From Actinomycetota bacterium (lineage in GTDB: Bacteria; Actinomycetota; Acidimicrobiia; Acidimicrobiales; JAJPHE01): a stretch of 64,000 nt of DNA. The DNA lies in NCBI GenBank assembly GCA_021325435.1, contig JAJPHE010000112.1, positions 1-64,000 on the forward strand, in the 5' to 3' direction. The position numbers and the translations under genes are program-made. Within the stretch, counting starts at the first letter, position 1. Every line of letters starts with the position of its first letter. The notes beneath the pieces are model-generated. The model saw only the letters and a list, made by a program, of their open reading frames with translations. It was not told the origin of the DNA and searched no databases. Shown one piece after another: positions 1 to 64,000 of the stretch.

Positions 1-157
1 CCCGAACACCTCATCGCTCTCGCACTCCTCGACCGCGGCGGCTACTGCCCACCCCTACCACGCCGGTCAGCGACCTGACCCGCCCACGGAAGCAGACGGA
101 GAGCCAACTTATTCGCCGGTGGGGACGTCCAAGGCGGGCGTCCTCTAGCGTCGGAGC

Positions 158-1713
158 GTGGCCGACGCATCACCTCGTGAGCCAGTGAAGAACGCCGTGG
201 TCGTGCTGCTCGATAGCCTGAACCGGCACATGCTGGGCGCCTATGGCGGCCGCGAGTTCGCCACGCCGAACCTCGACGCCTTCGGGCAACGGGCCCAGGT
301 GTTCGATCGCCACTTCACCGGATCACTGCCCTGCATGCCCGCCCGCCACGACATCCTCTGCGGTGCTCTCGACTTCTTGTGGAAGCCTTGGGGCTCGATC
401 GAGCTGTGGGAGAAGCCGGTGACGGCGGATCTGCGGGCGGCCGGCGTCACGACCATGCTGGTGTCGGACCACCCCCACCTCTTCGAGTCCGGCGGCGAGA
501 ACTACCACACGGATTTCACCGCCTGGGAGTACCAGCGCGGCCATGAGTCCGACCCCTGGAAGACCCGTCCCGACCCCAGCTGGCTCGGGGCCCCGATGTT
601 CAACCGGCGGTCGATGCCGTACGACAATTCCCGAGGCTGGTTCCGTGGGGAGGAGGATTTTCCCGGACCACGCACGATGCGGGCTGCCGCTGACTGGCTC
701 CGTGGCTCGGCGCCGGCCCACGACCGGTTCCTCCTCTTCGTGGACGAGTTCGATCCCCACGAGCCGTTCGACACCCCCGAGCCGTACGCATCCATGTACG
801 ACCCGGACTGGGAGGGACCGCATCTGATCTGGCCGCCCTATGTGAAGGGTGCGGTGACGCGGGGAGTTTTGAGCGAGCGGGAGGCGAGGCAGGTTCGGGC
901 CTGCTACGGCGGCAAGCTGACCATGATCGACCACTGGTTCGGTGAGATCGTCAGGGCGATGGACGATGCCGGCCTGTGGGAGAGCACCGTGCTGGTGCTG
1001 TGCACCGATCACGGCCACTACCTCGGCGAGAAGGACCTCTTCGGCAAGCCGGCGGCCGTCTACAACCCGTTGGGCCACGTGCCGCTGATGGTGTGGTACC
1101 CGGGCGCCCCGCCGCGCCGGCACGACTGCCTGACCACTGCGGTCGACATCCATGCGACATCTGCGACCTGTTCGAGACGAAGCCCCGCCACCGCGTCCAC
1201 GGACAGTCCCTGCTGCCTCGTTTGCGCCATGGCGTGGAGGGCCGCGAGCCGGACGCGGCGGCTGGGCCGGAGCGTGAGTGGCTCCTGACCGGCATCTGGG
1301 GCCGTGAGGTGCACCTGGTCGATGCCGAGTCGAAGTACGCCCGGGCCCCGACGGGCGCCAACGCCCCCTTGTCGGTTTACTCGAACCGGTGGTCGACCAT
1401 GCCGGTCCCCGGCCTCGAGGTGCGGATGCCCGATCCAGACGATCGAGCCTGGCTCGACCGGATGCCCGGCTCGAGCATCCCGGTGATCCACCAGCCCTTC
1501 GCCGCCGGCGACCCCGTCCCGTACTGGGCTCTCGGCCGCTTCGAGGGCAATCAGCTTTTCCGTCTGAGGGAAGACCCTGCCGAGGAGGAGAACCTGGCGG
1601 GCACGCCGGCCGAGGGCGAAGCCGCCGACAAGCTGAGAGAGGTGCTCGTGGGCCTCGAGGCACCCCGCGAGCAACTGGACCGGCTGGGCTTATTGGCCCG
1701 GCCGGCGACGTAA
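158..1713 (+). pseudogene. Cys-type sulfatase / alkaline-phosphatase superfamily hydrolase, interrupted by one frameshift near 1155-1165
   Basis: ORF 158..1288 has sulfatase signature SLPCMPARHDIL (CxPxR) and TDHGHYLGEKDLFGKP; the C-terminal half (CDLFETKPRHRVHGQSLLPRL...) continues in ORF 976..1713. 'GCGACATCTGCGACCTGTTC' restores ATICDLF if one C is added. Confidence 0.85.
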
Positions 1714-1852
1714 CTCATTCACCACGCCATCGGCCCGGGCGGAAGAGCCAGCCCCGGCGGGTCCCCGACCCGTCCGACCGTCTTGAGGCAACGGCGGACT
1801 CCGGCCACCGTGTAGCTCGCCCTCCGGGGCCGCGGATAGATTCGCCGACCGT

Positions 1853-2974
1853 ATGGGGGAAGGCGCGGTCGTCATGGGGACCGTCGACGCCGACGGCCAC
1901 GTGCTGGAGCCGGAGGCGGCGTGGGCCGGGCTGCCGGACCGTCACCGACCGCGGGTCGAGCGCGACGGCCACGGCTTGGAGCACGTGATGGTCGGGGACC
2001 AGGAGATCCTCGCCGCCTCACTCGGCCTCCTCGGAACACCGGGGTCCCGTATGGGCGGCCAGGAGACGAAGCCCCTGGAGGAGGCCCTGCCCGGCGGTTT
2101 CGATCCGCGGTGCCGCCTCGCCGACATGGACACTGAGGGCATCGATGCCGTTGTCCTCTACCCCACCATCGGACTGTACGCGTGGGGGATCACCGATCCG
2201 GCCGCCGCGGTGGCCGTAGCCCGTGCTTACAACGACTGGCTGGCCGGCTACTGCAGCGCAGACCGGCGACGGCTGTTCGGTGCGGCCATGGTGCCGCTCC
2301 AAGACCCGCCCGCCGCCGCCCGCGAGCTGCGCCGGGCCCACGAGGAGCTGGGCTTTCCCGCCGCCTTCATGCGCCCCAACCCCTGCCTCGGCCGCTCGAT
2401 CGCCGATCCGGCCCATCAGGTGATCTGGGACACCGCCGAGGAGCTCGGCGTCGCCATCGGGCTGCACGAGGGAAGCTCGGTGACCCTGACGACCCTCGGC
2501 TCCGACCGGCCCTTCAACCCGCTGATCCTCCACGCCGTGTCCCACCCCTTCGAGCAGATGCTCGCCTGTGCCCAGCTCATGGCCTTCGGCGTGATGGAAC
2601 GCCACCCGACGCTGCGCTTCGTGTTCCTGGAGGCGAACGGAGGGTGGGCCCCGTTCTGGTTGCAGCGTCTCGACGAGCAGGTGCACGGCTTCGGCGACTA
2701 CTGCCCCGAGATGCGCTTGCGACCGAGCGAGTACTTCGCCCGCCAGTGCTGGATCAGCTTCGAAATCGACGAGGCGACCCTCCCCGCCCTCGCCCCCCTC
2801 ATCGGGCCCGAGCGGATTGTGTGGGGCTCGGACTACCCGCATCACGACGCCACCTTCCCAGGGGCGACCAAGGAACTAAGAGAGACGATCGGACCTTTGC
2901 CGCCCGAGGAGCAGGCCCGGATTCTCGGGGGCAACGCCGTCGAGCTCTACCGGCTGCCGGCCGCACCTGGGTGA
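1853..2974 (+). CDS. amidohydrolase family (TIM-barrel metal-dependent hydrolase); start may be ATG 1874
   Basis: DADGHVLEP N-terminus, GLHEGSS, WGSDYPHHDATFPG C-terminal motif typical of amidohydrolase_2. Confidence 0.85.
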   Translation: MGEGAVVMGTVDADGHVLEPEAAWAGLPDRHRPRVERDGHGLEHVMVGDQEILAASLGLLGTPGSRMGGQETKPLEEALPGGFDPRCRLADMDTEGIDAVVLYPTIGLYAWGITDPAAAVAVARAYNDWLAGYCSADRRRLFGAAMVPLQDPPAAARELRRAHEELGFPAAFMRPNPCLGRSIADPAHQVIWDTAEELGVAIGLHEGSSVTLTTLGSDRPFNPLILHAVSHPFEQMLACAQLMAFGVMERHPTLRFVFLEANGGWAPFWLQRLDEQVHGFGDYCPEMRLRPSEYFARQCWISFEIDEATLPALAPLIGPERIVWGSDYPHHDATFPGATKELRETIGPLPPEEQARILGGNAVELYRLPAAPG

Positions 2975-3096
2975 ACCGACCGACGGGGTGAAGCCGTCAG
3001 CCCCAGCCCCCCAGAGTTGGCCCCTAACCGGACACATGGGAGGAACTGCCCCGGCCGTGTCGAAGTCATGCTCGAGTTGAGGGAGGGCTCGTGCTG

Positions 3097-3642
3097 ATGA
3101 GACGGATCCCGCCAAGGCGACCATCACCGTCCTCGCCGCCTGCGCCCTCGGGGGTGGTGGGCGCTACTTCCGCCGCCCCCGCCCTGGTCCACGGGACCTT
3201 GGTGTCGTTGAACTGGGCGGTCTACGTGGTGTCGAAGCCCGAGGTGACCGCCGTCCAGGGCTCCTGCACGGTGCCCGCCGCCGGTCAGACCCCTCCGGGC
3301 AAGGTGGACACCCGGGTGGGCATCACTGCCGACAACTGGGTCATCAACATCAGGGACTCCACTCCCCGCCGGACCTTCAGCCAAATCGTCCACCACGCGT
3401 CATCGGAATCATCGGCCGAACGGATTCACGCGGCGCCGTATGTGGTGGTCGCTCCCACCCTGGCGAGCGGTACCACCACCGTCACCTTCAACAACGGCAA
3501 CGACACCGTCGGCAACCTTCAACAGCTCGGCGCTGATCCCGTAGTCCTGCCCCTCGAGGCCACGCCACCGAGACTCGACAGCGACGCTGGCGGGCTCAAC
3601 GTGTGCATCGGCGGCCTGACCTGCACCCGTCCCTCCAGTTAG
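3097..3642 (+). pseudogene. degenerate secreted G1 (eqolisin-like) peptidase remnant
   Basis: LNWAVYVVSKPEVTAVQGSCTVPA and WVINIRDST..TFSQ..SSAERIHAAP..PTLASGTTTVTFNN resemble eqolisin blocks; the middle block with the catalytic Gln region is absent; signal peptide split over two frames. Confidence 0.5.
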
Positions 3643-3644
3643 AG

Positions 3645-4034
3645 ATGAGCTCGTCGCCAGCGCGGACGCGGGTGGTCATAGCCGAGGACCAGCAGGGCAT
3701 GCGGGGCCTGATTCGCCGGCTCCTCGAGGGCAACGAGGACTTGGAGGTGGTCGGCGAGGCCACCACCGGACCGGAGGTGCTCGACCGGGTGGCAGCCGAG
3801 ACCCCCGCTGTGCTCGTGCTCGACCTCGGCCTGCCCGACCTCGACGGGGAGGTCATCCTCGACCGGCTCCAGGCATCCCACCCGGAGCTTCGCATCGTCG
3901 TCCTGTCCGGCCAGGCGTCGGGCCTCATCGCCCGGAGCCTCCGGCAACGCGGCGCCGACGCCGTGGTGGAGAAAGGCGTGTCCCACTGGGAAGCGGAGCT
4001 GGTGGCGGCGGTGAAAGGCGCGCCAGGCGGCTAA
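3645..4034 (+). CDS. stand-alone response-regulator receiver domain protein
   Basis: VVIAEDQQGMRGLIRRLLE...VLVLDLGLPDLDG...VVLSGQ...VEKG; single REC domain, no output domain. Confidence 0.85.
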   Translation: MSSSPARTRVVIAEDQQGMRGLIRRLLEGNEDLEVVGEATTGPEVLDRVAAETPAVLVLDLGLPDLDGEVILDRLQASHPELRIVVLSGQASGLIARSLRQRGADAVVEKGVSHWEAELVAAVKGAPGG

Positions 4035-4071
4035 ACGGGCCGTAGGGCGGCCGCCCTTCTCCGCTGCGACT

Positions 4072-4146
4072 TGGCTCGGGGGGGAGGACTCGAACCCCCA
4101 ATAACAGGGCCAGAACCTGTCGTGTTGCCGATTACACCACCCCCGA
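4072..4146 (-). tRNA. tRNA-Gln (anticodon CTG), CCA encoded
   Basis: Reverse complement TCGGGGGTGGTGTAATCGGCAACACGACAGGTTCTGGCCCTGTTATTGGGGGTTCGAGTCCTCCCCCCCGAGCCA; 7-bp acceptor, anticodon loop TTCTGGC, GGTTCGAGTCC T-arm. Confidence 0.95.
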
Positions 4147-4162
4147 ATGGGCGAATCCCAGG

Positions 4163-4807
4163 CTAGCCGCCGCCCACGACGGTCCGCACACGTCCGAGGT
4201 CGGTCCTGATGCCGGAGAGGCGGGCGAATCCCACCACTCGGCCGATTGCCATCTCGGCGGCCTCTTTGGCGTAGTAGGGCAGGGCGGCGGTGCCCGCAAG
4301 GGGCGATGTGCGGGTTGGCGATACCAGTGGTTGAAGACCGAGCTCATGGGCGATGGCGGCGATGCGGGCCGAGTGGAAGGGGTCCGAGACCAGGATGACC
4401 CGCCGGTCACCGCGTTTTTTGAGCACTGCGGCCGCCTCCGCCAGCGACTGCCACGAGTTGCTGCCCCCGACCGCTGACAAGACGTCGGCCTCCGGAACCC
4501 CACGCCGCTCCACGTAGGCCGCGCTCGCCTGAGCCTCGGTGAACAAGTCGCCCGGCTGCTTGCCCCCGGTGACCACCAAGACGGGCGCGTCGCCCCGTTG
4601 CCATAGGGACACGGCATGGTCGAGGCGGGCGGCCAAGTCGGCGGAGGGACATCCGTTGTACTCGGCCGCCCCCAGCACGACGATCGCCTGGGCCGGGCGG
4701 GCATCGTCATGCCTCGACGCGGCGTAGACCTGAACTGCCGTGACCGCCAGATAGATGACGACCCCGGCAATCACGAGGGAGATCAGCCGGAGGGTGAGAC
4801 GAGTCAC
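4163..4807 (-). CDS. YdcF/DUF218-family membrane protein
   Basis: N-terminal [51 protein letters not shown]. Confidence 0.85.
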
Positions 4808-6222
4808 CCGGGGCCGGCGTCCCGAATCCGTTCGAGCGCCGTCTCGAGTCGGGCGATCGTCTTCTCTCGGCCGAGGACCTCAATGGACTCGAACAGCGGC
4901 GGGCCCACACTTCGCCCGGTGACCGCCACCCTCACCGGCGCCTGGGCCTTCGCCAGCTTGAGACCTTGGCTGGCGCCCGCCTCCTCGATGACGGCCCGGA
5001 TGTCGCCTGCCGTCCAGGGGCACCGCCCCAGACCGTCCCGGCTGGCGGCGAGAACCGCGCTGGCAAGCGGGTTCCGCCCCAGCGCCTTGTCCCAGGACGC
5101 CTGGTCGATGGTCGGCTCTTCGAGGAAGCAGAACTCGACCATGGAAGGAACCTCTGACAGCGTCGACACCCGCTCCTGCACGAGGGGAGCCAGCCGCTCG
5201 AATGCCACCGCGTCGTAACGCTCGGGTGACCAAGGGGCGGCTTCCAGCCACGGGGCGCACCGGGACACGAACTCCGGAGTGGATAGGGCCCGGATGTACT
5301 CCCCATTGAAGTGGCCGAGCTTCACCACGTCGAAGAAGGCCGGCGAGTTGTTGACATCCTCGAGGCGGAACTCGCCGATCATCTCCTCCACCGTCAGCGT
5401 CTCACGCCCGTCAGCCGGCGCCCACCCGAGGAGGGCGAGGTAGTTGCGCATGGCCTCGGGCAGATACCCCTGGTCGCGGTAGTCCTCGATGGCCACCGGA
5501 TCGCGCCGCTTGGAGAGCTTCTGGCGCTTCTCGTTGACCAGGACGGGCAGGTGAGCGAAGACCGGGGTCGGGCCGCCCTCAAGGGCATCCCACAGCAACA
5601 GCGCCTTCGGCGTGTTGGGGAGGTGCTCCTCTCCCCGCACCACGTGGGTGACCCGCATGTCGATGTCGTCGACCACGTTGGCCAGGTGGAACAGGGGCTG
5701 CCCGCTCGACTTGACGATGACGAAGTCCTCGATGGTGGCGTTCTCGAAGGACACCTCGCCGCGCACGACGTCGCGCACGACCGTCGTGCCGGTGTCAGGA
5801 CTCCGGAAGCGCAGGGCGCGACCGGGGCCCGGTTCCAGGCCGCGGTCGGCGCAGTAGCCGTCATACCCGGGGGTCTGGCGGTCCTTGGTGCGCCGCTCGA
5901 CCTCGTCGCGGGTGCAACCGCAGTAGTAGGCCAGGCCGGCGTCGTACAGCCGCTGGGCGGCGGCCACGTGCCGGTCGGCCCGCTCCGACTGGCGGTAAGG
6001 CCCCTCGTCCCAGTCGATTCCGAGCCAGGTCATGGCCGAGAGGATTCCGTCCACCCACTCCTCGCGGTTGCGTTCGAGATCGGTGTCCTCGATGCGCAGG
6101 ATGAACGTTCCGCCGCTCTGGCGGGCCACCAGCCAGTTGTAGAGGGCGGTCCGAGCCCCGCCGACATGGAAGTAGCCGGTCGGTGAGGGCGCGAAGCGGA
6201 GGCGGGGGACGTCGTTAGACAC
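4804..6222 (-). CDS. gltX: glutamyl-tRNA synthetase
   Basis: [29 protein letters not shown] motif; GTG start at 6222 (ORF extends further upstream); GTGA overlap with the next gene. Confidence 0.95.
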
Positions 6223-6266
6223 TGGGCCGGAGGCTACCGGGCTCCCGGAGGTGACTCCGGCGCAGA

Positions 6267-7430
6267 TCAGCCCAGAAGGCGCTTGGAGATGACCACTCGC
6301 TGGATCTGGTTGGTGCCCTCGTAGATCTGGGTCACCTTGGCGTCGCGGAGGTAGCGCTCGGCCGGGAAGTCCTTGGTGTAGCCGTAACCGCCGAGGAGCT
6401 GGACGGCGTCCACCGCCACCGACATGGCGACGTCGGAGGCGAAGGACTTGGCCATGGCGCCGAGCAGCGTGAGCTCGCCTCGAGGGTCGCCGGTGTCGAT
6501 GACGGCGCACGCCTTGTGGACCAGGGCCCGGGCCGCCTCCACCCGGGTGGCCATGTCGGCCAGCATGAACTGCAAGCCCTGGAACTCGGCGATGGGCCGG
6601 CCGAACTGGGTCCGCTCCTTCATGTAGCCGGTGGCGCAGTCGAGGGCCCCCTGGGCCAGGCCGAGCGCCTGGGCGCCGATGGTGGGACGGGAGCGGTCGA
6701 GGGTCGCCATGGCCATGTAGAAGCCCTGACCCTCGTCACCGATCCGGTTGCTCGCCGGCACCCGCACCTCGTCGAATACGACCTCGCCGGTGGGGCTGCC
6801 CCGCATGCCGAGCTTGTCCTCCAGCTTGGCCACCTTGACCCCCCACCCCGCCTCCACGACGAAGGTGGAGATCCCCCGGTGGCCACTGCCCGGATCGGTC
6901 TTGGCGAACACGGTGTAGGTGTCGGAGACACCGGCGTTGGTGATCCAGTACTTGGTGCCGGTGATGATGTAGTAGTCGCCGTCACGAACGGCCCGGGTAC
7001 GCATCGACGCCACGTCCGAGCCGGCGTCGGCCTCGGACAGGCAGTAGCTGGCCTGGGCGTCTCCGGACGCGACCCGAGGTAGGTAGCGCTTCTTCAGCTC
7101 GTCGGAGCCCCACAACATCACGGGGATCATCCCGAGCTTGGAGATGAGCATGGCCAGGCTCGTCGAGCCGCAGGCCCGGGCCACCTCCTCCACCATGATC
7201 GCCTGGGTCACGTGGTCGGCGCCGGCGCCCCCGTACTCCTCCGGCAGGCCCAGCCCGGTCAGTCCCATGGCCACGCAGTCGCGGTAGCTGTCCCAGGGGA
7301 ACCCTCCGGAGCGGTCCACCTCAGCGGCCCGCGGAGCGATCTTGTCGTCGCAGAACTGGCGGAGAGCCTGGCGGAACTCGAGCTGGTCGTCAGAAAGGGT
7401 CATGGGCGACATCGGCTCCCAGTCTTCCAT
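6267..7430 (-). CDS. acyl-CoA dehydrogenase
   Basis: [66 protein letters not shown]. Confidence 0.95.
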
Positions 7431-7498
7431 CCCCGGTCGGCCGCCTCCGCCGGCGCCGGTTCGGCCCCGCGGCCGGGGCGCCGGTAGCCTCAGGCCCC

Positions 7499-8698
7499 AT
7501 GACCACGACCGCCGCCGTTACCAGCGAGGAGCGCCTCGTCCGCGACCAGGTTGAGCGGCTCCTGTCCGACCACGACCCCCGTTCCACCGACGCCACCACG
7601 TTCTGGGGCGCGCAGTTCGACCTGGGCCTGGCCTGGGTCCACTTCCCGGAAGGCCTCGGGGGGCTGGGCCTCAGCCCCCGCTACCAGGAGATCGTAAGCA
7701 CCGCCCTGCGGGGGGCGGGCGCGCCGAGCAACGGACTGCGCAACCCCATCGGCCTCGGCATGGGGGCACCGACGGTCGTGACCCACGGCAGCGACGCCCA
7801 GAAGCAGAGGTACCTGCGGCCGCTGTTCACCTGCGAGGAGATCTGGTGCCAGCTCTTCAGCGAGCCGGGCGCCGGCTCCGACGTGGCCAGCCTGTCGACC
7901 CGGGCCGTCCGCGACGGGGACGAGTGGGTGGTCAACGGGCAGAAGGTCTGGACCACCCTCGCCCACCGGGCCCGCTGGGGGATGCTCGTCGCTCGCACCG
8001 ACGCCGACGTGCCCAAGCACCGGGGCCTCACCTACTTCGTGATCGACATGCACGCGCCGGGCGTGGAGGTCCGCCCCCTGCGGCAGATGACCGGCGAGGC
8101 CGAGTTCAACGAGGTCTACATGACCGACGTGCGCATACCGGACAGTGAGCGCCTGGGCGACGTTGGCGCCGGCTGGCACGTGGCCCTCACCACCCTCATG
8201 AACGAGCGGGTCTCCATCGGGGGCACGGTGACCCCCCGAGGCGGCGGCCTCATCGGTGAGGCGGTGAAGCTGTGGAAGTCGAAGGGGCACTCCGATCCGG
8301 CCCTGCGCGACCGCCTGATGCGCCTCTGGATCGAAGCCGAGGTCACCCGCCTCACCAACATCCGCGCCGGACAGGCGCGAAAGGCGGGAACCCCCGGGCC
8401 GGAGGGATCCACGTCCAAGCTGGCCTTCGCCGAGCTGAACAAGCGGATCACCGAGCTGTGCATCGACCTGCTCGGCCCCGAGGGGATGCTCTACTCCAGC
8501 TACGAGATGATCCGTCCCGAGGAGGCCGGACTCGGCGGGCGCGACATGTGGAAGACGTTCCTGCGCACCCGGGCCAACTCCATCGAAGGCGGCACCTCCG
8601 AGGTGATGAGGAACATCCTCGGTGAGCGGGTCCTGGGCCTGCCCGGCGACGTCCGGGTGGACAAGGACCGCCCGTGGGCGGAGGTGCCGCGCAGCTGA
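7499..8698 (+). CDS. acyl-CoA dehydrogenase (FadE-like)
   Basis: LFSEPGAGSDVASLSTRA, VNGQKVWTT, SIEGGTSEVMRNILGERVLGLP. Confidence 0.93.
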   Translation: MTTTAAVTSEERLVRDQVERLLSDHDPRSTDATTFWGAQFDLGLAWVHFPEGLGGLGLSPRYQEIVSTALRGAGAPSNGLRNPIGLGMGAPTVVTHGSDAQKQRYLRPLFTCEEIWCQLFSEPGAGSDVASLSTRAVRDGDEWVVNGQKVWTTLAHRARWGMLVARTDADVPKHRGLTYFVIDMHAPGVEVRPLRQMTGEAEFNEVYMTDVRIPDSERLGDVGAGWHVALTTLMNERVSIGGTVTPRGGGLIGEAVKLWKSKGHSDPALRDRLMRLWIEAEVTRLTNIRAGQARKAGTPGPEGSTSKLAFAELNKRITELCIDLLGPEGMLYSSYEMIRPEEAGLGGRDMWKTFLRTRANSIEGGTSEVMRNILGERVLGLPGDVRVDKDRPWAEVPRS

Positions 8699-8732
8699 GC
8701 GTGCGGGGGCGCCATCCGGCGTCCCGTGGCGC

Positions 8733-9245
8733 TCACATCACCAGCAGAGACCGCCAGTCCGCTAGTCGCTCGCGCGCCTGGGCGGGGGTGAGGCGCAGGG
8801 TCTCCTCGCTGACGGCGTCGGCGATGACCCGCTTGTCCCAGTAGTGGTGGGCGGCCCCCTGGAACAACGGCTGGCGGAACTCGACCAGGTCGGACGGCGT
8901 GTCGCCGAGGAAGCCCCATACGCTGAAGGCCAGCTCGAGGTCGTGGATCACCGGAGCCCGGTCGAACAGCGACGCCCGGCGGAGGGCCACGCCGAGGCAG
9001 CCGGCGATGGCGTCCTCCTCGTGCTCAGCGTCACCGAGGCGGAGCTTGCCGTGGAACTGGCGGGCCAACCGCAGGGCGTAGCCCTGGTCGGGGCCGGGGG
9101 TGCCGAGCCCGGGGCCGGTCGGACGGTCGGGGGACCGGAGGTCACCGGGACGGTCCGGCTTCCAGCCTTTCGGGGCCGGCAAGCGCTCGACTGGGCGGAC
9201 CTCGTCGACCGCTCTCACCGGCACGTACTCGGGCTGCGGGCTCAT
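8733..9245 (-). CDS. conserved hypothetical protein, translationally coupled to cimA
   Basis: 170-aa ORF, 4-bp overlap with cimA stop; no recognised family. Confidence 0.65.
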   Translation of the reverse strand: MSPQPEYVPVRAVDEVRPVERLPAPKGWKPDRPGDLRSPDRPTGPGLGTPGPDQGYALRLARQFHGKLRLGDAEHEEDAIAGCLGVALRRASLFDRAPVIHDLELAFSVWGFLGDTPSDLVEFRQPLFQGAAHHYWDKRVIADAVSEETLRLTPAQARERLADWRSLLVM

Positions 9246-10888
9246 CGCTCCTCGGGGGCCGTGTCAGGGGTGTGGAGGAGACCGTAGACGATCGAGTCCA
9301 CCAGGGCGGCCCACGACGCTTCGATGACGTTCTCGGACACGCCGATGGTCGACCACACGTCTTCGCCGTTGGTCGTGTCGAGCAGGACCCTCGTCACCGC
9401 GCCGGTGCCCTTCGTGGTGTCGAGCACCCGCACCCGATAGTCGGTGAGATGCACCCGGGTGAGCGCCGGATAACGATCCCCCACCGCCTGACGGAGAGCG
9501 GCGTCGAGGGCGTTGACCGGGCCGTTGCCCTCGGCGGTGGCGACGATGCGTTCGTCGCCCACCCAGACCTTGATGGTTGCCTCGGTGACGAGGTCGCCGT
9601 CCTGGCCCAGAACCCCGTCCGGGCTGGCCCGGTGCTCGCTGATCACCCGGAACGACTCCAGCCGGAAGAAGCCCTGCTTCCACCCCCCCGCCCGTCGCAT
9701 CAGCAGCTCCAGCGACCCGTCGGCCGCCTCGAAGTGGTAGCCACGGTGTTCAAGGTCCTTGAGGGTGTCCAGGACGTCTCCCAGGGCCGCCCCCTCGAGG
9801 TCGAGGCCGAGCTCCTCGGCCTTCATGATCAGCGTCGACCGGCCCGCCATCTCCGACACCACGAAACGGGTGCCGTTGCCGACCGAGTCGGGGGGGATGT
9901 GCTCGTAGGCGTCACGGGAACGGGCGATGGCGCTGGTGTGCAAACCCGCCTTGTGGGCGAAGGCGGAGGTCCCCACGTAGGGCTGCTGCGGGTGAGGGGT
10001 GATGTTGACCAGCTCGGCGATGTGGTGTGAGACGGGCATGAGCAGCTCGATGCGCTCACGCGGAATGGTCTTCACGCCCATCTTCAGCGACAGGTTGGGG
10101 ATGGCCGCCGACAAGTCGGCGTTGCCGGTGCGCTCGCCGTAGCCGTTGATGCACCCCTGAACCTGGGTGGCACCCATCCTCACGCCGGCCAGCGAGTTGG
10201 CGACGGCGCAACCACCGTCGTTGTGGAAGTGCACCCCGACCTGGCTGGAGAGCCGGGGCACCACGTCGGCGAGGATCGCCTCGACCTCGTGGGGCAGGGT
10301 GCCGCCGTTGGTGTCGCACAGCACGACGGCGGCGGCGCCTGATTCCTCGGCGGCGCGGATGACCGACCTAGAGAAGTCCGGATTGCGCTTGAAGCCGTCG
10401 AAGAAGTGCTCGGCGTCGAAGAAGACCTTGAGTCCGTGGCCGGTCAGGTACTCGACCGACTCGGCGACCATCCGGATCCCCTCGTCGAGGGTGGCGCGCA
10501 GGGCGTCGGTGACGTGGTAGTCCCAGGCCTTCCCCACGATGCACACCGCCTCGGTGCCCGCCTCGACGAGGTGTCGCAGGGTCTCGTCGGAGGCGGCCTT
10601 GGCGCCGGCCCGGCGGGTCGATCCGAAGGCCACCAGAGTCGCCGTGCTCAGCTGGAGCTCGGCCGGCGCCCGTCGGAAGAACTCGGCGTCTTTGGGGTTG
10701 GCCCCGGGCCAACCCCCCTCGATGTAGGCGACGCCGAGGCGGTCGAGCTGCTCGGCCACCCGCAGCTTGTCGTCGACGGTAAGCGAGATGCCTTCCTGCT
10801 GGCTGCCGTCGCGCAAGGTGGTGTCGTAGACATCGATCGACTCGGGCAAGTCGAGCTCTAGGTGGGCGTGCTGATGCTTACCGGACAT
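9242..10888 (-). CDS. cimA: (R)-citramalate synthase
   Basis: DVYDTTLRDGSQQEGISLTVDDKLRVAEQLDRLGVAYIEGGWPGANPKD; VHFHNDGGCAVANSLAG; cimA-type member of the isopropylmalate/homocitrate synthase family with C-terminal regulatory domain. Confidence 0.9.
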   Translation of the reverse strand: MSGKHQHAHLELDLPESIDVYDTTLRDGSQQEGISLTVDDKLRVAEQLDRLGVAYIEGGWPGANPKDAEFFRRAPAELQLSTATLVAFGSTRRAGAKAASDETLRHLVEAGTEAVCIVGKAWDYHVTDALRATLDEGIRMVAESVEYLTGHGLKVFFDAEHFFDGFKRNPDFSRSVIRAAEESGAAAVVLCDTNGGTLPHEVEAILADVVPRLSSQVGVHFHNDGGCAVANSLAGVRMGATQVQGCINGYGERTGNADLSAAIPNLSLKMGVKTIPRERIELLMPVSHHIAELVNITPHPQQPYVGTSAFAHKAGLHTSAIARSRDAYEHIPPDSVGNGTRFVVSEMAGRSTLIMKAEELGLDLEGAALGDVLDTLKDLEHRGYHFEAADGSLELLMRRAGGWKQGFFRLESFRVISEHRASPDGVLGQDGDLVTEATIKVWVGDERIVATAEGNGPVNALDAALRQAVGDRYPALTRVHLTDYRVRVLDTTKGTGAVTRVLLDTTNGEDVWSTIGVSENVIEASWAALVDSIVYGLLHTPDTAPEER

Positions 10889-11801
10889 GTTCGAGCCATT
10901 CCTTGTACCGGTCGACCTCGCCCTTCACCGTGGCGAAGAAGACCTCCTGAATCTTGCGGGTGATGGGCCCCGGTTCGCCGCTGCCAACCGGACGGTCGTC
11001 CACCGAGCGGATGGGAACGACCTCGGCGGCGGTGCCCGACAGGAACGCCTCGTCGGCCACGTACAGATCCGAGCGCAGGATGTTGGCCTCGACCACCTCG
11101 TATCCGAGGTCGCGGGCGATGGTCACGACCGACGCCTGGGTGATGCCCTCGAGGGCGCCGGCGCTAGTCGGCGGCATGATGATGCGACCGTCGCGCACGA
11201 TGAAGATGTTCTCGCCGGTGCACTCGCTCACATAGCCCTGCGGAGAAAGGAGGATGGCCTCGTCGTAGCCGGCCTTCAGGGCCTCGACCTTCGCCAGGGA
11301 CGAGTTGATGTACATGCCGGTGCCCTTGGCCGCCGGGGGCAGGATGTTGGGGTCATGTCGTCGCCAGGAGCTGATCTTCATCCGCACCCCGTGGGCCAGG
11401 CCCTCGTCCCCGAGGTAGGTGCCCCAGGGCCACACGGCGATGGAGACCTGAACCGGGCAGGGCAGCGGGTTGAGTCCCATCTCGCCGTAGCCGAGGTAGA
11501 CGATCGGCCGGATGTAGCAGGCGTCGAGCCCGCTCGACCTCACCGTCTCCTTGGTCGCTTCGACCATCACATCGGGCGTGTAGGGGATGTCGAGCATCAG
11601 GATCTTCGCCGAGTTGAACAGCCGGCGGATGTGGTCGGTGAGGCGGAAGACGGCCGGGCCCTGGGAGGTGGCGTAGGCCCGGATCCCCTCGAACACCCCC
11701 AACCCGTAGTGCAGCGAGTGGGTGAGGATATGGACCTTGGCGTCGTCCCAGTCGACGAGCCGCCCGTCCATCCAGACTTTCTCGACCTTGGTGATCGGCA
11801 T
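10878..11801 (-). CDS. ilvE: branched-chain amino acid aminotransferase
   Basis: VWMDGRLVDWDDAKVHILTHSLHYGLGVFEGIRAY; class IV PLP fold. Confidence 0.93.
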   Translation of the reverse strand: MPITKVEKVWMDGRLVDWDDAKVHILTHSLHYGLGVFEGIRAYATSQGPAVFRLTDHIRRLFNSAKILMLDIPYTPDVMVEATKETVRSSGLDACYIRPIVYLGYGEMGLNPLPCPVQVSIAVWPWGTYLGDEGLAHGVRMKISSWRRHDPNILPPAAKGTGMYINSSLAKVEALKAGYDEAILLSPQGYVSECTGENIFIVRDGRIIMPPTSAGALEGITQASVVTIARDLGYEVVEANILRSDLYVADEAFLSGTAAEVVPIRSVDDRPVGSGEPGPITRKIQEVFFATVKGEVDRYKEWLEHVR

Positions 11802-11802
11802 C

Positions 11803-12813
11803 TCAGACCCTTTCTGCGACGAGGTCGCCGACTTCGGAGGTTGACGCCCCGCCGGTGCCGGCCCGGGCGCACTCCAGCACTGCCTTGGTGATGCGGGCGG
11901 CGGCGTCGGCCTCGCCCAGGTGGTCCAGCATCATGGCCGCCGACCGGATAGCCGCCAGCGGATTGGCCCGCCCTGTGCCCACGATGTCGTGAGCGGCGCC
12001 GTGCACCGGCTCGAAGAGTGAGGGTCCGGTGCGAGCGGGGTTCAGGTTGGCCGAGGCGGCCAGGCCGATACCGCCGGACACCGCCCCGGCCAGGTCGGTG
12101 AGGATGTCGCCGAAGAGGTTGTCGGTGACGATCACGTCGTAGCGGCCCGGCGCCTCGACCAGGTAGATGCAGGCGGCGTCCACGTGGTTGTAGGCGGTCT
12201 CCACCTCGCCGAAATCCGCTCCGACCTCATCGAAGGCCCGCTGCCAGAGATCCCCCGCGAAGGTGAGGACGTTGGTCTTGTGGACGAGGGTCAGGTGGTG
12301 GCGGGGGCGTGACCGGGCCAGCTCGAAGGCGAACCGCACGCAGCGCTCGACGCCGTGGCGGGTGTTGACCGAGCCCTGGGTGGCGACCTCGTGGGGGGTG
12401 CCCCGACGGAGGAAGCCGCCCTCCCCGGCGTAGGTGCCCTCGGTGTTCTCGCGCACGACGGCGAGGTCGATGTCACCTCCGGGGCCGGTGCCGTTGAACG
12501 GCCGGAGGTTGATGTACAGGTCGAGCTCGAAGCGCAGCCGGAGGAGCAAGCCCCGCTCCAGCAGCCCAGGGGGCACTGCCGTGCTGCCGACCGGGGGGCC
12601 CACCGCCCCCAGGAGCACGGCGTCGAGGGCCCGCAGCTCGTCGAGGACGGCGTCGGGCAGGACATCGCCGGTGCGCAGGTAGCGATCGGCACCGAGGTCG
12701 TAGTGGCCGAGATCGAGCTGGACGCCCGCGGCGGCCACGACCTTCAACGCCTCAGCGACGACCTCGGGCCCGATGCCGTCGCCCCCGATGACGCCGACCC
12801 TGTGGGTGCTCAC
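11803..12813 (-). CDS. leuB: 3-isopropylmalate dehydrogenase
   Basis: [54 protein letters not shown] start at 12813. Confidence 0.92.
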
Positions 12814-12894
12814 TGCCTCTCCTGTTCGCTCCTGAATTCTGGCTGCTGCCCGAGCGGCTGCTCGGCCGCCCGCACGGCGCCCATCCGTGCCGGC

Positions 12895-12925
12895 AAATGA
12901 AAAGCCGCCCACTACGTGGACGGCC
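12895..12925 (-). terminator. intrinsic terminator of the leuB attenuator
   Basis: Minus strand GCCGTCCAC-GTA-GTGGGCGGC followed by TTTTCATTT. Confidence 0.8.
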
Positions 12926-12929
12926 GAGG

Positions 12930-12955
12930 GCGCACACCGGGTCTCCGGCGTGCGC
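12930..12955 (-). promoter_or_regulatory. upstream (pause/anti-terminator-type) hairpin of the leuB attenuator
   Basis: GCGCAC..CCGG/CCGG..GTGCGC stem, partly overlapping the leader stop codon. Confidence 0.65.
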
Positions 12956-12990
12956 TACACGATGACGATTACCTGGTGCGGGGCTGACAC
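12955..12990 (-). CDS. leuB-operon leader peptide MSAPHQVIVIV
   Basis: GTG TCA GCC CCG CAC CAG GTA ATC GTC ATC GTG TAG; 5 consecutive Val/Ile codons immediately before stop, followed by hairpin and terminator. Confidence 0.75.
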   Translation of the reverse strand: MSAPHQVIVIV

Positions 12991-12999
12991 GACCCCTCC

Positions 13000-13028
13000 A
13001 GTGTCGCCTGCGGCGAGTTCGCAGTCAA
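13000..13028 (-). promoter_or_regulatory. candidate promoter of the leuB attenuator
   Basis: Minus strand TTGACT-17 bp-GACACT, 9 nt before the leader GTG. Confidence 0.55.
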
Positions 13029-13072
13029 CCCGCCCCGATCGGCGGCCGGGCGCCGGCGATAGCCTGGGATCC

Positions 13073-13546
13073 GTGAGCGAGACGCACCTGTCGCGGTCCA
13101 CCTACGAACGACTCCAGGCCGAGCTGGAGGACCTGACCACCCGGGGGAGGGTGGAGGTCGCCCAGCGGATCGAGGCCGCCCGGGCCCTGGGGGACCTGTC
13201 GGAGAACGGCGACTACCACGCGGCCAAGGACGACCAGGGGAAGATGGAGGCCCGGATCCGCCACATCCAGGCCCTGCTCAAGTCGGCCGTCCTGGTGGCG
13301 GACGACGCCGGTGACGGCGACCAGGTGGCAGCCGGGTCGGTCGTCTCCCTGCGCTACGAGGGGGACGAGGACATCGAGCGCTACCTCGTCGGCTCCATCG
13401 AGGAGCGCCACGACGAGGGCCTGGCGGTCATCTCCCCCGGGTCGCCCCTCGGCCAGGCCCTCATCGGTCGGGGGCCGGGCGACGTCGTCGAGTACCAGGC
13501 GCCGAGCGGCATCCTCAAGGTGGAGATCGTCGAGGTCGGCGGGTAG
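13073..13546 (+). CDS. greA: transcription elongation factor GreA
   Basis: LSRSTYERLQAELEDLTTRGRVEVAQRIEAARALGDLSENGDYHAAKDDQGKMEARI; GTG start. Confidence 0.95.
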   Translation: MSETHLSRSTYERLQAELEDLTTRGRVEVAQRIEAARALGDLSENGDYHAAKDDQGKMEARIRHIQALLKSAVLVADDAGDGDQVAAGSVVSLRYEGDEDIERYLVGSIEERHDEGLAVISPGSPLGQALIGRGPGDVVEYQAPSGILKVEIVEVGG

Positions 13547-13555
13547 CAGGCAGGG

Positions 13556-14233
13556 TCAGGCGGTCGGCGCCGGGCCGGCCCGGCCCAGGGCCAGCTCCAC
13601 CCGGCGGGCGGCGGCCACCACCGCCCCGGCGTAACGCCGGCCCGGCGCCCGGGTGGTGCGCTCGATCGGCCCTGACACAGACACGGCCGCCACCACCGGG
13701 CCATCGGGGCCGCCCCGCACCGGGGCCGACACCGAGGCCACGCCCTTCTCGCGCTCCTCGACGCTCTGGGCCCACCCCCGCCGGCGCACCCCCTCCACGT
13801 CACGCAGCACCGCCCCCGCCGAGCCCCGGTCGATTGGAAGGGAGGCGCCGACCGCCACGATCGTTCGCAGGCTGTGGGGGGACTCAAGCGAGACCAGGCA
13901 GACCCGGCGGTCGCCGGCTCGGACATATAGCTGGACGCTCTCGCCGGTGGCGTCGCGCAGTTCCTCTAGGGCGGGGCGGGCAGCTTCGGCGAGCGGCGGT
14001 CCCGCCAGGGCGGCCGACCCGAGACGGGCCAGGGTCCGCCCCAGGCCGAAGCGACCGTCTCCGGCCCGAGCGACCAACCCGTGGGACTCGAGGGCGAGAA
14101 GGAGGCGGTGGGCGGTGGCCCGGGGCATCCCGGTGGCCTCCACCGCCTCGCTCAGGCTCAGTGGTCCCGGCTCCAGGCACCCGAGGAGCGCCACCGCCTT
14201 GTCCAGGACGCCGACCCCGCTTACACTGTCCAT
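13556..14233 (-). CDS. IclR-family transcriptional regulator (LtbR/NdgR-like by position)
   Basis: VLDKAVALLGCLEPGPLSLSEAVEATGMPRATAHRLLLALESHGLV HTH; divergent from leuCD as in other Actinobacteria. Confidence 0.88.
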   Translation of the reverse strand: MDSVSGVGVLDKAVALLGCLEPGPLSLSEAVEATGMPRATAHRLLLALESHGLVARAGDGRFGLGRTLARLGSAALAGPPLAEAARPALEELRDATGESVQLYVRAGDRRVCLVSLESPHSLRTIVAVGASLPIDRGSAGAVLRDVEGVRRRGWAQSVEEREKGVASVSAPVRGGPDGPVVAAVSVSGPIERTTRAPGRRYAGAVVAAARRVELALGRAGPAPTA

Positions 14234-14248
14234 AACGCGAGATCACTG

Positions 14249-14263
14249 TCTCATATAGTGAGA
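14249..14263. promoter_or_regulatory. inverted repeat TCTCA-TATAG-TGAGA in the iclR/leuC intergenic region, candidate operator
   Basis: Perfect 5-bp half-sites with 5-bp spacer, between divergent regulator and leuC; also contains TATAGT. Confidence 0.5.
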
Positions 14264-14300
14264 TGGAGTTCAAGCCCGGCGGCTACCGACGGAGGCTGTG

Positions 14301-15707
14301 ATGGCGACCCCCCGCACGTTGAGTGAGAAGGTCTGGGAGCGGCACGTGGTCCGCTCCGCCGACGGCGAGCCCGACCTGCTCTACATCGACCTGCACCTGG
14401 TGCACGAGGTCACCTCCCCCCAGGCGTTCGACGGCCTGCGGCTGGCGGGCCGCCCCGTGCGCCGGCCCGACCTGACCGTCGCCACCGCCGACCACAACGT
14501 GCCGACCGTCGACATCGACCGCCCGGTCGCCGACCCGGTGTCCGCCCGCCAGCTCGAGGTGTTGGCGGCCAACTGCGCCGAGTTCGGCGTCACTCTCTAC
14601 CCGATGGGCCACGCCCGCCAGGGCATCGTGCACGTGATCGGCCCCGAGCTCGGCTTGACCCAGCCGGGAATGACGATCGTCTGCGGCGACAGCCACACCT
14701 CCACCCATGGGGCCTTTGGCGCCCTGGCCTTCGGCATCGGCACCAGCGAGGTGGAACACGTGCTGGCCACCCAGACCCTGCCCCAGAGCCGTCCCGGCAC
14801 CATGGCGGTGACGGTGGAAGGGGAGCTGCCGGCAGGCGTCACCGCCAAGGACGTGATCCTCGCCATCATCGGCCGCATCGGCACGGGCGGCGGCATCGGG
14901 CAGGTGATCGAGTACCGGGGATCGGCCATCCGCTCCCTGTCGATGGAGGGCCGGATGACGGTGTGCAACATGAGCATCGAAGCCGGCGCCCGGGCCGGCA
15001 TGATCGCGGCGGACGACACCACGTTCGCCTACCTCGAGGGCCGGCCCCACGCCCCCAAGGGCAAGGCGTGGGAGCAGGCCCTCGACGACTGGAGGTCGCT
15101 GGCCACCGACGCCGGCGCCCGCTTCGACCGCACCGTCGAGCTCGACGCCACCAAGCTGGTGCCCCACGTGTCGTGGGGGACGAACCCGGCCCAGGTACAG
15201 CCGATCGACGGGGCGGTGCCCGACCCGGACTCTCTCTCCGACCCCTCCCAACGCGAGGCCGCGGCCCGAGCCCTGACCTACATGGGACTCACGCCCGGCA
15301 CGCCGATCCGCGACATCGCCGTCGACACGGTCTTCATCGGTTCGTGCACCAACTCTCGGATCGAGGACCTGCGGGCCGCCGCCGCCGTGGTCGAGGGCCG
15401 CCAGGTGCGCCCCGGCCTGCGGGCCCTCGTCGTCCCCGGGTCGCGCCAGGTGAAGGCCCAGGCCGAGGAAGAAGGGCTCGACCGGGTCTTCCGGGGGGCC
15501 GGTTTCGACTGGCGGGAGGCCGGATGCTCGATGTGCTTGGCCATGAACCCGGACAAGCTGTCTCCCGGTGAGCGGTGCGCTTCCACCTCGAACCGGAACT
15601 TCGAGGGACGCCAGGGTCGCGGGGGCCGCACCCATCTGGTCTCCCCGGCGGTGGCGGCCGCCACCGCCGTGGCGGGCCGGTTCGCCACGCCCGACGATCT
15701 CGACTGA
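14301..15707 (+). CDS. leuC: 3-isopropylmalate dehydratase large subunit
   Basis: [65 protein letters not shown] upstream of ATG 14301 (ORF start 14298). Confidence 0.96.
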
Positions 15708-15719
15708 CGAGGAGGAACG

Positions 15720-16316
15720 GTGGAGCCAGTGAAGGTGGTGTCGGGGCGGGCGGTGCCGCTCGACCGGTCCGACGTGGACACGGACCAGATCATCCCGAGC
15801 GACTGGCTGAAGCGGGTCGAGCGGACCGGCTTCGGTGCCGGCCTCTTCTCCGAGTGGCGCGACGAGCGCGACTTCGTGCTCAACCGTCCGGAGCACGCCG
15901 GGGCGACGATCCTCGTCGCCGGCCCCAACTTCGGCACCGGCTCGTCGCGCGAGCACGCGGTGTGGGCCCTGATGGACTACGGGTTCCAGGCGGTGATCTC
16001 GCCCCGGTTCGCCGACATCTTCCGCAACAACTGCACCAAGGCGGGGCTGGTGCCGGCGCAGGTGGCGCCCCAGGAGGGTCGCCGCCTTCTCGACGCGGTC
16101 ATCGCCGATCCTTCCCTCGAAGTGACGGTGGACGTCGAGCGGGGCCTGGTGTCGGTGCCGGCCGTAGGCATCGAGGCGACCTTCGAGCTCGACGAGTTCA
16201 CCCGCTACCGGCTGCTGAATGGCCTCGACGATGTCGGGCTCACCCTCCGCCACGAAGACCGGATCGCCTCCTACGAAGCGGCCCGGGCGGCCTGGCTGCC
16301 GTCAGCGTCCGGCTGA
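15720..16316 (+). CDS. leuD: 3-isopropylmalate dehydratase small subunit
   Basis: VDTDQIIPSDWLKRV, GPNFGTGSSREHAVWALMDYGF. Confidence 0.96.
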   Translation: MEPVKVVSGRAVPLDRSDVDTDQIIPSDWLKRVERTGFGAGLFSEWRDERDFVLNRPEHAGATILVAGPNFGTGSSREHAVWALMDYGFQAVISPRFADIFRNNCTKAGLVPAQVAPQEGRRLLDAVIADPSLEVTVDVERGLVSVPAVGIEATFELDEFTRYRLLNGLDDVGLTLRHEDRIASYEAARAAWLPSASG

Positions 16317-16325
16317 GCCGCCCGC

Positions 16326-16919
16326 TCAGGGGGTGGTGGAGGGAGGGCTCACCGATACTGGGGCGGAGCCCAGGTCGGTGACGGCGGAGACCTTCCACTG
16401 GCCGTTGGCCTTGGTCAGGTCGACCACCAGGCGGAGCTCGTCGGCGGCCGGGCCCTTCGAGGCCGAGTTGGCGTAGGTCTGGTCGACCAGGCCGTAGAAG
16501 CTGGCCTGGTCGTTGCCGAAGCTCTGGAGGTACAGGTAGCGGATCTGGCCCCGGGTCGAGGCCTGCGCCGCCTGCAGTTGGGATCGGATCCGCGAGTTGA
16601 AGAACACCTTGGCTTGCTGGGCGAACTGGCCGGTCCCCATGGCGTCGATCTGGTTGAAGTCGCTGTCGACGGTCTTGGCGTCGAAGTTGGTGAGCAGGTT
16701 GAGGAACCGGTTGGCCACCGACTGGGCGGCCGTCTGGTCGCTGTTGCGACTCTGGAGCTCGGCCCAGGCGATGCCGAACCCGATGGTGCCGAGCATGCCG
16801 GCGGCGGCGATGACGGCCAGGATCCACAGCCGCCACCGATGCCAGAGCCCCGGTTCGTTCGTCGTGCTGGCGGGCGACGACGCCGGAGCCCCCACCACCC
16901 GCACCCCGTCGTCGGTCAT
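16326..16919 (-). CDS. Mce-associated membrane protein (Mas-like)
   Basis: Single TM plus extracytoplasmic domain, last gene of mce operon; ATG 16919 overlaps MceF-position stop. Confidence 0.75.
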   Translation of the reverse strand: MTDDGVRVVGAPASSPASTTNEPGLWHRWRLWILAVIAAAGMLGTIGFGIAWAELQSRNSDQTAAQSVANRFLNLLTNFDAKTVDSDFNQIDAMGTGQFAQQAKVFFNSRIRSQLQAAQASTRGQIRYLYLQSFGNDQASFYGLVDQTYANSASKGPAADELRLVVDLTKANGQWKVSAVTDLGSAPVSVSPPSTTP

Positions 16920-18277
16920 CTCCTCCACCAGGCTCTCCCCGGCGGGCGCCGGGCGGCGGGGTCGGCCGGTGTGGCCAGCCTGCCGGCCAGCATGATGCCA
17001 AGCAGGACGGTCGCTCCGAGGGCCAGCGGCACGGCCGAGCCGGAACCGGTGGGGGCCGCCGTCACCGGGGCCCGGTAGGCGGCCGGTTGCGCCGCCGGGC
17101 TGGCGCCCCCTCGTACCTGGCTCTCGGCCGCGGTGGGGGGAACCACCCGGCCTCCGGGCCCGGGCGGGGACGGGTTGGCCTGGGCCGCCGCCGGCGCGCC
17201 CGAACCGAACTCGGTGTTGCATGCCGCCCCCGGCTTGGTGGCGGGGAGGTCGCGCACCTGGGCGTAGGACTGGGCCGGCGGCTGCTTGGGCGGCAGGAAC
17301 AGCCGGGTGCGCAGCCAGTACTGGCTGTGGGCGGGGTCACCGGGCCACAGGCTCTTCGCCGGCCCCTGCGGGGCCACGGCGTCGACCGCCCCGAAGAACC
17401 ACTCGTTGGTGCGCAGGGAGGTGTCGAGGTTGGCCAGGTTGGCCCCCGAGCCGAGGTTGGCGTTCAGGTCGGCGAAGTCGTGGATGAGGCAGGCCAGGTT
17501 CGGCAGCTGGGAGCCGACGAGGCTCTGCAGGTCACCGCCGGCCTCGGCCCCGTTCACCAGGGCGGTGGACATGTCGAAGCGGCGGTCGGCCAGCACCTGG
17601 GTCAACACCGCCGTGTTGGTCAGCGCCTGACGCAGCTCCGGGCCCACCGCCGACACCGAGTCGAGCACCGGCGGCGAGTTGGCCAGCAAGGACTTGAACT
17701 GGTCCTGGTAGCGCAGGAACTCGTCGGCGAACTGGCGGCTGGCATCGGTGATGGTGCGCATGTCCTGCCCGCGGCCATTGAGCGCCACCGCCATCTCGTG
17801 CAGCACGGTGTTGAGGTCGTCCGGGGGCACGGCGTCGAGGAGCCGGGTGGCCACCGCCACCAGCTTGCCGACGCTGGCGGGCACGCCGTTGGGGTCGACC
17901 GGCACCACAGCGCCGTCGCGCAGCGGCGGGGCGGTTCCGCCCCGGGTGGGCTTGAGGTCGACCTGCTGCTCGCCCAGGGCGTTGGCCAGGTCGACCGAGG
18001 CGACCACGTCGGACGGCACGACCACTCCGGGGTCGAACGACATGACGACCCGCACCCCGGTTGGGGCGAACTTCACCGCGCTCACCTGTCCGACGTCGAC
18101 GCCGTTGTAGGTGACGCTGAAGTGCTGGTGCAGCCCCGAGGCGTCGGGGAAGATGGCCGACACCTGGGTCCGTCCCCGGAACGGGTTGCCCAGCAGGTTG
18201 ACCACGCCCAGCACGACCAGGGCGACCGCGGCGGTGAGGAAGGTGATCATGTTGATGATCGTGCGCCGGGTGATCAT
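16916..18277 (-). CDS. Mce family protein (MceF position)
   Basis: TM then FRGRTQVSAIFPDASGLHQHFSVTYNGVDVGQV; MlaD/Mce domain. Confidence 0.88.
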   Translation of the reverse strand: MITRRTIINMITFLTAAVALVVLGVVNLLGNPFRGRTQVSAIFPDASGLHQHFSVTYNGVDVGQVSAVKFAPTGVRVVMSFDPGVVVPSDVVASVDLANALGEQQVDLKPTRGGTAPPLRDGAVVPVDPNGVPASVGKLVAVATRLLDAVPPDDLNTVLHEMAVALNGRGQDMRTITDASRQFADEFLRYQDQFKSLLANSPPVLDSVSAVGPELRQALTNTAVLTQVLADRRFDMSTALVNGAEAGGDLQSLVGSQLPNLACLIHDFADLNANLGSGANLANLDTSLRTNEWFFGAVDAVAPQGPAKSLWPGDPAHSQYWLRTRLFLPPKQPPAQSYAQVRDLPATKPGAACNTEFGSGAPAAAQANPSPPGPGGRVVPPTAAESQVRGGASPAAQPAAYRAPVTAAPTGSGSAVPLALGATVLLGIMLAGRLATPADPAARRPPGRAWWRR

Positions 18278-19305
18278 GGGGTCCCCCCGGGGGGCGGGGT
18301 GCACGCCCCGGCCTGGCTGGTCGGGTCGTCGCCTCCGTTGGGCAACCCGCAGATGACCAGGTCGTCGAGGACCTGGACGAAGCGGTCGAAGGTGGCCTGG
18401 GCCGCAGCCCGGTTGTGACCCTGGAGATATGTGACCAGCAGGGCCAGGTCCTGCTGGCGGGCGGCGACGGCGTTGGTGGCGTCGGCCAACCCCGTCAGCT
18501 GGTCGTTCATCTGGGGCAGGTAGGACTCGAGCAGGCTGCGTCCCTGCAGGGACAGGTTGTTGAGCGATGCGAGCAACTGGTTGAAGCGGTCCGATTGCTG
18601 GGCGAGGATCGTCGTGGTGCGGGCCAGGTTGGAGACGGCCTCGGCGCCGGCCTGGGCGTCGGGCCCCGTGGCCGAGCCCAGCTGGTCGAGCGAGCTGACC
18701 AGGGCCCGGATGGTGTCGGTCTGGCCGGCGTAGCCGGCGGTGATGTCCGAGAAGCTGGCCAGCAGCTGGTGCAGCTGAGCTCCCTCGCCCCCGAAGCCCT
18801 GTCCGCCGGCCTGCACGAGGACCGCCAGCTGGTTGGCGCTGATGGGGCCGAACACCTGGGCCCCGCCCTTCACCAGCTGCTCGAGCTCGGGGACCACCCG
18901 GGTGTGGGCGATGGTGGCCCCGTCGGCGAGGAGGGGGCTGTGGTCGGTGGTGCCGGGGTCGGGCACCAGTTCGATGAACCGCTCGCCGAGAACGGTGGTG
19001 CGGCGCACCTCGGCGGTCACGTTGGCCGGCACCCGGGCCGATGACGAGACGGAGATCTCCACCCGGGCCTGGTTCCCGTCGAGGGTGATGCTCTTCACCG
19101 AGCCGATGTTGATGTCGGCCATCTGCACCGGGGCTCCGACGGCGAGGTCAGAGACGTCGGAGAAGGCGGCCGACGCCGTCACCTGCTGCCCGGCTCCGAC
19201 GCCGCAGCTGCTCAACAATCCGCAGGCAACGGCGATCGCCAATCCGGCCGCCCACCGCCCGAGGCGCGACGCCCGAGGCCGTCCCAGGATGGCGACCCCG
19301 GTCAC
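18274..19305 (-). CDS. Mce family lipoprotein (MceE position)
   Basis: Lipobox GLLSSC, VTASAAFSDVSDLAVGAPVQMADINIGSV. Confidence 0.88.
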   Translation of the reverse strand: MTGVAILGRPRASRLGRWAAGLAIAVACGLLSSCGVGAGQQVTASAAFSDVSDLAVGAPVQMADINIGSVKSITLDGNQARVEISVSSSARVPANVTAEVRRTTVLGERFIELVPDPGTTDHSPLLADGATIAHTRVVPELEQLVKGGAQVFGPISANQLAVLVQAGGQGFGGEGAQLHQLLASFSDITAGYAGQTDTIRALVSSLDQLGSATGPDAQAGAEAVSNLARTTTILAQQSDRFNQLLASLNNLSLQGRSLLESYLPQMNDQLTGLADATNAVAARQQDLALLVTYLQGHNRAAAQATFDRFVQVLDDLVICGLPNGGDDPTSQAGACTPPPGGTP

Positions 19306-20708
19306 AGCATCCCTCCGATGAAGGAGAAGACGTGGTGGCCGGCCGAGGCGAAGGCCCCCACGAACGTGGCGAACACCCCGGGGGAGGCCGACGCCGACGG
19401 CAGGGCCGGCAGCGGGGGGAGGAGGGTGCTCGGGGGCGACGATGGGGTGGACGGCGAGTTCGGCGTGCTAGCCGGCGTGGGCAACGTGCCCTGCGAGAGC
19501 GTGGACTGCTGCTGGGGGGTCAGGCCGGGGATCTTGGCGACCCCTTGGGACAGCGCCTGCTGGGGCGTCAGAGTCGGGCCGCCGGACTGGGCGCCCGACA
19601 CCCCGTTGAGGATGCCGGTGATCTGGCCGAGGATCGGGTCGAAGTAGCCCGAGGCCGGATCCCCGCACTTCTGCAGCGTCTGGATCTCCGCCGGCGGCAG
19701 ACCCTGGCTGTGGTGGGCCAGCACCCGGCGGCAGATGCCGGCCAACCGGTCGCGGACCTCGTCGGCGACGACCATGGAGGGGGTGTTCGGCGGTGACTGG
19801 TTGTTGAGGTTGAGCCAGCGCCGGGTGGGGTCGTAGGCCCGGTTGGCGGCGGCGAACAGCTTGACGGAGGCGGACAGCCCGGTGTCGACCGAGTCGAGGT
19901 TGCGGTCGATGGTCCGGCCGGTGGTGGTGAGGACGTTGAGGTCCTGCTGGATCCCCGACAGGTTCGGCGTCAGCAGGCCCGCCAGCTGCTGGCTGGCGGC
20001 GGCCAGCGAGCTGACGGCGGCGTCGAGCTGCTGGCGGTCGGTGGCGATGACCCCCGAGACGGTGTCGTAGTCGCGGATGAGGGCTTCGATGTCCGAGGTC
20101 CGCGAGTCGAGGGTGCCGGTCAGCTGAGCCAGGGAGCCGTTCAGCTGGCCCAGCTGGTTTCCCTTGTCGGCGAGCAGGCTGATGGTGCCGGCGGCGTGCC
20201 CGATCAGGTCGTTGAGCGCCTGGCCCTGCCCATCGAGGATCTGGGCCAGGTTGGCCACGGCATCGTGGACGTTGGACGGGTTGATCTGCTGCAGGTAGTT
20301 GGTGAACTCGTTGAGGATCGTGTTGGTCTCGACCGGCACCGACGTACGCGACTCGGGGATCACGGCGCCCGGCTGCAGGCGGGGGCCGCCGGTGTAGCCG
20401 GGCTCGAGGTCGACCGACCGCTGGCCGAGCAGCTCCGGCGCCACGACGATGGCCCGCACCGAGGAGGGCACGGGGTGGGCCGACGGGAGGTTCATGGTCA
20501 CCACCACGTGGTCGCCCTCATTGCGCACCGCCGTCACCGATCCCACCGTCAACCCCAGGATCTGCACGTGCGAGCCGGGGAACACTCCCTGCCCGTTGGC
20601 GAACACGGCGGAGAAGGTGTAGCCGGAGCCGCTGCCTGCGCACGACGACAGCAGGCCGCCCGCGGCGGCCAGGGCCGCCACCGCGCCCAGGAGCCGGCGG
20701 GCTCTCAC
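19302..20708 (-). CDS. Mce family lipoprotein (MceD position)
   Basis: Lipobox GGLLSSC, YTFSAVFANGQGVFPGSHVQILGLTVGSV. Confidence 0.88.
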   Translation of the reverse strand: MRARRLLGAVAALAAAGGLLSSCAGSGSGYTFSAVFANGQGVFPGSHVQILGLTVGSVTAVRNEGDHVVVTMNLPSAHPVPSSVRAIVVAPELLGQRSVDLEPGYTGGPRLQPGAVIPESRTSVPVETNTILNEFTNYLQQINPSNVHDAVANLAQILDGQGQALNDLIGHAAGTISLLADKGNQLGQLNGSLAQLTGTLDSRTSDIEALIRDYDTVSGVIATDRQQLDAAVSSLAAASQQLAGLLTPNLSGIQQDLNVLTTTGRTIDRNLDSVDTGLSASVKLFAAANRAYDPTRRWLNLNNQSPPNTPSMVVADEVRDRLAGICRRVLAHHSQGLPPAEIQTLQKCGDPASGYFDPILGQITGILNGVSGAQSGGPTLTPQQALSQGVAKIPGLTPQQQSTLSQGTLPTPASTPNSPSTPSSPPSTLLPPLPALPSASASPGVFATFVGAFASAGHHVFSFIGGML

Positions 20709-21883
20709 CGGCCCCCCACCAGGGGCGAGAGGAGCGAGGGCAGCGCCGCGCCCGACGACGGGCCCGGCGACGAGCTGGGGGCGACGACCGGGCCCACCCG
20801 CTGGTTACACGAGTAAGGGTCGGGGCCGAGGGCGGCGTCGAGAGCCTGATCGAGGTAGCCGCACGAGCCGAGGACCTGATCGCCCCCGCCGACGAGGTTG
20901 GTGTACACGTTGGCCCAGCTGTTCGGGTACTGCTGGGCGCCGGAGTAGCCCACCGACTGGAACCCTTCGACGGCCGAGGCGAGATACGACAACCCCTGGG
21001 CCAGGTCCACCTGGTGGCGGGCGACGAGGTCGAGGTCGGCGTTCAGCGCGGACAGCAGGCTGTCGAGGCGGGCCCGGTTGTCCCCCACCAGGCTGGCGGT
21101 CTGCCCGGCGACCTGGCCCACGTTGGTGATGAGATCCGACAGAGCCGCCCGTCGCTGGGCCAGCCCGGCCAGGACGGTCTCGAGGTTGGTGACGGCGGAC
21201 GCCAGCTGCTGGTCGCGGGAGGCGAGGGCGGTCGCCACCTGGTCGGAGCCGTCGATCAGCTGTCCCACCTGGCTCTTGCGGTCATCGATGGTGGCCGTCA
21301 GCTTGTCGAGCCCCGAGATGAGCTCGCTCACCTGGGTGCGCTTGCCGTTGGTGATGGTGGCCAGCTCACCCAGCAGGTCGCTCAGCTCCTTTCCGTTGCT
21401 CTGGGCGAGGAGCGGGCCGGCGGCGTTCTGCAGCTGCTGGAACTCGGTCGGGACGGTGGTGTCGGAGATCATCGCCCCGGCGGCCAGCTGGTGGCCCCAG
21501 TCGTGGCCGGCGACGAGCTTGACCGCCACCTGGCCGAGCAGCGTCTCCACCTCGATGGTGGCTGAGCTGTCATCGGGGAGATCGGTCGAGCCGTCGATGG
21601 TGATGTGGGCGTAGACGAAGTCACCCTTCTGGTCGAGAGACTTCACCTCACCGACGGGCACCCCGGCGAGGAGCACCTGGTCGCCGGCGCGCAGGCCGGC
21701 GGCGTTGGTGAAACGCAGGACGACCCCCTTGCCCCCGCCGAAGACGTTCTTGTTGAGGAAGAGGGCGGCGGCGACGAAGGTGAAGATGACGGCGAGCGAG
21801 ATGGCCCCGATGACGACCGGGTTGCGCTCGGTGAACGACCGGGTGAACAACCCGACGAGGCCCGACCGGAGCCGGCCCATCAC
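20705..21883 (-). CDS. Mce family protein (MceC position)
   Basis: VVLRFTNAAGLRAGDQVLLAGVPVGEVKSLDQKGDFVYAHITID. Confidence 0.88.
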   Translation of the reverse strand: MMGRLRSGLVGLFTRSFTERNPVVIGAISLAVIFTFVAAALFLNKNVFGGGKGVVLRFTNAAGLRAGDQVLLAGVPVGEVKSLDQKGDFVYAHITIDGSTDLPDDSSATIEVETLLGQVAVKLVAGHDWGHQLAAGAMISDTTVPTEFQQLQNAAGPLLAQSNGKELSDLLGELATITNGKRTQVSELISGLDKLTATIDDRKSQVGQLIDGSDQVATALASRDQQLASAVTNLETVLAGLAQRRAALSDLITNVGQVAGQTASLVGDNRARLDSLLSALNADLDLVARHQVDLAQGLSYLASAVEGFQSVGYSGAQQYPNSWANVYTNLVGGGDQVLGSCGYLDQALDAALGPDPYSCNQRVGPVVAPSSSPGPSSGAALPSLLSPLVGGR

Positions 21884-22998
21884 CGGCCTCCCGCAATCTG
21901 CCTAAGGAGGCCGTCGAGGCCGGTCCCCGTCGGCGCCGGGGCCGGGGCCGGAAGGGCGGGGGACGCAGCTGTCGAGGAGGACGTGCCCGGCGACCCGGGC
22001 TTCGGGCCGCCCTCCTGGTAGTTGCAGCTCTGCTGGTTCGCCATGCACTGGTAGACGGTGGCCACGTTGAACCACTGGCCGTACGAGGAGATGAGCCGGT
22101 AGGGCTGCAGGCCCTCGGTCAGGGTGGTGAGGTCGGCGTCGAGGCCCTGGCGGTTCTGGGCCAGGGTGCCGGCGATCGTGTTCAGGCTGGAGATGGCGGT
22201 GTCGAGGTTCGACCGGTTGGTGGAGATCAGCGAGGCGAACTCACCGGAGGCCTTGGAGAAGTTCTCCACCACCGAGTCGAGCACGTCGTTGCGCGACGCC
22301 AGCGACCCCGAGATGGTCGCCAGGTTGCTCACCACCTGCTGCAGGTCGGCTGACCGGCCGCCGAGGGCGCCCATGACGGCCGAGAGGTTGTCGATGACCC
22401 GGCCCACCTGGACGTTGAGGTCCCCGACGGTCTGCGAGACGGTGGCGGCGTTGTCGATCAGCGACGACACCTTGGCCTCGTTGCCCTGCAGGCCCCCGAG
22501 CACCCCGGCGACGAAGGCGTTGGCCTCGGCCGGGTCGATGGAGCGCAGGATGGGTCCCAAGGCGTTGAGGAAGGCGCCGATGTCGGCGTCGGCCTCGTCC
22601 TGGCTGGCTGGGATGGTGGCCCCGGCGGCCAGGTAGGGCCCTCCCGCGGTGGGATACAGGTAGAGGTACTTGAGGCCGAGGACGTTCTGCCACCGGAGAC
22701 CCACCCTGGTGGCCGCCGGCACCTTGACGTCGCGGTTCACCGCGAAGCTCACCAGAGCCAGCCCGTGCCGGGTGGTGATCGACGACACCTGCCCCACCGT
22801 CACTCCGGCGATCTTCACGTCGTCGCCCGGCCGGAGGCCGGTAGCGTCGGTCAGCTCCGCCTGGTAGGCGGTGCGGTGGGTGAGGAAGTGGATGTTGCCG
22901 ATCCGGGCGGCAAGACCGACCAGCAGGAGCAGGCAGACGACGACGTAGGCGGCGAACTTCAGGCCGCTCTTGGGCAGGCGTCGCAGCAGCCGTCTCAT
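21880..22998 (-). CDS. Mce family protein (MceB position)
   Basis: AELTDATGLRPGDDVKIAGVTVGQVSSI, NVLGLKYLYLYP. Confidence 0.88.
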   Translation of the reverse strand: MRRLLRRLPKSGLKFAAYVVVCLLLLVGLAARIGNIHFLTHRTAYQAELTDATGLRPGDDVKIAGVTVGQVSSITTRHGLALVSFAVNRDVKVPAATRVGLRWQNVLGLKYLYLYPTAGGPYLAAGATIPASQDEADADIGAFLNALGPILRSIDPAEANAFVAGVLGGLQGNEAKVSSLIDNAATVSQTVGDLNVQVGRVIDNLSAVMGALGGRSADLQQVVSNLATISGSLASRNDVLDSVVENFSKASGEFASLISTNRSNLDTAISSLNTIAGTLAQNRQGLDADLTTLTEGLQPYRLISSYGQWFNVATVYQCMANQQSCNYQEGGPKPGSPGTSSSTAASPALPAPAPAPTGTGLDGLLRQIAGGR

Positions 22999-24242
22999 GG
23001 CTGCGCCCCGAGGAGAGGGGCGAGCACGTCACCGACCGTCCCCGGCTGGGCCGGCTGGGGGGTGCCGATGATCTGGCCCAGGTGGTTGGCCAGCTGCTGG
23101 GCCGCCTGCTGGGCGGAGGGGACGGCGGGTGCCGGGGCGCCGGCCTGGACCCGATCGAAGGCGGCGATCTGGGCCGAGCAGTTGAAGGGGCTGCCCGGCC
23201 CCGTGAGGGCCTGCTGCAGCGGTTGCAGGTAGGACAGACCGGGCTGGGGCGGCGCGATCAGGCCGCACACCAGGCTGTTGACGTCCGAGAAGAGGACGAA
23301 GGTCTTGAAGTAGGCGAACTTGGTTCCGTTGGGAAGGGTCTCGGGGCTGGCGCCGCTGGCGAACTTGAAGGAGTAGCGGTAGAGCCCGTGGATGAGGTCG
23401 GAGATGTTCTGCTGACGGGCGATCAGGACCCGCACCACGTTGTCGCCGCTGGTCAGGATGGTGGCGATGTTGGGGTGGTAGTACTGCATGAGTCGGCCGA
23501 GCTCGTCAGCTACCGGCGTGAATGAGTCGAGGACCTTCTGGTAGGCCGCCGCCTGGGCGTTGAACGCCGGCAGGGCCAGGTTGTTGTTTCGGGCGATGGC
23601 GTTGAGATCGTTGCCCGTCGGTGCCAGCGCCTGCGAGAAGCCGGTGAAGCTGTCGAGGGCGCGGATCTGGGCCTGGAGCGTGTCGTCGAACAGGTTGGCC
23701 AGCTTGGTGCCTTCGTTGATGCTGGCCGCGATGTTCGGGCCCTGCCCCGCGCTGGCCTGGCTGAGCTCGGAGATGACGGTGGCCAGGTCGTTTCCGTTGA
23801 GCCGGTCCAAGAGCGGATCGGCCGCGGCCAGCAGCTGGGTGATCTCGTCGGAGACGGCGGTCGACCGGATCACCCCCCCGGCGGCCAGGGCGGGCGGGTG
23901 CTCGCCGGTCGGGAAGGACAGGTCGACGACCTCCTCCCCGAAGACGTTCTTCGGTGAGATGGTGGCCCGGGCGTCGGCCGGCACCACGAATCCACTTTGG
24001 ATCTTCATGACCACCAGGGCTTTGCGGTCGGCCAGGCTGATCGAGCTGACCTGACCCACCGTGACGCCCTGGTACTCCACCTGTGAGCCCTTGTGGAGCC
24101 CCTCCCCCGCCCGGGCGAAGCTGCCGCTCAGCTCGTAGCCCCCGGAGTACGCGCCGTACGCCGCCTTCACGACAAGGGTCGCCACCGCCAGCAGCACCAG
24201 GACCATGGCGGCGGCGACGGTGGCCCGGCCGCCCCGGCTCAA
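22995..24242 (-). CDS. Mce family protein (MceA position)
   Basis: ELSGSFARAGEGLHKGSQVEYQGVTVGQVSSI, KNVFGEEVVDLSFP; probable TTG start overlapping yrbEB stop (TTGA). Confidence 0.85.
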   Translation of the reverse strand: MSRGGRATVAAAMVLVLLAVATLVVKAAYGAYSGGYELSGSFARAGEGLHKGSQVEYQGVTVGQVSSISLADRKALVVMKIQSGFVVPADARATISPKNVFGEEVVDLSFPTGEHPPALAAGGVIRSTAVSDEITQLLAAADPLLDRLNGNDLATVISELSQASAGQGPNIAASINEGTKLANLFDDTLQAQIRALDSFTGFSQALAPTGNDLNAIARNNNLALPAFNAQAAAYQKVLDSFTPVADELGRLMQYYHPNIATILTSGDNVVRVLIARQQNISDLIHGLYRYSFKFASGASPETLPNGTKFAYFKTFVLFSDVNSLVCGLIAPPQPGLSYLQPLQQALTGPGSPFNCSAQIAAFDRVQAGAPAPAVPSAQQAAQQLANHLGQIIGTPQPAQPGTVGDVLAPLLGAQP

Positions 24243-25081
24243 CCGACGATCCTCGCGGTCGTTCCGCTGCCGAACATGGCGAAGGACATGAGCAGGTTGA
24301 GCAGCACCACCGAGATGATGGAGAAGCGGATGGCACGCCCGGCGGCCACGCCCACCCCCGCCGGCCCCCCGGTGGCGAAGAACCCGTAATAGCAGTGGAT
24401 GAGCGTCACGACCACGGCGAACACCATGGCCTTGATGAAGGAGAAGAAGATGTCGATGGGCGGCAGGAAGAGCTGGAAGTAGTGGTGGTAGGTGCCGCTC
24501 GACAGGTAGAAGAACTTGGTCGAGATGAGGGCGGTGGCCAGGTAGCTCAGGAACAACATGGCCAGATACAGCGGGATCATGGTGAGCAGCGCCGCCCACA
24601 CCCGGGTGGTGACCAGGTAGACGAAGCTGTCGACCCCCATGACCTCGAGGGCGTCGATCTCCTCTGACACCCGCATGGCCCCGAGCTGGGCGGTGAAGCC
24701 GGCGCCCACCTGGGCGGCCAGGGCGACCCCGGCGACCAGCGGGGTGATCTCGCGGGTGTTGGCCAACGAGGAGATGATGCCAGTGAACGCCTCGGCCCCG
24801 ATCTGGGAGAGCCCCTGAAACCCTTCGAGGCCGACCTCGGTGCCGGTGAAGAAGGCGATGCTGCCCCCGACGAAGAACATGCCGGCGCCGACGATCAGGG
24901 CCCCGGGGCCGACGGTGATGTCGGCCATCACCGCCATGATCTCCTTGCGGTAGCGCAGACCCCTCGGAAGGCCGACGAGGATGCGGCCGTAGAAGGCGAG
25001 CTGGTGGTAGATGCCCTCGAGCAGGCCCAACGACGCGACGGCCGGTCGGACGGCCAGCCGCTGAGCCACCGGGACGGCCAC
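24239..25081 (-). CDS. YrbE/MlaE-family permease (YrbEB)
   Basis: MlaE-type permease: AAQVGAGFTAQLGAMRVSEEIDALEVMGVDSFVYLVTTRV. Confidence 0.92.
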   Translation of the reverse strand: MAVPVAQRLAVRPAVASLGLLEGIYHQLAFYGRILVGLPRGLRYRKEIMAVMADITVGPGALIVGAGMFFVGGSIAFFTGTEVGLEGFQGLSQIGAEAFTGIISSLANTREITPLVAGVALAAQVGAGFTAQLGAMRVSEEIDALEVMGVDSFVYLVTTRVWAALLTMIPLYLAMLFLSYLATALISTKFFYLSSGTYHHYFQLFLPPIDIFFSFIKAMVFAVVVTLIHCYYGFFATGGPAGVGVAAGRAIRFSIISVVLLNLLMSFAMFGSGTTARIVG

Positions 25082-25873
25082 TCAGATCACCTTCTGGGGG
25101 AAGAAGTTGAAGTAGACGACGGTCAGCACCGAGTTCACCACGAAGGCCAGGACGAAGACGATGACCACGGCCTGGTTGACGGCGTCGCCGACGCCCTTGG
25201 GACCGCCCTTGGCGTAGAGGCCCTTGTAGCAGGCCACCATGCCGGCGATGAAGCCGAAGGCGGCCGACTTGATCAGGGCCATCCAGAGGTCGGGCAGCTG
25301 GCTCAGCTCACCGAACGAGGACAGGAAGCTGCTCGAGGTGACGTGGATGACCCGGGTGCCGAAGAACCAGCCGCCGGCGATTCCGGCCACGCTGACGATG
25401 GGGTCGAGAAGGATGGCGACCAGGGTGGCGGCGAAGATGCGGGGCAGCACCAAGCGCTGGAGCGGGTTGACCGCCATGACCTCCATGGCGGATATCTCGT
25501 CGCGGATGCGCCGGCTGCCGAGGTCAGCGCACATGGCCGACCCCCCGGCCCCGGCGATCAGCAGGGCGGTGGCGACCGGTGCCTCCTCGCGGACCACGGC
25601 GAGGACCATCGACGCGCCCAGCTGTGACTGGGAGCCGATTTGCTGGAGGAGGGAGCCGACCTCGAGGGCGATCACCAGCCCGAAGGGGATCGACACCAGG
25701 ATCAGCGGCACGGTCGTGACCCGGGCCAGGAACCAGCACTGGTCGAGGAACTCGCTGAGCGGAAAGGTGCGGGGCCGGAAGAGCCGGATCGACTCGAGGG
25801 CCAGGGCGAACATGTTGCCCGTCTCGCGCAGGGCCCCGGTCGCCTTGACCCTCGCCGACGTCGCTACCGCCAT
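25082..25873 (-). CDS. YrbE/MlaE-family permease (YrbEA)
   Basis: AGAGGSAMCADLGSRRIRDEISAMEVMAVNPLQRLVLPRI. Confidence 0.92.
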   Translation of the reverse strand: MAVATSARVKATGALRETGNMFALALESIRLFRPRTFPLSEFLDQCWFLARVTTVPLILVSIPFGLVIALEVGSLLQQIGSQSQLGASMVLAVVREEAPVATALLIAGAGGSAMCADLGSRRIRDEISAMEVMAVNPLQRLVLPRIFAATLVAILLDPIVSVAGIAGGWFFGTRVIHVTSSSFLSSFGELSQLPDLWMALIKSAAFGFIAGMVACYKGLYAKGGPKGVGDAVNQAVVIVFVLAFVVNSVLTVVYFNFFPQKVI

Positions 25874-26069
25874 CCTTGCCTTTCCTGGCTCCGTTTGGGT
25901 GGGGGCCGACAGTAATGGGCCGGCCCGAGATCCACCCGGCGGCCTCGGACGGCCCCGGCCCGCCGTGGTCGGGGCACGACCTCGAATCCGGCGGGCCCGG
26001 TATACCCAGGCCGGGTCGGGGGTACTCTCGCCCCCACGGGAATGGCCGCCGCCGGCGGCAGGAGGTCAC

Positions 26070-27050
26070 GTGTCCCAGAGCCCCGCATCCGGATCCACGC
26101 CCGGCGACCGCACGGCGGAGATGCCACGCGACCCCTCCGGCCGGGCCCCCGACGACCGGAGCCGGGGCGACCAGGACAGAAACGGCCGAACGCCCGAGCC
26201 GGTGATCTCCCTGCGCGGGGTCACCAAGTCGTTCGGAAGCCACTGCGTTCTGTCCGACATCACCTTCGATGTCCCCAAAGGGCGGACTACGGCGATCATG
26301 GGGCCGTCCGGTACCGGCAAGTCGGTTCTGCTCAAGAACATCATCGGGCTGCTGCGGCCCGACTCCGGTGAGATCTGGGTCGAGGGCGAGCAGATCGTCG
26401 GCATGCGCGACAAGGATCTCTACCGGGTGCGCAAGAAGTTCGGGGTCCTGTTCCAGGACGGCGCCCTGTTCGGGTCGATGACCCTGTACGACAACATCGC
26501 CTTCCCGCTGAGAGAGCACACCCGCAAGGGCGAGAAGGAGATCCGCGAGCTGGTTCACCAGAACGCCGAGCTGGTCGGGCTGATGGACCACCTCACCAAG
26601 CTCCCCGGCGAGGTCTCCGGCGGCATGAAGAAGCGGGCCGGTCTGGCCCGGGCCATGGTGATGGAGCCCGACATCGTCCTGTTCGACGAGCCCGACTCCG
26701 GCCTCGACCCCGTCCGGGTCGCCTACCTCGACGACCTCGTGCGCCGGGCCCAGGAGGAGACCGGAGCCACCTTCTTCATCATCACCCACAACATCCCGTC
26801 GGTGATGCGGACTGCCGACTACATCGGCATCCTCTTCCGCTCCAAGCTGGTGAAGTTCGCCAGCAAGGACGACATGAAGCAGAGCGACAACCCCATCATT
26901 CGCCAGTTCCTCACCGGACGGGCCAAGGGCCCCATCGGCATGGACGAGATGGCCGAGGCGGACGACACCGACCTCGAGGAGGTCGCTCAGCGCGACTGGT
27001 CGGAGATGGACGAGGAACCGGGCATCAACGAGGACATCCTGACGGTCTGA
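26070..27050 (+). CDS. MlaF/MceG-type ABC transporter ATPase
   Basis: GPSGTGKSVLLKNIIGLLRPDSGEI (Walker A), VSGGMKKRAGLARAMVMEPDIVLFDEPDSGLDPVR; GTG start with GGAGG upstream. Confidence 0.92.
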   Translation: MSQSPASGSTPGDRTAEMPRDPSGRAPDDRSRGDQDRNGRTPEPVISLRGVTKSFGSHCVLSDITFDVPKGRTTAIMGPSGTGKSVLLKNIIGLLRPDSGEIWVEGEQIVGMRDKDLYRVRKKFGVLFQDGALFGSMTLYDNIAFPLREHTRKGEKEIRELVHQNAELVGLMDHLTKLPGEVSGGMKKRAGLARAMVMEPDIVLFDEPDSGLDPVRVAYLDDLVRRAQEETGATFFIITHNIPSVMRTADYIGILFRSKLVKFASKDDMKQSDNPIIRQFLTGRAKGPIGMDEMAEADDTDLEEVAQRDWSEMDEEPGINEDILTV

Positions 27051-27066
27051 CCCCCGAGACCAGGCC

Positions 27067-28611
27067 CTACGGGCCGATCTCGGAGGCTCGCACCTCGTTG
27101 CGGGCCTTCACCCTGATGATGCGGTTCACCGCGTTGAGGAAGGCCCGGGCCGAGGCTTCCACCACGTCCGTGGACACGCCCCGACCCGACACCCTGATCC
27201 CGTCGTGCTCGAGCTGGACGACCACGTCGCCCAGGGCGTCCACCCCGCCAGTCACCGACGACACGTTGAAGCCGAGGAGCGAGGCGTCGACGCCAGTGGC
27301 CGCCTTGATCGCCTGGCAGGCGGCGTCGATCATGCCGTCGTCCTCCGCCGTCTGCTCCGACTTCTCTCCGGTGCGAGACAGCACCACCCGGGCCCGGGGC
27401 GTGTCGACGGTCCCTCCTTGCACCTCGAGGGCCTCGAGGGTGAAGCCCTGCTCGACGTTGGTTCCGAGCTCCTCGGCGACGATGGCCTCGAGGTCGGCGT
27501 CGGTGATCTGCACCTTGCGGTCGGCCAGCTCCTTGAACCGGGTGAAGGCGGCGTTGAGGGCATCGCCCTGAACGACCAGGCCCATCTTGGCCAGCGTGTC
27601 AGCGAAGGCGTGCCGGCCCGAGTGCTTCCCCAGGACGATCTGGCGACCGGTCTGACCAACGGCGGAGGCATCGATGATCTCGTAGGTGGTCCGCTCGGCC
27701 AGCACACCGTGCTGGTGGATGCCCGACTCGTGGGCGAAGGCGTTGCGCCCCACCACCGCCTTGTTGTACTGGACGGGGTAACCGGTGAGGCGCGACACCA
27801 GCCGGCTGGTGCGAGCCAGTTCCTCCGTGTTGACCCCCACTTCGATGCCCTCGAACTGGTCCGGCCGGGTCCTCACGGCCATGACGATCTCCTCGAGGGC
27901 GGCGTTGCCCGCCCGCTCGCCGAGCCCGTTGACGCATACCTCCACCTGACGGGCGCCGGCGTTGACCCCCGCCAACGAGTTCGCCACGGCCAGGCCGAGG
28001 TCGTTGTGGCAGTGGGTGGAGATCACATAGTCGCCAGGGACGTTGTCGCGCACGTACTGGATGATCGTCCCGAAGTCCCAGGGGATGCCGTAGCCGACCG
28101 TGTCGGGGATGTTGAGGGTGGTCGCCCCGCTGTCCACCGCCACCTGCAGCACTTCGATCATGAAGTCGAGCGGGGTGCGGGTGGCGTCCTGCGGGCTGAA
28201 CTCCACGTCGTCGGTGTAGGTCCGGGCGCGGGCGACTCCCGCGGCCGTCTCCTGCTTCACCTGCTCCGGGGTCATCTTGAGCATGTGCTCCATGTGGCTG
28301 GGGCTGGTCGAGATGAACACGTGGATGCGGGCCCGCGCCGCCGGGCGCAGGGCCTCCCAACAGCGATCGACATCGGCGAGGTGGGTGCGGGACAGCCCGG
28401 CGATCACCGGGCCCTGCACCGACCGAGAGATGGCCTCGACTGCCTCGAAGTCACCCTGGCTGGCCACGGGAAAGCCGGCTTCGATGTAGTCGACGCCCAG
28501 ACGGGCGAGCTGCTCGGCGATCTCGAGCTTCTCGGCCACGTCGAGGGAGATGCCCGGCGACTGCTCGCCGTCTCTCAAGGTGGTGTCGAAGATGATCAGT
28601 CGCTCGGCCAT
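27067..28611 (-). CDS. leuA: 2-isopropylmalate synthase (short, ~515 aa type)
   Basis: LIIFDTTLRDGEQSPGISLDVAEKLEIAEQLARLGVDYIEAGFP, STHCHNDLGLAVANSLAGV, C-terminal LeuA dimer domain. Confidence 0.95.
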   Translation of the reverse strand: MAERLIIFDTTLRDGEQSPGISLDVAEKLEIAEQLARLGVDYIEAGFPVASQGDFEAVEAISRSVQGPVIAGLSRTHLADVDRCWEALRPAARARIHVFISTSPSHMEHMLKMTPEQVKQETAAGVARARTYTDDVEFSPQDATRTPLDFMIEVLQVAVDSGATTLNIPDTVGYGIPWDFGTIIQYVRDNVPGDYVISTHCHNDLGLAVANSLAGVNAGARQVEVCVNGLGERAGNAALEEIVMAVRTRPDQFEGIEVGVNTEELARTSRLVSRLTGYPVQYNKAVVGRNAFAHESGIHQHGVLAERTTYEIIDASAVGQTGRQIVLGKHSGRHAFADTLAKMGLVVQGDALNAAFTRFKELADRKVQITDADLEAIVAEELGTNVEQGFTLEALEVQGGTVDTPRARVVLSRTGEKSEQTAEDDGMIDAACQAIKAATGVDASLLGFNVSSVTGGVDALGDVVVQLEHDGIRVSGRGVSTDVVEASARAFLNAVNRIIRVKARNEVRASEIGP

Positions 28612-28645
28612 CGGTTTTCCGTCCTTTGTGTCGTGCCGGGGCAAC

Positions 28646-28676
28646 AAAAAACCCCCTGGCCCGGAGGCGCAGGAGG
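28646..28676 (-). terminator. intrinsic terminator of the leuA attenuator
   Basis: Minus strand CCTCCTG-C-GCC-TCCG-GGC-CAGGGGG followed by TTTTTTG. Confidence 0.82.
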
Positions 28677-28679
28677 CGA

Positions 28680-28704
28680 GGCGAGCACGCTTGCGGCGCT
28701 CGCC
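28680..28704 (-). promoter_or_regulatory. upstream hairpin of the leuA attenuator
   Basis: GGCGAGC...GCTCGCC 7-bp stem directly after the leader stop. Confidence 0.6.
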
Positions 28705-28705
28705 G

Positions 28706-28741
28706 TCAGGTAAGGAGAAGGGTGGTGCCCACCAGAGTCAT
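28706..28741 (-). CDS. leuA leader peptide MTLVGTTLLLT
   Basis: ATG ACT CTG GTG GGC ACC ACC CTT CTC CTT ACC TGA; four Leu codons, two of them CTT (expected to be uncommon in so GC-rich a genome); followed by hairpin and terminator. Confidence 0.82.
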   Translation of the reverse strand: MTLVGTTLLLT

Positions 28742-28748
28742 CGTGGCC

Positions 28749-28777
28749 ATACTGGCGGAAGGCTGACAATGAGTCAA
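28749..28777 (-). promoter_or_regulatory. candidate promoter of leuA leader
   Basis: Minus strand TTGACT-17 bp-CAGTAT, 7 nt before leader ATG (consistent with leaderless mRNA). Confidence 0.65.
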
Positions 28778-29653
28778 GGCGTCCACGACTACGGTGTCGG
28801 CGACCGGGGAGGGAGCGGGCGGGTGAGAAAGTCATTCAGGGTCGGCGTGCGGCTGGGGCTGATGGCGGGGCTGATCGTTGCCGTGGTTGTCGCTCTCCGC
28901 TCACGCCGTGGCACCACCGACGAAGCCACCGGCGTGCACGGCGACTGGCCTCCTGTCCGTCCGGCTGCGCCCCGCCCGGCGCAGCCGACTCGTCCGACGC
29001 CGGCCCGGCCCCCGCAGGCCGCCCGGCCCGCCGAATCGGCCCCACCCCCCGCCCGAGCCCCCGAAGCCACCCGGCCCGCCGCTCCGGCCCCGCCACCCAC
29101 GAAACCGCCCGAGGCGACCCGGGCCGTCGATCCGACCCCGCCGACGCCTCCTCCCGGCCCCGCCGCCGCCCCCGGCGAGCCGGTAGCCGAGCCCGGCCCC
29201 GGCAAGCCCGCTGCCGAGTCGTTGACCTCGGCGCTGGCCACGCCGGCGCCGGCGGCCAAAGCGGCCAAGACGGCCAAGGCCGCCAAGGCGGCCGCCCAGG
29301 TGGCGAAGAAGGCGGCCGGGGCGGCCAAGGGCCCGGTCGAAAAGGCCGTGGCCAAGAAAGTGGCCAAGAAGGCGGCCAAGAAGGCCGGCGGCGAGAAGAC
29401 AGCCGGTCCGGCGGGAGGAGCGGGCGCCCCATCCGGCAGAGCCTCGACACCGGACAAGGCCCCGACGGCCGAGAAGGCCCCCGCCAAGAAGGCACTGCCC
29501 AAGAAGGCCGCGGCCAAGAAGGCGGCCAAGAAAGCAGCGAAGAAGGCGGCGCCGGAGACGTCGTCGGGGAGGCCTGGCCCCGCCGCGGGCGGCACTCCCC
29601 CGGACGAGGGGGGCGCGGGCCCGTCCTCCGGCGGGACCCCCGAGACTAGCTAG
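28769..29653 (+). CDS. membrane-anchored Pro-rich protein with Lys/Ala (AKKAAKKA) histone-H1-like tail; alternative start GTG 28823
   Basis: VGVRLGLMAGLIVAVVVAL TM; Pro-rich linker; repeated KAAKKA/AKKAAKKAAKKAAP C-terminal region. Confidence 0.7.
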   Translation: MSQGVHDYGVGDRGGSGRVRKSFRVGVRLGLMAGLIVAVVVALRSRRGTTDEATGVHGDWPPVRPAAPRPAQPTRPTPARPPQAARPAESAPPPARAPEATRPAAPAPPPTKPPEATRAVDPTPPTPPPGPAAAPGEPVAEPGPGKPAAESLTSALATPAPAAKAAKTAKAAKAAAQVAKKAAGAAKGPVEKAVAKKVAKKAAKKAGGEKTAGPAGGAGAPSGRASTPDKAPTAEKAPAKKALPKKAAAKKAAKKAAKKAAPETSSGRPGPAAGGTPPDEGGAGPSSGGTPETS

Positions 29654-29686
29654 CTCCGACCGGGCCCCGGAGGCCCGGCGGGCGGA

Positions 29687-31264
29687 TCAGGGGACCGCCG
29701 CCACCCGGTGAACCTCGAGGATCCCGTCGGCCTTGCCCAACCGGTCGAGCACCTCGGCGGACACGGCCGTCTCGGTCGCCAGCACCATCAGGGCCGTGCC
29801 CCCGCTGGGCGACTGGCCCACCGCCATGTTGGTGATGCTGAGGCCGGCCTCCCCGAGGACGGTGCCCACGATGCCGATCATGCCGGGGCGGTCGTCGTTC
29901 CGTACGACCAGCATGTTGGCCGCCGGGGGCAGCTCGACCATGTGGTCGTCAACCATGACGATGCGGGGCTCGGCTCGGCCGCCGGCGACGGTCCCCGCCG
30001 TGGCGTGGCTTCCACCGCGCAGGGTGATCCGGTTCAGGTAGTCATGGGCCGACGTGCTGGTTGTCTCGCGCACCTCGACCCCCCGCTCGGCCGCCAGCTG
30101 TGGCGCGTTCACGTAGGAGACGGGCTCGTCGGTGGTCCCCCCGGCGGCGAAGATCCCCTTCAGCACCGAAAGGGTGAGTATCCGGGTGTCGTGTTCGGCC
30201 AGGGCTCCCTCGTAGGAGATCTCGAGTACCGACGGCAGCCCGTCGTGGAGGCTGGCGAACACGGCGCCCAGCCACTCGGCCAGGCGGAGGAAGGGCCGCA
30301 CCGCTTCCGAGGCCTCGGCGGCGGCGACGTTGACGGCGAAGGGGACGAACTCGCCGGAGAGGGCGAGCAACACCTGCTCGGCGACGGTGACGCCTGCCTT
30401 GTCCTGGGCCTCCTGGGTCGAAGCTCCCAGATGGGGGGTCACCACCACCCCGTCCAGTTCGAACAGCGGCGAGCTGGTGCACGGCTCGCTGGCGAACACG
30501 TCGAGGGCGGCGCCGGCCACCTGCCCCGAGCGGATGGCGTCGGCCAGGGCGTCCTCGTCGATGATGCCGCCCCGGGCGGCGTTGACGATGCGCAGACCGG
30601 GCTTGGCCTTGGCCAGCAGGTCCTTGCCGATGAGCCCGGTGCTCTCCGCCGTCTTGAGCAGATGGATGGTGACGAAGTCGGACTCGGCGAACAGGGCTTC
30701 GAGGTCCATCAGCTCGATGCCGAGCTGACGGGCCCGCTCCGGGGCCACCCAGGGGTCCCAGGCCACCAGGCGCATGCCGAACGCCAGGGCCCGCTGGGCG
30801 ACGAGCGTGCCGATGCGGCCCAGCCCCACGACGCCGAGCGTCTTGCCGTGCAGCTCTACCCCGCCCCACCTCGACTTCTCCCAGCGGCCAGCCAGCAGGG
30901 CGGCGTGGGCCTGGGGGATGTTGCGGGCCATGGAGAGCAAGAGGGCCATGGTGTGCTCGGCGGTGGACAGGGTGACCGACTGGGGGGCGTTAACCACCAT
31001 GACGCCCCGTCGGGTGGCGGCTGGCACGTCCACGTTGTCGAGACCGATGCCGGCCCGACCCACCACCACCAGCTCCCGTCCGGCCTCGATGACCTCGGCG
31101 GTCACCTTGGTGGCCGACCGCACCAGCACGGCGTGGGCTCCCCGCACCGCCTCGATCAGCTCGTCAGGGGACATGCCGAGGCGCACGTCGACCTCGTGGC
31201 CCGCCCGGGCCAGGGCGGAAAGACCCGACTCGGCCAGCTCCTCGGTGACCAGGATCCTCGCCAC
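29687..31264 (-). CDS. serA: D-3-phosphoglycerate dehydrogenase
   Basis: RSATKVTAEVIEAG, GLGRIGTLVAQRA, NAARGGIIDEDAL, C-terminal ASB and ACT domains. Confidence 0.95.
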   Translation of the reverse strand: MARILVTEELAESGLSALARAGHEVDVRLGMSPDELIEAVRGAHAVLVRSATKVTAEVIEAGRELVVVGRAGIGLDNVDVPAATRRGVMVVNAPQSVTLSTAEHTMALLLSMARNIPQAHAALLAGRWEKSRWGGVELHGKTLGVVGLGRIGTLVAQRALAFGMRLVAWDPWVAPERARQLGIELMDLEALFAESDFVTIHLLKTAESTGLIGKDLLAKAKPGLRIVNAARGGIIDEDALADAIRSGQVAGAALDVFASEPCTSSPLFELDGVVVTPHLGASTQEAQDKAGVTVAEQVLLALSGEFVPFAVNVAAAEASEAVRPFLRLAEWLGAVFASLHDGLPSVLEISYEGALAEHDTRILTLSVLKGIFAAGGTTDEPVSYVNAPQLAAERGVEVRETTSTSAHDYLNRITLRGGSHATAGTVAGGRAEPRIVMVDDHMVELPPAANMLVVRNDDRPGMIGIVGTVLGEAGLSITNMAVGQSPSGGTALMVLATETAVSAEVLDRLGKADGILEVHRVAAVP

Positions 31265-32469
31265 TAGCCCTCCCCGAGCAGCTTGTCGATGCGGTTGACG
31301 CCCTCCTCGAGGTCGTCGTCACCGAGGGCATAGGACATGCGGGCGTACCCGGGGGCGCCGAAAGCCTCGCCGGGGACGATCGCCACCTTGGCCTCGTCGA
31401 GGATGACCTCGGCCAGCTCGAGGGTGGTCTGCGGGCGGCGACCACGCAGCTCGCGACCGAGCACGCCCGAGAACGAAGGAAAGGCGTAGAACGCCCCCTC
31501 CGGCTCGATGCAGGACACCCCGGCGATGTCGTTCAGCATCTCGTGGATCCGCCGCCGGCGCCGGTCGAAGGCGTCGCGCATCATGGCCACCGCCGACAGG
31601 TCGCCACTGACGGCGGCGAGAGCGGCCCGCTGCGACACGTTGGCCACGTTCGACGTGCAGTGAGTCTGCAGGTTGGTGGCTGCCTTGATGACGTCGGCCG
31701 GCCCGATCATCCAGCCCACCCGCCACCCGGTCATGGCGTAGGTCTTGGCCACCCCGTTCACCACCACGCACCGGTCCGCCAGCTCGGGCACGACGACCGG
31801 CATCGAGTGGAACGTCCGGCCGCCATAGACCAGGTGCTCGTAGATTTCGTCGGTCACCACCCACAGCCCGTGGGCGGCCGCCCAGGCACCGACCGCTTCG
31901 ATCTCGGCCCGGTCGTAGACCGCCCCGGTCGGGTTGGACGGCGAGACGAAGAGCAGCACCTTGGTCCGGGGAGAGCGGGCCGCCTCCAGGGCGTCGACGC
32001 TCGCCTTGAACCCCGTGGTCTCGTCGGTCGGAACCGGCACCGGCACCCCACCGGCGAGGGCGATGGCCTCGGGATAGGTCACCCAGTAGGGGGCGGGGAC
32101 GAGCACCTCGTCGCCCGGGTCGAGAAGGGTGGCAAAGGTGTTGTAGACGGCCTGCTTTCCGCCGTTGGTGACCAGCACCTGCCCGGCATCCACGGCCAGG
32201 CCGGAGTCGCGGGCGGTCTTGGCTGCGATGGCCTGGCGCAGCTCGGGCAGGCCCGACGTCGGGGTGTAGCGGTGGTTGGCCGGATCGGAGCAGGCGGCCG
32301 CCGCCGCCTCCACGATCTCCTTGGGGGTGGGGAAATCGGGCTCCCCGGCCCCGAACCCGATCACCGGCTCACCGGCCGCCTTGAGCGCCTTGGCCTTGGC
32401 GTCGATGGCCAGGGTGGCCGATTCCGCAACCGCTGCGATCCGTCGGGAGATCCTCTCCATTCCTGCCAT
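31264..32469 (-). CDS. aspartate/aromatic aminotransferase, class I PLP (AspC-like)
   Basis: [51 protein letters not shown]; start 32469 or 32460. Confidence 0.93.
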
Positions 32470-32478
32470 GCTTGCACA

Positions 32479-33612
32479 GTGACCGCGCAGCAGATTCCCG
32501 ATATCAAGATCCCCGCGGACCTCCTTCCTGGCGACGGGCGCTTCGGCTGCGGGCCGTCCAAGGTGCGCCCGGAGGCGGTCCGGGCCCTGGCCGACCGGGC
32601 GCTCGACTATCTCGGCACCAGTCACCGCCAGCCGGGGGTGCGCAGCGTGGTCGGCCGCCTACGGGCCGAGCTGGCCGAGCTGTTCTCCCTGCCCGAGGGC
32701 TACGAGGTCGTCCTCGGCAACGGGGGCACCACGGCGTTCTGGGACGCGGCGACCTTCTGCCTCATCGAGGAGCGCAGCCAGCATCTGTCCTTCGGCGAGT
32801 TCTCCTCCAAGTTCGCCGCCGCCGCGGCCGCCGCCCCCCACCTCAAGGACCCGGAGGTCATCGAGTCGGCGGCCGGCACCCACCCCGAGGCGGTGGCCCG
32901 CGACGACGTCGACCTCTACGCCTTGACCCACAACGAGACCTCGACCGGCGTCATGATGCAGCTGACCCGGCCCCCGGGCTCGTCCGGTCTGGTGGCGGTG
33001 GACGCCACGTCGGGCGCCGGCGGTCTGCGGTTCGACGCCTCCCAGGTGGACGTCTACTACTTCGCACCCCAGAAGTGCTTCGCCTCCGACGGGGGCCTGT
33101 GGGTGGCGGCCTACTCGCCGGCGGCGGTGGAGCGGATCGAGCGTACGGCGTCGTCCGGGCGCTGGGTGCCGGCGTCCCTCGACCTCGCCGTCGCCCTCGA
33201 CAACTCGCGTAAGGACCAGACCTACAACACCCCGGCGCTGGCCACCCTGTTCCTGTTCGTCGACCAGGTCGAATGGATGCTGGGCAACGGCGGCCTCGAG
33301 TGGGCGGCCTCGCGTTCGGACGCCTCCGCCGACCACCTGTACTCGTGGGCCGAGGGGGCCGACTACGCCAGCCCCTTCGTGTCCGACCCGGCCGAGCGCA
33401 GCCGGGTGGTCGGCACCGTCGATCTCGACGAGTCGATCGACGCCCCGACCATCAGCAAGGTCCTGCGGGCCAACGGCATCGTCGACACCGAGTCCTACCG
33501 AAAGCTGGGCCGCAACCAGCTTCGGATCGGCATGTTCCCCGCGGTGGAGCCCGACGACGTCGTCGCCCTCACCCGGTCGATCGACCACGTGGTGGGCCAG
33601 CTCCGGGGCTGA
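32479..33612 (+). CDS. serC: phosphoserine aminotransferase (actinobacterial type)
   Basis: [55 protein letters not shown] start. Confidence 0.94.
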
Positions 33613-33642
33613 GCCCACCGGGCCACCGACGGTTGGTTGGGG

Positions 33643-34668
33643 TCAGCCCCCGGAGACGTCCTGCGGCCGGGCCCGTCCGGCCGAGATCCACGGCATCATG
33701 GCCCGCAGCTCGGCGCCCACCTTCTCGATCGGGTGGGAGGCGCCGGCCGAGCGCAGCTCGCTGAAGCGCTTGCGTCCGGTGCGGTTCTCGGCCACCCACT
33801 CCTCGGCGAAGTGCCCTGAGCGGATCTCCTCGAGGATGCGGCCCATCTCCTGGCGGACGGCGGCGTTGATGACCCGCGGGCCCCGGGTCAGGTCGCCGTA
33901 CTCGGCGGTGTCCGAGATCGAGAAGCGCATGCCGGTGATGCCGCCCTCGTACATGAGGTCGACGATGAGCTTCAGCTCGTGCAGGCACTCGAAGTAAGCC
34001 GACTCGGGCTGGTAGCCGGCGTTGACCAGCGTCTCGTACCCGGCGGTGACGAGGGCCGTCAGGCCTCCGCACAACACGACCTGCTCGCCGAACAGGTCGG
34101 TCTCGGTCTCCTCCTCGAAGGTCGTCTCCAGCACGCCGGCCCGGGCGGCGCCGATGCCGTGGGCGTAGGAGAGGGCGATCTGCTTGGCCTTGCCGCTGGC
34201 GTCCTGGGCCACCGCCACCAGGGCGGGTACCCCGCCGCCCTCCGTGTAGGTCCGTCGGACCAGGTGGCCGGGGCCCTTCGGTGCGACCATGGCCACGTCG
34301 ACGCCCGCCGGCGGGGTGATCTGCTCGAAGCGGATGTTGAACCCGTGGGCGAAGAACAGAGCGTCCCCCTCGCGCAGGTTCGGGCCGATGGAGGACTCGA
34401 ACACCGCCTTCTGCTCGGTGTCGGGCAGGAGGATCATGATCAGGTCTGCCTCGGCGGCGGCCTCGTCGAGGGGGAGGACCCGGAGGCCCTCCGACCGGGC
34501 CTTGTCGGCGGACGACGAGCCTTGGCGCAGCCCGACCCGCACGTCGACACCGGAGTCGCGCAGGTTGAGGGCGTGGGCGTGGCCCTGGGACCCGTAGCCG
34601 AGAATCGCCACCTTGCGGGCGGCGATCAGGGCCGGGTCCACGTCCTTCTCGTAGAAAAGCTTGGCCAT
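33643..34668 (-). CDS. ilvC: ketol-acid reductoisomerase
   Basis: [43 protein letters not shown]. Confidence 0.97.
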
Positions 34669-34672
34669 CGCT

Positions 34673-35215
34673 TCACACCACCTTCCCGGTAACGCTGCGC
34701 AGGCGGGGCGCCTGGCGGTCCAGCTTGGGCAGGGCGACCCGGCCCGTCCGCTGCAGCTCCACGATCCCGTAGGGTCGCATCAGCTCCTCGAAGTCGTCGA
34801 CCTTGCCCGGCGGCCCCGTGACCACGAGGGTGAGGGCGTCGGGGGAGACGTCGACGATGCGGCCCTCGAAGATGCCGACCAGCTCCATGATCTGGCTGCG
34901 CACGCCGGGCTCGGAACGCACCGTCATGAGGAGGAGCTCCATCTCGGTGGCTCGGGCCGGGTCCAGCTCGGAGATCTTGACCACATTGATCAGCTTGAAC
35001 AGCTGCTTGGTGATCTGCTCGAGGGGCGCCGACTCGACGTCGACGACGATGGTGAGGCGGCTGAAGCGGTCGTCGTCGGTCGGGGCCACGGCGAGGGAGT
35101 AGATGTTGAACCCTCGCCGGGCGAACAGGCCGGCCACCCGGGCCAGCACGCCCGCCTTGTTCTCCACCAGCACCGACAGGATGTGGTGGCGGCTGGATGT
35201 GCCGGGCGGGGTCAC
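34673..35215 (-). CDS. ilvH: acetolactate synthase small subunit
   Basis: [37 protein letters not shown] start overlapping ilvB stop. Confidence 0.96.
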
Positions 35216-36954
35216 CGGCCCCCCTCGCCCTGGCTCGGTCCGAGGATGATGTCGTCGTTCGAGGTGCCGGCCGCCACCATCGGGTAGACCTTCTCGCGGC
35301 TGTCGGTTCGGAAGTCGATCACCACCGGACGGTCGTCGATCTGGTTCGCCTTGTCGATCGCCGGCAGCACCTCCTCCGGGCTCTCCACTCGCAGCCCGAC
35401 GCAGCCCATCGCCTCCGCCCACTTCACGTAGTCGGGCAGGTCCGGAGACAGGTACACCTCGGAGTAGCGCTCCTCGTAGAAGAGCTCCTGCCACTGGCGG
35501 ACCATCCCCAGGTAGGCGTTGTTCAGGATGGCGACCTTGACCGGAATGCGCTCCGCCGAGGCGGTGACCAGCTCCTGGGCCGTCATCTGGAAGCAGCCGT
35601 CGCCGTCGACCGCCCACACCATCCGGTCGGGCCGGCCGACCTTGGCCCCCACCGCGGCTGGAACGGCGAACCCCATGGTCCCGAGGCCGCCCGAGTTGAC
35701 CCAGGTGTAGGGATGGTCGAACCGCCAGTACTGACTGGTCCACATCTGGTGCTGGCCGACGCCCGACACCACGATGGTGTCGTCCGGGGTGTTGTCGCGC
35801 AGGGTCTCGACGACGAACTGGGGCTTGAGCGAGCCGTCGTCCGGATCGCGCTGGTAGGTGAGCGGGTAGCGGGCCTGCCATTCACGGATCTGGGCGATCC
35901 ACCGGGCCCGGTCGGCGGGCTCGAACGACTCGTCTTGGTGGAGGGCGCGGACCGCCTTGATCAGCTCCTCGATGACCAGACGGCAGTCCCCGACGATCGG
36001 CACATCGGGCCGCCGGACCTTGCCCAGCTCGGCCGGGTCGATGTCCACGTGGACGATCTTCGCCTCCGGGGCGAAGGCCGCCACCTTGCCGGTCACCCGG
36101 TCGTCGAAGCGGGCTCCGAGGGTGATCAGCAGGTCGGACTTCTGCATGGAGGTGACGGCGGTGTAGTTGCCGTGCATGCCCGGCATGCCGAGACACAGCT
36201 CGTGGCTGTCCGGGAAGGCGCCCCGGGCCATGAGGGTGGTCACTACCGGAACGCCGGTGAGCTCGACCAGCTCGAGCAGGGCCTCGGCCGCTCGCGCCTT
36301 GAGGATCCCCCCGCCGGCGTAGATGACCGGACGCTCGGCCGAGGAGATCAGGCGGGCGGCCTCGCGGATCATCCGCCCGTTGCCCCGGGTGGTGGGCCGG
36401 TATCCCGGCAGGTCGGCCTCCACGTCGGCGTCGGTCGGCCAGTACCAGTCCATCATCTGGTTGCTGATGTCCTTGGGCACGTCGACCAGGACCGGGCCGG
36501 GTCGGCCGCTGCTGGCCAGATGGAACGCCTCGCGCACGACCAGCGGGATGTCGGCGGCGTCGGTCACCAGCCAGTTGTGCTTGGTGACGCTCATGGTGAT
36601 GCCGGTGGTGTCGCACTCCTGAAAGGCGTCGGTGCCGATGGCGGTGGACGCCACCTGCCCGGTGATGCACACCATGGGGACCGAGTCCATGTAGGCGTCG
36701 CACAACGGGGTGACGATGTTGGTGGCGGCCGGGCCACTGGTCACCATGGCCACCCCGGGGCGCCCGGTGACATGGGCGTAGCCCTCGGCCATGTGGCCGG
36801 CGCCCTGCTCGTGGCGGACGAGGATGTGGCGGATGGGCGAGTCGATGATCGGGTCGTACACCGGGAGGATGGCCCCGCCCGGCAGACCGAACATGACCTC
36901 GACCCCTTCCATCTCGAGGCTCTTGATGAGGGCCTGGGCCCCGGTCAGCTTCAT
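35212..36954 (-). CDS. ilvB: acetolactate synthase large subunit
   Basis: [31 protein letters not shown]-binding [12 protein letters not shown]. Confidence 0.97.
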
Positions 36955-36990
36955 CTCTTCTCCTGGAACGCCGCTGGGAGTGCTCGGGAA

Positions 36991-37018
36991 ATGAAAAGAC
37001 CTCCCGTTCGGGAGGTCT
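36991..37018 (-). terminator. intrinsic terminator of the ilvB attenuator
   Basis: Minus strand AGACCTCCC-GAAC-GGGAGGTCT then TTTCATTT. Confidence 0.88.
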
Positions 37019-37021
37019 CGT

Positions 37022-37047
37022 GCGCACGCGCTGGTGTCGGCGTGCGC
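37022..37047 (-). promoter_or_regulatory. upstream hairpin of the ilvB attenuator
   Basis: GCGCACGC-N10-GCGTGCGC immediately after leader stop; near-identical to the leuB attenuator hairpin. Confidence 0.7.
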
Positions 37048-37083
37048 TTAGGTAACGATTACGAGGATGCGGACACCGGTCAT
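37048..37083 (-). CDS. ilvB leader peptide MTGVRILVIVT
   Basis: ATG ACC GGT GTC CGC ATC CTC GTA ATC GTT ACC TAA; 6 Ile/Leu/Val codons; followed by hairpin and terminator. Confidence 0.85.
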   Translation of the reverse strand: MTGVRILVIVT

Positions 37084-37093
37084 GGCGGGGCTG

Positions 37094-37121
37094 ATAGTAC
37101 ACGACCGCCGTCGGATGGCAA
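37094..37121 (-). promoter_or_regulatory. promoter of ilvB leader
   Basis: Minus strand TTGCCA-16 bp-TACTAT, 10 nt before leader ATG. Confidence 0.65.
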
Positions 37122-37124
37122 CCC

Positions 37125-38846
37125 TCAGGGCTCGGTGACCGCCCCCCGCTCGGCCCCGGTCACCAGGCGGGCGAACTTGGCCAGCACCCCCGAGGTGTAG
37201 CGGGGTGGGGGCGGCGCCCACCCTTGACCCCGTCGCTCGAGCTCCGCCTGGTCGACCAACACGTCGATCCTGCGCTGGTCCACGTCGATGAGGATGCGGT
37301 CGCCGTCGGCCACGAAGGCGATCGGACCGCCGTCCACCGCCTCGGGGGCGACGTGGCCGATGCACAGGCCGTGGGTCCCCCCCGAAAAGCGCCCGTCGGT
37401 GAGCAGGGCGCAGTCGGCGCCCCGGCCGGCGCCTTTCATCGCCCCGGTGACGGCCAGCATCTCGCGCATGCCGGGGCCGCCCTTGGGGCCCTCGTAGCGG
37501 ATGACCACCACCGTGCCCGGCCGGATCGAGCCGGCCAGGATCGCCTCCATGGCGCCGTCCTCTCCGTCGAAGACCCGGGCTTCTCCCTCGAAGCGCGTCT
37601 GGTCGATGCCCGCCACCTTCACCACCGCCCCCTTGGGGGCCAACGAGCCGGTCAGGATGGCGATGCCGCCGTCGGCGTGGATGGGGTCCGAGAGGGGGTG
37701 GACAACCGACCCGTCGGGGGCAGGAGGGTCGAGGGCGGCCAGGTTCTCCTCCATTGTCCGGCCCGTGACCGTCAGGCAGTCGCCGTGGATGAGCCCGGCC
37801 TCGAGAAGCTCGCGCAGGACGACCGGCACTCCGCCGATCCGGTCCACGTCGACCATGTGGTAGCGACCGTGGGGCTTGGTGTCGGCGATATGGGGCACCC
37901 GACGGCCGACCCGGTCGAAGTCGTCGAGGGTCAGCTCGACCCGGGCCTCGTTGGCGATGGCGAGCAGGTGGAGCACGGCGTTGGTGGAGCCGCCCAGGGC
38001 CATGACCACGGCGATGGCGTTCTCGAACGCCGGGCGGGTCATGATCATCCGGGGGGTGATGCCGGCGTCGATGAGGCGCACCACCGCCGCCCCGGTGTCC
38101 CACGCCAGCTGGTCGCGGCGGGGGTCGACGGCCGCCGGGCTGGCGCTGCCGGGCAGGGCCATGCCGAGGGCCTCGGAGACCGAGGCCATGGTGTTGGCGG
38201 TGAACATGCCGGCGCAGCTGCCGGCCGTGGGGCAGGCGTGGCTCTCGATCAACGACAACTCCTCGGCCGACAGCGACCCGGCGGCGTGGGCCCCCACCGC
38301 CTCGAAGACGCTGACGATGTCGAGGGCGGTGTCCTCGGGCCGGCCGGCCGAGGCGTCGGCCGGCAGTCGGCCGGGCAGGATCGACCCGCCGTACAGGAAG
38401 ACCGAGGGCACATTGATGCGGGCCGCCGCCATGAGCATTCCAGGCAGCGACTTGTCGCAACCGGCGAAGGTCACCATGGCGTCCAGCCGCTCGGCGTGCA
38501 TGACCGTTTCGACCGAATCGGCGATGACCTCCCGCGAGACCAGCGACGCCCGCATCCCTTCGTGGCCCATAGATATGCCATCGGACACGGCGATGGTCAC
38601 GAACTCGATGGGAAAGCCACCCTCGGACCGGATCCCCTCCTTGGCCTGCTTGGCCAGCCGGTCCAGGGGCAGGTTGCAGGGCGTCACCTCGTTCCACGAG
38701 GAGGCCACCCCGACCTGGGGCTTGTCCCAGTCGTCGTCGGTCATGCCGATGGCTCGGAGCATGGCCCGGGCCGGGGCCCGCTCGAAGCCTTCCGTCACCT
38801 CGAAGCTGCGGGGCTTGCGGGGGTGGGCGGGGTCGATGGGCGGCAT
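37125..38846 (-). CDS. ilvD: dihydroxy-acid dehydratase
   Basis: [59 protein letters not shown]. Confidence 0.97.
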
Positions 38847-38906
38847 GGCCGGACACGATAGGTCGGCCACGGGCCGGCGCCCCTCGTCGAGCGCAGCGCC
38901 ACGCGC

Positions 38907-38938
38907 AGAGAGGGGCCGGCTCTCGCCGGCCCCTCTCT
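38907..38938. terminator. 14-bp perfect hairpin, terminator candidate downstream of LPFTG gene
   Basis: AGAGAGGGGCCGGC-TCTC-GCCGGCCCCTCTCT; no U-tract. Confidence 0.6.
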
Positions 38939-38986
38939 GGACCAACGGCGTGAGGGTCGCCCCTCAGCCGGCTATTGCCCTGCCGG

Positions 38987-39703
38987 TCAGCTGCTGACGG
39001 TTGCCAGCGCCTCGCGGCGGGTGGCCAGGAGCAGCCCGCTGCCGAGAAGCAGCGTGCTGAGGCCGATGCCGACGAGGACGCCGACGTGACCCGGACCGGT
39101 GAACGGCAGCTTCTGCACTGCCGTGGCCGCCACCGGGGCTGCCGACGTCGGGGCCGACGTCCCCGGACGGGTAAGCGTCTCACCGAGCACCGAGGTGGCC
39201 GGCGACGAGCTCGAGGTCACGCTCGGCGTGTTGCTGGTCGTAGTTCCCGACACGACCACCGTGGAACCGCCGCTACCGCTGGTGGTGGTTCCACCAGACG
39301 GGGTGCTCGCCGGCGGCGTGCACTCATGAGCCGGATTGCCGTCTCGTGACTTGCCGCGTCCCTGGTTGTTGCTCTCGCTGCTGCTGGTGGCGAAGTCGCT
39401 GCACAGGCCCTTGGCGTGAGTGTTGTTCACGATGCCGGGCGGGATGTCCTTGTTCTCAGGGACATTGCCCTCCGAGCCTGGCACCTTGCCTGCCGGGCAC
39501 GACGATGTGTTGCTCGCCGAGCACTCGGAATTGCCGAGGCTGTTGGGGCCGCCACCAGGATTGCCGTTGGCGTTGGCCGACGCATTCGAGTTGCTTCCGT
39601 GGTTGCCGTTATTGGCAAATGCGGGGGCTGCAAATCCTACGATTCCCATGCCGCCCGCTAAAGCCATGGCCACTCCAAGCCGATATAGCTTTCGAGGGGT
39701 CAC
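38987..39703 (-). CDS. secreted surface protein with LPFTG sortase-type sorting signal
   Basis: Signal peptide KLYRLGVAMALAGGMGIVGFAAPAFA; Asn/Gly and Ser/Thr-rich body; LPFTG + hydrophobic stretch + RRE at C-terminus; GTG start with GGAGGAGGG upstream. Confidence 0.8.
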   Translation of the reverse strand: MTPRKLYRLGVAMALAGGMGIVGFAAPAFANNGNHGSNSNASANANGNPGGGPNSLGNSECSASNTSSCPAGKVPGSEGNVPENKDIPPGIVNNTHAKGLCSDFATSSSESNNQGRGKSRDGNPAHECTPPASTPSGGTTTSGSGGSTVVVSGTTTSNTPSVTSSSSPATSVLGETLTRPGTSAPTSAAPVAATAVQKLPFTGPGHVGVLVGIGLSTLLLGSGLLLATRREALATVSS

Positions 39704-39726
39704 CGCATAACCCTCCTCCGTTGTCG

Positions 39727-39862
39727 CGCCCAGTGTGTGCACCGTGCACCTTGTCCAGAAGTCACGGTAACACCACCACTGGGCGTGGCAACACCTCTTG
39801 TTGGCCAAATTTTGACCTAATTTTGTGGGCTTTTCAGCCACTTCATTAGGTTCTTTTGGCAA
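39727..39862 (-). ncRNA. candidate structured 5'UTR RNA upstream of LPFTG gene (novel, unassigned)
   Basis: Minus strand: three-tier hairpin TTGCCAAA/ACCTAAT/GTGGCT ... AGCCCAC/ATTAGGT/TTTGGCCAA, then CGCCCAGTG...CACTGGGCG closing an inner ACCGTG...CACGGT stem, ending just before the RBS; AT-rich relative to surroundings. Confidence 0.45.
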
Positions 39863-40026
39863 TTGTCCCCGGGCTATGACAGTGACTATCCGCGCGCGCC
39901 CCGGTGGATCATCTTGTGGCAAATCGGATCAACTACGCCGCGGTCAATCGTCGAAAGATCGACATAGCCACAACGGGTCAAGACCACTGACCGTGCGGCC
40001 GATGCAAACGACAGCGCACCTGCGCC

Positions 40027-40118
40027 CAACGAAATGGCAAACCCGGGGAAACCCGGGGACGCAAAGCCACGGGCCTAACGGAGCCACCGCTCCCAAGGCC
40101 GCCGGGCCGCCGAACGGG
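40027..40118 (+). ncRNA. cyclic-di-GMP-I (GEMM) riboswitch
   Basis: GGCAAACCCGGGGAAACCCGGGGACGCAAAGCCACGGGCCTAA ... GGCCGCCGGGCCGCCGA matches the GEMM-I core (GGCAAACC, GAAA tetraloop stem, GGGACGCAAAGCCACnGGCCUAA, GGnnGCCGGGnnnCCGA). Confidence 0.88.
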
Positions 40119-40161
40119 GCGATCTCCGCCTCCGTCGGGACAGGAATGGAGGAGACGGAGA

Positions 40162-41421
40162 ATGCGCCGCCGGCTACTGGCACTGATAGGAGCGGTCCTA
40201 GCTCTCAGCGGCATCGGCGTTGCCGCCATGCCCGCGGCGATGGCCGACACCACCAGCGACGCAGCTGCTTTCGTGAACGCCATCAACCAGCTGCGGGCGT
40301 CGAAGGGCCTCAAGGCGCTGATGGTCGACTCCCGGCTGGTGCCCGTCGCCCAGGCTTGGAGCGCCCACATGGCGGCGGCCGGTTCCATCTCGCACAACCC
40401 GAACCTCTCGAGTGAGGCGCCGTCGGACTGGACCTTCCTGGGGGAGAACGTCGGCATGGGTCCGAGCGTGGCGACTCTGCAGCAGGCCTTCACCAACAGC
40501 CCCGAGCACTACGCCAATATGGTCGACGTCAACTACAACGCCATTGGAGTGGGTGTGGTCATCGCCCCCAACGGCACGATGTTTGTCACCGAGGACTACG
40601 AGTACTCGCCGTCGGTCCCCTTCTCGGTGGCCCAGCTGGTCGCCAGCACCAACACCAACCCGAACCCCTCGCAGGGTTACTACCTGGCCGACTCGGCCGG
40701 CAACGTGTACTCCTACGGCACCGCCGTCAACCACGGCTCGGCCGGCAGCATGCCCCTGGCCGCGCCGGTGGTCGACATGGCCTCGACACCGGACGGCGGC
40801 GGCTACTGGCTCCTCGGCCAGGACGGAGGCATCTTCTCCTACGGTGACGCCGCCTTCCACGGCTCGACCGGCGCCATGCACCTGGCCGCTCCGGTCATCG
40901 GGATGGCGGCCACGCCCGACGGCGGCGGCTATTACCTGGTGGCCAGCGACGGGGGCATCTTCACCTTCGGCGACGCCGTCTTCCACGGCTCCACCGGCGC
41001 CCTGCACCTCAACGCCCCCATCGTCGCCATGGCGACCACGCCCGACGGCCGGGGCTACTGGCTGGTGGCCCGCGACGGCGGAATCTTCAGCTTCGGCGAC
41101 GCCACCTTCCACGGCTCCACCGGAGCGATGAGGCTCAACGCCCCGATCGAGGGCATGGCCCCCACCGCCGACGGTCAGGGTTACTGGCTGGTCGCCCAGG
41201 ACGGGGGCATCTTCAGCTTCGGCGACGCCGTCTTCCACGGCTCGGCCGGCGGCAACCATCTGACCGCTCCGATCGTCGGCATGGTCGCCTCCCACGACGG
41301 CGGCGGCTACTACCTGGTCGCCCAGGACGGCGGGGTGTTCACCTACGGCGACGCCGAGTACGACGGCTCCCCGGCCGGCTACCCGCTGCCGGCGCCGATC
41401 GTCTCCCTGGCCCGCTCGTAA
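40162..41421 (+). CDS. secreted CAP/SCP-domain protein with C-terminal beta-propeller-like repeats
   Basis: Signal peptide; CAP domain (FVNAINQLRASKGLKALMVDSRLVPVAQAWSAHMAAAG...FLGENVG...HYANMVDVNYNAIGVGVV); six GYWLVAxDGGIFSFGDAxFHGSTGxxxLxAPIVGMA repeats. Confidence 0.88.
   Translation: MRRRLLALIGAVLALSGIGVAAMPAAMADTTSDAAAFVNAINQLRASKGLKALMVDSRLVPVAQAWSAHMAAAGSISHNPNLSSEAPSDWTFLGENVGMGPSVATLQQAFTNSPEHYANMVDVNYNAIGVGVVIAPNGTMFVTEDYEYSPSVPFSVAQLVASTNTNPNPSQGYYLADSAGNVYSYGTAVNHGSAGSMPLAAPVVDMASTPDGGGYWLLGQDGGIFSYGDAAFHGSTGAMHLAAPVIGMAATPDGGGYYLVASDGGIFTFGDAVFHGSTGALHLNAPIVAMATTPDGRGYWLVARDGGIFSFGDATFHGSTGAMRLNAPIEGMAPTADGQGYWLVAQDGGIFSFGDAVFHGSAGGNHLTAPIVGMVASHDGGGYYLVAQDGGVFTYGDAEYDGSPAGYPLPAPIVSLARS
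40675..41418 (+). repeat. six 126-bp (42-aa) in-frame tandem repeats
   Basis: Repeat starts at 40675, 40801, 40927, 41053, 41179, 41305, exact 126-bp phase. Confidence 0.9.
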
Positions 41422-41427
41422 GCTCCC

Positions 41428-41455
41428 GGTCCGGCCGCAACGGCGCGGCCGGACC
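41428..41455. terminator. hairpin between convergent CAP gene and gatB
   Basis: GGTCCGGCCGC-AACGGC-GCGGCCGGACC, 11-bp stem. Confidence 0.65.
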
Positions 41456-41472
41456 AGGTGGCTGCCCCTGGC

Positions 41473-42894
41473 TCAGCCCAATCCGGCCAGCCGGCGCAAC
41501 TCGGCCACGACCCGGCCCCCGTCGGCGTTTCCCTTGGTGGCCTTCATCACCTGGCCCACTAGGAAGCCCTGGATCTTGGGGTCCCCGGCCTTGAAACGCT
41601 CGAAGGCGTCGGGGTTGTCCGCCACCACCTGCTCGACTACCGGGGTGAGGGCGTCGGCGGCCAGGGCCTCGAAGCCGCGGGCCCGGGCGATGTCGGCCGG
41701 CTTTCCGCCACTTTCGAGCATGGCGGCCAGCACCTGCTTGGCCTGGGTGGCGGTGAGCTCCCCCGCCGCCTCCATCCGCACCAGCTCGGCGAAGGCGCCG
41801 ACGGTCAGCTTGGCGGCCGCCTCGAGGTTGGCGGCCACCTCGTTGGCGGCCCGGTTCACCGCCACCCGGGGGTCGGCCCCGGCGCCGATGGCCCCCAGGA
41901 CGAGGTCATCGAGGCCCATCTCGACCAGCACGGCCACGTCGCCGGCGGCCACCCCCGCCGCCTCCGCCAGCCGGTCTCGGCGCTCGGCGGGCAGGACCGG
42001 CAGCGATGCCGACACTGCCGCCAGCCAGTCGTCATCCGGCGCCACCGGGACGAGGTCGGGCTCGGGGAAGTAGCGGTAGTCCTCGGACTGCTCCTTGGTC
42101 CGCCCGCTGACGGTGTGGCCGGCCGCTTCGTTCCAGTGCCGGGTCTCCATGCGGATCCGCTCGCCCGCCTCCAGCAGCTCGATCTGGCGGGCCGCCTCGT
42201 GGTCGATGGCCCGCCCCAGCGAGCGCAGCGAGTTGAGGTTCTTGATCTCGCAGCGGGTCCCGTATTCGGAGGCCCCCTCCGGCCGGACCGACACGTTGGC
42301 GTCCACCCGCAGAGATCCCTCTTCCATCTTCCCGTCGGACGCGCCGGTGGCGACGAGGATCGCCCGCAGCTCGGCGACGTAGGCCCGGGCCTGCTCCCCC
42401 GAGCGGAGATCCGGCTCGCTGACGATCTCCAGCAGGGGCACCCCGGCCCGGTTGTAGTCGACCAGCGAGTGGGCCGCCTCGTGGATGCGCCCCCCTCCCC
42501 CAACATGGGTGATCTTGCCGGTGTCCTCCTCCAGATGAGCCCGGACGATGCCGACCCGGTGCCCGTCGGGCAGCTCGAGCCAGCCCCCCACGTTGATCGG
42601 CTCGTCGTACTGGCTGATCTGGTAGTCCTTCGGCATGTCCGGATAGAAGTAGTTCTTGCGGTGGAAGACCGAGGGGCGCACCTCGCAGTGCAGGGCGAGG
42701 CCGACCCGCATGGCCAGCTCCACCGCCATCCGGTTGAGTACGGGCAGCGACCCGGGCAGCCCGAGGCAGACCGGGCACACCAGCGTGTTCGGCTCCGCTC
42801 CGAACTCGTTGCGGCAGCCGCAGAAGAGCTTGGTGACGGTGCGCAGCTCGGCGTGGACCTCGAGGCCGACGACGGTCTCCCAGCCGCCGCTCAT
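41473..42894 (-). CDS. gatB: Asp/Glu-tRNA amidotransferase subunit B
   Basis: [46 protein letters not shown]. Confidence 0.97.
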
Positions 42895-44360
42895 CGCCGC
42901 CCTCCCGCCGGCACCGGCGCCGGGGGCGCCTCGCCCTCGAGGGCGGCCGCCACCCGGAACATGACCGCCTCGCCCAGCGCCGGGGCCATCACCTGGACCC
43001 CGAGGGGGAGGCCGTCGGAGGACCCCCAAGGGATGCTCATGGCCGGATGGCCGGCGAGGTTGGACGGGATGGTGCACACGTCGGACATGTACATGGAGAG
43101 CGGATCCTGGGTCTTGGCCCCGAGGGGGAAGGCCGGGCCCGGCGTCGTCGGGGCCAGGAGGGCGTCGAAGCTGCGGTAGGCCTCCTCGAAGTCGCGGATG
43201 ATCAGCGTTCGCACCCGCTGGGCCTGCCCGTAGTAGGCGTCGTAGTAGCCGGCGGACAGGGCGTAGGTGCCGAGCATGATGCGCCGCTTCACCTCGGCGC
43301 CGAACCCGGCCTGGCGGGTGGCCCCGAACATGGCCGCCACGTCCTCTCCTTCGACCCGCAGCCCGTAGCGGACGCCGTCGTAGCGGGCCAGGTTGCTCGA
43401 CGCCTCCGCCGGGGCGATGAGGTAGTAGGCCGACAGGCCGTACACGGTGGCGGGCACCGACGTCGTCTCCACCTTGGCACCCATACCGGTCAGCGCCTCC
43501 GCCGCCGCCTCGACGGCCGCCGCCGCCGCCGGCTCGACGCCGGCGAGGAGCTCGGACACCAGCCCGACCCGCATCCCTTCCACCCCCATGGGGATGGCGT
43601 CGAGGACCGACGGCGCCGGCCCGTCCAGAGAGGTCGAGTCCATCGGATCGTGGCCGGCGATCACCTCGAACAGCAGGGCGGCGTCGCGAACGGTGTGGGC
43701 AAAGGGGCCGATTTGGTCGAGCGAGCTGGCGAAGGCCACCAGGCCGTAGCGCGAGACCAGGCCGTAGGTGGGCTTCACTCCCACCACCCCGCACAGGGCC
43801 GCCGGCTGGCGGATGGAGCCACCGGTGTCGGATCCGAGGGCCAGGGGGGCGAAGCCGGCGGCCACCGCCGCCGCGCTTCCCCCGCTCGAGCCGCCCGGCA
43901 CCCGGGCCGGGTCGTGGGGGTTGCGGGTCGGCCCGAAGGCCGAGTTCTCGGTCGAGGACCCCATGGCGAACTCGTCGAGGTTGGTCTTGCCGACGACCAC
44001 CGCTCCGGCGGCGGTGATCCGCTCGACGACGGTCGCGTCGTAGGGGGGCCGCCACGAGGCGAGGATCTTGGACGAGCAGGAGGTCGGGACTCCTCTCGTG
44101 CACAGGTTGTCCTTGAGCGCCACCGGCACTCCGGCCAGGCGGCCGGGGTCCTCGCCCCGGGCGACGGCCCCGTCCACCGTCTCGGCCCGGCGCCGGGCCT
44201 CGTCGACCATCACCAGGTTGAAGGCGTGGATCTCCGGGTCGCGCTCGGCGATGGCGCCGAGATGCCGCTCGAGGACTTCGACGGCCGAAGCCCGCCCTTC
44301 GCGCACCGCGGCGGCCAGGCCGGCGGCCGGGCTGGATGCCCCCTCCTGTCCGCTGCTCAA
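42891..44360 (-). CDS. gatA: Asp/Glu-tRNA amidotransferase subunit A
   Basis: [36 protein letters not shown] amidase signature. Confidence 0.97.
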
Positions 44361-44659
44361 GGCGCCTCCCCGAGGATCCGGGGAACGCGGAAACGGTCGT
44401 CTTCGGCCCGGGGCGCCTGATCGAGCACCGTCTGACGATCGAGGCTGGGCCTCTCCTCGTCGGCCCGCAACACGTTGCGCACCGGAAGGGGGTGGGCGGT
44501 CGGGGGGACGCCGGCGGTGTCCAGGGCGGCCACGTCAGCGGCGTGTTCGAGGACGGCGCCCAACTGGGCGGCGAACAGGGCGATCTCCTCCTCGGAGACC
44601 TTGAGTCGGGCCAGGTGGGCGACGTGGGCCACGTCTGCTGCGGAGATGCGCTCGGCCAT
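44357..44659 (-). CDS. gatC: Asp/Glu-tRNA amidotransferase subunit C
   Basis: [45 protein letters not shown]. Confidence 0.93.
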
Positions 44660-44736
44660 GACCGGAGATGCTAGGCGGGCCGCCCGACCGCTCCCGGGGG
44701 AGTTGGGCGACCCCCGGCGGCCAGACTGGGGGGACC

Positions 44737-45204
44737 GTGATACGCCAGATCGTGGGCTGGCACCGCGACGAGGTCGGCGACTGGGTGGCCGAGCTGTCGT
44801 GCCTCCACAACCAGCACGTCCGGCATCGGCCTCCGTTCCAGGAGCGGCCCTGGGTGCAGACCCACGAGGGCCGGGGCACCCGCCTGGGGACCGAGATCGA
44901 GTGCCCACTTTGCGATCGGGCCGAGCTTCCCGAGGGCCTCCGGCTGGCCCGGACCGCCGGCCCCTTCGACCAGGACAGCCTGCCGGCCGGCCTGCGCCGC
45001 GACCACCGGGTGGCCGAGCGGACCTGGGGCCGGCTCCGGGTCACCTCCGGTTCGGTGGGCTTCGCCATGGGCACCGACCCGCCCGTTGAGCGGCGCCTGG
45101 AGGCCGGAGACGACCAGCCCATCCCCCCGGGCGTGCCTCACGCCCTCCGCGTGGGCGGGCCGGTGACCCTTCAGGTCGACTTCCTGGTGGCCCCCGGGCC
45201 CTAG
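44737..45204 (+). CDS. DUF3565-DUF1971 (TehB/YeaR-like cupin) two-domain protein
   Basis: N-term IVGWHRDEVGDWVAELSCLHNQHVRHRPPFQERPWV; C-term LPAGLRRDHRVAERTWGRLRVTSG...IPPGVPHALRVGGPVTLQVDFLV. Confidence 0.75.
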   Translation: MIRQIVGWHRDEVGDWVAELSCLHNQHVRHRPPFQERPWVQTHEGRGTRLGTEIECPLCDRAELPEGLRLARTAGPFDQDSLPAGLRRDHRVAERTWGRLRVTSGSVGFAMGTDPPVERRLEAGDDQPIPPGVPHALRVGGPVTLQVDFLVAPGP

Positions 45205-45956
45205 CCGAACAGCTTGCGGGCGAACTCCACTGCCCGCCGCTCTATCTCGTCGGCCTCGTAGTCGAGGGTGGCCACGTGGTAGCTGCGCTCCAGCCACAGC
45301 CGGTCCACCGGCCCGCTGACCGAGGAGGCCAGCAGGTCGCTGGATTCGGGCGGCACCACGTGGTCCTGCCGGCTGGTGATCAGCAGAACTGGACAGGAGA
45401 TACGGCCCAGGTGGGGTTCCATCTGCCGGGTCGCCTCGAAGAGGGACATGACGGCGGCGACCGGGGTGGCGTCATAGGCCAGCTCCGTCGACTCGGGCCG
45501 GGCGATGTCGTTGCCCACCCCGGAGATGGTCTGCATGCCGGCGTCGAGGGTGCCCTGCATCATCTCGACGAACGAGTCGGCCGGCGGCTGAACTGCCGGG
45601 TTGACCAGCACCAGGCCGGCCACGTCGGCGTGGTCGACAGCCAGCCGGCAGGCGAGGGTGCCGCCCATGGAAAGCCCGGCCACCGCCACCCGGTCACAGC
45701 GCGAGTCGAGGTCGTGGTAGGCGGCCTCGGCCGCGCCGTACCAGTCCTCCCACCGGGTCGGGATCATGTCCTCGATCGAGGTGCCGTGGCCGGGCAGGAG
45801 CGGTAGCTCGGTGGTGAACCCGGCGGCGGCGAACGCCTCGGCGAGACCCCGCATCGACTGCGGGCAGCCGGTGAAGCCATGGAGGACGAGCACCCCGTCG
45901 GGCCCCCCGGAGGAGGAGAACGGCTCGGCGCCGGGCAGGACGGCGGAGGGGCTCAT
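45201..45956 (-). CDS. alpha/beta-hydrolase carboxylesterase (Est30/monoglyceride-lipase-like)
   Basis: VLVLHGFTGCPQSM, LLPGHGTS, GLSMGGTLAC, SRQDHVVPP, SYHVATLD. Confidence 0.88.
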   Translation of the reverse strand: MSPSAVLPGAEPFSSSGGPDGVLVLHGFTGCPQSMRGLAEAFAAAGFTTELPLLPGHGTSIEDMIPTRWEDWYGAAEAAYHDLDSRCDRVAVAGLSMGGTLACRLAVDHADVAGLVLVNPAVQPPADSFVEMMQGTLDAGMQTISGVGNDIARPESTELAYDATPVAAVMSLFEATRQMEPHLGRISCPVLLITSRQDHVVPPESSDLLASSVSGPVDRLWLERSYHVATLDYEADEIERRAVEFARKLFG

Positions 45957-46264
45957 CGGCGGTAGGGGTCCTCGGTCCCCAGCGGCTCCGACCACCAGTC
46001 GTCCGGGGCCGGCTTCCACTCCGGGTCCTCGTAGATGCAGTCGACGGGGCACGGGTCGAGGCACTTGCCGCACCCGGAGCACAGCTCCGGGATGATGATC
46101 ACGTCGATCCCGTGGTTGAAGATGGCGCCGAACTGGGGCGGGCAGTGCCGCAGACAGGTGTCGCAGTTGATGCACTCGGACATCTCGATGCGCAACGGTG
46201 GGTTCTTCCACTTGGGATTCCGCTCGCGCCCATCGATGCGCTCGACCCTGGTGGCGGCAGGCAC
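45953..46264 (-). CDS. 4Fe-4S dicluster ferredoxin
   Basis: CINCDTCLRHCPP and CSGCGKCLDPCPVDCIYED. Confidence 0.92.
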   Translation of the reverse strand: MPAATRVERIDGRERNPKWKNPPLRIEMSECINCDTCLRHCPPQFGAIFNHGIDVIIIPELCSGCGKCLDPCPVDCIYEDPEWKPAPDDWWSEPLGTEDPYRR

Positions 46265-46293
46265 GGCAACAGCCTACCCGGGCGGCCGAGGCA

Positions 46294-46311
46294 CTTGACC
46301 GCCTGGTCAAG
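46294..46311. promoter_or_regulatory. palindromic operator candidate CTTGACC-GCCT-GGTCAAG
   Basis: Perfect 7-bp half-sites overlapping a TTGACC -35-like box between divergent ferredoxin and SCP2 genes. Confidence 0.45.
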
Positions 46312-46370
46312 AGTGGCACTACTGTCCCCCGCCGTAAGCGGAGGCGACGCGTCCCAGCAAGGAGTGATCG

Positions 46371-46778
46371 ATGGCCAAGTACCCGTTCCTGAGCGATCAG
46401 TGGATGGAGGAGGCACGTAAGGTCCGAGAGGAGTACCGGGGCCAGGGCCAGAAGGCCCCCGTAGCGGTGAAGATGAACCAGGTCATCACCAACGTTCCCT
46501 TCGGCGACGGCACCGTCAACGCCCACATGGACACCAGCTCGGGCGAGCTGGAGATGGACCTCGGTCACATCGAGTCCCCGGACCTGACCGTCACCATCGA
46601 CTACGACACGGCCAAGGCGATCTTCGTCGACGGCAACCCCCAGGCCGGCATGCAGGCCTTCATGGCGGGCAAGATCAAGGTCGAGGGGGACATGACCAAG
46701 CTGATGGCCATGCAGGCCGGCGCCCCCGACCCGACCGCCCTCGAGGTGGCCGGCAAGATCAAAGACATCACCGAGTAA
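46371..46778 (+). CDS. SCP2 sterol-transfer-domain protein
   Basis: YDTAKAIFVDGNPQAGMQAFMAGKIKVEGDMTKLMAM. Confidence 0.85.
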   Translation: MAKYPFLSDQWMEEARKVREEYRGQGQKAPVAVKMNQVITNVPFGDGTVNAHMDTSSGELEMDLGHIESPDLTVTIDYDTAKAIFVDGNPQAGMQAFMAGKIKVEGDMTKLMAMQAGAPDPTALEVAGKIKDITE

Positions 46779-46876
46779 CCCCGGGAGTGATCTCAGGTTG
46801 CGCCGGCCGAGTCGCTCGGCCGGCCAACCGGGGTCGTCGTCGGCGTAGCTGGCGCGACCGGCGGGGTGACCCGCCG

Positions 46877-47377
46877 TCAGGGAAGCGGGCGTCGGAAACG
46901 GACCTCGTCCACCTCGACGCCCCAGATCTCCTCCCGCCGCCTCGATCCGTCCGGCCGCCATCCGTCGACCCGGTAGAACCGCTCGGCGCGCTGGTTGCCG
47001 ACGAGCAACCAGAGCAGGCCCGAAGCGAAGCCCTGGTCGGTGAGCACGCCTCGAGCTGCGTCCATGAGGTGTCGCCCGAACCCGAGGCCCCAGGCCGGAG
47101 GGTCGACGTAGAGGGCGAGAAGCTCCCCGTGATCGCTGGCGTCGGCGTCTTGCGAAGGGCCGACGGTGGCAAAGCCGACGACGACACTGTCGTCCAGAGC
47201 CACGAGGGTGGTGGGTTGAGCCGGGTCTTCGAACCCGTAGCGCGCGGCGCGATCTTCGGGGCGCAGTCCGGCTAGGTAGTCGTCGGGCAGCAGACCTCGG
47301 TAGGCCGCCTGCCACGAGCGGACGTGCACCCCGGCCACGGCCATGGCGTCGGCGCGCCGGGCGGGGCGGATCTCCAC
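46877..47377 (-). CDS. GNAT N-acetyltransferase
   Basis: IRPARRADAMAVAGVHVRSWQAAYRGLLPDDYL, LLALYVDPPAWGLGFGRHLMDAA, GTG start. Confidence 0.88.
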   Translation of the reverse strand: MEIRPARRADAMAVAGVHVRSWQAAYRGLLPDDYLAGLRPEDRAARYGFEDPAQPTTLVALDDSVVVGFATVGPSQDADASDHGELLALYVDPPAWGLGFGRHLMDAARGVLTDQGFASGLLWLLVGNQRAERFYRVDGWRPDGSRRREEIWGVEVDEVRFRRPLP

Positions 47378-47418
47378 CAGTTCATCGTAGGCAGCACAGA
47401 TCGGTCCCTTCCCTGGCG

Positions 47419-48963
47419 TCAGGCCTCGGCCATCGCAGACTTCGAGCCGAGCGGGGCGACGCCCAGGTCGAACGAGCGGCGCCGGCCGGCCATCCCCAAG
47501 CCGCACACCACGGCGAGGACGGAGACGAGGGCGCCGACCACGTAGGAGTCGTGGAAGGAGCCCACCAGCCCGGCCGAGGACTGACGGGCGGCCTGAACCG
47601 TCTGCATCACCTGGATGCCCGCCACCACGCCGACCTGGGCGACCAGCTGTTGGGCCGCGCTGGCCACGCCCAGGTTGGCTTCGTCGACCGAGTTGGCCAC
47701 CGCCGCCGCGGTGGACGGTGACGACAGGCCGAGGCCGACCCCGGAGAGGGCCAGGGCGACCAGGACCCAAACGGCCGCCGATGAGCGGCCGACGGCGGCG
47801 AACACCAGCATCGAGCCGAGCAGGACGACCGAACCCGACGCGGCGGAGACCCGGTCCCCGATCCGCCCGGCCAGGTAGCCGGCGACCGGAGCGGTCAGGG
47901 AGAACGCCAGGGGCCGGGCAATGACCATCACCCCCGCCCCCGCCACCGAGTAGCGGTACACCCGCTCGAGCAGGGCGGGGGCCAGGATGAAACCGCCCAT
48001 GTAGGCGAAGTTGGCGAACAGCTGGTTGCCCATGGGGAAGCTGAAGTTGCGCCGGCGGAGGAAGCCGAGCGGCAGGAGGGGCGCCTGCGCCCGTCGCTCG
48101 GCCGCCACGAAGCCGGCGGCGGCGAGGGGCACCACGACGAAGCCGCCGACGACGACGGGCGCCGACCACCCCATCACCGGCCCGCGGTTGAGTCCCCAGA
48201 GCAGGGCCGAGACCGACACGGTGAGGGTGGCGGCCCCCCACCAGTCGAAAGCCTGGGCCTCGGCCCGCTCGGTCTCGGGCAGCACGACGAAGGCGACCAC
48301 CAGGGCGGCCAGGGTGATCGGCGCCTGGGCGAGAAACAACGCCCGCCACCCGAAAGCCTGGATCAGCACGCCGCCGACCACGACGCCGATTACCGGACCG
48401 CCGGCCCCGACGAGGGACCACCAGCCCATGGCCTTCACCCGGTCCTCGTGCTCGAAGACCCGAAAGATGAGAGCCATCGAGGCGGCGCCGGCCGCGGCGC
48501 CGTCCACGCCCGAGAGGGCCCGCACCGCGATCAGCGAGCCGACGGTAGGGGCGGCGGCAGTCGCCAGCGCGCAGACGACCGCCACGGCCGTGCCCACCAG
48601 GTAGAGCCGGCGGTGGCCCCACATGTCCCCGAGCTTGCCGAGTACGGGGGCGGCGATGCCGAAGAAGAGCAGGGGCGCGGTGATCACCCAGGTGATGTCG
48701 GCCAGCGAGACGTGAAAGCCGTGGGCGACGTTGGTGAGGGCAACTGCGAAGATGGTGAAAGTCACGTTCACCGAGAACAGCCCGGCGAGCACGGTCCAGA
48801 GCACCCACCAGCGGTGGCGCCGCCCGCCGACCGGCTCGGCGCGGGGACGGAGGGCGGCCGACGCCCGCCGGCGGACCCGGCGGACGAGCGGCCAGGGAAC
48901 GACTACCTCGTCGCCTCCCGACGCGCCGATGGTGAAAGAGTCACGGTCGTCGGTCGAGCTCAC
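47419..48963 (-). CDS. MFS drug-efflux transporter (DHA2/EmrB-like)
   Basis: LADITWVITAPLLFFGIAAPVLGKLGDMWGHRRLYL, ALSGVDGAAAGAASMALI; many TM segments. Confidence 0.88.
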   Translation of the reverse strand: MSSTDDRDSFTIGASGGDEVVVPWPLVRRVRRRASAALRPRAEPVGGRRHRWWVLWTVLAGLFSVNVTFTIFAVALTNVAHGFHVSLADITWVITAPLLFFGIAAPVLGKLGDMWGHRRLYLVGTAVAVVCALATAAAPTVGSLIAVRALSGVDGAAAGAASMALIFRVFEHEDRVKAMGWWSLVGAGGPVIGVVVGGVLIQAFGWRALFLAQAPITLAALVVAFVVLPETERAEAQAFDWWGAATLTVSVSALLWGLNRGPVMGWSAPVVVGGFVVVPLAAAGFVAAERRAQAPLLPLGFLRRRNFSFPMGNQLFANFAYMGGFILAPALLERVYRYSVAGAGVMVIARPLAFSLTAPVAGYLAGRIGDRVSAASGSVVLLGSMLVFAAVGRSSAAVWVLVALALSGVGLGLSSPSTAAAVANSVDEANLGVASAAQQLVAQVGVVAGIQVMQTVQAARQSSAGLVGSFHDSYVVGALVSVLAVVCGLGMAGRRRSFDLGVAPLGSKSAMAEA

Positions 48964-49025
48964 AGATCCGAGGTGGGCGACGACGCCCGAGCGACGTGGG
49001 GCAAGCAAGTCGAGCCCGGACGCGC

Positions 49026-49104
49026 CGCAGGGCCCAAGGGGGCGGCGGCACCGGCAGCGGCTGGGGAACACTGCCTCAGCAACGCCACCCCCTTGGGCCC
49101 TGCG
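49026..49104. repeat. perfect 17-bp inverted repeat (45-nt spacer) upstream of the MFS gene
   Basis: CGCAGGGCCCAAGGGGG (49026-49042) and CCCCCTTGGGCCCTGCG (49088-49104). Confidence 0.85.
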
Positions 49105-49200
49105 CCATCGATAATACGTGCTCCAACAACCGTTTGGGAGGCCTAATCAGGGTCAACGCCCGAACGGGCTAGTAATTCCGGAATAGATAGATGTAAGCGC

Positions 49201-50079
49201 TCAGCCGATCAGGCGCTTCATCTCCGACTGGAGCTCGGCGACCGTCCAGCGCTCGTTCTTCTCGATCACCTCGGTCGGCGTCCAGTTCTGCATCAGCTGC
49301 ACCTTGCCGCCCTGGACGAAGAAGACCTTGCCGGTCGCCGGGCAGTCCTCGGTGGACAAGTAGGCGACGAGCGGCGAGACGTTCGCCGGGTCCCAGTTGT
49401 CGAACTTCCCCGGGTCGTCGGGTGGCTTCACGATGTCGCCCAGCCCGGGGGTCGCCTCGGTCAGCCGGGTGCGGGCCGCCGGGGCGATGGCGTTCACCCG
49501 GACCCCGTAGCGGGCGAGCTCCTGGGCGGTGATGATGGTGAAGGCGCCGATACCGGCTTTGGCGGCGCCGTAGTTGCTCTGGCCGGGGTTGCCGATGAGT
49601 CCGGAGGTGGACGAGGTGTGCACGACCGCCGCCTTGACCTCCTTGCCTGCCTTGGACTGCTCACGCCAGTAGGCGGCCGCCCACCGGGTGGGCACGAAGT
49701 GCCCCTTCAGGTGGACGGTGATGACCGAGTCCCACTCCTCCTCGGTCATGTTGACCAGCACCCGGTCGCGCAGGATGCCAGCGTTGTTGACCAGCACGTG
49801 CAGGTCGCCGAAGGCCTCGATGGCCGAGTTGATCAGGCGCTGGCCGCCCTCCCAGTCAGCCACGTTGTCGGCATTGGCGATGGCCTCTCCTCCCATGGCC
49901 TTGATCTCGTCGACAACCTGCTGGGCCGGGGTGCGGTCGTCCCCGGAGCCGTCCATGGCGCCGCCGAGGTCGTTGACCACCACCTTGGCGCCCTCCTGGG
50001 CGAAGAGAAGCGCGTGCTCACGGCCGATGCCGCGGCCCGCGCCGGTGATGATGGCGACCCTTCCGTCCAGCGCACCCAT
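49201..50079 (-). CDS. short-chain dehydrogenase/reductase
   Basis: VAIITGAGRGIGREHALLFA, LVNNAGILRD, SNYGAAKAGIGAFT. Confidence 0.93.
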   Translation of the reverse strand: MGALDGRVAIITGAGRGIGREHALLFAQEGAKVVVNDLGGAMDGSGDDRTPAQQVVDEIKAMGGEAIANADNVADWEGGQRLINSAIEAFGDLHVLVNNAGILRDRVLVNMTEEEWDSVITVHLKGHFVPTRWAAAYWREQSKAGKEVKAAVVHTSSTSGLIGNPGQSNYGAAKAGIGAFTIITAQELARYGVRVNAIAPAARTRLTEATPGLGDIVKPPDDPGKFDNWDPANVSPLVAYLSTEDCPATGKVFFVQGGKVQLMQNWTPTEVIEKNERWTVAELQSEMKRLIG

Positions 50080-50125
50080 GCGGCGCAGACTGTCAGCCCC
50101 CCTGCGGGGCGGTCAACCGCCTCAG

Positions 50126-52141
50126 TCAGGGCTTGGTGTAGAGGTCCACCGACGAGCCCCGGGGGACGGGGGTCCCCTGCGGGGGGTCGACGTAGAACAC
50201 CTTGGCGTTCGGGGGGCCGAACACGTTGGCCACCTGCAGGCCGTCGGCGGCCAGGATGGCGGTGGCCTGGTCGACCGACTTGCCGATGATGGCGGCCGGC
50301 ACCGGCACCAGGTCGGGGCCCTTCGAGACCTCCACCGTCACGGCTGACCCGTAAGGGGCGCTCTGGCCCGGCCCGGGGTCGGTGGTGACCACCTGGTCGG
50401 GGGCGACGGTGCTGCTGAACACGTCCTGACGCTGGGGGACGAGACCGAGGGACTGCAACTGCGCCGCCGCTGCCGCGTAGCTGTCGCCGGTGAGATCGGG
50501 GACCGTGCGCGGGGCGTGACCCTCGGACACGGTCAGGGTGACCAGGGTGCCCTTGGGCTGGGTTCCCTGCGGGTTCCAGTCGATGACGTGGCCGGCGGGC
50601 ACCGACTCGTCGTACTGGGAAAGCACCTGATAGTCGAACCCGGCGCGTTGGAGCGCCGCCTCGGCGGCCGACTGGGACATACCCCGGAGGTTGGGCACGG
50701 CCCGCGGGGCCGGACCCCGCGACAACACGAGGGTGACCGTGCTGCCCTCCTTCAAACTGGTGCCCGGCCGGGGCTGCTGGCTCATCACCTCGCCCGCCGG
50801 CACACCGTCGCTGTATTGGGCCGGCCCGACTCGGACCTTGAAGTGGTCGGCGGTCAGGAGCGAACGGGCTCGAGCCAGGGTGGCGTCCTGCAGGTCGACC
50901 AGGCGATGGCTGGGGGTGGTGACCTTGAGAACGCCGAGGAGGAGCCAGGCGGCCACGGCAAGAGCGGCCAGGAGCCCCACGACGAGTAGGGCCAGTCGAG
51001 GGACGCGCCGCCGCCGGGGCGACGACTCGGGAGCTGACCCGCCGGGCGGAACCTCGGGGGCGACCAGCTCCGCCGCCGCCCCTCCATCTGGGCGGGCGGC
51101 GATCGCCGTAGTGGGGGCCTCGGCCACCGGAATCGCCGCCGTCGGAGGCGGCGAAGCACCGACGTCCGGCTCGGGCACGAAGATCGGCGGAAGCGGCGGG
51201 GCGCTGACGCCGAGCTCGGTCGTGTCGTCCCCGGGCCCGCCGATGATCGTGACCTCGTCGGCGGCCCGCGCCGCCGAGCCGGGCGGTGCCAGCGGTATGG
51301 GCCTCGGTTGAGGGAACCGGGCCACCACCGCCTCCAGCGACCGGGCCAGCCATTCGGCGTCGGGGCGCCGGTTGGGGTCGGGCTCGCTGGCTGCCTCGAT
51401 GGCGGGCCCGAGGGGCCCCAGCTCAGGGCCGGCCTCGACCCGGCGACCGAGCCGGGCCATGAGGGTGGACACGGTGGTCTCACCGGCGAAGGGCGGCCGG
51501 CCGGTGACCGCTTCGAACAGCGACAGGGCGAGGGAGTAGACGTCGGTCCGCCCGTCGGTGGGGTTGCCCTGGGCCTGCTCAGGGGAGGCGTAGCGGGCCG
51601 TGCCGAGCAGCACCCCCGCCGGCTCGGTCCAGGTGGCCTCGGCGAGGGCCCGGGCCACCCCGAAGTCGGCGACGGCCAGCCGGCCGTCCTCGTCGAAGAG
51701 CAGGTTGGCCGGCTTTATGTCGCGGTGGGCCAACCCCCGGGCGTGGGCGTGGGCGAGGGCGCGAGCGGCCTGGGAACCGGCCGACGCCGCCTGGGCCGGG
51801 CTGAGCCGCCGCCCGGCGTCCAGGATGTCGCGCAGGCTGCCCCCGCCCATGTGCTCCAGGACGAGATAGACGAGCCCGTCGTCCTCGCCCCAGTCGAACA
51901 CGGCGACGATGTGGGGGTGGCGCAGGCCGGCGGCGGCCCGGGCCTCGGCCCGGAAGCGACGCAGGAAGCCCTCGTCGGCGGCCAGGCCGGCGTGGAGGAC
52001 CTTGACGGCGACCGGGCGCCCGAGGGCCCCGTCCTCGGCCAGGTAGACCACCGCCGAGGCGCCCGCCCCCAGCACCGACAAGAGCCGGTAGCGGCCGCCC
52101 AGAGCCCGCCCGACCAGGTCATCGACGCGCTGCGGGGCCAC
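50126..52141 (-). CDS. PknB-like Ser/Thr kinase with four C-terminal PASTA domains
   Basis: YRLLSVLGAGASAVVYLAED, HRDIKPANLLFDEDGRLAVADFG, TM ALLVVGLLAALAVAAWLLLG, PASTA repeats. Confidence 0.93.
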   Translation of the reverse strand: MAPQRVDDLVGRALGGRYRLLSVLGAGASAVVYLAEDGALGRPVAVKVLHAGLAADEGFLRRFRAEARAAAGLRHPHIVAVFDWGEDDGLVYLVLEHMGGGSLRDILDAGRRLSPAQAASAGSQAARALAHAHARGLAHRDIKPANLLFDEDGRLAVADFGVARALAEATWTEPAGVLLGTARYASPEQAQGNPTDGRTDVYSLALSLFEAVTGRPPFAGETTVSTLMARLGRRVEAGPELGPLGPAIEAASEPDPNRRPDAEWLARSLEAVVARFPQPRPIPLAPPGSAARAADEVTIIGGPGDDTTELGVSAPPLPPIFVPEPDVGASPPPTAAIPVAEAPTTAIAARPDGGAAAELVAPEVPPGGSAPESSPRRRRVPRLALLVVGLLAALAVAAWLLLGVLKVTTPSHRLVDLQDATLARARSLLTADHFKVRVGPAQYSDGVPAGEVMSQQPRPGTSLKEGSTVTLVLSRGPAPRAVPNLRGMSQSAAEAALQRAGFDYQVLSQYDESVPAGHVIDWNPQGTQPKGTLVTLTVSEGHAPRTVPDLTGDSYAAAAAQLQSLGLVPQRQDVFSSTVAPDQVVTTDPGPGQSAPYGSAVTVEVSKGPDLVPVPAAIIGKSVDQATAILAADGLQVANVFGPPNAKVFYVDPPQGTPVPRGSSVDLYTKP

Positions 52142-52183
52142 GCATCGAGGCTACCGTCGAACCCCGGCCAGGCCGGGGACGCC

Positions 52184-55200
<3,017 letters not shown>

Positions 55201-55204
55201 CGGC

Positions 55205-56236
55205 TCAGCCGGCCACCGCCGAGCCGAGCACGGCGTCGTCGCGGTATACGGCGACGGTCTGGCCGGGGGCCACCCGCCGGATGGGGCCGGTCAGATCGAC
55301 CCGGCCCGCCCCGATGGTGCCTTCAACCGTGGCCCCGTGAGCCGAGGTCTGCACGCTCACCGGCGCGCCGGCGTCGAGCGGGCCGTCGACCCAGGTGAAG
55401 GGCCCCACCGGAACGGAGGTCACCATCAGCTCGGCGAGGTCCCCGACGGTGACGGTGGCGGACGCCACGTCTACGGCGACCGCGTAGCGCCGGCCGCCGT
55501 CGCCGGCCGAGCCCATGCCCCGGCGCTGGCCGACGGTCACCAGCTCCACGGCGTCGACTGTGCCGACCTCCTCGCCCGACCGGGCGTCGACCAGGCGGCC
55601 GGGCTTCAGCGGGGCCCGGGCGCCGATGAAGCCGGCCCGCCGGTCGGCGCGGCCGATGAAGCAGACGTCCTGGCTGTCGGGCTTCACCGCGGTGGCCAGG
55701 CCGAGCTCGGCGGCCCGCCTGCGGACCTCAGCCTTGGTCATCTCCCCCACCGGCAGCAGGACGTGGGCCAGCTGGGCCTGGCCGAGCATGGACAGGACGT
55801 AGGACTGGTCCTTGTCGGCGTCGCGACCCCGCAGCAGGGCCCAGCGCCCGTGGCGCTGCTCCACCCGGGCGTGGTGGCCGGTCGCCACCGCGTCGAACCC
55901 GAGCTGGCGGGCCCGGTGGAGGAGGCGGTCGAACTTCAGGTGGCGGTTGCACTCGACGCACGGGTTGGGTGTGCGCCCGGCGAGGTGCTCGTCCACGTAG
56001 GGCGACACGACCCTGGCTTCGAAGTCGTCGGTGAAGTTGAAGACGTGGTGCTCGACGCCGAGCTGACCGGCGACCCGGCGGGCGTCCTCCACGTCGGCCA
56101 CCGAGCAGCACCCGGTGTCGCTGTGGCCCCCCCACAGCTTCATGGTCGCCCCCACCACCTGGTGGCCGGCACCGATCAGCTCGGCGGCGGCGACCGAGGA
56201 GTCGACACCACCCGACATGGCGACGAGCACCTTCAT
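55205..56236 (-). CDS. mnmA: tRNA-specific 2-thiouridylase
   Basis: VLVAMSGGVDSSVAAAELIGAGHQVVGATMKLW, NPCVECNRHLKFDRLL, KPDSQDVCFIG. Confidence 0.96.
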   Translation of the reverse strand: MKVLVAMSGGVDSSVAAAELIGAGHQVVGATMKLWGGHSDTGCCSVADVEDARRVAGQLGVEHHVFNFTDDFEARVVSPYVDEHLAGRTPNPCVECNRHLKFDRLLHRARQLGFDAVATGHHARVEQRHGRWALLRGRDADKDQSYVLSMLGQAQLAHVLLPVGEMTKAEVRRRAAELGLATAVKPDSQDVCFIGRADRRAGFIGARAPLKPGRLVDARSGEEVGTVDAVELVTVGQRRGMGSAGDGGRRYAVAVDVASATVTVGDLAELMVTSVPVGPFTWVDGPLDAGAPVSVQTSAHGATVEGTIGAGRVDLTGPIRRVAPGQTVAVYRDDAVLGSAVAG

Positions 56237-57363
56237 GGCGCGACCGTCGCCGTCTGGCGCAGCCGGGCCACGACCTTGGGCACCTCGGCCAGGGCCAGGT
56301 CCACCTCGGCCCCGGTGCTGCACCAGCCGAGGGACAGACGCAGGGCCGAGCGGGCCTCCTCCGGGGGGATGCCCATGGCCAACAGCACGTGGCTGGGCTC
56401 GAGCGCACCGCTGGCGCACGCCGACCCGGCGGAAGCGGCCACTCCGGCCTCGTCGAGGAGGAAGAGGAGCGCCTCGCTCTCCACCCCGGGTATGCGCAGA
56501 TGGCAGCTGCCGGCCACCTTGTCGGCCCGAGCCCCCGTCTCCACGGCGCCGGGCACGCCGGCCACCAGCCCGTCGGCCAGCCGATCGCGCAGCCGGCCGA
56601 CCCGGGCCACCGTGTCGGACCGCTGGGCGACGGTGGCGGTCGCCGCCGCCGCCATGCCGACGATGCCCGCCACGTTGTGGGTGCCGCTGCGCCGACCCCG
56701 TTCCTGGCCACCCCCGTGGATGACCGGTGCCAGCCGGGCGCCGCCCCGCACGACCAGGGCGCCGACGCCCTGGGGGCCGCCGAACTTGTGGGCGCTCACC
56801 GTCACTAGGTCGGCTCCGGCGGCCAGGGCGGCGACGTCGAGCCACGGGAAGGCCTGCACGGCGTCGGTGTGGACGAGGGCGCCGGGGGCTCGTCGGCGGA
56901 CGACTTCGACGACCTGGTCGAGCGGCTGGATGACCCCGACCTCGTTGTTGGCCAGCATCACCGACACGACCGCCACGGTGCTGTCGAGGGTGCCGTCCAA
57001 CCGGTCGAGGTCGACGAGGCCTCCGGCATCCACGTCCACCAAGCGTCCGCCGGTCGACCGGCAGCACTCGAGCACGGCGTCGTGCTCGATGGTGGAACAG
57101 ACCATGGTGCCGCCCGCCGCCGCCCCCAGCAGGGCGAGGTTGTCCGCCTCGGTGCCGCCGGCGGTGAACACGATGTCGCCCGGATCGGCCCCGAGGGCCT
57201 GGGCCATCTGCTGGCGGGCCTCGTCCACGGCCTGGCGGGCCCGGCGGGCGAGCGAGTGGCTACCGGACGGGTTGCCGAAGCGCTCCCCCAGCCAGGGCAG
57301 CATCGCCTCGCGCGCCTCGGGGCGCAGCGGGGTGGTGGCAGCGTGGTCCAGGTATGCGGGCAT
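56233..57363 (-). CDS. cysteine desulfurase (NifS/IscS family)
   Basis: YLDHAATTPLRPEAREAMLPWL, SAHKFGGPQGVGALVVR, SGSACASGALEPSHVL. Confidence 0.95.
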   Translation of the reverse strand: MPAYLDHAATTPLRPEAREAMLPWLGERFGNPSGSHSLARRARQAVDEARQQMAQALGADPGDIVFTAGGTEADNLALLGAAAGGTMVCSTIEHDAVLECCRSTGGRLVDVDAGGLVDLDRLDGTLDSTVAVVSVMLANNEVGVIQPLDQVVEVVRRRAPGALVHTDAVQAFPWLDVAALAAGADLVTVSAHKFGGPQGVGALVVRGGARLAPVIHGGGQERGRRSGTHNVAGIVGMAAAATATVAQRSDTVARVGRLRDRLADGLVAGVPGAVETGARADKVAGSCHLRIPGVESEALLFLLDEAGVAASAGSACASGALEPSHVLLAMGIPPEEARSALRLSLGWCSTGAEVDLALAEVPKVVARLRQTATVAP

Positions 57364-57375
57364 CCACCCGCGAGC

Positions 57376-58428
57376 CTAACTAGGGGCTGGTTCAGCGATG
57401 ACCCGGGGCGTGGTCCGGGCGCACACCTCGCACGGACGCGGATCGACCCGGCCGGCCACGCCCGTGCGCAGCCGGAGGAAGGCGCTCCCCTTCCACGCCA
57501 GCGACGTCCAGACCAGCTCGCCGGCGGCACCGGGCGGAACGGGTCGGGCCGAGTCCTCCGGCAGCACCTCCACCAGCTCGGCCGCCGGCCAGGTGTGCAC
57601 CCCGGTGCCGCCCCGGCACTGGGCCCACAGGGCCCGGGCTCCGGGAGGCGCCCACGCCCCGAGCACCGCCCGGGCCCGGCCGGTGAGGAAGCCGGCCAAC
57701 GGGTCGTCGGGCTCCTCGGCGCCCGGCCGGCGCCCCACGGCGATCAGGGTGTGGGCCGAGCGCAGCCCGTCGCCGCCTTCCCCGGCAGTGGCGCACAGCC
57801 GGGCCAGCTCGGCCTCCCGGCCCACGACGACCTCCGGCGCCCACCGGGCCAGGGCGGCGTGGCTGGCCCGGGGGCCCAGATGAACGAGGGACACCCCGGC
57901 CCGCCGAGCCCCGAGATGCAGCTGCCAGAAGGGCAGCCCGGCCCCGGTCGGCAGGATGGAGACGATCGTGTCGTCGGCGGCGAGCCCGGCGGCCTCGAGC
58001 CAGCGTCGGCCGAGCTCCGCCATGCGGTCGAGGTCCTCCGACGTGCACGCCACGGGCAGGGGTCCGTCGACCAGCCACAACAGCGGCTTGTACACCGGGT
58101 CGAGGTGCTGGCGGCTCACCGGGCCGGGGCGGCCGGTCAACCGACCCACCGTCACCCGGGCGGCGAGTCCCCGTCCCCCGAAGCGGACGACCGAGTCCTC
58201 ATCGGGGGTGAGCACCACGGCGGCGGGGTCGGTGATCTCCTCGAGGGAGACGGGTGGCACCGTGGCCAGGTCGGCCCGACCCCGAAGGCGCGGCGGGCCG
58301 CCGACGGCACGGTCGAGATGACGCCGGTAGAAGGGTGAGTAGGCGTAGAGCTCGAAGCGCAGGTACTGGCGAAGAGCCCGGTCCTGCTCGGCGGCGACGC
58401 GCGCCGGGCGCTCCCGGTCCCCGAACAC
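57376..58428 (-). CDS. divergent phenylacetate-CoA-ligase/adenylate-forming-like protein
   Basis: RFELYAYSPFYRRHLD N-terminus and DDTIVSILPTGAGLPFWQLHLGARRAGVSLVHLG resemble PaaK-like proteins; canonical SSG-TTG P-loop not visible. Confidence 0.5.
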   Translation of the reverse strand: MFGDRERPARVAAEQDRALRQYLRFELYAYSPFYRRHLDRAVGGPPRLRGRADLATVPPVSLEEITDPAAVVLTPDEDSVVRFGGRGLAARVTVGRLTGRPGPVSRQHLDPVYKPLLWLVDGPLPVACTSEDLDRMAELGRRWLEAAGLAADDTIVSILPTGAGLPFWQLHLGARRAGVSLVHLGPRASHAALARWAPEVVVGREAELARLCATAGEGGDGLRSAHTLIAVGRRPGAEEPDDPLAGFLTGRARAVLGAWAPPGARALWAQCRGGTGVHTWPAAELVEVLPEDSARPVPPGAAGELVWTSLAWKGSAFLRLRTGVAGRVDPRPCEVCARTTPRVIAEPAPS

Positions 58429-58563
58429 GGGGCAGGACCCTAGTGGGGCCAGCCGGCCGGTTACGGCACCCGTTGTGTTGGAATTGGCCAGGGCGAGTCA
58501 TGTCACGGGCCGCGTCCGGGGTACCCTGGTCTTGCACGCAGAGTGACCCGAACGGGTGATGAG

Positions 58564-59547
58564 ATGAGCCAGCTGAGACTCGACCCGCTGACCGGCCGAT
58601 GGGTGGTCGTCAGCGTGGACCGCGCCCAGCGACCGGCTGCGTTCACCGCTCGGGCCCTACCGGTCGAGGCCGAGCCCAAGCGGCCCTGCCCGTTTTGCCC
58701 GGGCAACGAGGAGGCCACCCCGCCCGCCCTCGAGACCTACGGGCCGACCGGCCAGTGGCGGGTGCGTGTCGTGCCCAACCTGTATCCGGCCTTCGAGGGC
58801 GACGAGCCGATGGTGGTCACCCACCTGGGGCCGGCGTTCACCGAGGCCCCGGCCAGCGGCATCCACGAGGTGTTGGTGCTCTCACCGGAGCACGAGGTGG
58901 GGTGGGGTCGGATCGACGACGACCAGGCTGCCCTGGTTATGGCGGGCATCCGCGACCGGATGGACACCCATTCGCGGGCCCGCACGCTGCGCTACAGCCA
59001 GGCCATCGTCAACTCAGGCCGCGAGGCGGGCGCCTCCATCGAGCACCCCCACGGCCAGCTGATGGGCATGCCGTTCGTCCCCCGCGAGCTGGTCGACGAG
59101 CAGGCGGGCTTCGCCCGCTTCAGCGGCAGCTGCCTGCTGTGCACGACCGTGGACGCCGAGGAGGACGCCGGCCTGCGGTTGGTGTACTCCGACGCCCACG
59201 TCGTGGTGGTGTGCCCGTTCTGGAGCGGGTCGCCGTTCGAGATGCTGGTCCTGCCCCGGGCCCACGACACCCACCTGTACCGGGCGACCGACGAGGTGCT
59301 CGCCGCCGTGGGGCGGTCCATCCGCATCGCTCTCGAGCGCCTCACCGCCCGACTGGGCGACGTCGCCTACAACCTGGTCTTCCACTCGGCCCCCTACCGG
59401 GTGGCTGGGAACTACCACTGGCACGCCCACCTGCTCCCCAAGCTGGTCACCCAGGCGGGCTTCGAGCTCGGCACGGGCGTGCCCATCAACGTGGTCGCCC
59501 CCGAGCTCGCCGCCGCCGAGCTGCGCTCCATGGTGAGCGCCGCCTGA
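58564..59547 (+). CDS. galT: galactose-1-phosphate uridylyltransferase
   Basis: RLDPLTGRWVVVS, CPFCPGNE, ASIEHPHGQLMGMPFVP, NYHWHAHLLPKL. Confidence 0.92.
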   Translation: MSQLRLDPLTGRWVVVSVDRAQRPAAFTARALPVEAEPKRPCPFCPGNEEATPPALETYGPTGQWRVRVVPNLYPAFEGDEPMVVTHLGPAFTEAPASGIHEVLVLSPEHEVGWGRIDDDQAALVMAGIRDRMDTHSRARTLRYSQAIVNSGREAGASIEHPHGQLMGMPFVPRELVDEQAGFARFSGSCLLCTTVDAEEDAGLRLVYSDAHVVVVCPFWSGSPFEMLVLPRAHDTHLYRATDEVLAAVGRSIRIALERLTARLGDVAYNLVFHSAPYRVAGNYHWHAHLLPKLVTQAGFELGTGVPINVVAPELAAAELRSMVSAA

Positions 59548-59592
59548 CGGCGGCCCTTTCCGACTGACGGCTGCCGGGGCCCCGGCCGGCGC

Positions 59593-61767
<2,175 letters not shown>

Positions 61768-61834
61768 CTCCCACTAGTACCCGTCCGGCCTTCCTCTAAC
61801 TACCTTTCTGCGGGCTGGTCCGGCCCAGAGCACC

Positions 61835-63136
61835 TCAGCCCCCGGTGAGCAGGCGGTCGATGGCCGCCAACGGGATCCTCGTCCACTCCGGCCGGTGGGC
61901 CCGCTCGTAGCCGAGCTCGTAGAGGGCCTTGTCCAGCTCGAAGAAGGCCAGTACGGCGTCGAAGGCCTCGCCTTGGGGGACAAGGTCCTCCACCCCGGGC
62001 GTGGCCAGGTAGCCGTCGAGGAACAAGCCCCGGTTGTGCCGCTCCCACGAGCGGCCCCGTTCCGCCAGCTCCGGTGTGGCCTCACCCCGGTCCGCCAGGG
62101 CGACGGCGGCGGCGTAGCCGAACGAGCGCAGCATGCCGGCGACGTCCTTGAGCGCCGGCCACGGCCGGCGGCGGGTCTCGAGGGGTCGGGCCGGCTCCCC
62201 TTCGAAGTCGAGCACGAACCAGCCGGTCTCGGTGCGCATGACCTGGCCAAGGTGGTAGTCGCCGTGGACCCGGATCGAGGGCCCGGGCGAGTCAAGCCCG
62301 GTGACTCGACCGGCGAGGGCGCGGGCCCGGGCCAGGTCGCCGGCCTCGAGGCCGGCCAGGCGGGGCTCGATCTCGGCCAGCCATTCCCCGGTGTCGGCGG
62401 GGCTGGTGCCGAACGCCTCGGCCAGGGCGAGGTGCAGCTTGGCCGTCATCTCTCCGAGTCGGCGCGACTCGGCGCCGAAGTCGCCGCCGGCGGCGGCGGG
62501 ATCGTCGTCGTCGCAGGCGTACAGGTCGCGAAGCGAGGTGAGGGCGAGGGCCCAGCCCTCGGTGCCCCCGGCGAGGAACTCCTGGGCGACCGCCAGGTCG
62601 TACTCGTCGCGGTGCCACACGCCAAGGGGCGAGGCCAGGTGGTTGAAGCCGACCCGGTCCAGGCCGGTCGCCACCTCGACGTCGGGGTTCACCCCCCGCT
62701 GGAGGCGCCGGTAGAACTTCACGATTACCCGCTCGTCGAACACGATCGAGCTGTTGGACTGCTCGGCGCCCACCGAGCGGACGTGGGCGTCCTCGGGCAG
62801 GCCGCCTTCGACTACCCGAGAGGCCAACAGCCGCGACAGCTCCGGGTCGATGAGGGCGTCGTAGGCGACCAGAGGACCGTCGGGGCCGCTGACCGTGCCG
62901 AGGATGTCGCGCTCGCCGGCCGGCACCTGCTCGGCCTCGGGCCGCAACCCGACCAGCAGCTGATAGGTGGACCCGGCCGCGCCGACCAGCAGCCACAGCA
63001 GCGCCGGGGTGCTGTCCAGGATCGCCTCATGGTCGAGGATCTCCACAGGAGCGAGGTCCGTGTCGCCCCGCACCGCCCAGCGCTGGCGCGACAGGTACGG
63101 ACCGATCAGCTCGACGAGCTCGTCAGAGGGCTTCAT
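61835..63136 (-). CDS. maltokinase (Mak/Pep2 type)
   Basis: RQRWAVRGD, SNSSIVFDERVIVKFYRRLQRGVNPDVEV, RVHGDYHLGQVMRTETGWFVLDFEGEP. Confidence 0.93.
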   Translation of the reverse strand: MKPSDELVELIGPYLSRQRWAVRGDTDLAPVEILDHEAILDSTPALLWLLVGAAGSTYQLLVGLRPEAEQVPAGERDILGTVSGPDGPLVAYDALIDPELSRLLASRVVEGGLPEDAHVRSVGAEQSNSSIVFDERVIVKFYRRLQRGVNPDVEVATGLDRVGFNHLASPLGVWHRDEYDLAVAQEFLAGGTEGWALALTSLRDLYACDDDDPAAAGGDFGAESRRLGEMTAKLHLALAEAFGTSPADTGEWLAEIEPRLAGLEAGDLARARALAGRVTGLDSPGPSIRVHGDYHLGQVMRTETGWFVLDFEGEPARPLETRRRPWPALKDVAGMLRSFGYAAAVALADRGEATPELAERGRSWERHNRGLFLDGYLATPGVEDLVPQGEAFDAVLAFFELDKALYELGYERAHRPEWTRIPLAAIDRLLTGG

Positions 63137-64000
63137 CCCCGCTCCCCCTCGATCAGCTCGAACCAGTAGAAGGCGTAGGGCCCGAGGGTGATGAAGTACG
63201 GCAGAGCCCCGATCTTCGGGAAGGGCACCCGACCCAGCAGCTCCAGCGGGGTGCGCTCCTCCCACCGGCCCAGCTGCAGCTCGGCCGGCTGGGCGAAGCG
63301 CGACAGGTTGTTGACGCAGAGGACCACCTTCTCGTGCCCGTCCTCGCCCTCCTCGGTCCGCACGTAGGCCAGCACCGACGGGTTGTCGACGGCGAGCACC
63401 TCGAAGCGGCCCACACCGAAGACGGGGTGCTGCTTTCGCACCTCGAGCATGCGCTTCATCCAGTGCAGGTAGGAGCTGGGGTTGCGCATCTGTGACTCGA
63501 CGTTCACCGCCTGGTAGCCGTAGACGGGGTCCATCAGCGGCGGCAGGTAGAGCTGGGCGAAGTCGCCGCGGCTGAACCCGGCGTTGCGGTCCGGGGACCA
63601 CTGCATCGGCGTGCGCACCCCATCGCGGTCGCCCAAGTAGATGTTGTCCCCCATCATCAGCTCGTCGCCGTAGTAGAGGATGGGGCTGCCCGGCAGGGAG
63701 AACAGCATGGCGTGGAGCAGCTCGGCCACCCGTCGGTCGTTGTCCACCAGAGTCGCCAGTCGACGCCCGATGCCGATGTTGCGCCGCATCCGGGGATCCT
63801 TGGCGTACTCGGCGTACATGTAGTCGCGCTCTTCGTCGGTGACCATCTCGAGGGTCAGCTCGTCGTGGTTGCGCAGGAAGATCCCCCACTGGGCCCCGTC
63901 GGGGATGTCCGGGGTCTGGGCGAGGATCTCCGTCACCGGGAAGCGCTGCTCGCGTCGGACCGCCATGAACATGCGGGGCATGAGCGGGAAGTGGAAGCAC
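63133..64000 (-). CDS. treS: trehalose synthase (TreS), 5' end outside window
   Basis: FHFPLMPRMFMAVRRE, GIFLRNHDELTLEMVTDEERDYMY, GSPILYYGDELMMGDNIYLGDRDGVRTPMQWS; ORF open to window edge. Confidence 0.93.
   Translation of the reverse strand, partial: CFHFPLMPRMFMAVRREQRFPVTEILAQTPDIPDGAQWGIFLRNHDELTLEMVTDEERDYMYAEYAKDPRMRRNIGIGRRLATLVDNDRRVAELLHAMLFSLPGSPILYYGDELMMGDNIYLGDRDGVRTPMQWSPDRNAGFSRGDFAQLYLPPLMDPVYGYQAVNVESQMRNPSSYLHWMKRMLEVRKQHPVFGVGRFEVLAVDNPSVLAYVRTEEGEDGHEKVVLCVNNLSRFAQPAELQLGRWEERTPLELLGRVPFPKIGALPYFITLGPYAFYWFELIEGERG

Follow-up and report, generated by a model that had tools for sequence, protein, structure and literature searches.

Background

In Streptomyces lividans TK24, the leaderless leader peptides IlvL (13 aa) and LeuL1 (15 aa) belong to ilvBHC and leuA, respectively (PMC8079986). 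As in the DNA analyzed here, where leaderless starts are predicted, short leaderless ORFs with branched-chain amino acid (BCAA) codons stand before ilvB and leuA, and the ilvB leader has a Rho-independent terminator. However, the BCAA codons of S. lividans lie well before the stop codon, whereas here they are the last codons before it; LeuL1 is without a typical terminator, which the leuA leaders examined here have; and a leuB/cimA leader, present here, is not listed (PMC8079986). Seliverstov et al. (2005) described actinobacterial ilvB leaders and LEU elements, likewise with short Ile/Val/Leu-run ORFs and terminators before ilvB and a Leu run before leuA, in a survey from which Acidimicrobiia are absent (PMC1262725). 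Their ilvB ORFs overlap the terminator, whereas ours end before a first hairpin (hairpin 1), and their leuA element is a pseudoknot in which Leu codons pair with the Shine-Dalgarno (SD) sequence (PMC1262725), whereas here such pairing is unsupported and a terminator is present. The ilvB-II motif and C. glutamicum ilvBNC share with our leaders a BCAA-rich ORF, a hairpin (P1) and a terminator (P2) with a U-tract, and leaderless initiation has been discussed for them (PMC10272879, PMC11857589); however, most of P1 lies within their ORF and they are drawn with an antiterminator, whereas our ORFs extend no further than the start of hairpin 1 and no antiterminator was found. The M. tuberculosis ilvB1NC leader, in which termination is supported by experiment, also has LVVI regulatory codons and an intrinsic terminator, but is 166 nt long and has a proposed terminator/antiterminator switch (PMC13236596). 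Leaderless leaders of ilvB and leuA are already known from Streptomyces.

Mycobacterial leaderless polycysteine ORFs were reportedly described by Canestrari et al. in 2020. These are leaderless short ORFs that sense one amino acid, as is proposed for the present ORFs, but they are described as acting by translation attenuation of cysteine genes (PMC13236596), whereas the terminator present here implies transcription attenuation.

The three leaders and their conservation

The window, i.e., the whole stretch of 64,000 nucleotides from a member of the Acidimicrobiales, had been proposed in a first-pass annotation to carry one layout before leuB, leuA and ilvB, and all of its parts were recovered, each on the minus strand (Table 1).

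Table 1. Features of the three leader loci and of the genes behind them (positions in the window)
Feature	Position	Strand	Details
leuB-ilvE-cimA leader promoter	12998..13028	-	-35 TTGACT, 17 bp, -10 GACACT; position conserved among leuB-type leaders
Leader ORF MSAPHQVIVIV	12955..12990	-	GTG start, TAG stop; Val/Ile run; orthologues found
leuB leader hairpin 1	12930..12955	-	base overlaps stop codon; covariation 9/9 pairs
leuB leader intrinsic terminator hairpin and U-tract	12895..12926	-	sequence and covariation
leuB, 3-isopropylmalate dehydrogenase	11803..12813	-	NCBIfam NF002898 above cut-off
ilvE, branched-chain aminotransferase	10878..11801	-	TIGR01122 above cut-off
cimA, citramalate synthase (isoleucine route)	9242..10888	-	TIGR00977, 652 bits (cut-off 450)
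leuA leader promoter	28749..28777	-	-35 TTGACT, 17 bp, -10 CAGTAT
Leader ORF MTLVGTTLLLT	28706..28741	-	ATG start, TGA stop; Leu run
leuA leader hairpin 1	28680..28704	-	covariation 9/9 pairs
leuA leader intrinsic terminator, T6 tract	28643..28678	-	covariation 11/11 pairs
leuA, 2-isopropylmalate synthase	27067..28611	-	start ATG 28611; NF002086 and TIGR00973 above cut-off
ilvB leader promoter, directly after ilvD stop	37094..37121	-	-35 TTGCCA, 16 bp, -10 TACTAT
Leader ORF MTGVRILVIVT	37048..37083	-	ATG start, TAA stop; Leu/Val/Ile run
ilvB leader hairpin 1	37022..37047	-	begins right after stop codon; covariation 5/8 pairs
ilvB leader intrinsic terminator	36989..37019	-	sequence and covariation
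ilvB, acetolactate synthase large subunit	35212..36954	-	NF005860 and others
ilvN	within 34673-35881	-	downstream of ilvB
ilvC	33643-34668	-	downstream of ilvB

In the window (n=3), the common layout consists of a promoter and an 11-codon ORF that begins 7-10 nt past the -10 element, followed by a first hairpin at the ORF's stop codon and then by an intrinsic terminator. The leader start codons are GTG at 12990 (leuB, 9 nt past the -10), ATG at 28741 (leuA, 7 nt) and ATG at 37083 (ilvB, 10 nt), and leuB itself starts at GTG 12813, behind AGGAGAGG. No Rfam 15 family, the leader and ilvB motifs included, scored above its gathering threshold at the three sites, and a known Rfam leader or riboswitch was accordingly rejected.

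When peptides upstream of orthologues were picked solely by a run of Ile, Leu or Val, they were found for leuB in 11/30, for leuA in 12/26 (including the window's own, added by eye) and for ilvB in 22/30, and every leader so picked also has both hairpins. The comparison across the order Acidimicrobiales that the first-pass annotation had named as a check showed that all three leaders are kept in relatives: such ORFs precede leuB, leuA and ilvB orthologues in about 57 families. In a sample of one genome per family (59 genomes), the covariance model of the leuA leader had a match in 49, and that of the leuB/cimA leader had one in about 36 and none in about a third. Genome-wide, matches reach E 1e-27, and the strong ones lie upstream of leuB or cimA for the first model (R1), of leuA for the second (R2) and of ilvB for the third (R3). 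Elsewhere in the window's own genome, a second R2 match is weak (E 0.35), and inspection of the best extra R1 match (C60, E 0.07) revealed no BCAA leader. Over both hairpins, two-sided changes were observed in 20/20 pairs of the leuA leader, 16/20 of the leuB type and 8/17 of ilvB, and covariation as high occurred in 0/500 shuffles. A hairpin stands within 6 nt of the terminator for 95% of the leader terminators; among 18 other terminators the share is 33%, and it is 26% for shuffled leader upstreams. As judged from this comparison, a chance origin of the three layouts is excluded.

The mean promoter score upstream of 116 leaders is 7.10, compared with 5.09 +/- 0.74 in shuffled sequence, and in 111/116 leaders the -10 element lies 6-10 nt from the start codon. 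This spacing lends strong comparative support to the leaderless starts suggested previously; transcription is predicted from position to begin at the leader start codon, giving a leaderless mRNA.

Leader peptides and the genes that they precede

The proposed partition of codons between the leaders recurs in dozens of families and tracks the downstream gene. Counted over the last seven codons, leuA leaders have 48% Leu, 1% Ile and 3% Val, and ilvB leaders have 25% Leu, 30% Val and 10% Ile. Leaders of operons that begin with leuB have 29% Ile, 23% Val and 2% Leu, whereas those directly before cimA have 59% Ile, 6% Val and 1% Leu. Where cimA alone follows the leader, the peptide carries an Ile run (IIII); this switch was seen in G006, G008, Ilumatobacteraceae-type loci and G115, the last from another order of the class. 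That the leuB peptide of the window contains Val and Ile as its only BCAAs had been noted correctly, but the cause had been missed: the "leuB" transcription unit is a leuB-ilvE-cimA operon of the citramalate route to isoleucine, and a Val/Ile peptide without Leu stands there because the operon encodes the isoleucine gene cimA.

The rare codons GTA, CTT and ATT are enriched about 15-40-fold in leaders: GTA makes up 42/63 in ilvB leaders and 23/46 in leuB leaders vs 6/367 in window genes, CTT 76/190 in leaders vs 7/336, and ATT 23/63 vs 4/187. The equal peptide length did not prove to be a rule: across leaders it ranges from 8 to 24 with a mode of 11, and the 11/11/11 of the window is thus partly coincidence.

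Proposed mode of action

The promoter, ORF, codon bias, both hairpins, conservation and match between codons and gene were established from the sequence and from its relatives, and on this basis we consider it highly likely that the three elements are leader-peptide transcription attenuators for BCAA synthesis. The three peptide genes very probably act as sensors of amino acid supply. RNA polymerase would start at the start codon of the short ORF, and a 70S ribosome would translate the leaderless mRNA at once. The last three to five codons before the stop, among which rare synonymous codons are favored, would call for Leu in the leuA leader, Val/Ile in that of leuB-ilvE-cimA and Leu/Val/Ile in that of ilvBNC, and the position of the ribosome would decide whether transcription ends at the intrinsic terminator, which lies some 30 nt downstream of the stop codon, or continues into the operon. 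Each operon would thus sense the amino acids made by its own enzymes: leuA leucine, the citramalate operon isoleucine (with valine), and acetolactate synthase all three. The best reading is ribosome-mediated transcription attenuation, a kind of control already known, in an unusual tandem-hairpin layout; leaderless transcription itself, starvation-dependent readthrough and the mode of action of hairpin 1 we infer.

The ORFs might instead be incidental, and the elements plain 5' terminators or small RNAs without codon sensing. According to work cited in PMC1262725, candidate codons upstream of S. coelicolor ilvB were replaced and regulation was unchanged; a resemblance to such leaders thus does not always mean control by codons. 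However, the reading frame, the gene-matched terminal codons and the enrichment of rare codons would not otherwise persist, and we regard incidental ORFs as very improbable here. Equally improbable is control of the kind proposed for the LEU element of other Actinobacteria, a pseudoknot or protein-binding element in which pairing between Leu codons and the SD sequence would set leuA translation (PMC1262725). The gene is the same, the leader has a Leu run, and the CUCCUU of its Leu codons resembles an anti-SD sequence; however, the leader tail pairs with the leuA SD region more weakly than synonymous-codon controls, by which such a stem was rejected, a strong terminator lies between leader and leuA, and the leuB and ilvB leaders have the same layout.

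In a classical four-segment attenuator of the trp/his type, hairpin 1 would be the 1:2 and the terminator the 3:4 structure, with a 2:3 antiterminator formed on stalling. A leader peptide and a terminator are its textbook parts; M. tuberculosis ilvB1 has a proposed antiterminator (PMC13236596), and for C. glutamicum ilvBNC a structure of three hairpins has been put forward (PMC11857589). The competing 1:2/2:3/3:4 structures, whose folding the first-pass annotation had suggested, were searched for in 116 leaders and not found. Minimum-energy folds are mostly two independent hairpins. Duplex energies were compared with those of shuffled and cross-genome partners: neither the strands of hairpin 1 nor the leader paired better with the 5' arm of the terminator than in shuffles, and such pairing is often avoided; only 3% of ilvB hairpin-1 3' arms beat their shuffles. 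With no competing antiterminator in the 116 leaders, the classical switch is missing, the 2:3 antiterminator is rejected by the cross-pairing test, and this reading appears unlikely.

Alternatively, hairpin 1 may be a pause hairpin for RNA polymerase at which the leaderless ribosome catches up, the switching then depending on ribosome-polymerase coupling instead of a change of RNA structure. Its structure is conserved with compensatory changes, and its position fits, since a hairpin directly after the ORF would make the polymerase pause before the terminator is complete. Pausing accounts for synchronization but not for how starvation prevents termination; we consider it possible, although on the whole doubtful.

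We have low confidence that hairpin 1 is the switch itself. Measured from the end of the stop codon, it starts at -2 to +1 nt, and what a stalled ribosome would do to it is argued from footprints. By standard footprints, a ribosome that has reached the stop codon would cover the 5' arm of hairpin 1, but one stalled 4-5 codons upstream would leave it free; the hairpin, if it then formed, would stand 0-4 nt from the base of the terminator and hinder terminator closure. A tentative and rather unlikely proposal is a design without antiterminator: a hairpin flush with both the stop codon and the terminator base might be a steric switch that forms only on a pre-stop stall and then blocks terminator closure, the same module being reused, with only its last few codons reprogrammed, before leuA, ilvB, leuB and cimA and, in classes of the phylum other than this one, also before leuS.

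The most biased codon of leuA leaders is CTT at -2; with a ribosome stalled there, much of hairpin 1 would already be covered, and the steric model fits poorly with this bias.

Significance

The isoleucine version of the leader stands before citramalate synthase, and we found no attenuator for cimA in the literature searched. The two-hairpin layout without antiterminator is kept throughout the order and, less strongly, in the phylum at large, so that a mechanism for it is needed. The layout may also be relevant to the unclear outcome obtained in S. coelicolor when codons of the ilvB leader were mutated. Since the same module recurs in many families and its terminal codons vary with the gene downstream, these leaders constitute a natural experiment on attenuator specificity.

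Leader layout and conservation

The genome containing the window has a size of 4.0 Mb in 160 contigs, and the named relatives of the window LeuB are mostly MAGs of Acidimicrobiales/Acidimicrobiia. The genes of interest, identified with NCBIfam, are all on the minus strand. Ahead of leuB, leuA and ilvB, the layout described in the first-pass annotation was found exactly in the sequence: a promoter with a spacing of 16-17 bp, a stretch of 7-10 nt from the -10 to the start codon, an ORF of 11 codons, its stop, a hairpin (hairpin 1), a terminator hairpin with a T-tract, and then the structural gene. The three layouts are not due to chance.

Features and their coordinates
Feature	Position	Strand	Remark
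leuB start	GTG 12813	-	own Shine-Dalgarno-like sequence ahead
leuA start	ATG 28611	-	own Shine-Dalgarno-like sequence ahead
ilvB start	ATG 36954	-	own Shine-Dalgarno-like sequence ahead
2-isopropylmalate synthase	27067-28611		compared with loci L188, L173, L311 and L301 for synthase kind
greA	13073 onward	+	divergent to leuB leader promoter; in several relatives a greA-like coding sequence seems to adjoin leuB too
c-di-GMP-I riboswitch	40026-40114	+	72 bits (gathering 35)
CAP/SCP-domain protein ORF	40162-41421		riboswitch just 5' of it
Leader of same type before ilvE	L222 4538-4618		another locus; peptide includes Leu (ALVILLV)

Orthologues of the three genes were drawn from 59 genomes, mostly one per family of Acidimicrobiales, and the 350 nt upstream were screened, without use of structure, for short ORFs with at least four I/L/V per six residues. 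Such ORFs were found at 11 of 30 leuB loci, 22 of 30 ilvB loci and 12 of 26 leuA loci, the last count including the window's own peptide, which is just below the criterion and was entered by eye. These leaders fold as a hairpin and a terminator. In genome-wide searches with covariance models derived from the leader alignments (R1, R2 and R3 for leuB, leuA and ilvB, respectively), R2 had strong matches in 49/59 genomes, one per genome, R1 had strong matches ahead of leuB or cimA in about 36, and R3 had matches in 52/59, part of them being the related leuB element. In the alignments used for base-pair counts, which were fitted to the covariance models and are thus biased towards the structure, 97-99% of base-pair cells were paired and two-sided changes were seen in 20/20, 16/20 and 8/17 pairs, with 0/500 shuffles as high. 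The covariation signal was lost when one strand was slid along the other, and compensatory changes were visible already in MAFFT alignments, before model fitting. No Rfam family matched at the leader sites.

For 116 leaders, the mean score of the best -35/-10 pair was 7.10 (5.09 +/- 0.74 in shuffled sequence), with a spacing of 17-18 in 100 and a distance of 6-10 nt from the -10 end to the start codon in 111. At the usual initiation distance, the start codon would thus be the first or nearly first codon of the RNA, and on this positional argument the leader mRNAs are predicted to be leaderless; of the earlier proposal of leaderless starts, the promoter position is borne out and the transcript 5' ends are predicted. 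The equal length of 11 residues does not hold as a rule, since peptides range from 8 to 24 residues, with modes of 11 and 12.

Codon content and downstream genes

The first-pass annotation also proposed that codon content is partitioned by downstream gene, and this is strongly supported by both the leaders at large and rearranged loci. The last seven residues comprise 48% Leu, 1% Ile and 3% Val in leuA leaders, 29% Ile, 23% Val and 2% Leu in leuB-led leaders, and 30% Val, 25% Leu and 10% Ile in ilvB leaders. R1-R3 cover the last six codons and their matches are somewhat biased towards the starting codons; thus, rearranged loci test the partition more strongly. Citramalate synthase is encoded by the second gene downstream of the window leuB (652 bits with TIGR00977, cut-off 450), which makes the first operon leuB-ilvE-cimA and places it in the pyruvate route to isoleucine. 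LeuB works in the leucine and citramalate routes alike. At Ilumatobacteraceae-type loci (leuB-ilvE-[leader]-cimA), the leader is 26-89 nt ahead of cimA and its peptide ends in AIIIIR, VIIIIR or SIIIIP. Genomes G006 and G008, with cimA separate from leuB, and G115, from another order, have Ile-run leaders (SIIIIS, FIIIP, SIIIIA). In a single case, the leuB leader of genome G031 (L114), both hairpins are kept and the peptide, MSPRSISVLH, has gained Leu and lost the Ile run; cimA was not detected in G031.

The leaders strongly prefer rare synonymous codons: GTA accounts for 42/63 in ilvB and 23/46 in leuB leaders (6/367 in eight window genes), CTT for 76/190 in leuA leaders (7/336), and ATT for 23/63 in leuB leaders (4/187). 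The bias is fixed in position, with CTT at codon -2 in leuA leaders and GTA at -3/-4 in ilvB leaders. Since Leu in ilvB leaders is encoded by CTC, not CTT, rarity alone is insufficient to explain the codon choice.

Possible mechanism

The leader parts amount to ribosome-mediated transcription attenuation. However, the competing 1:2/2:3/3:4 structures suggested earlier were not found in tests by folding and pairing energies. No conserved antiterminator was found in leader folds with or without the terminator 3' arm, and the leader, its tail and the hairpin-1 strands paired with the terminator strands no better, and often worse, than with shuffled or cross-genome partners, as if cross-pairing were avoided; each hairpin's own two strands pair far better than such controls. 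The leaders would work like a leader-peptide attenuator, yet not of the classical four-segment kind, because the antiterminator switch that defines that class was tested and not found.

The spatial arrangement is constant among the leaders: relative to the stop codon's end, hairpin 1 begins at -2 to +1 nt, and 0-5 nt separate its own end from the terminator. Of the leader terminators, 95% had a strong hairpin no more than 6 nt away; the share was 33% in a small control set, the 18 other terminators at these loci, and 26% when the leader upstreams were shuffled. By its standard footprint, a ribosome whose A site holds the stop codon spans the entire 5' arm of hairpin 1, and one stalled 4-5 codons before the stop leaves this arm uncovered; thus, hairpin 1 would form under starvation. 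We suggest, with low confidence, a steric role, in which the early stall would let hairpin 1 fold and, flush with the terminator, keep the basal pairs of the terminator from closing. This idea agrees poorly with the CTT preference at codon -2, and it is about as likely that hairpin 1 is a pause hairpin.

Relation to known systems

Leaderless leader peptides have been reported ahead of ilvBHC, leuA, leuS and trpE in S. lividans (PMC8079986). For ilvB, one study predicted terminator-bearing leaders in Corynebacterium, Mycobacterium and Streptomyces and called the regulation mode unclear (PMC1262725), and attenuation has experimental backing in Corynebacterium and M. tuberculosis (PMC10272879, PMC11857589, PMC13236596). 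In the literature searched, which mostly excluded subscription journals, so that a lack of matches carries little weight, leader-peptide attenuation was not found for Acidimicrobiia, and for attenuation or leader peptides with citramalate synthase and isoleucine only an unrelated metabolic-engineering paper was found.

Further out in the phylum, leuS (SLLLT, NLLLR) or ilvB (LVLIT) lies behind the R2-type element. A tandem-hairpin Leu leader ahead of leuS, for leucyl-tRNA synthetase, was seen at three loci from other classes of the phylum (L302, L308, L313). Within the order, the same Leu leader accompanies 2-isopropylmalate synthase genes of two unrelated kinds, that of the window and, in genome G001, the PRK03739/TIGR00970-type; thus, the cis element survived gene replacement or travelled along.
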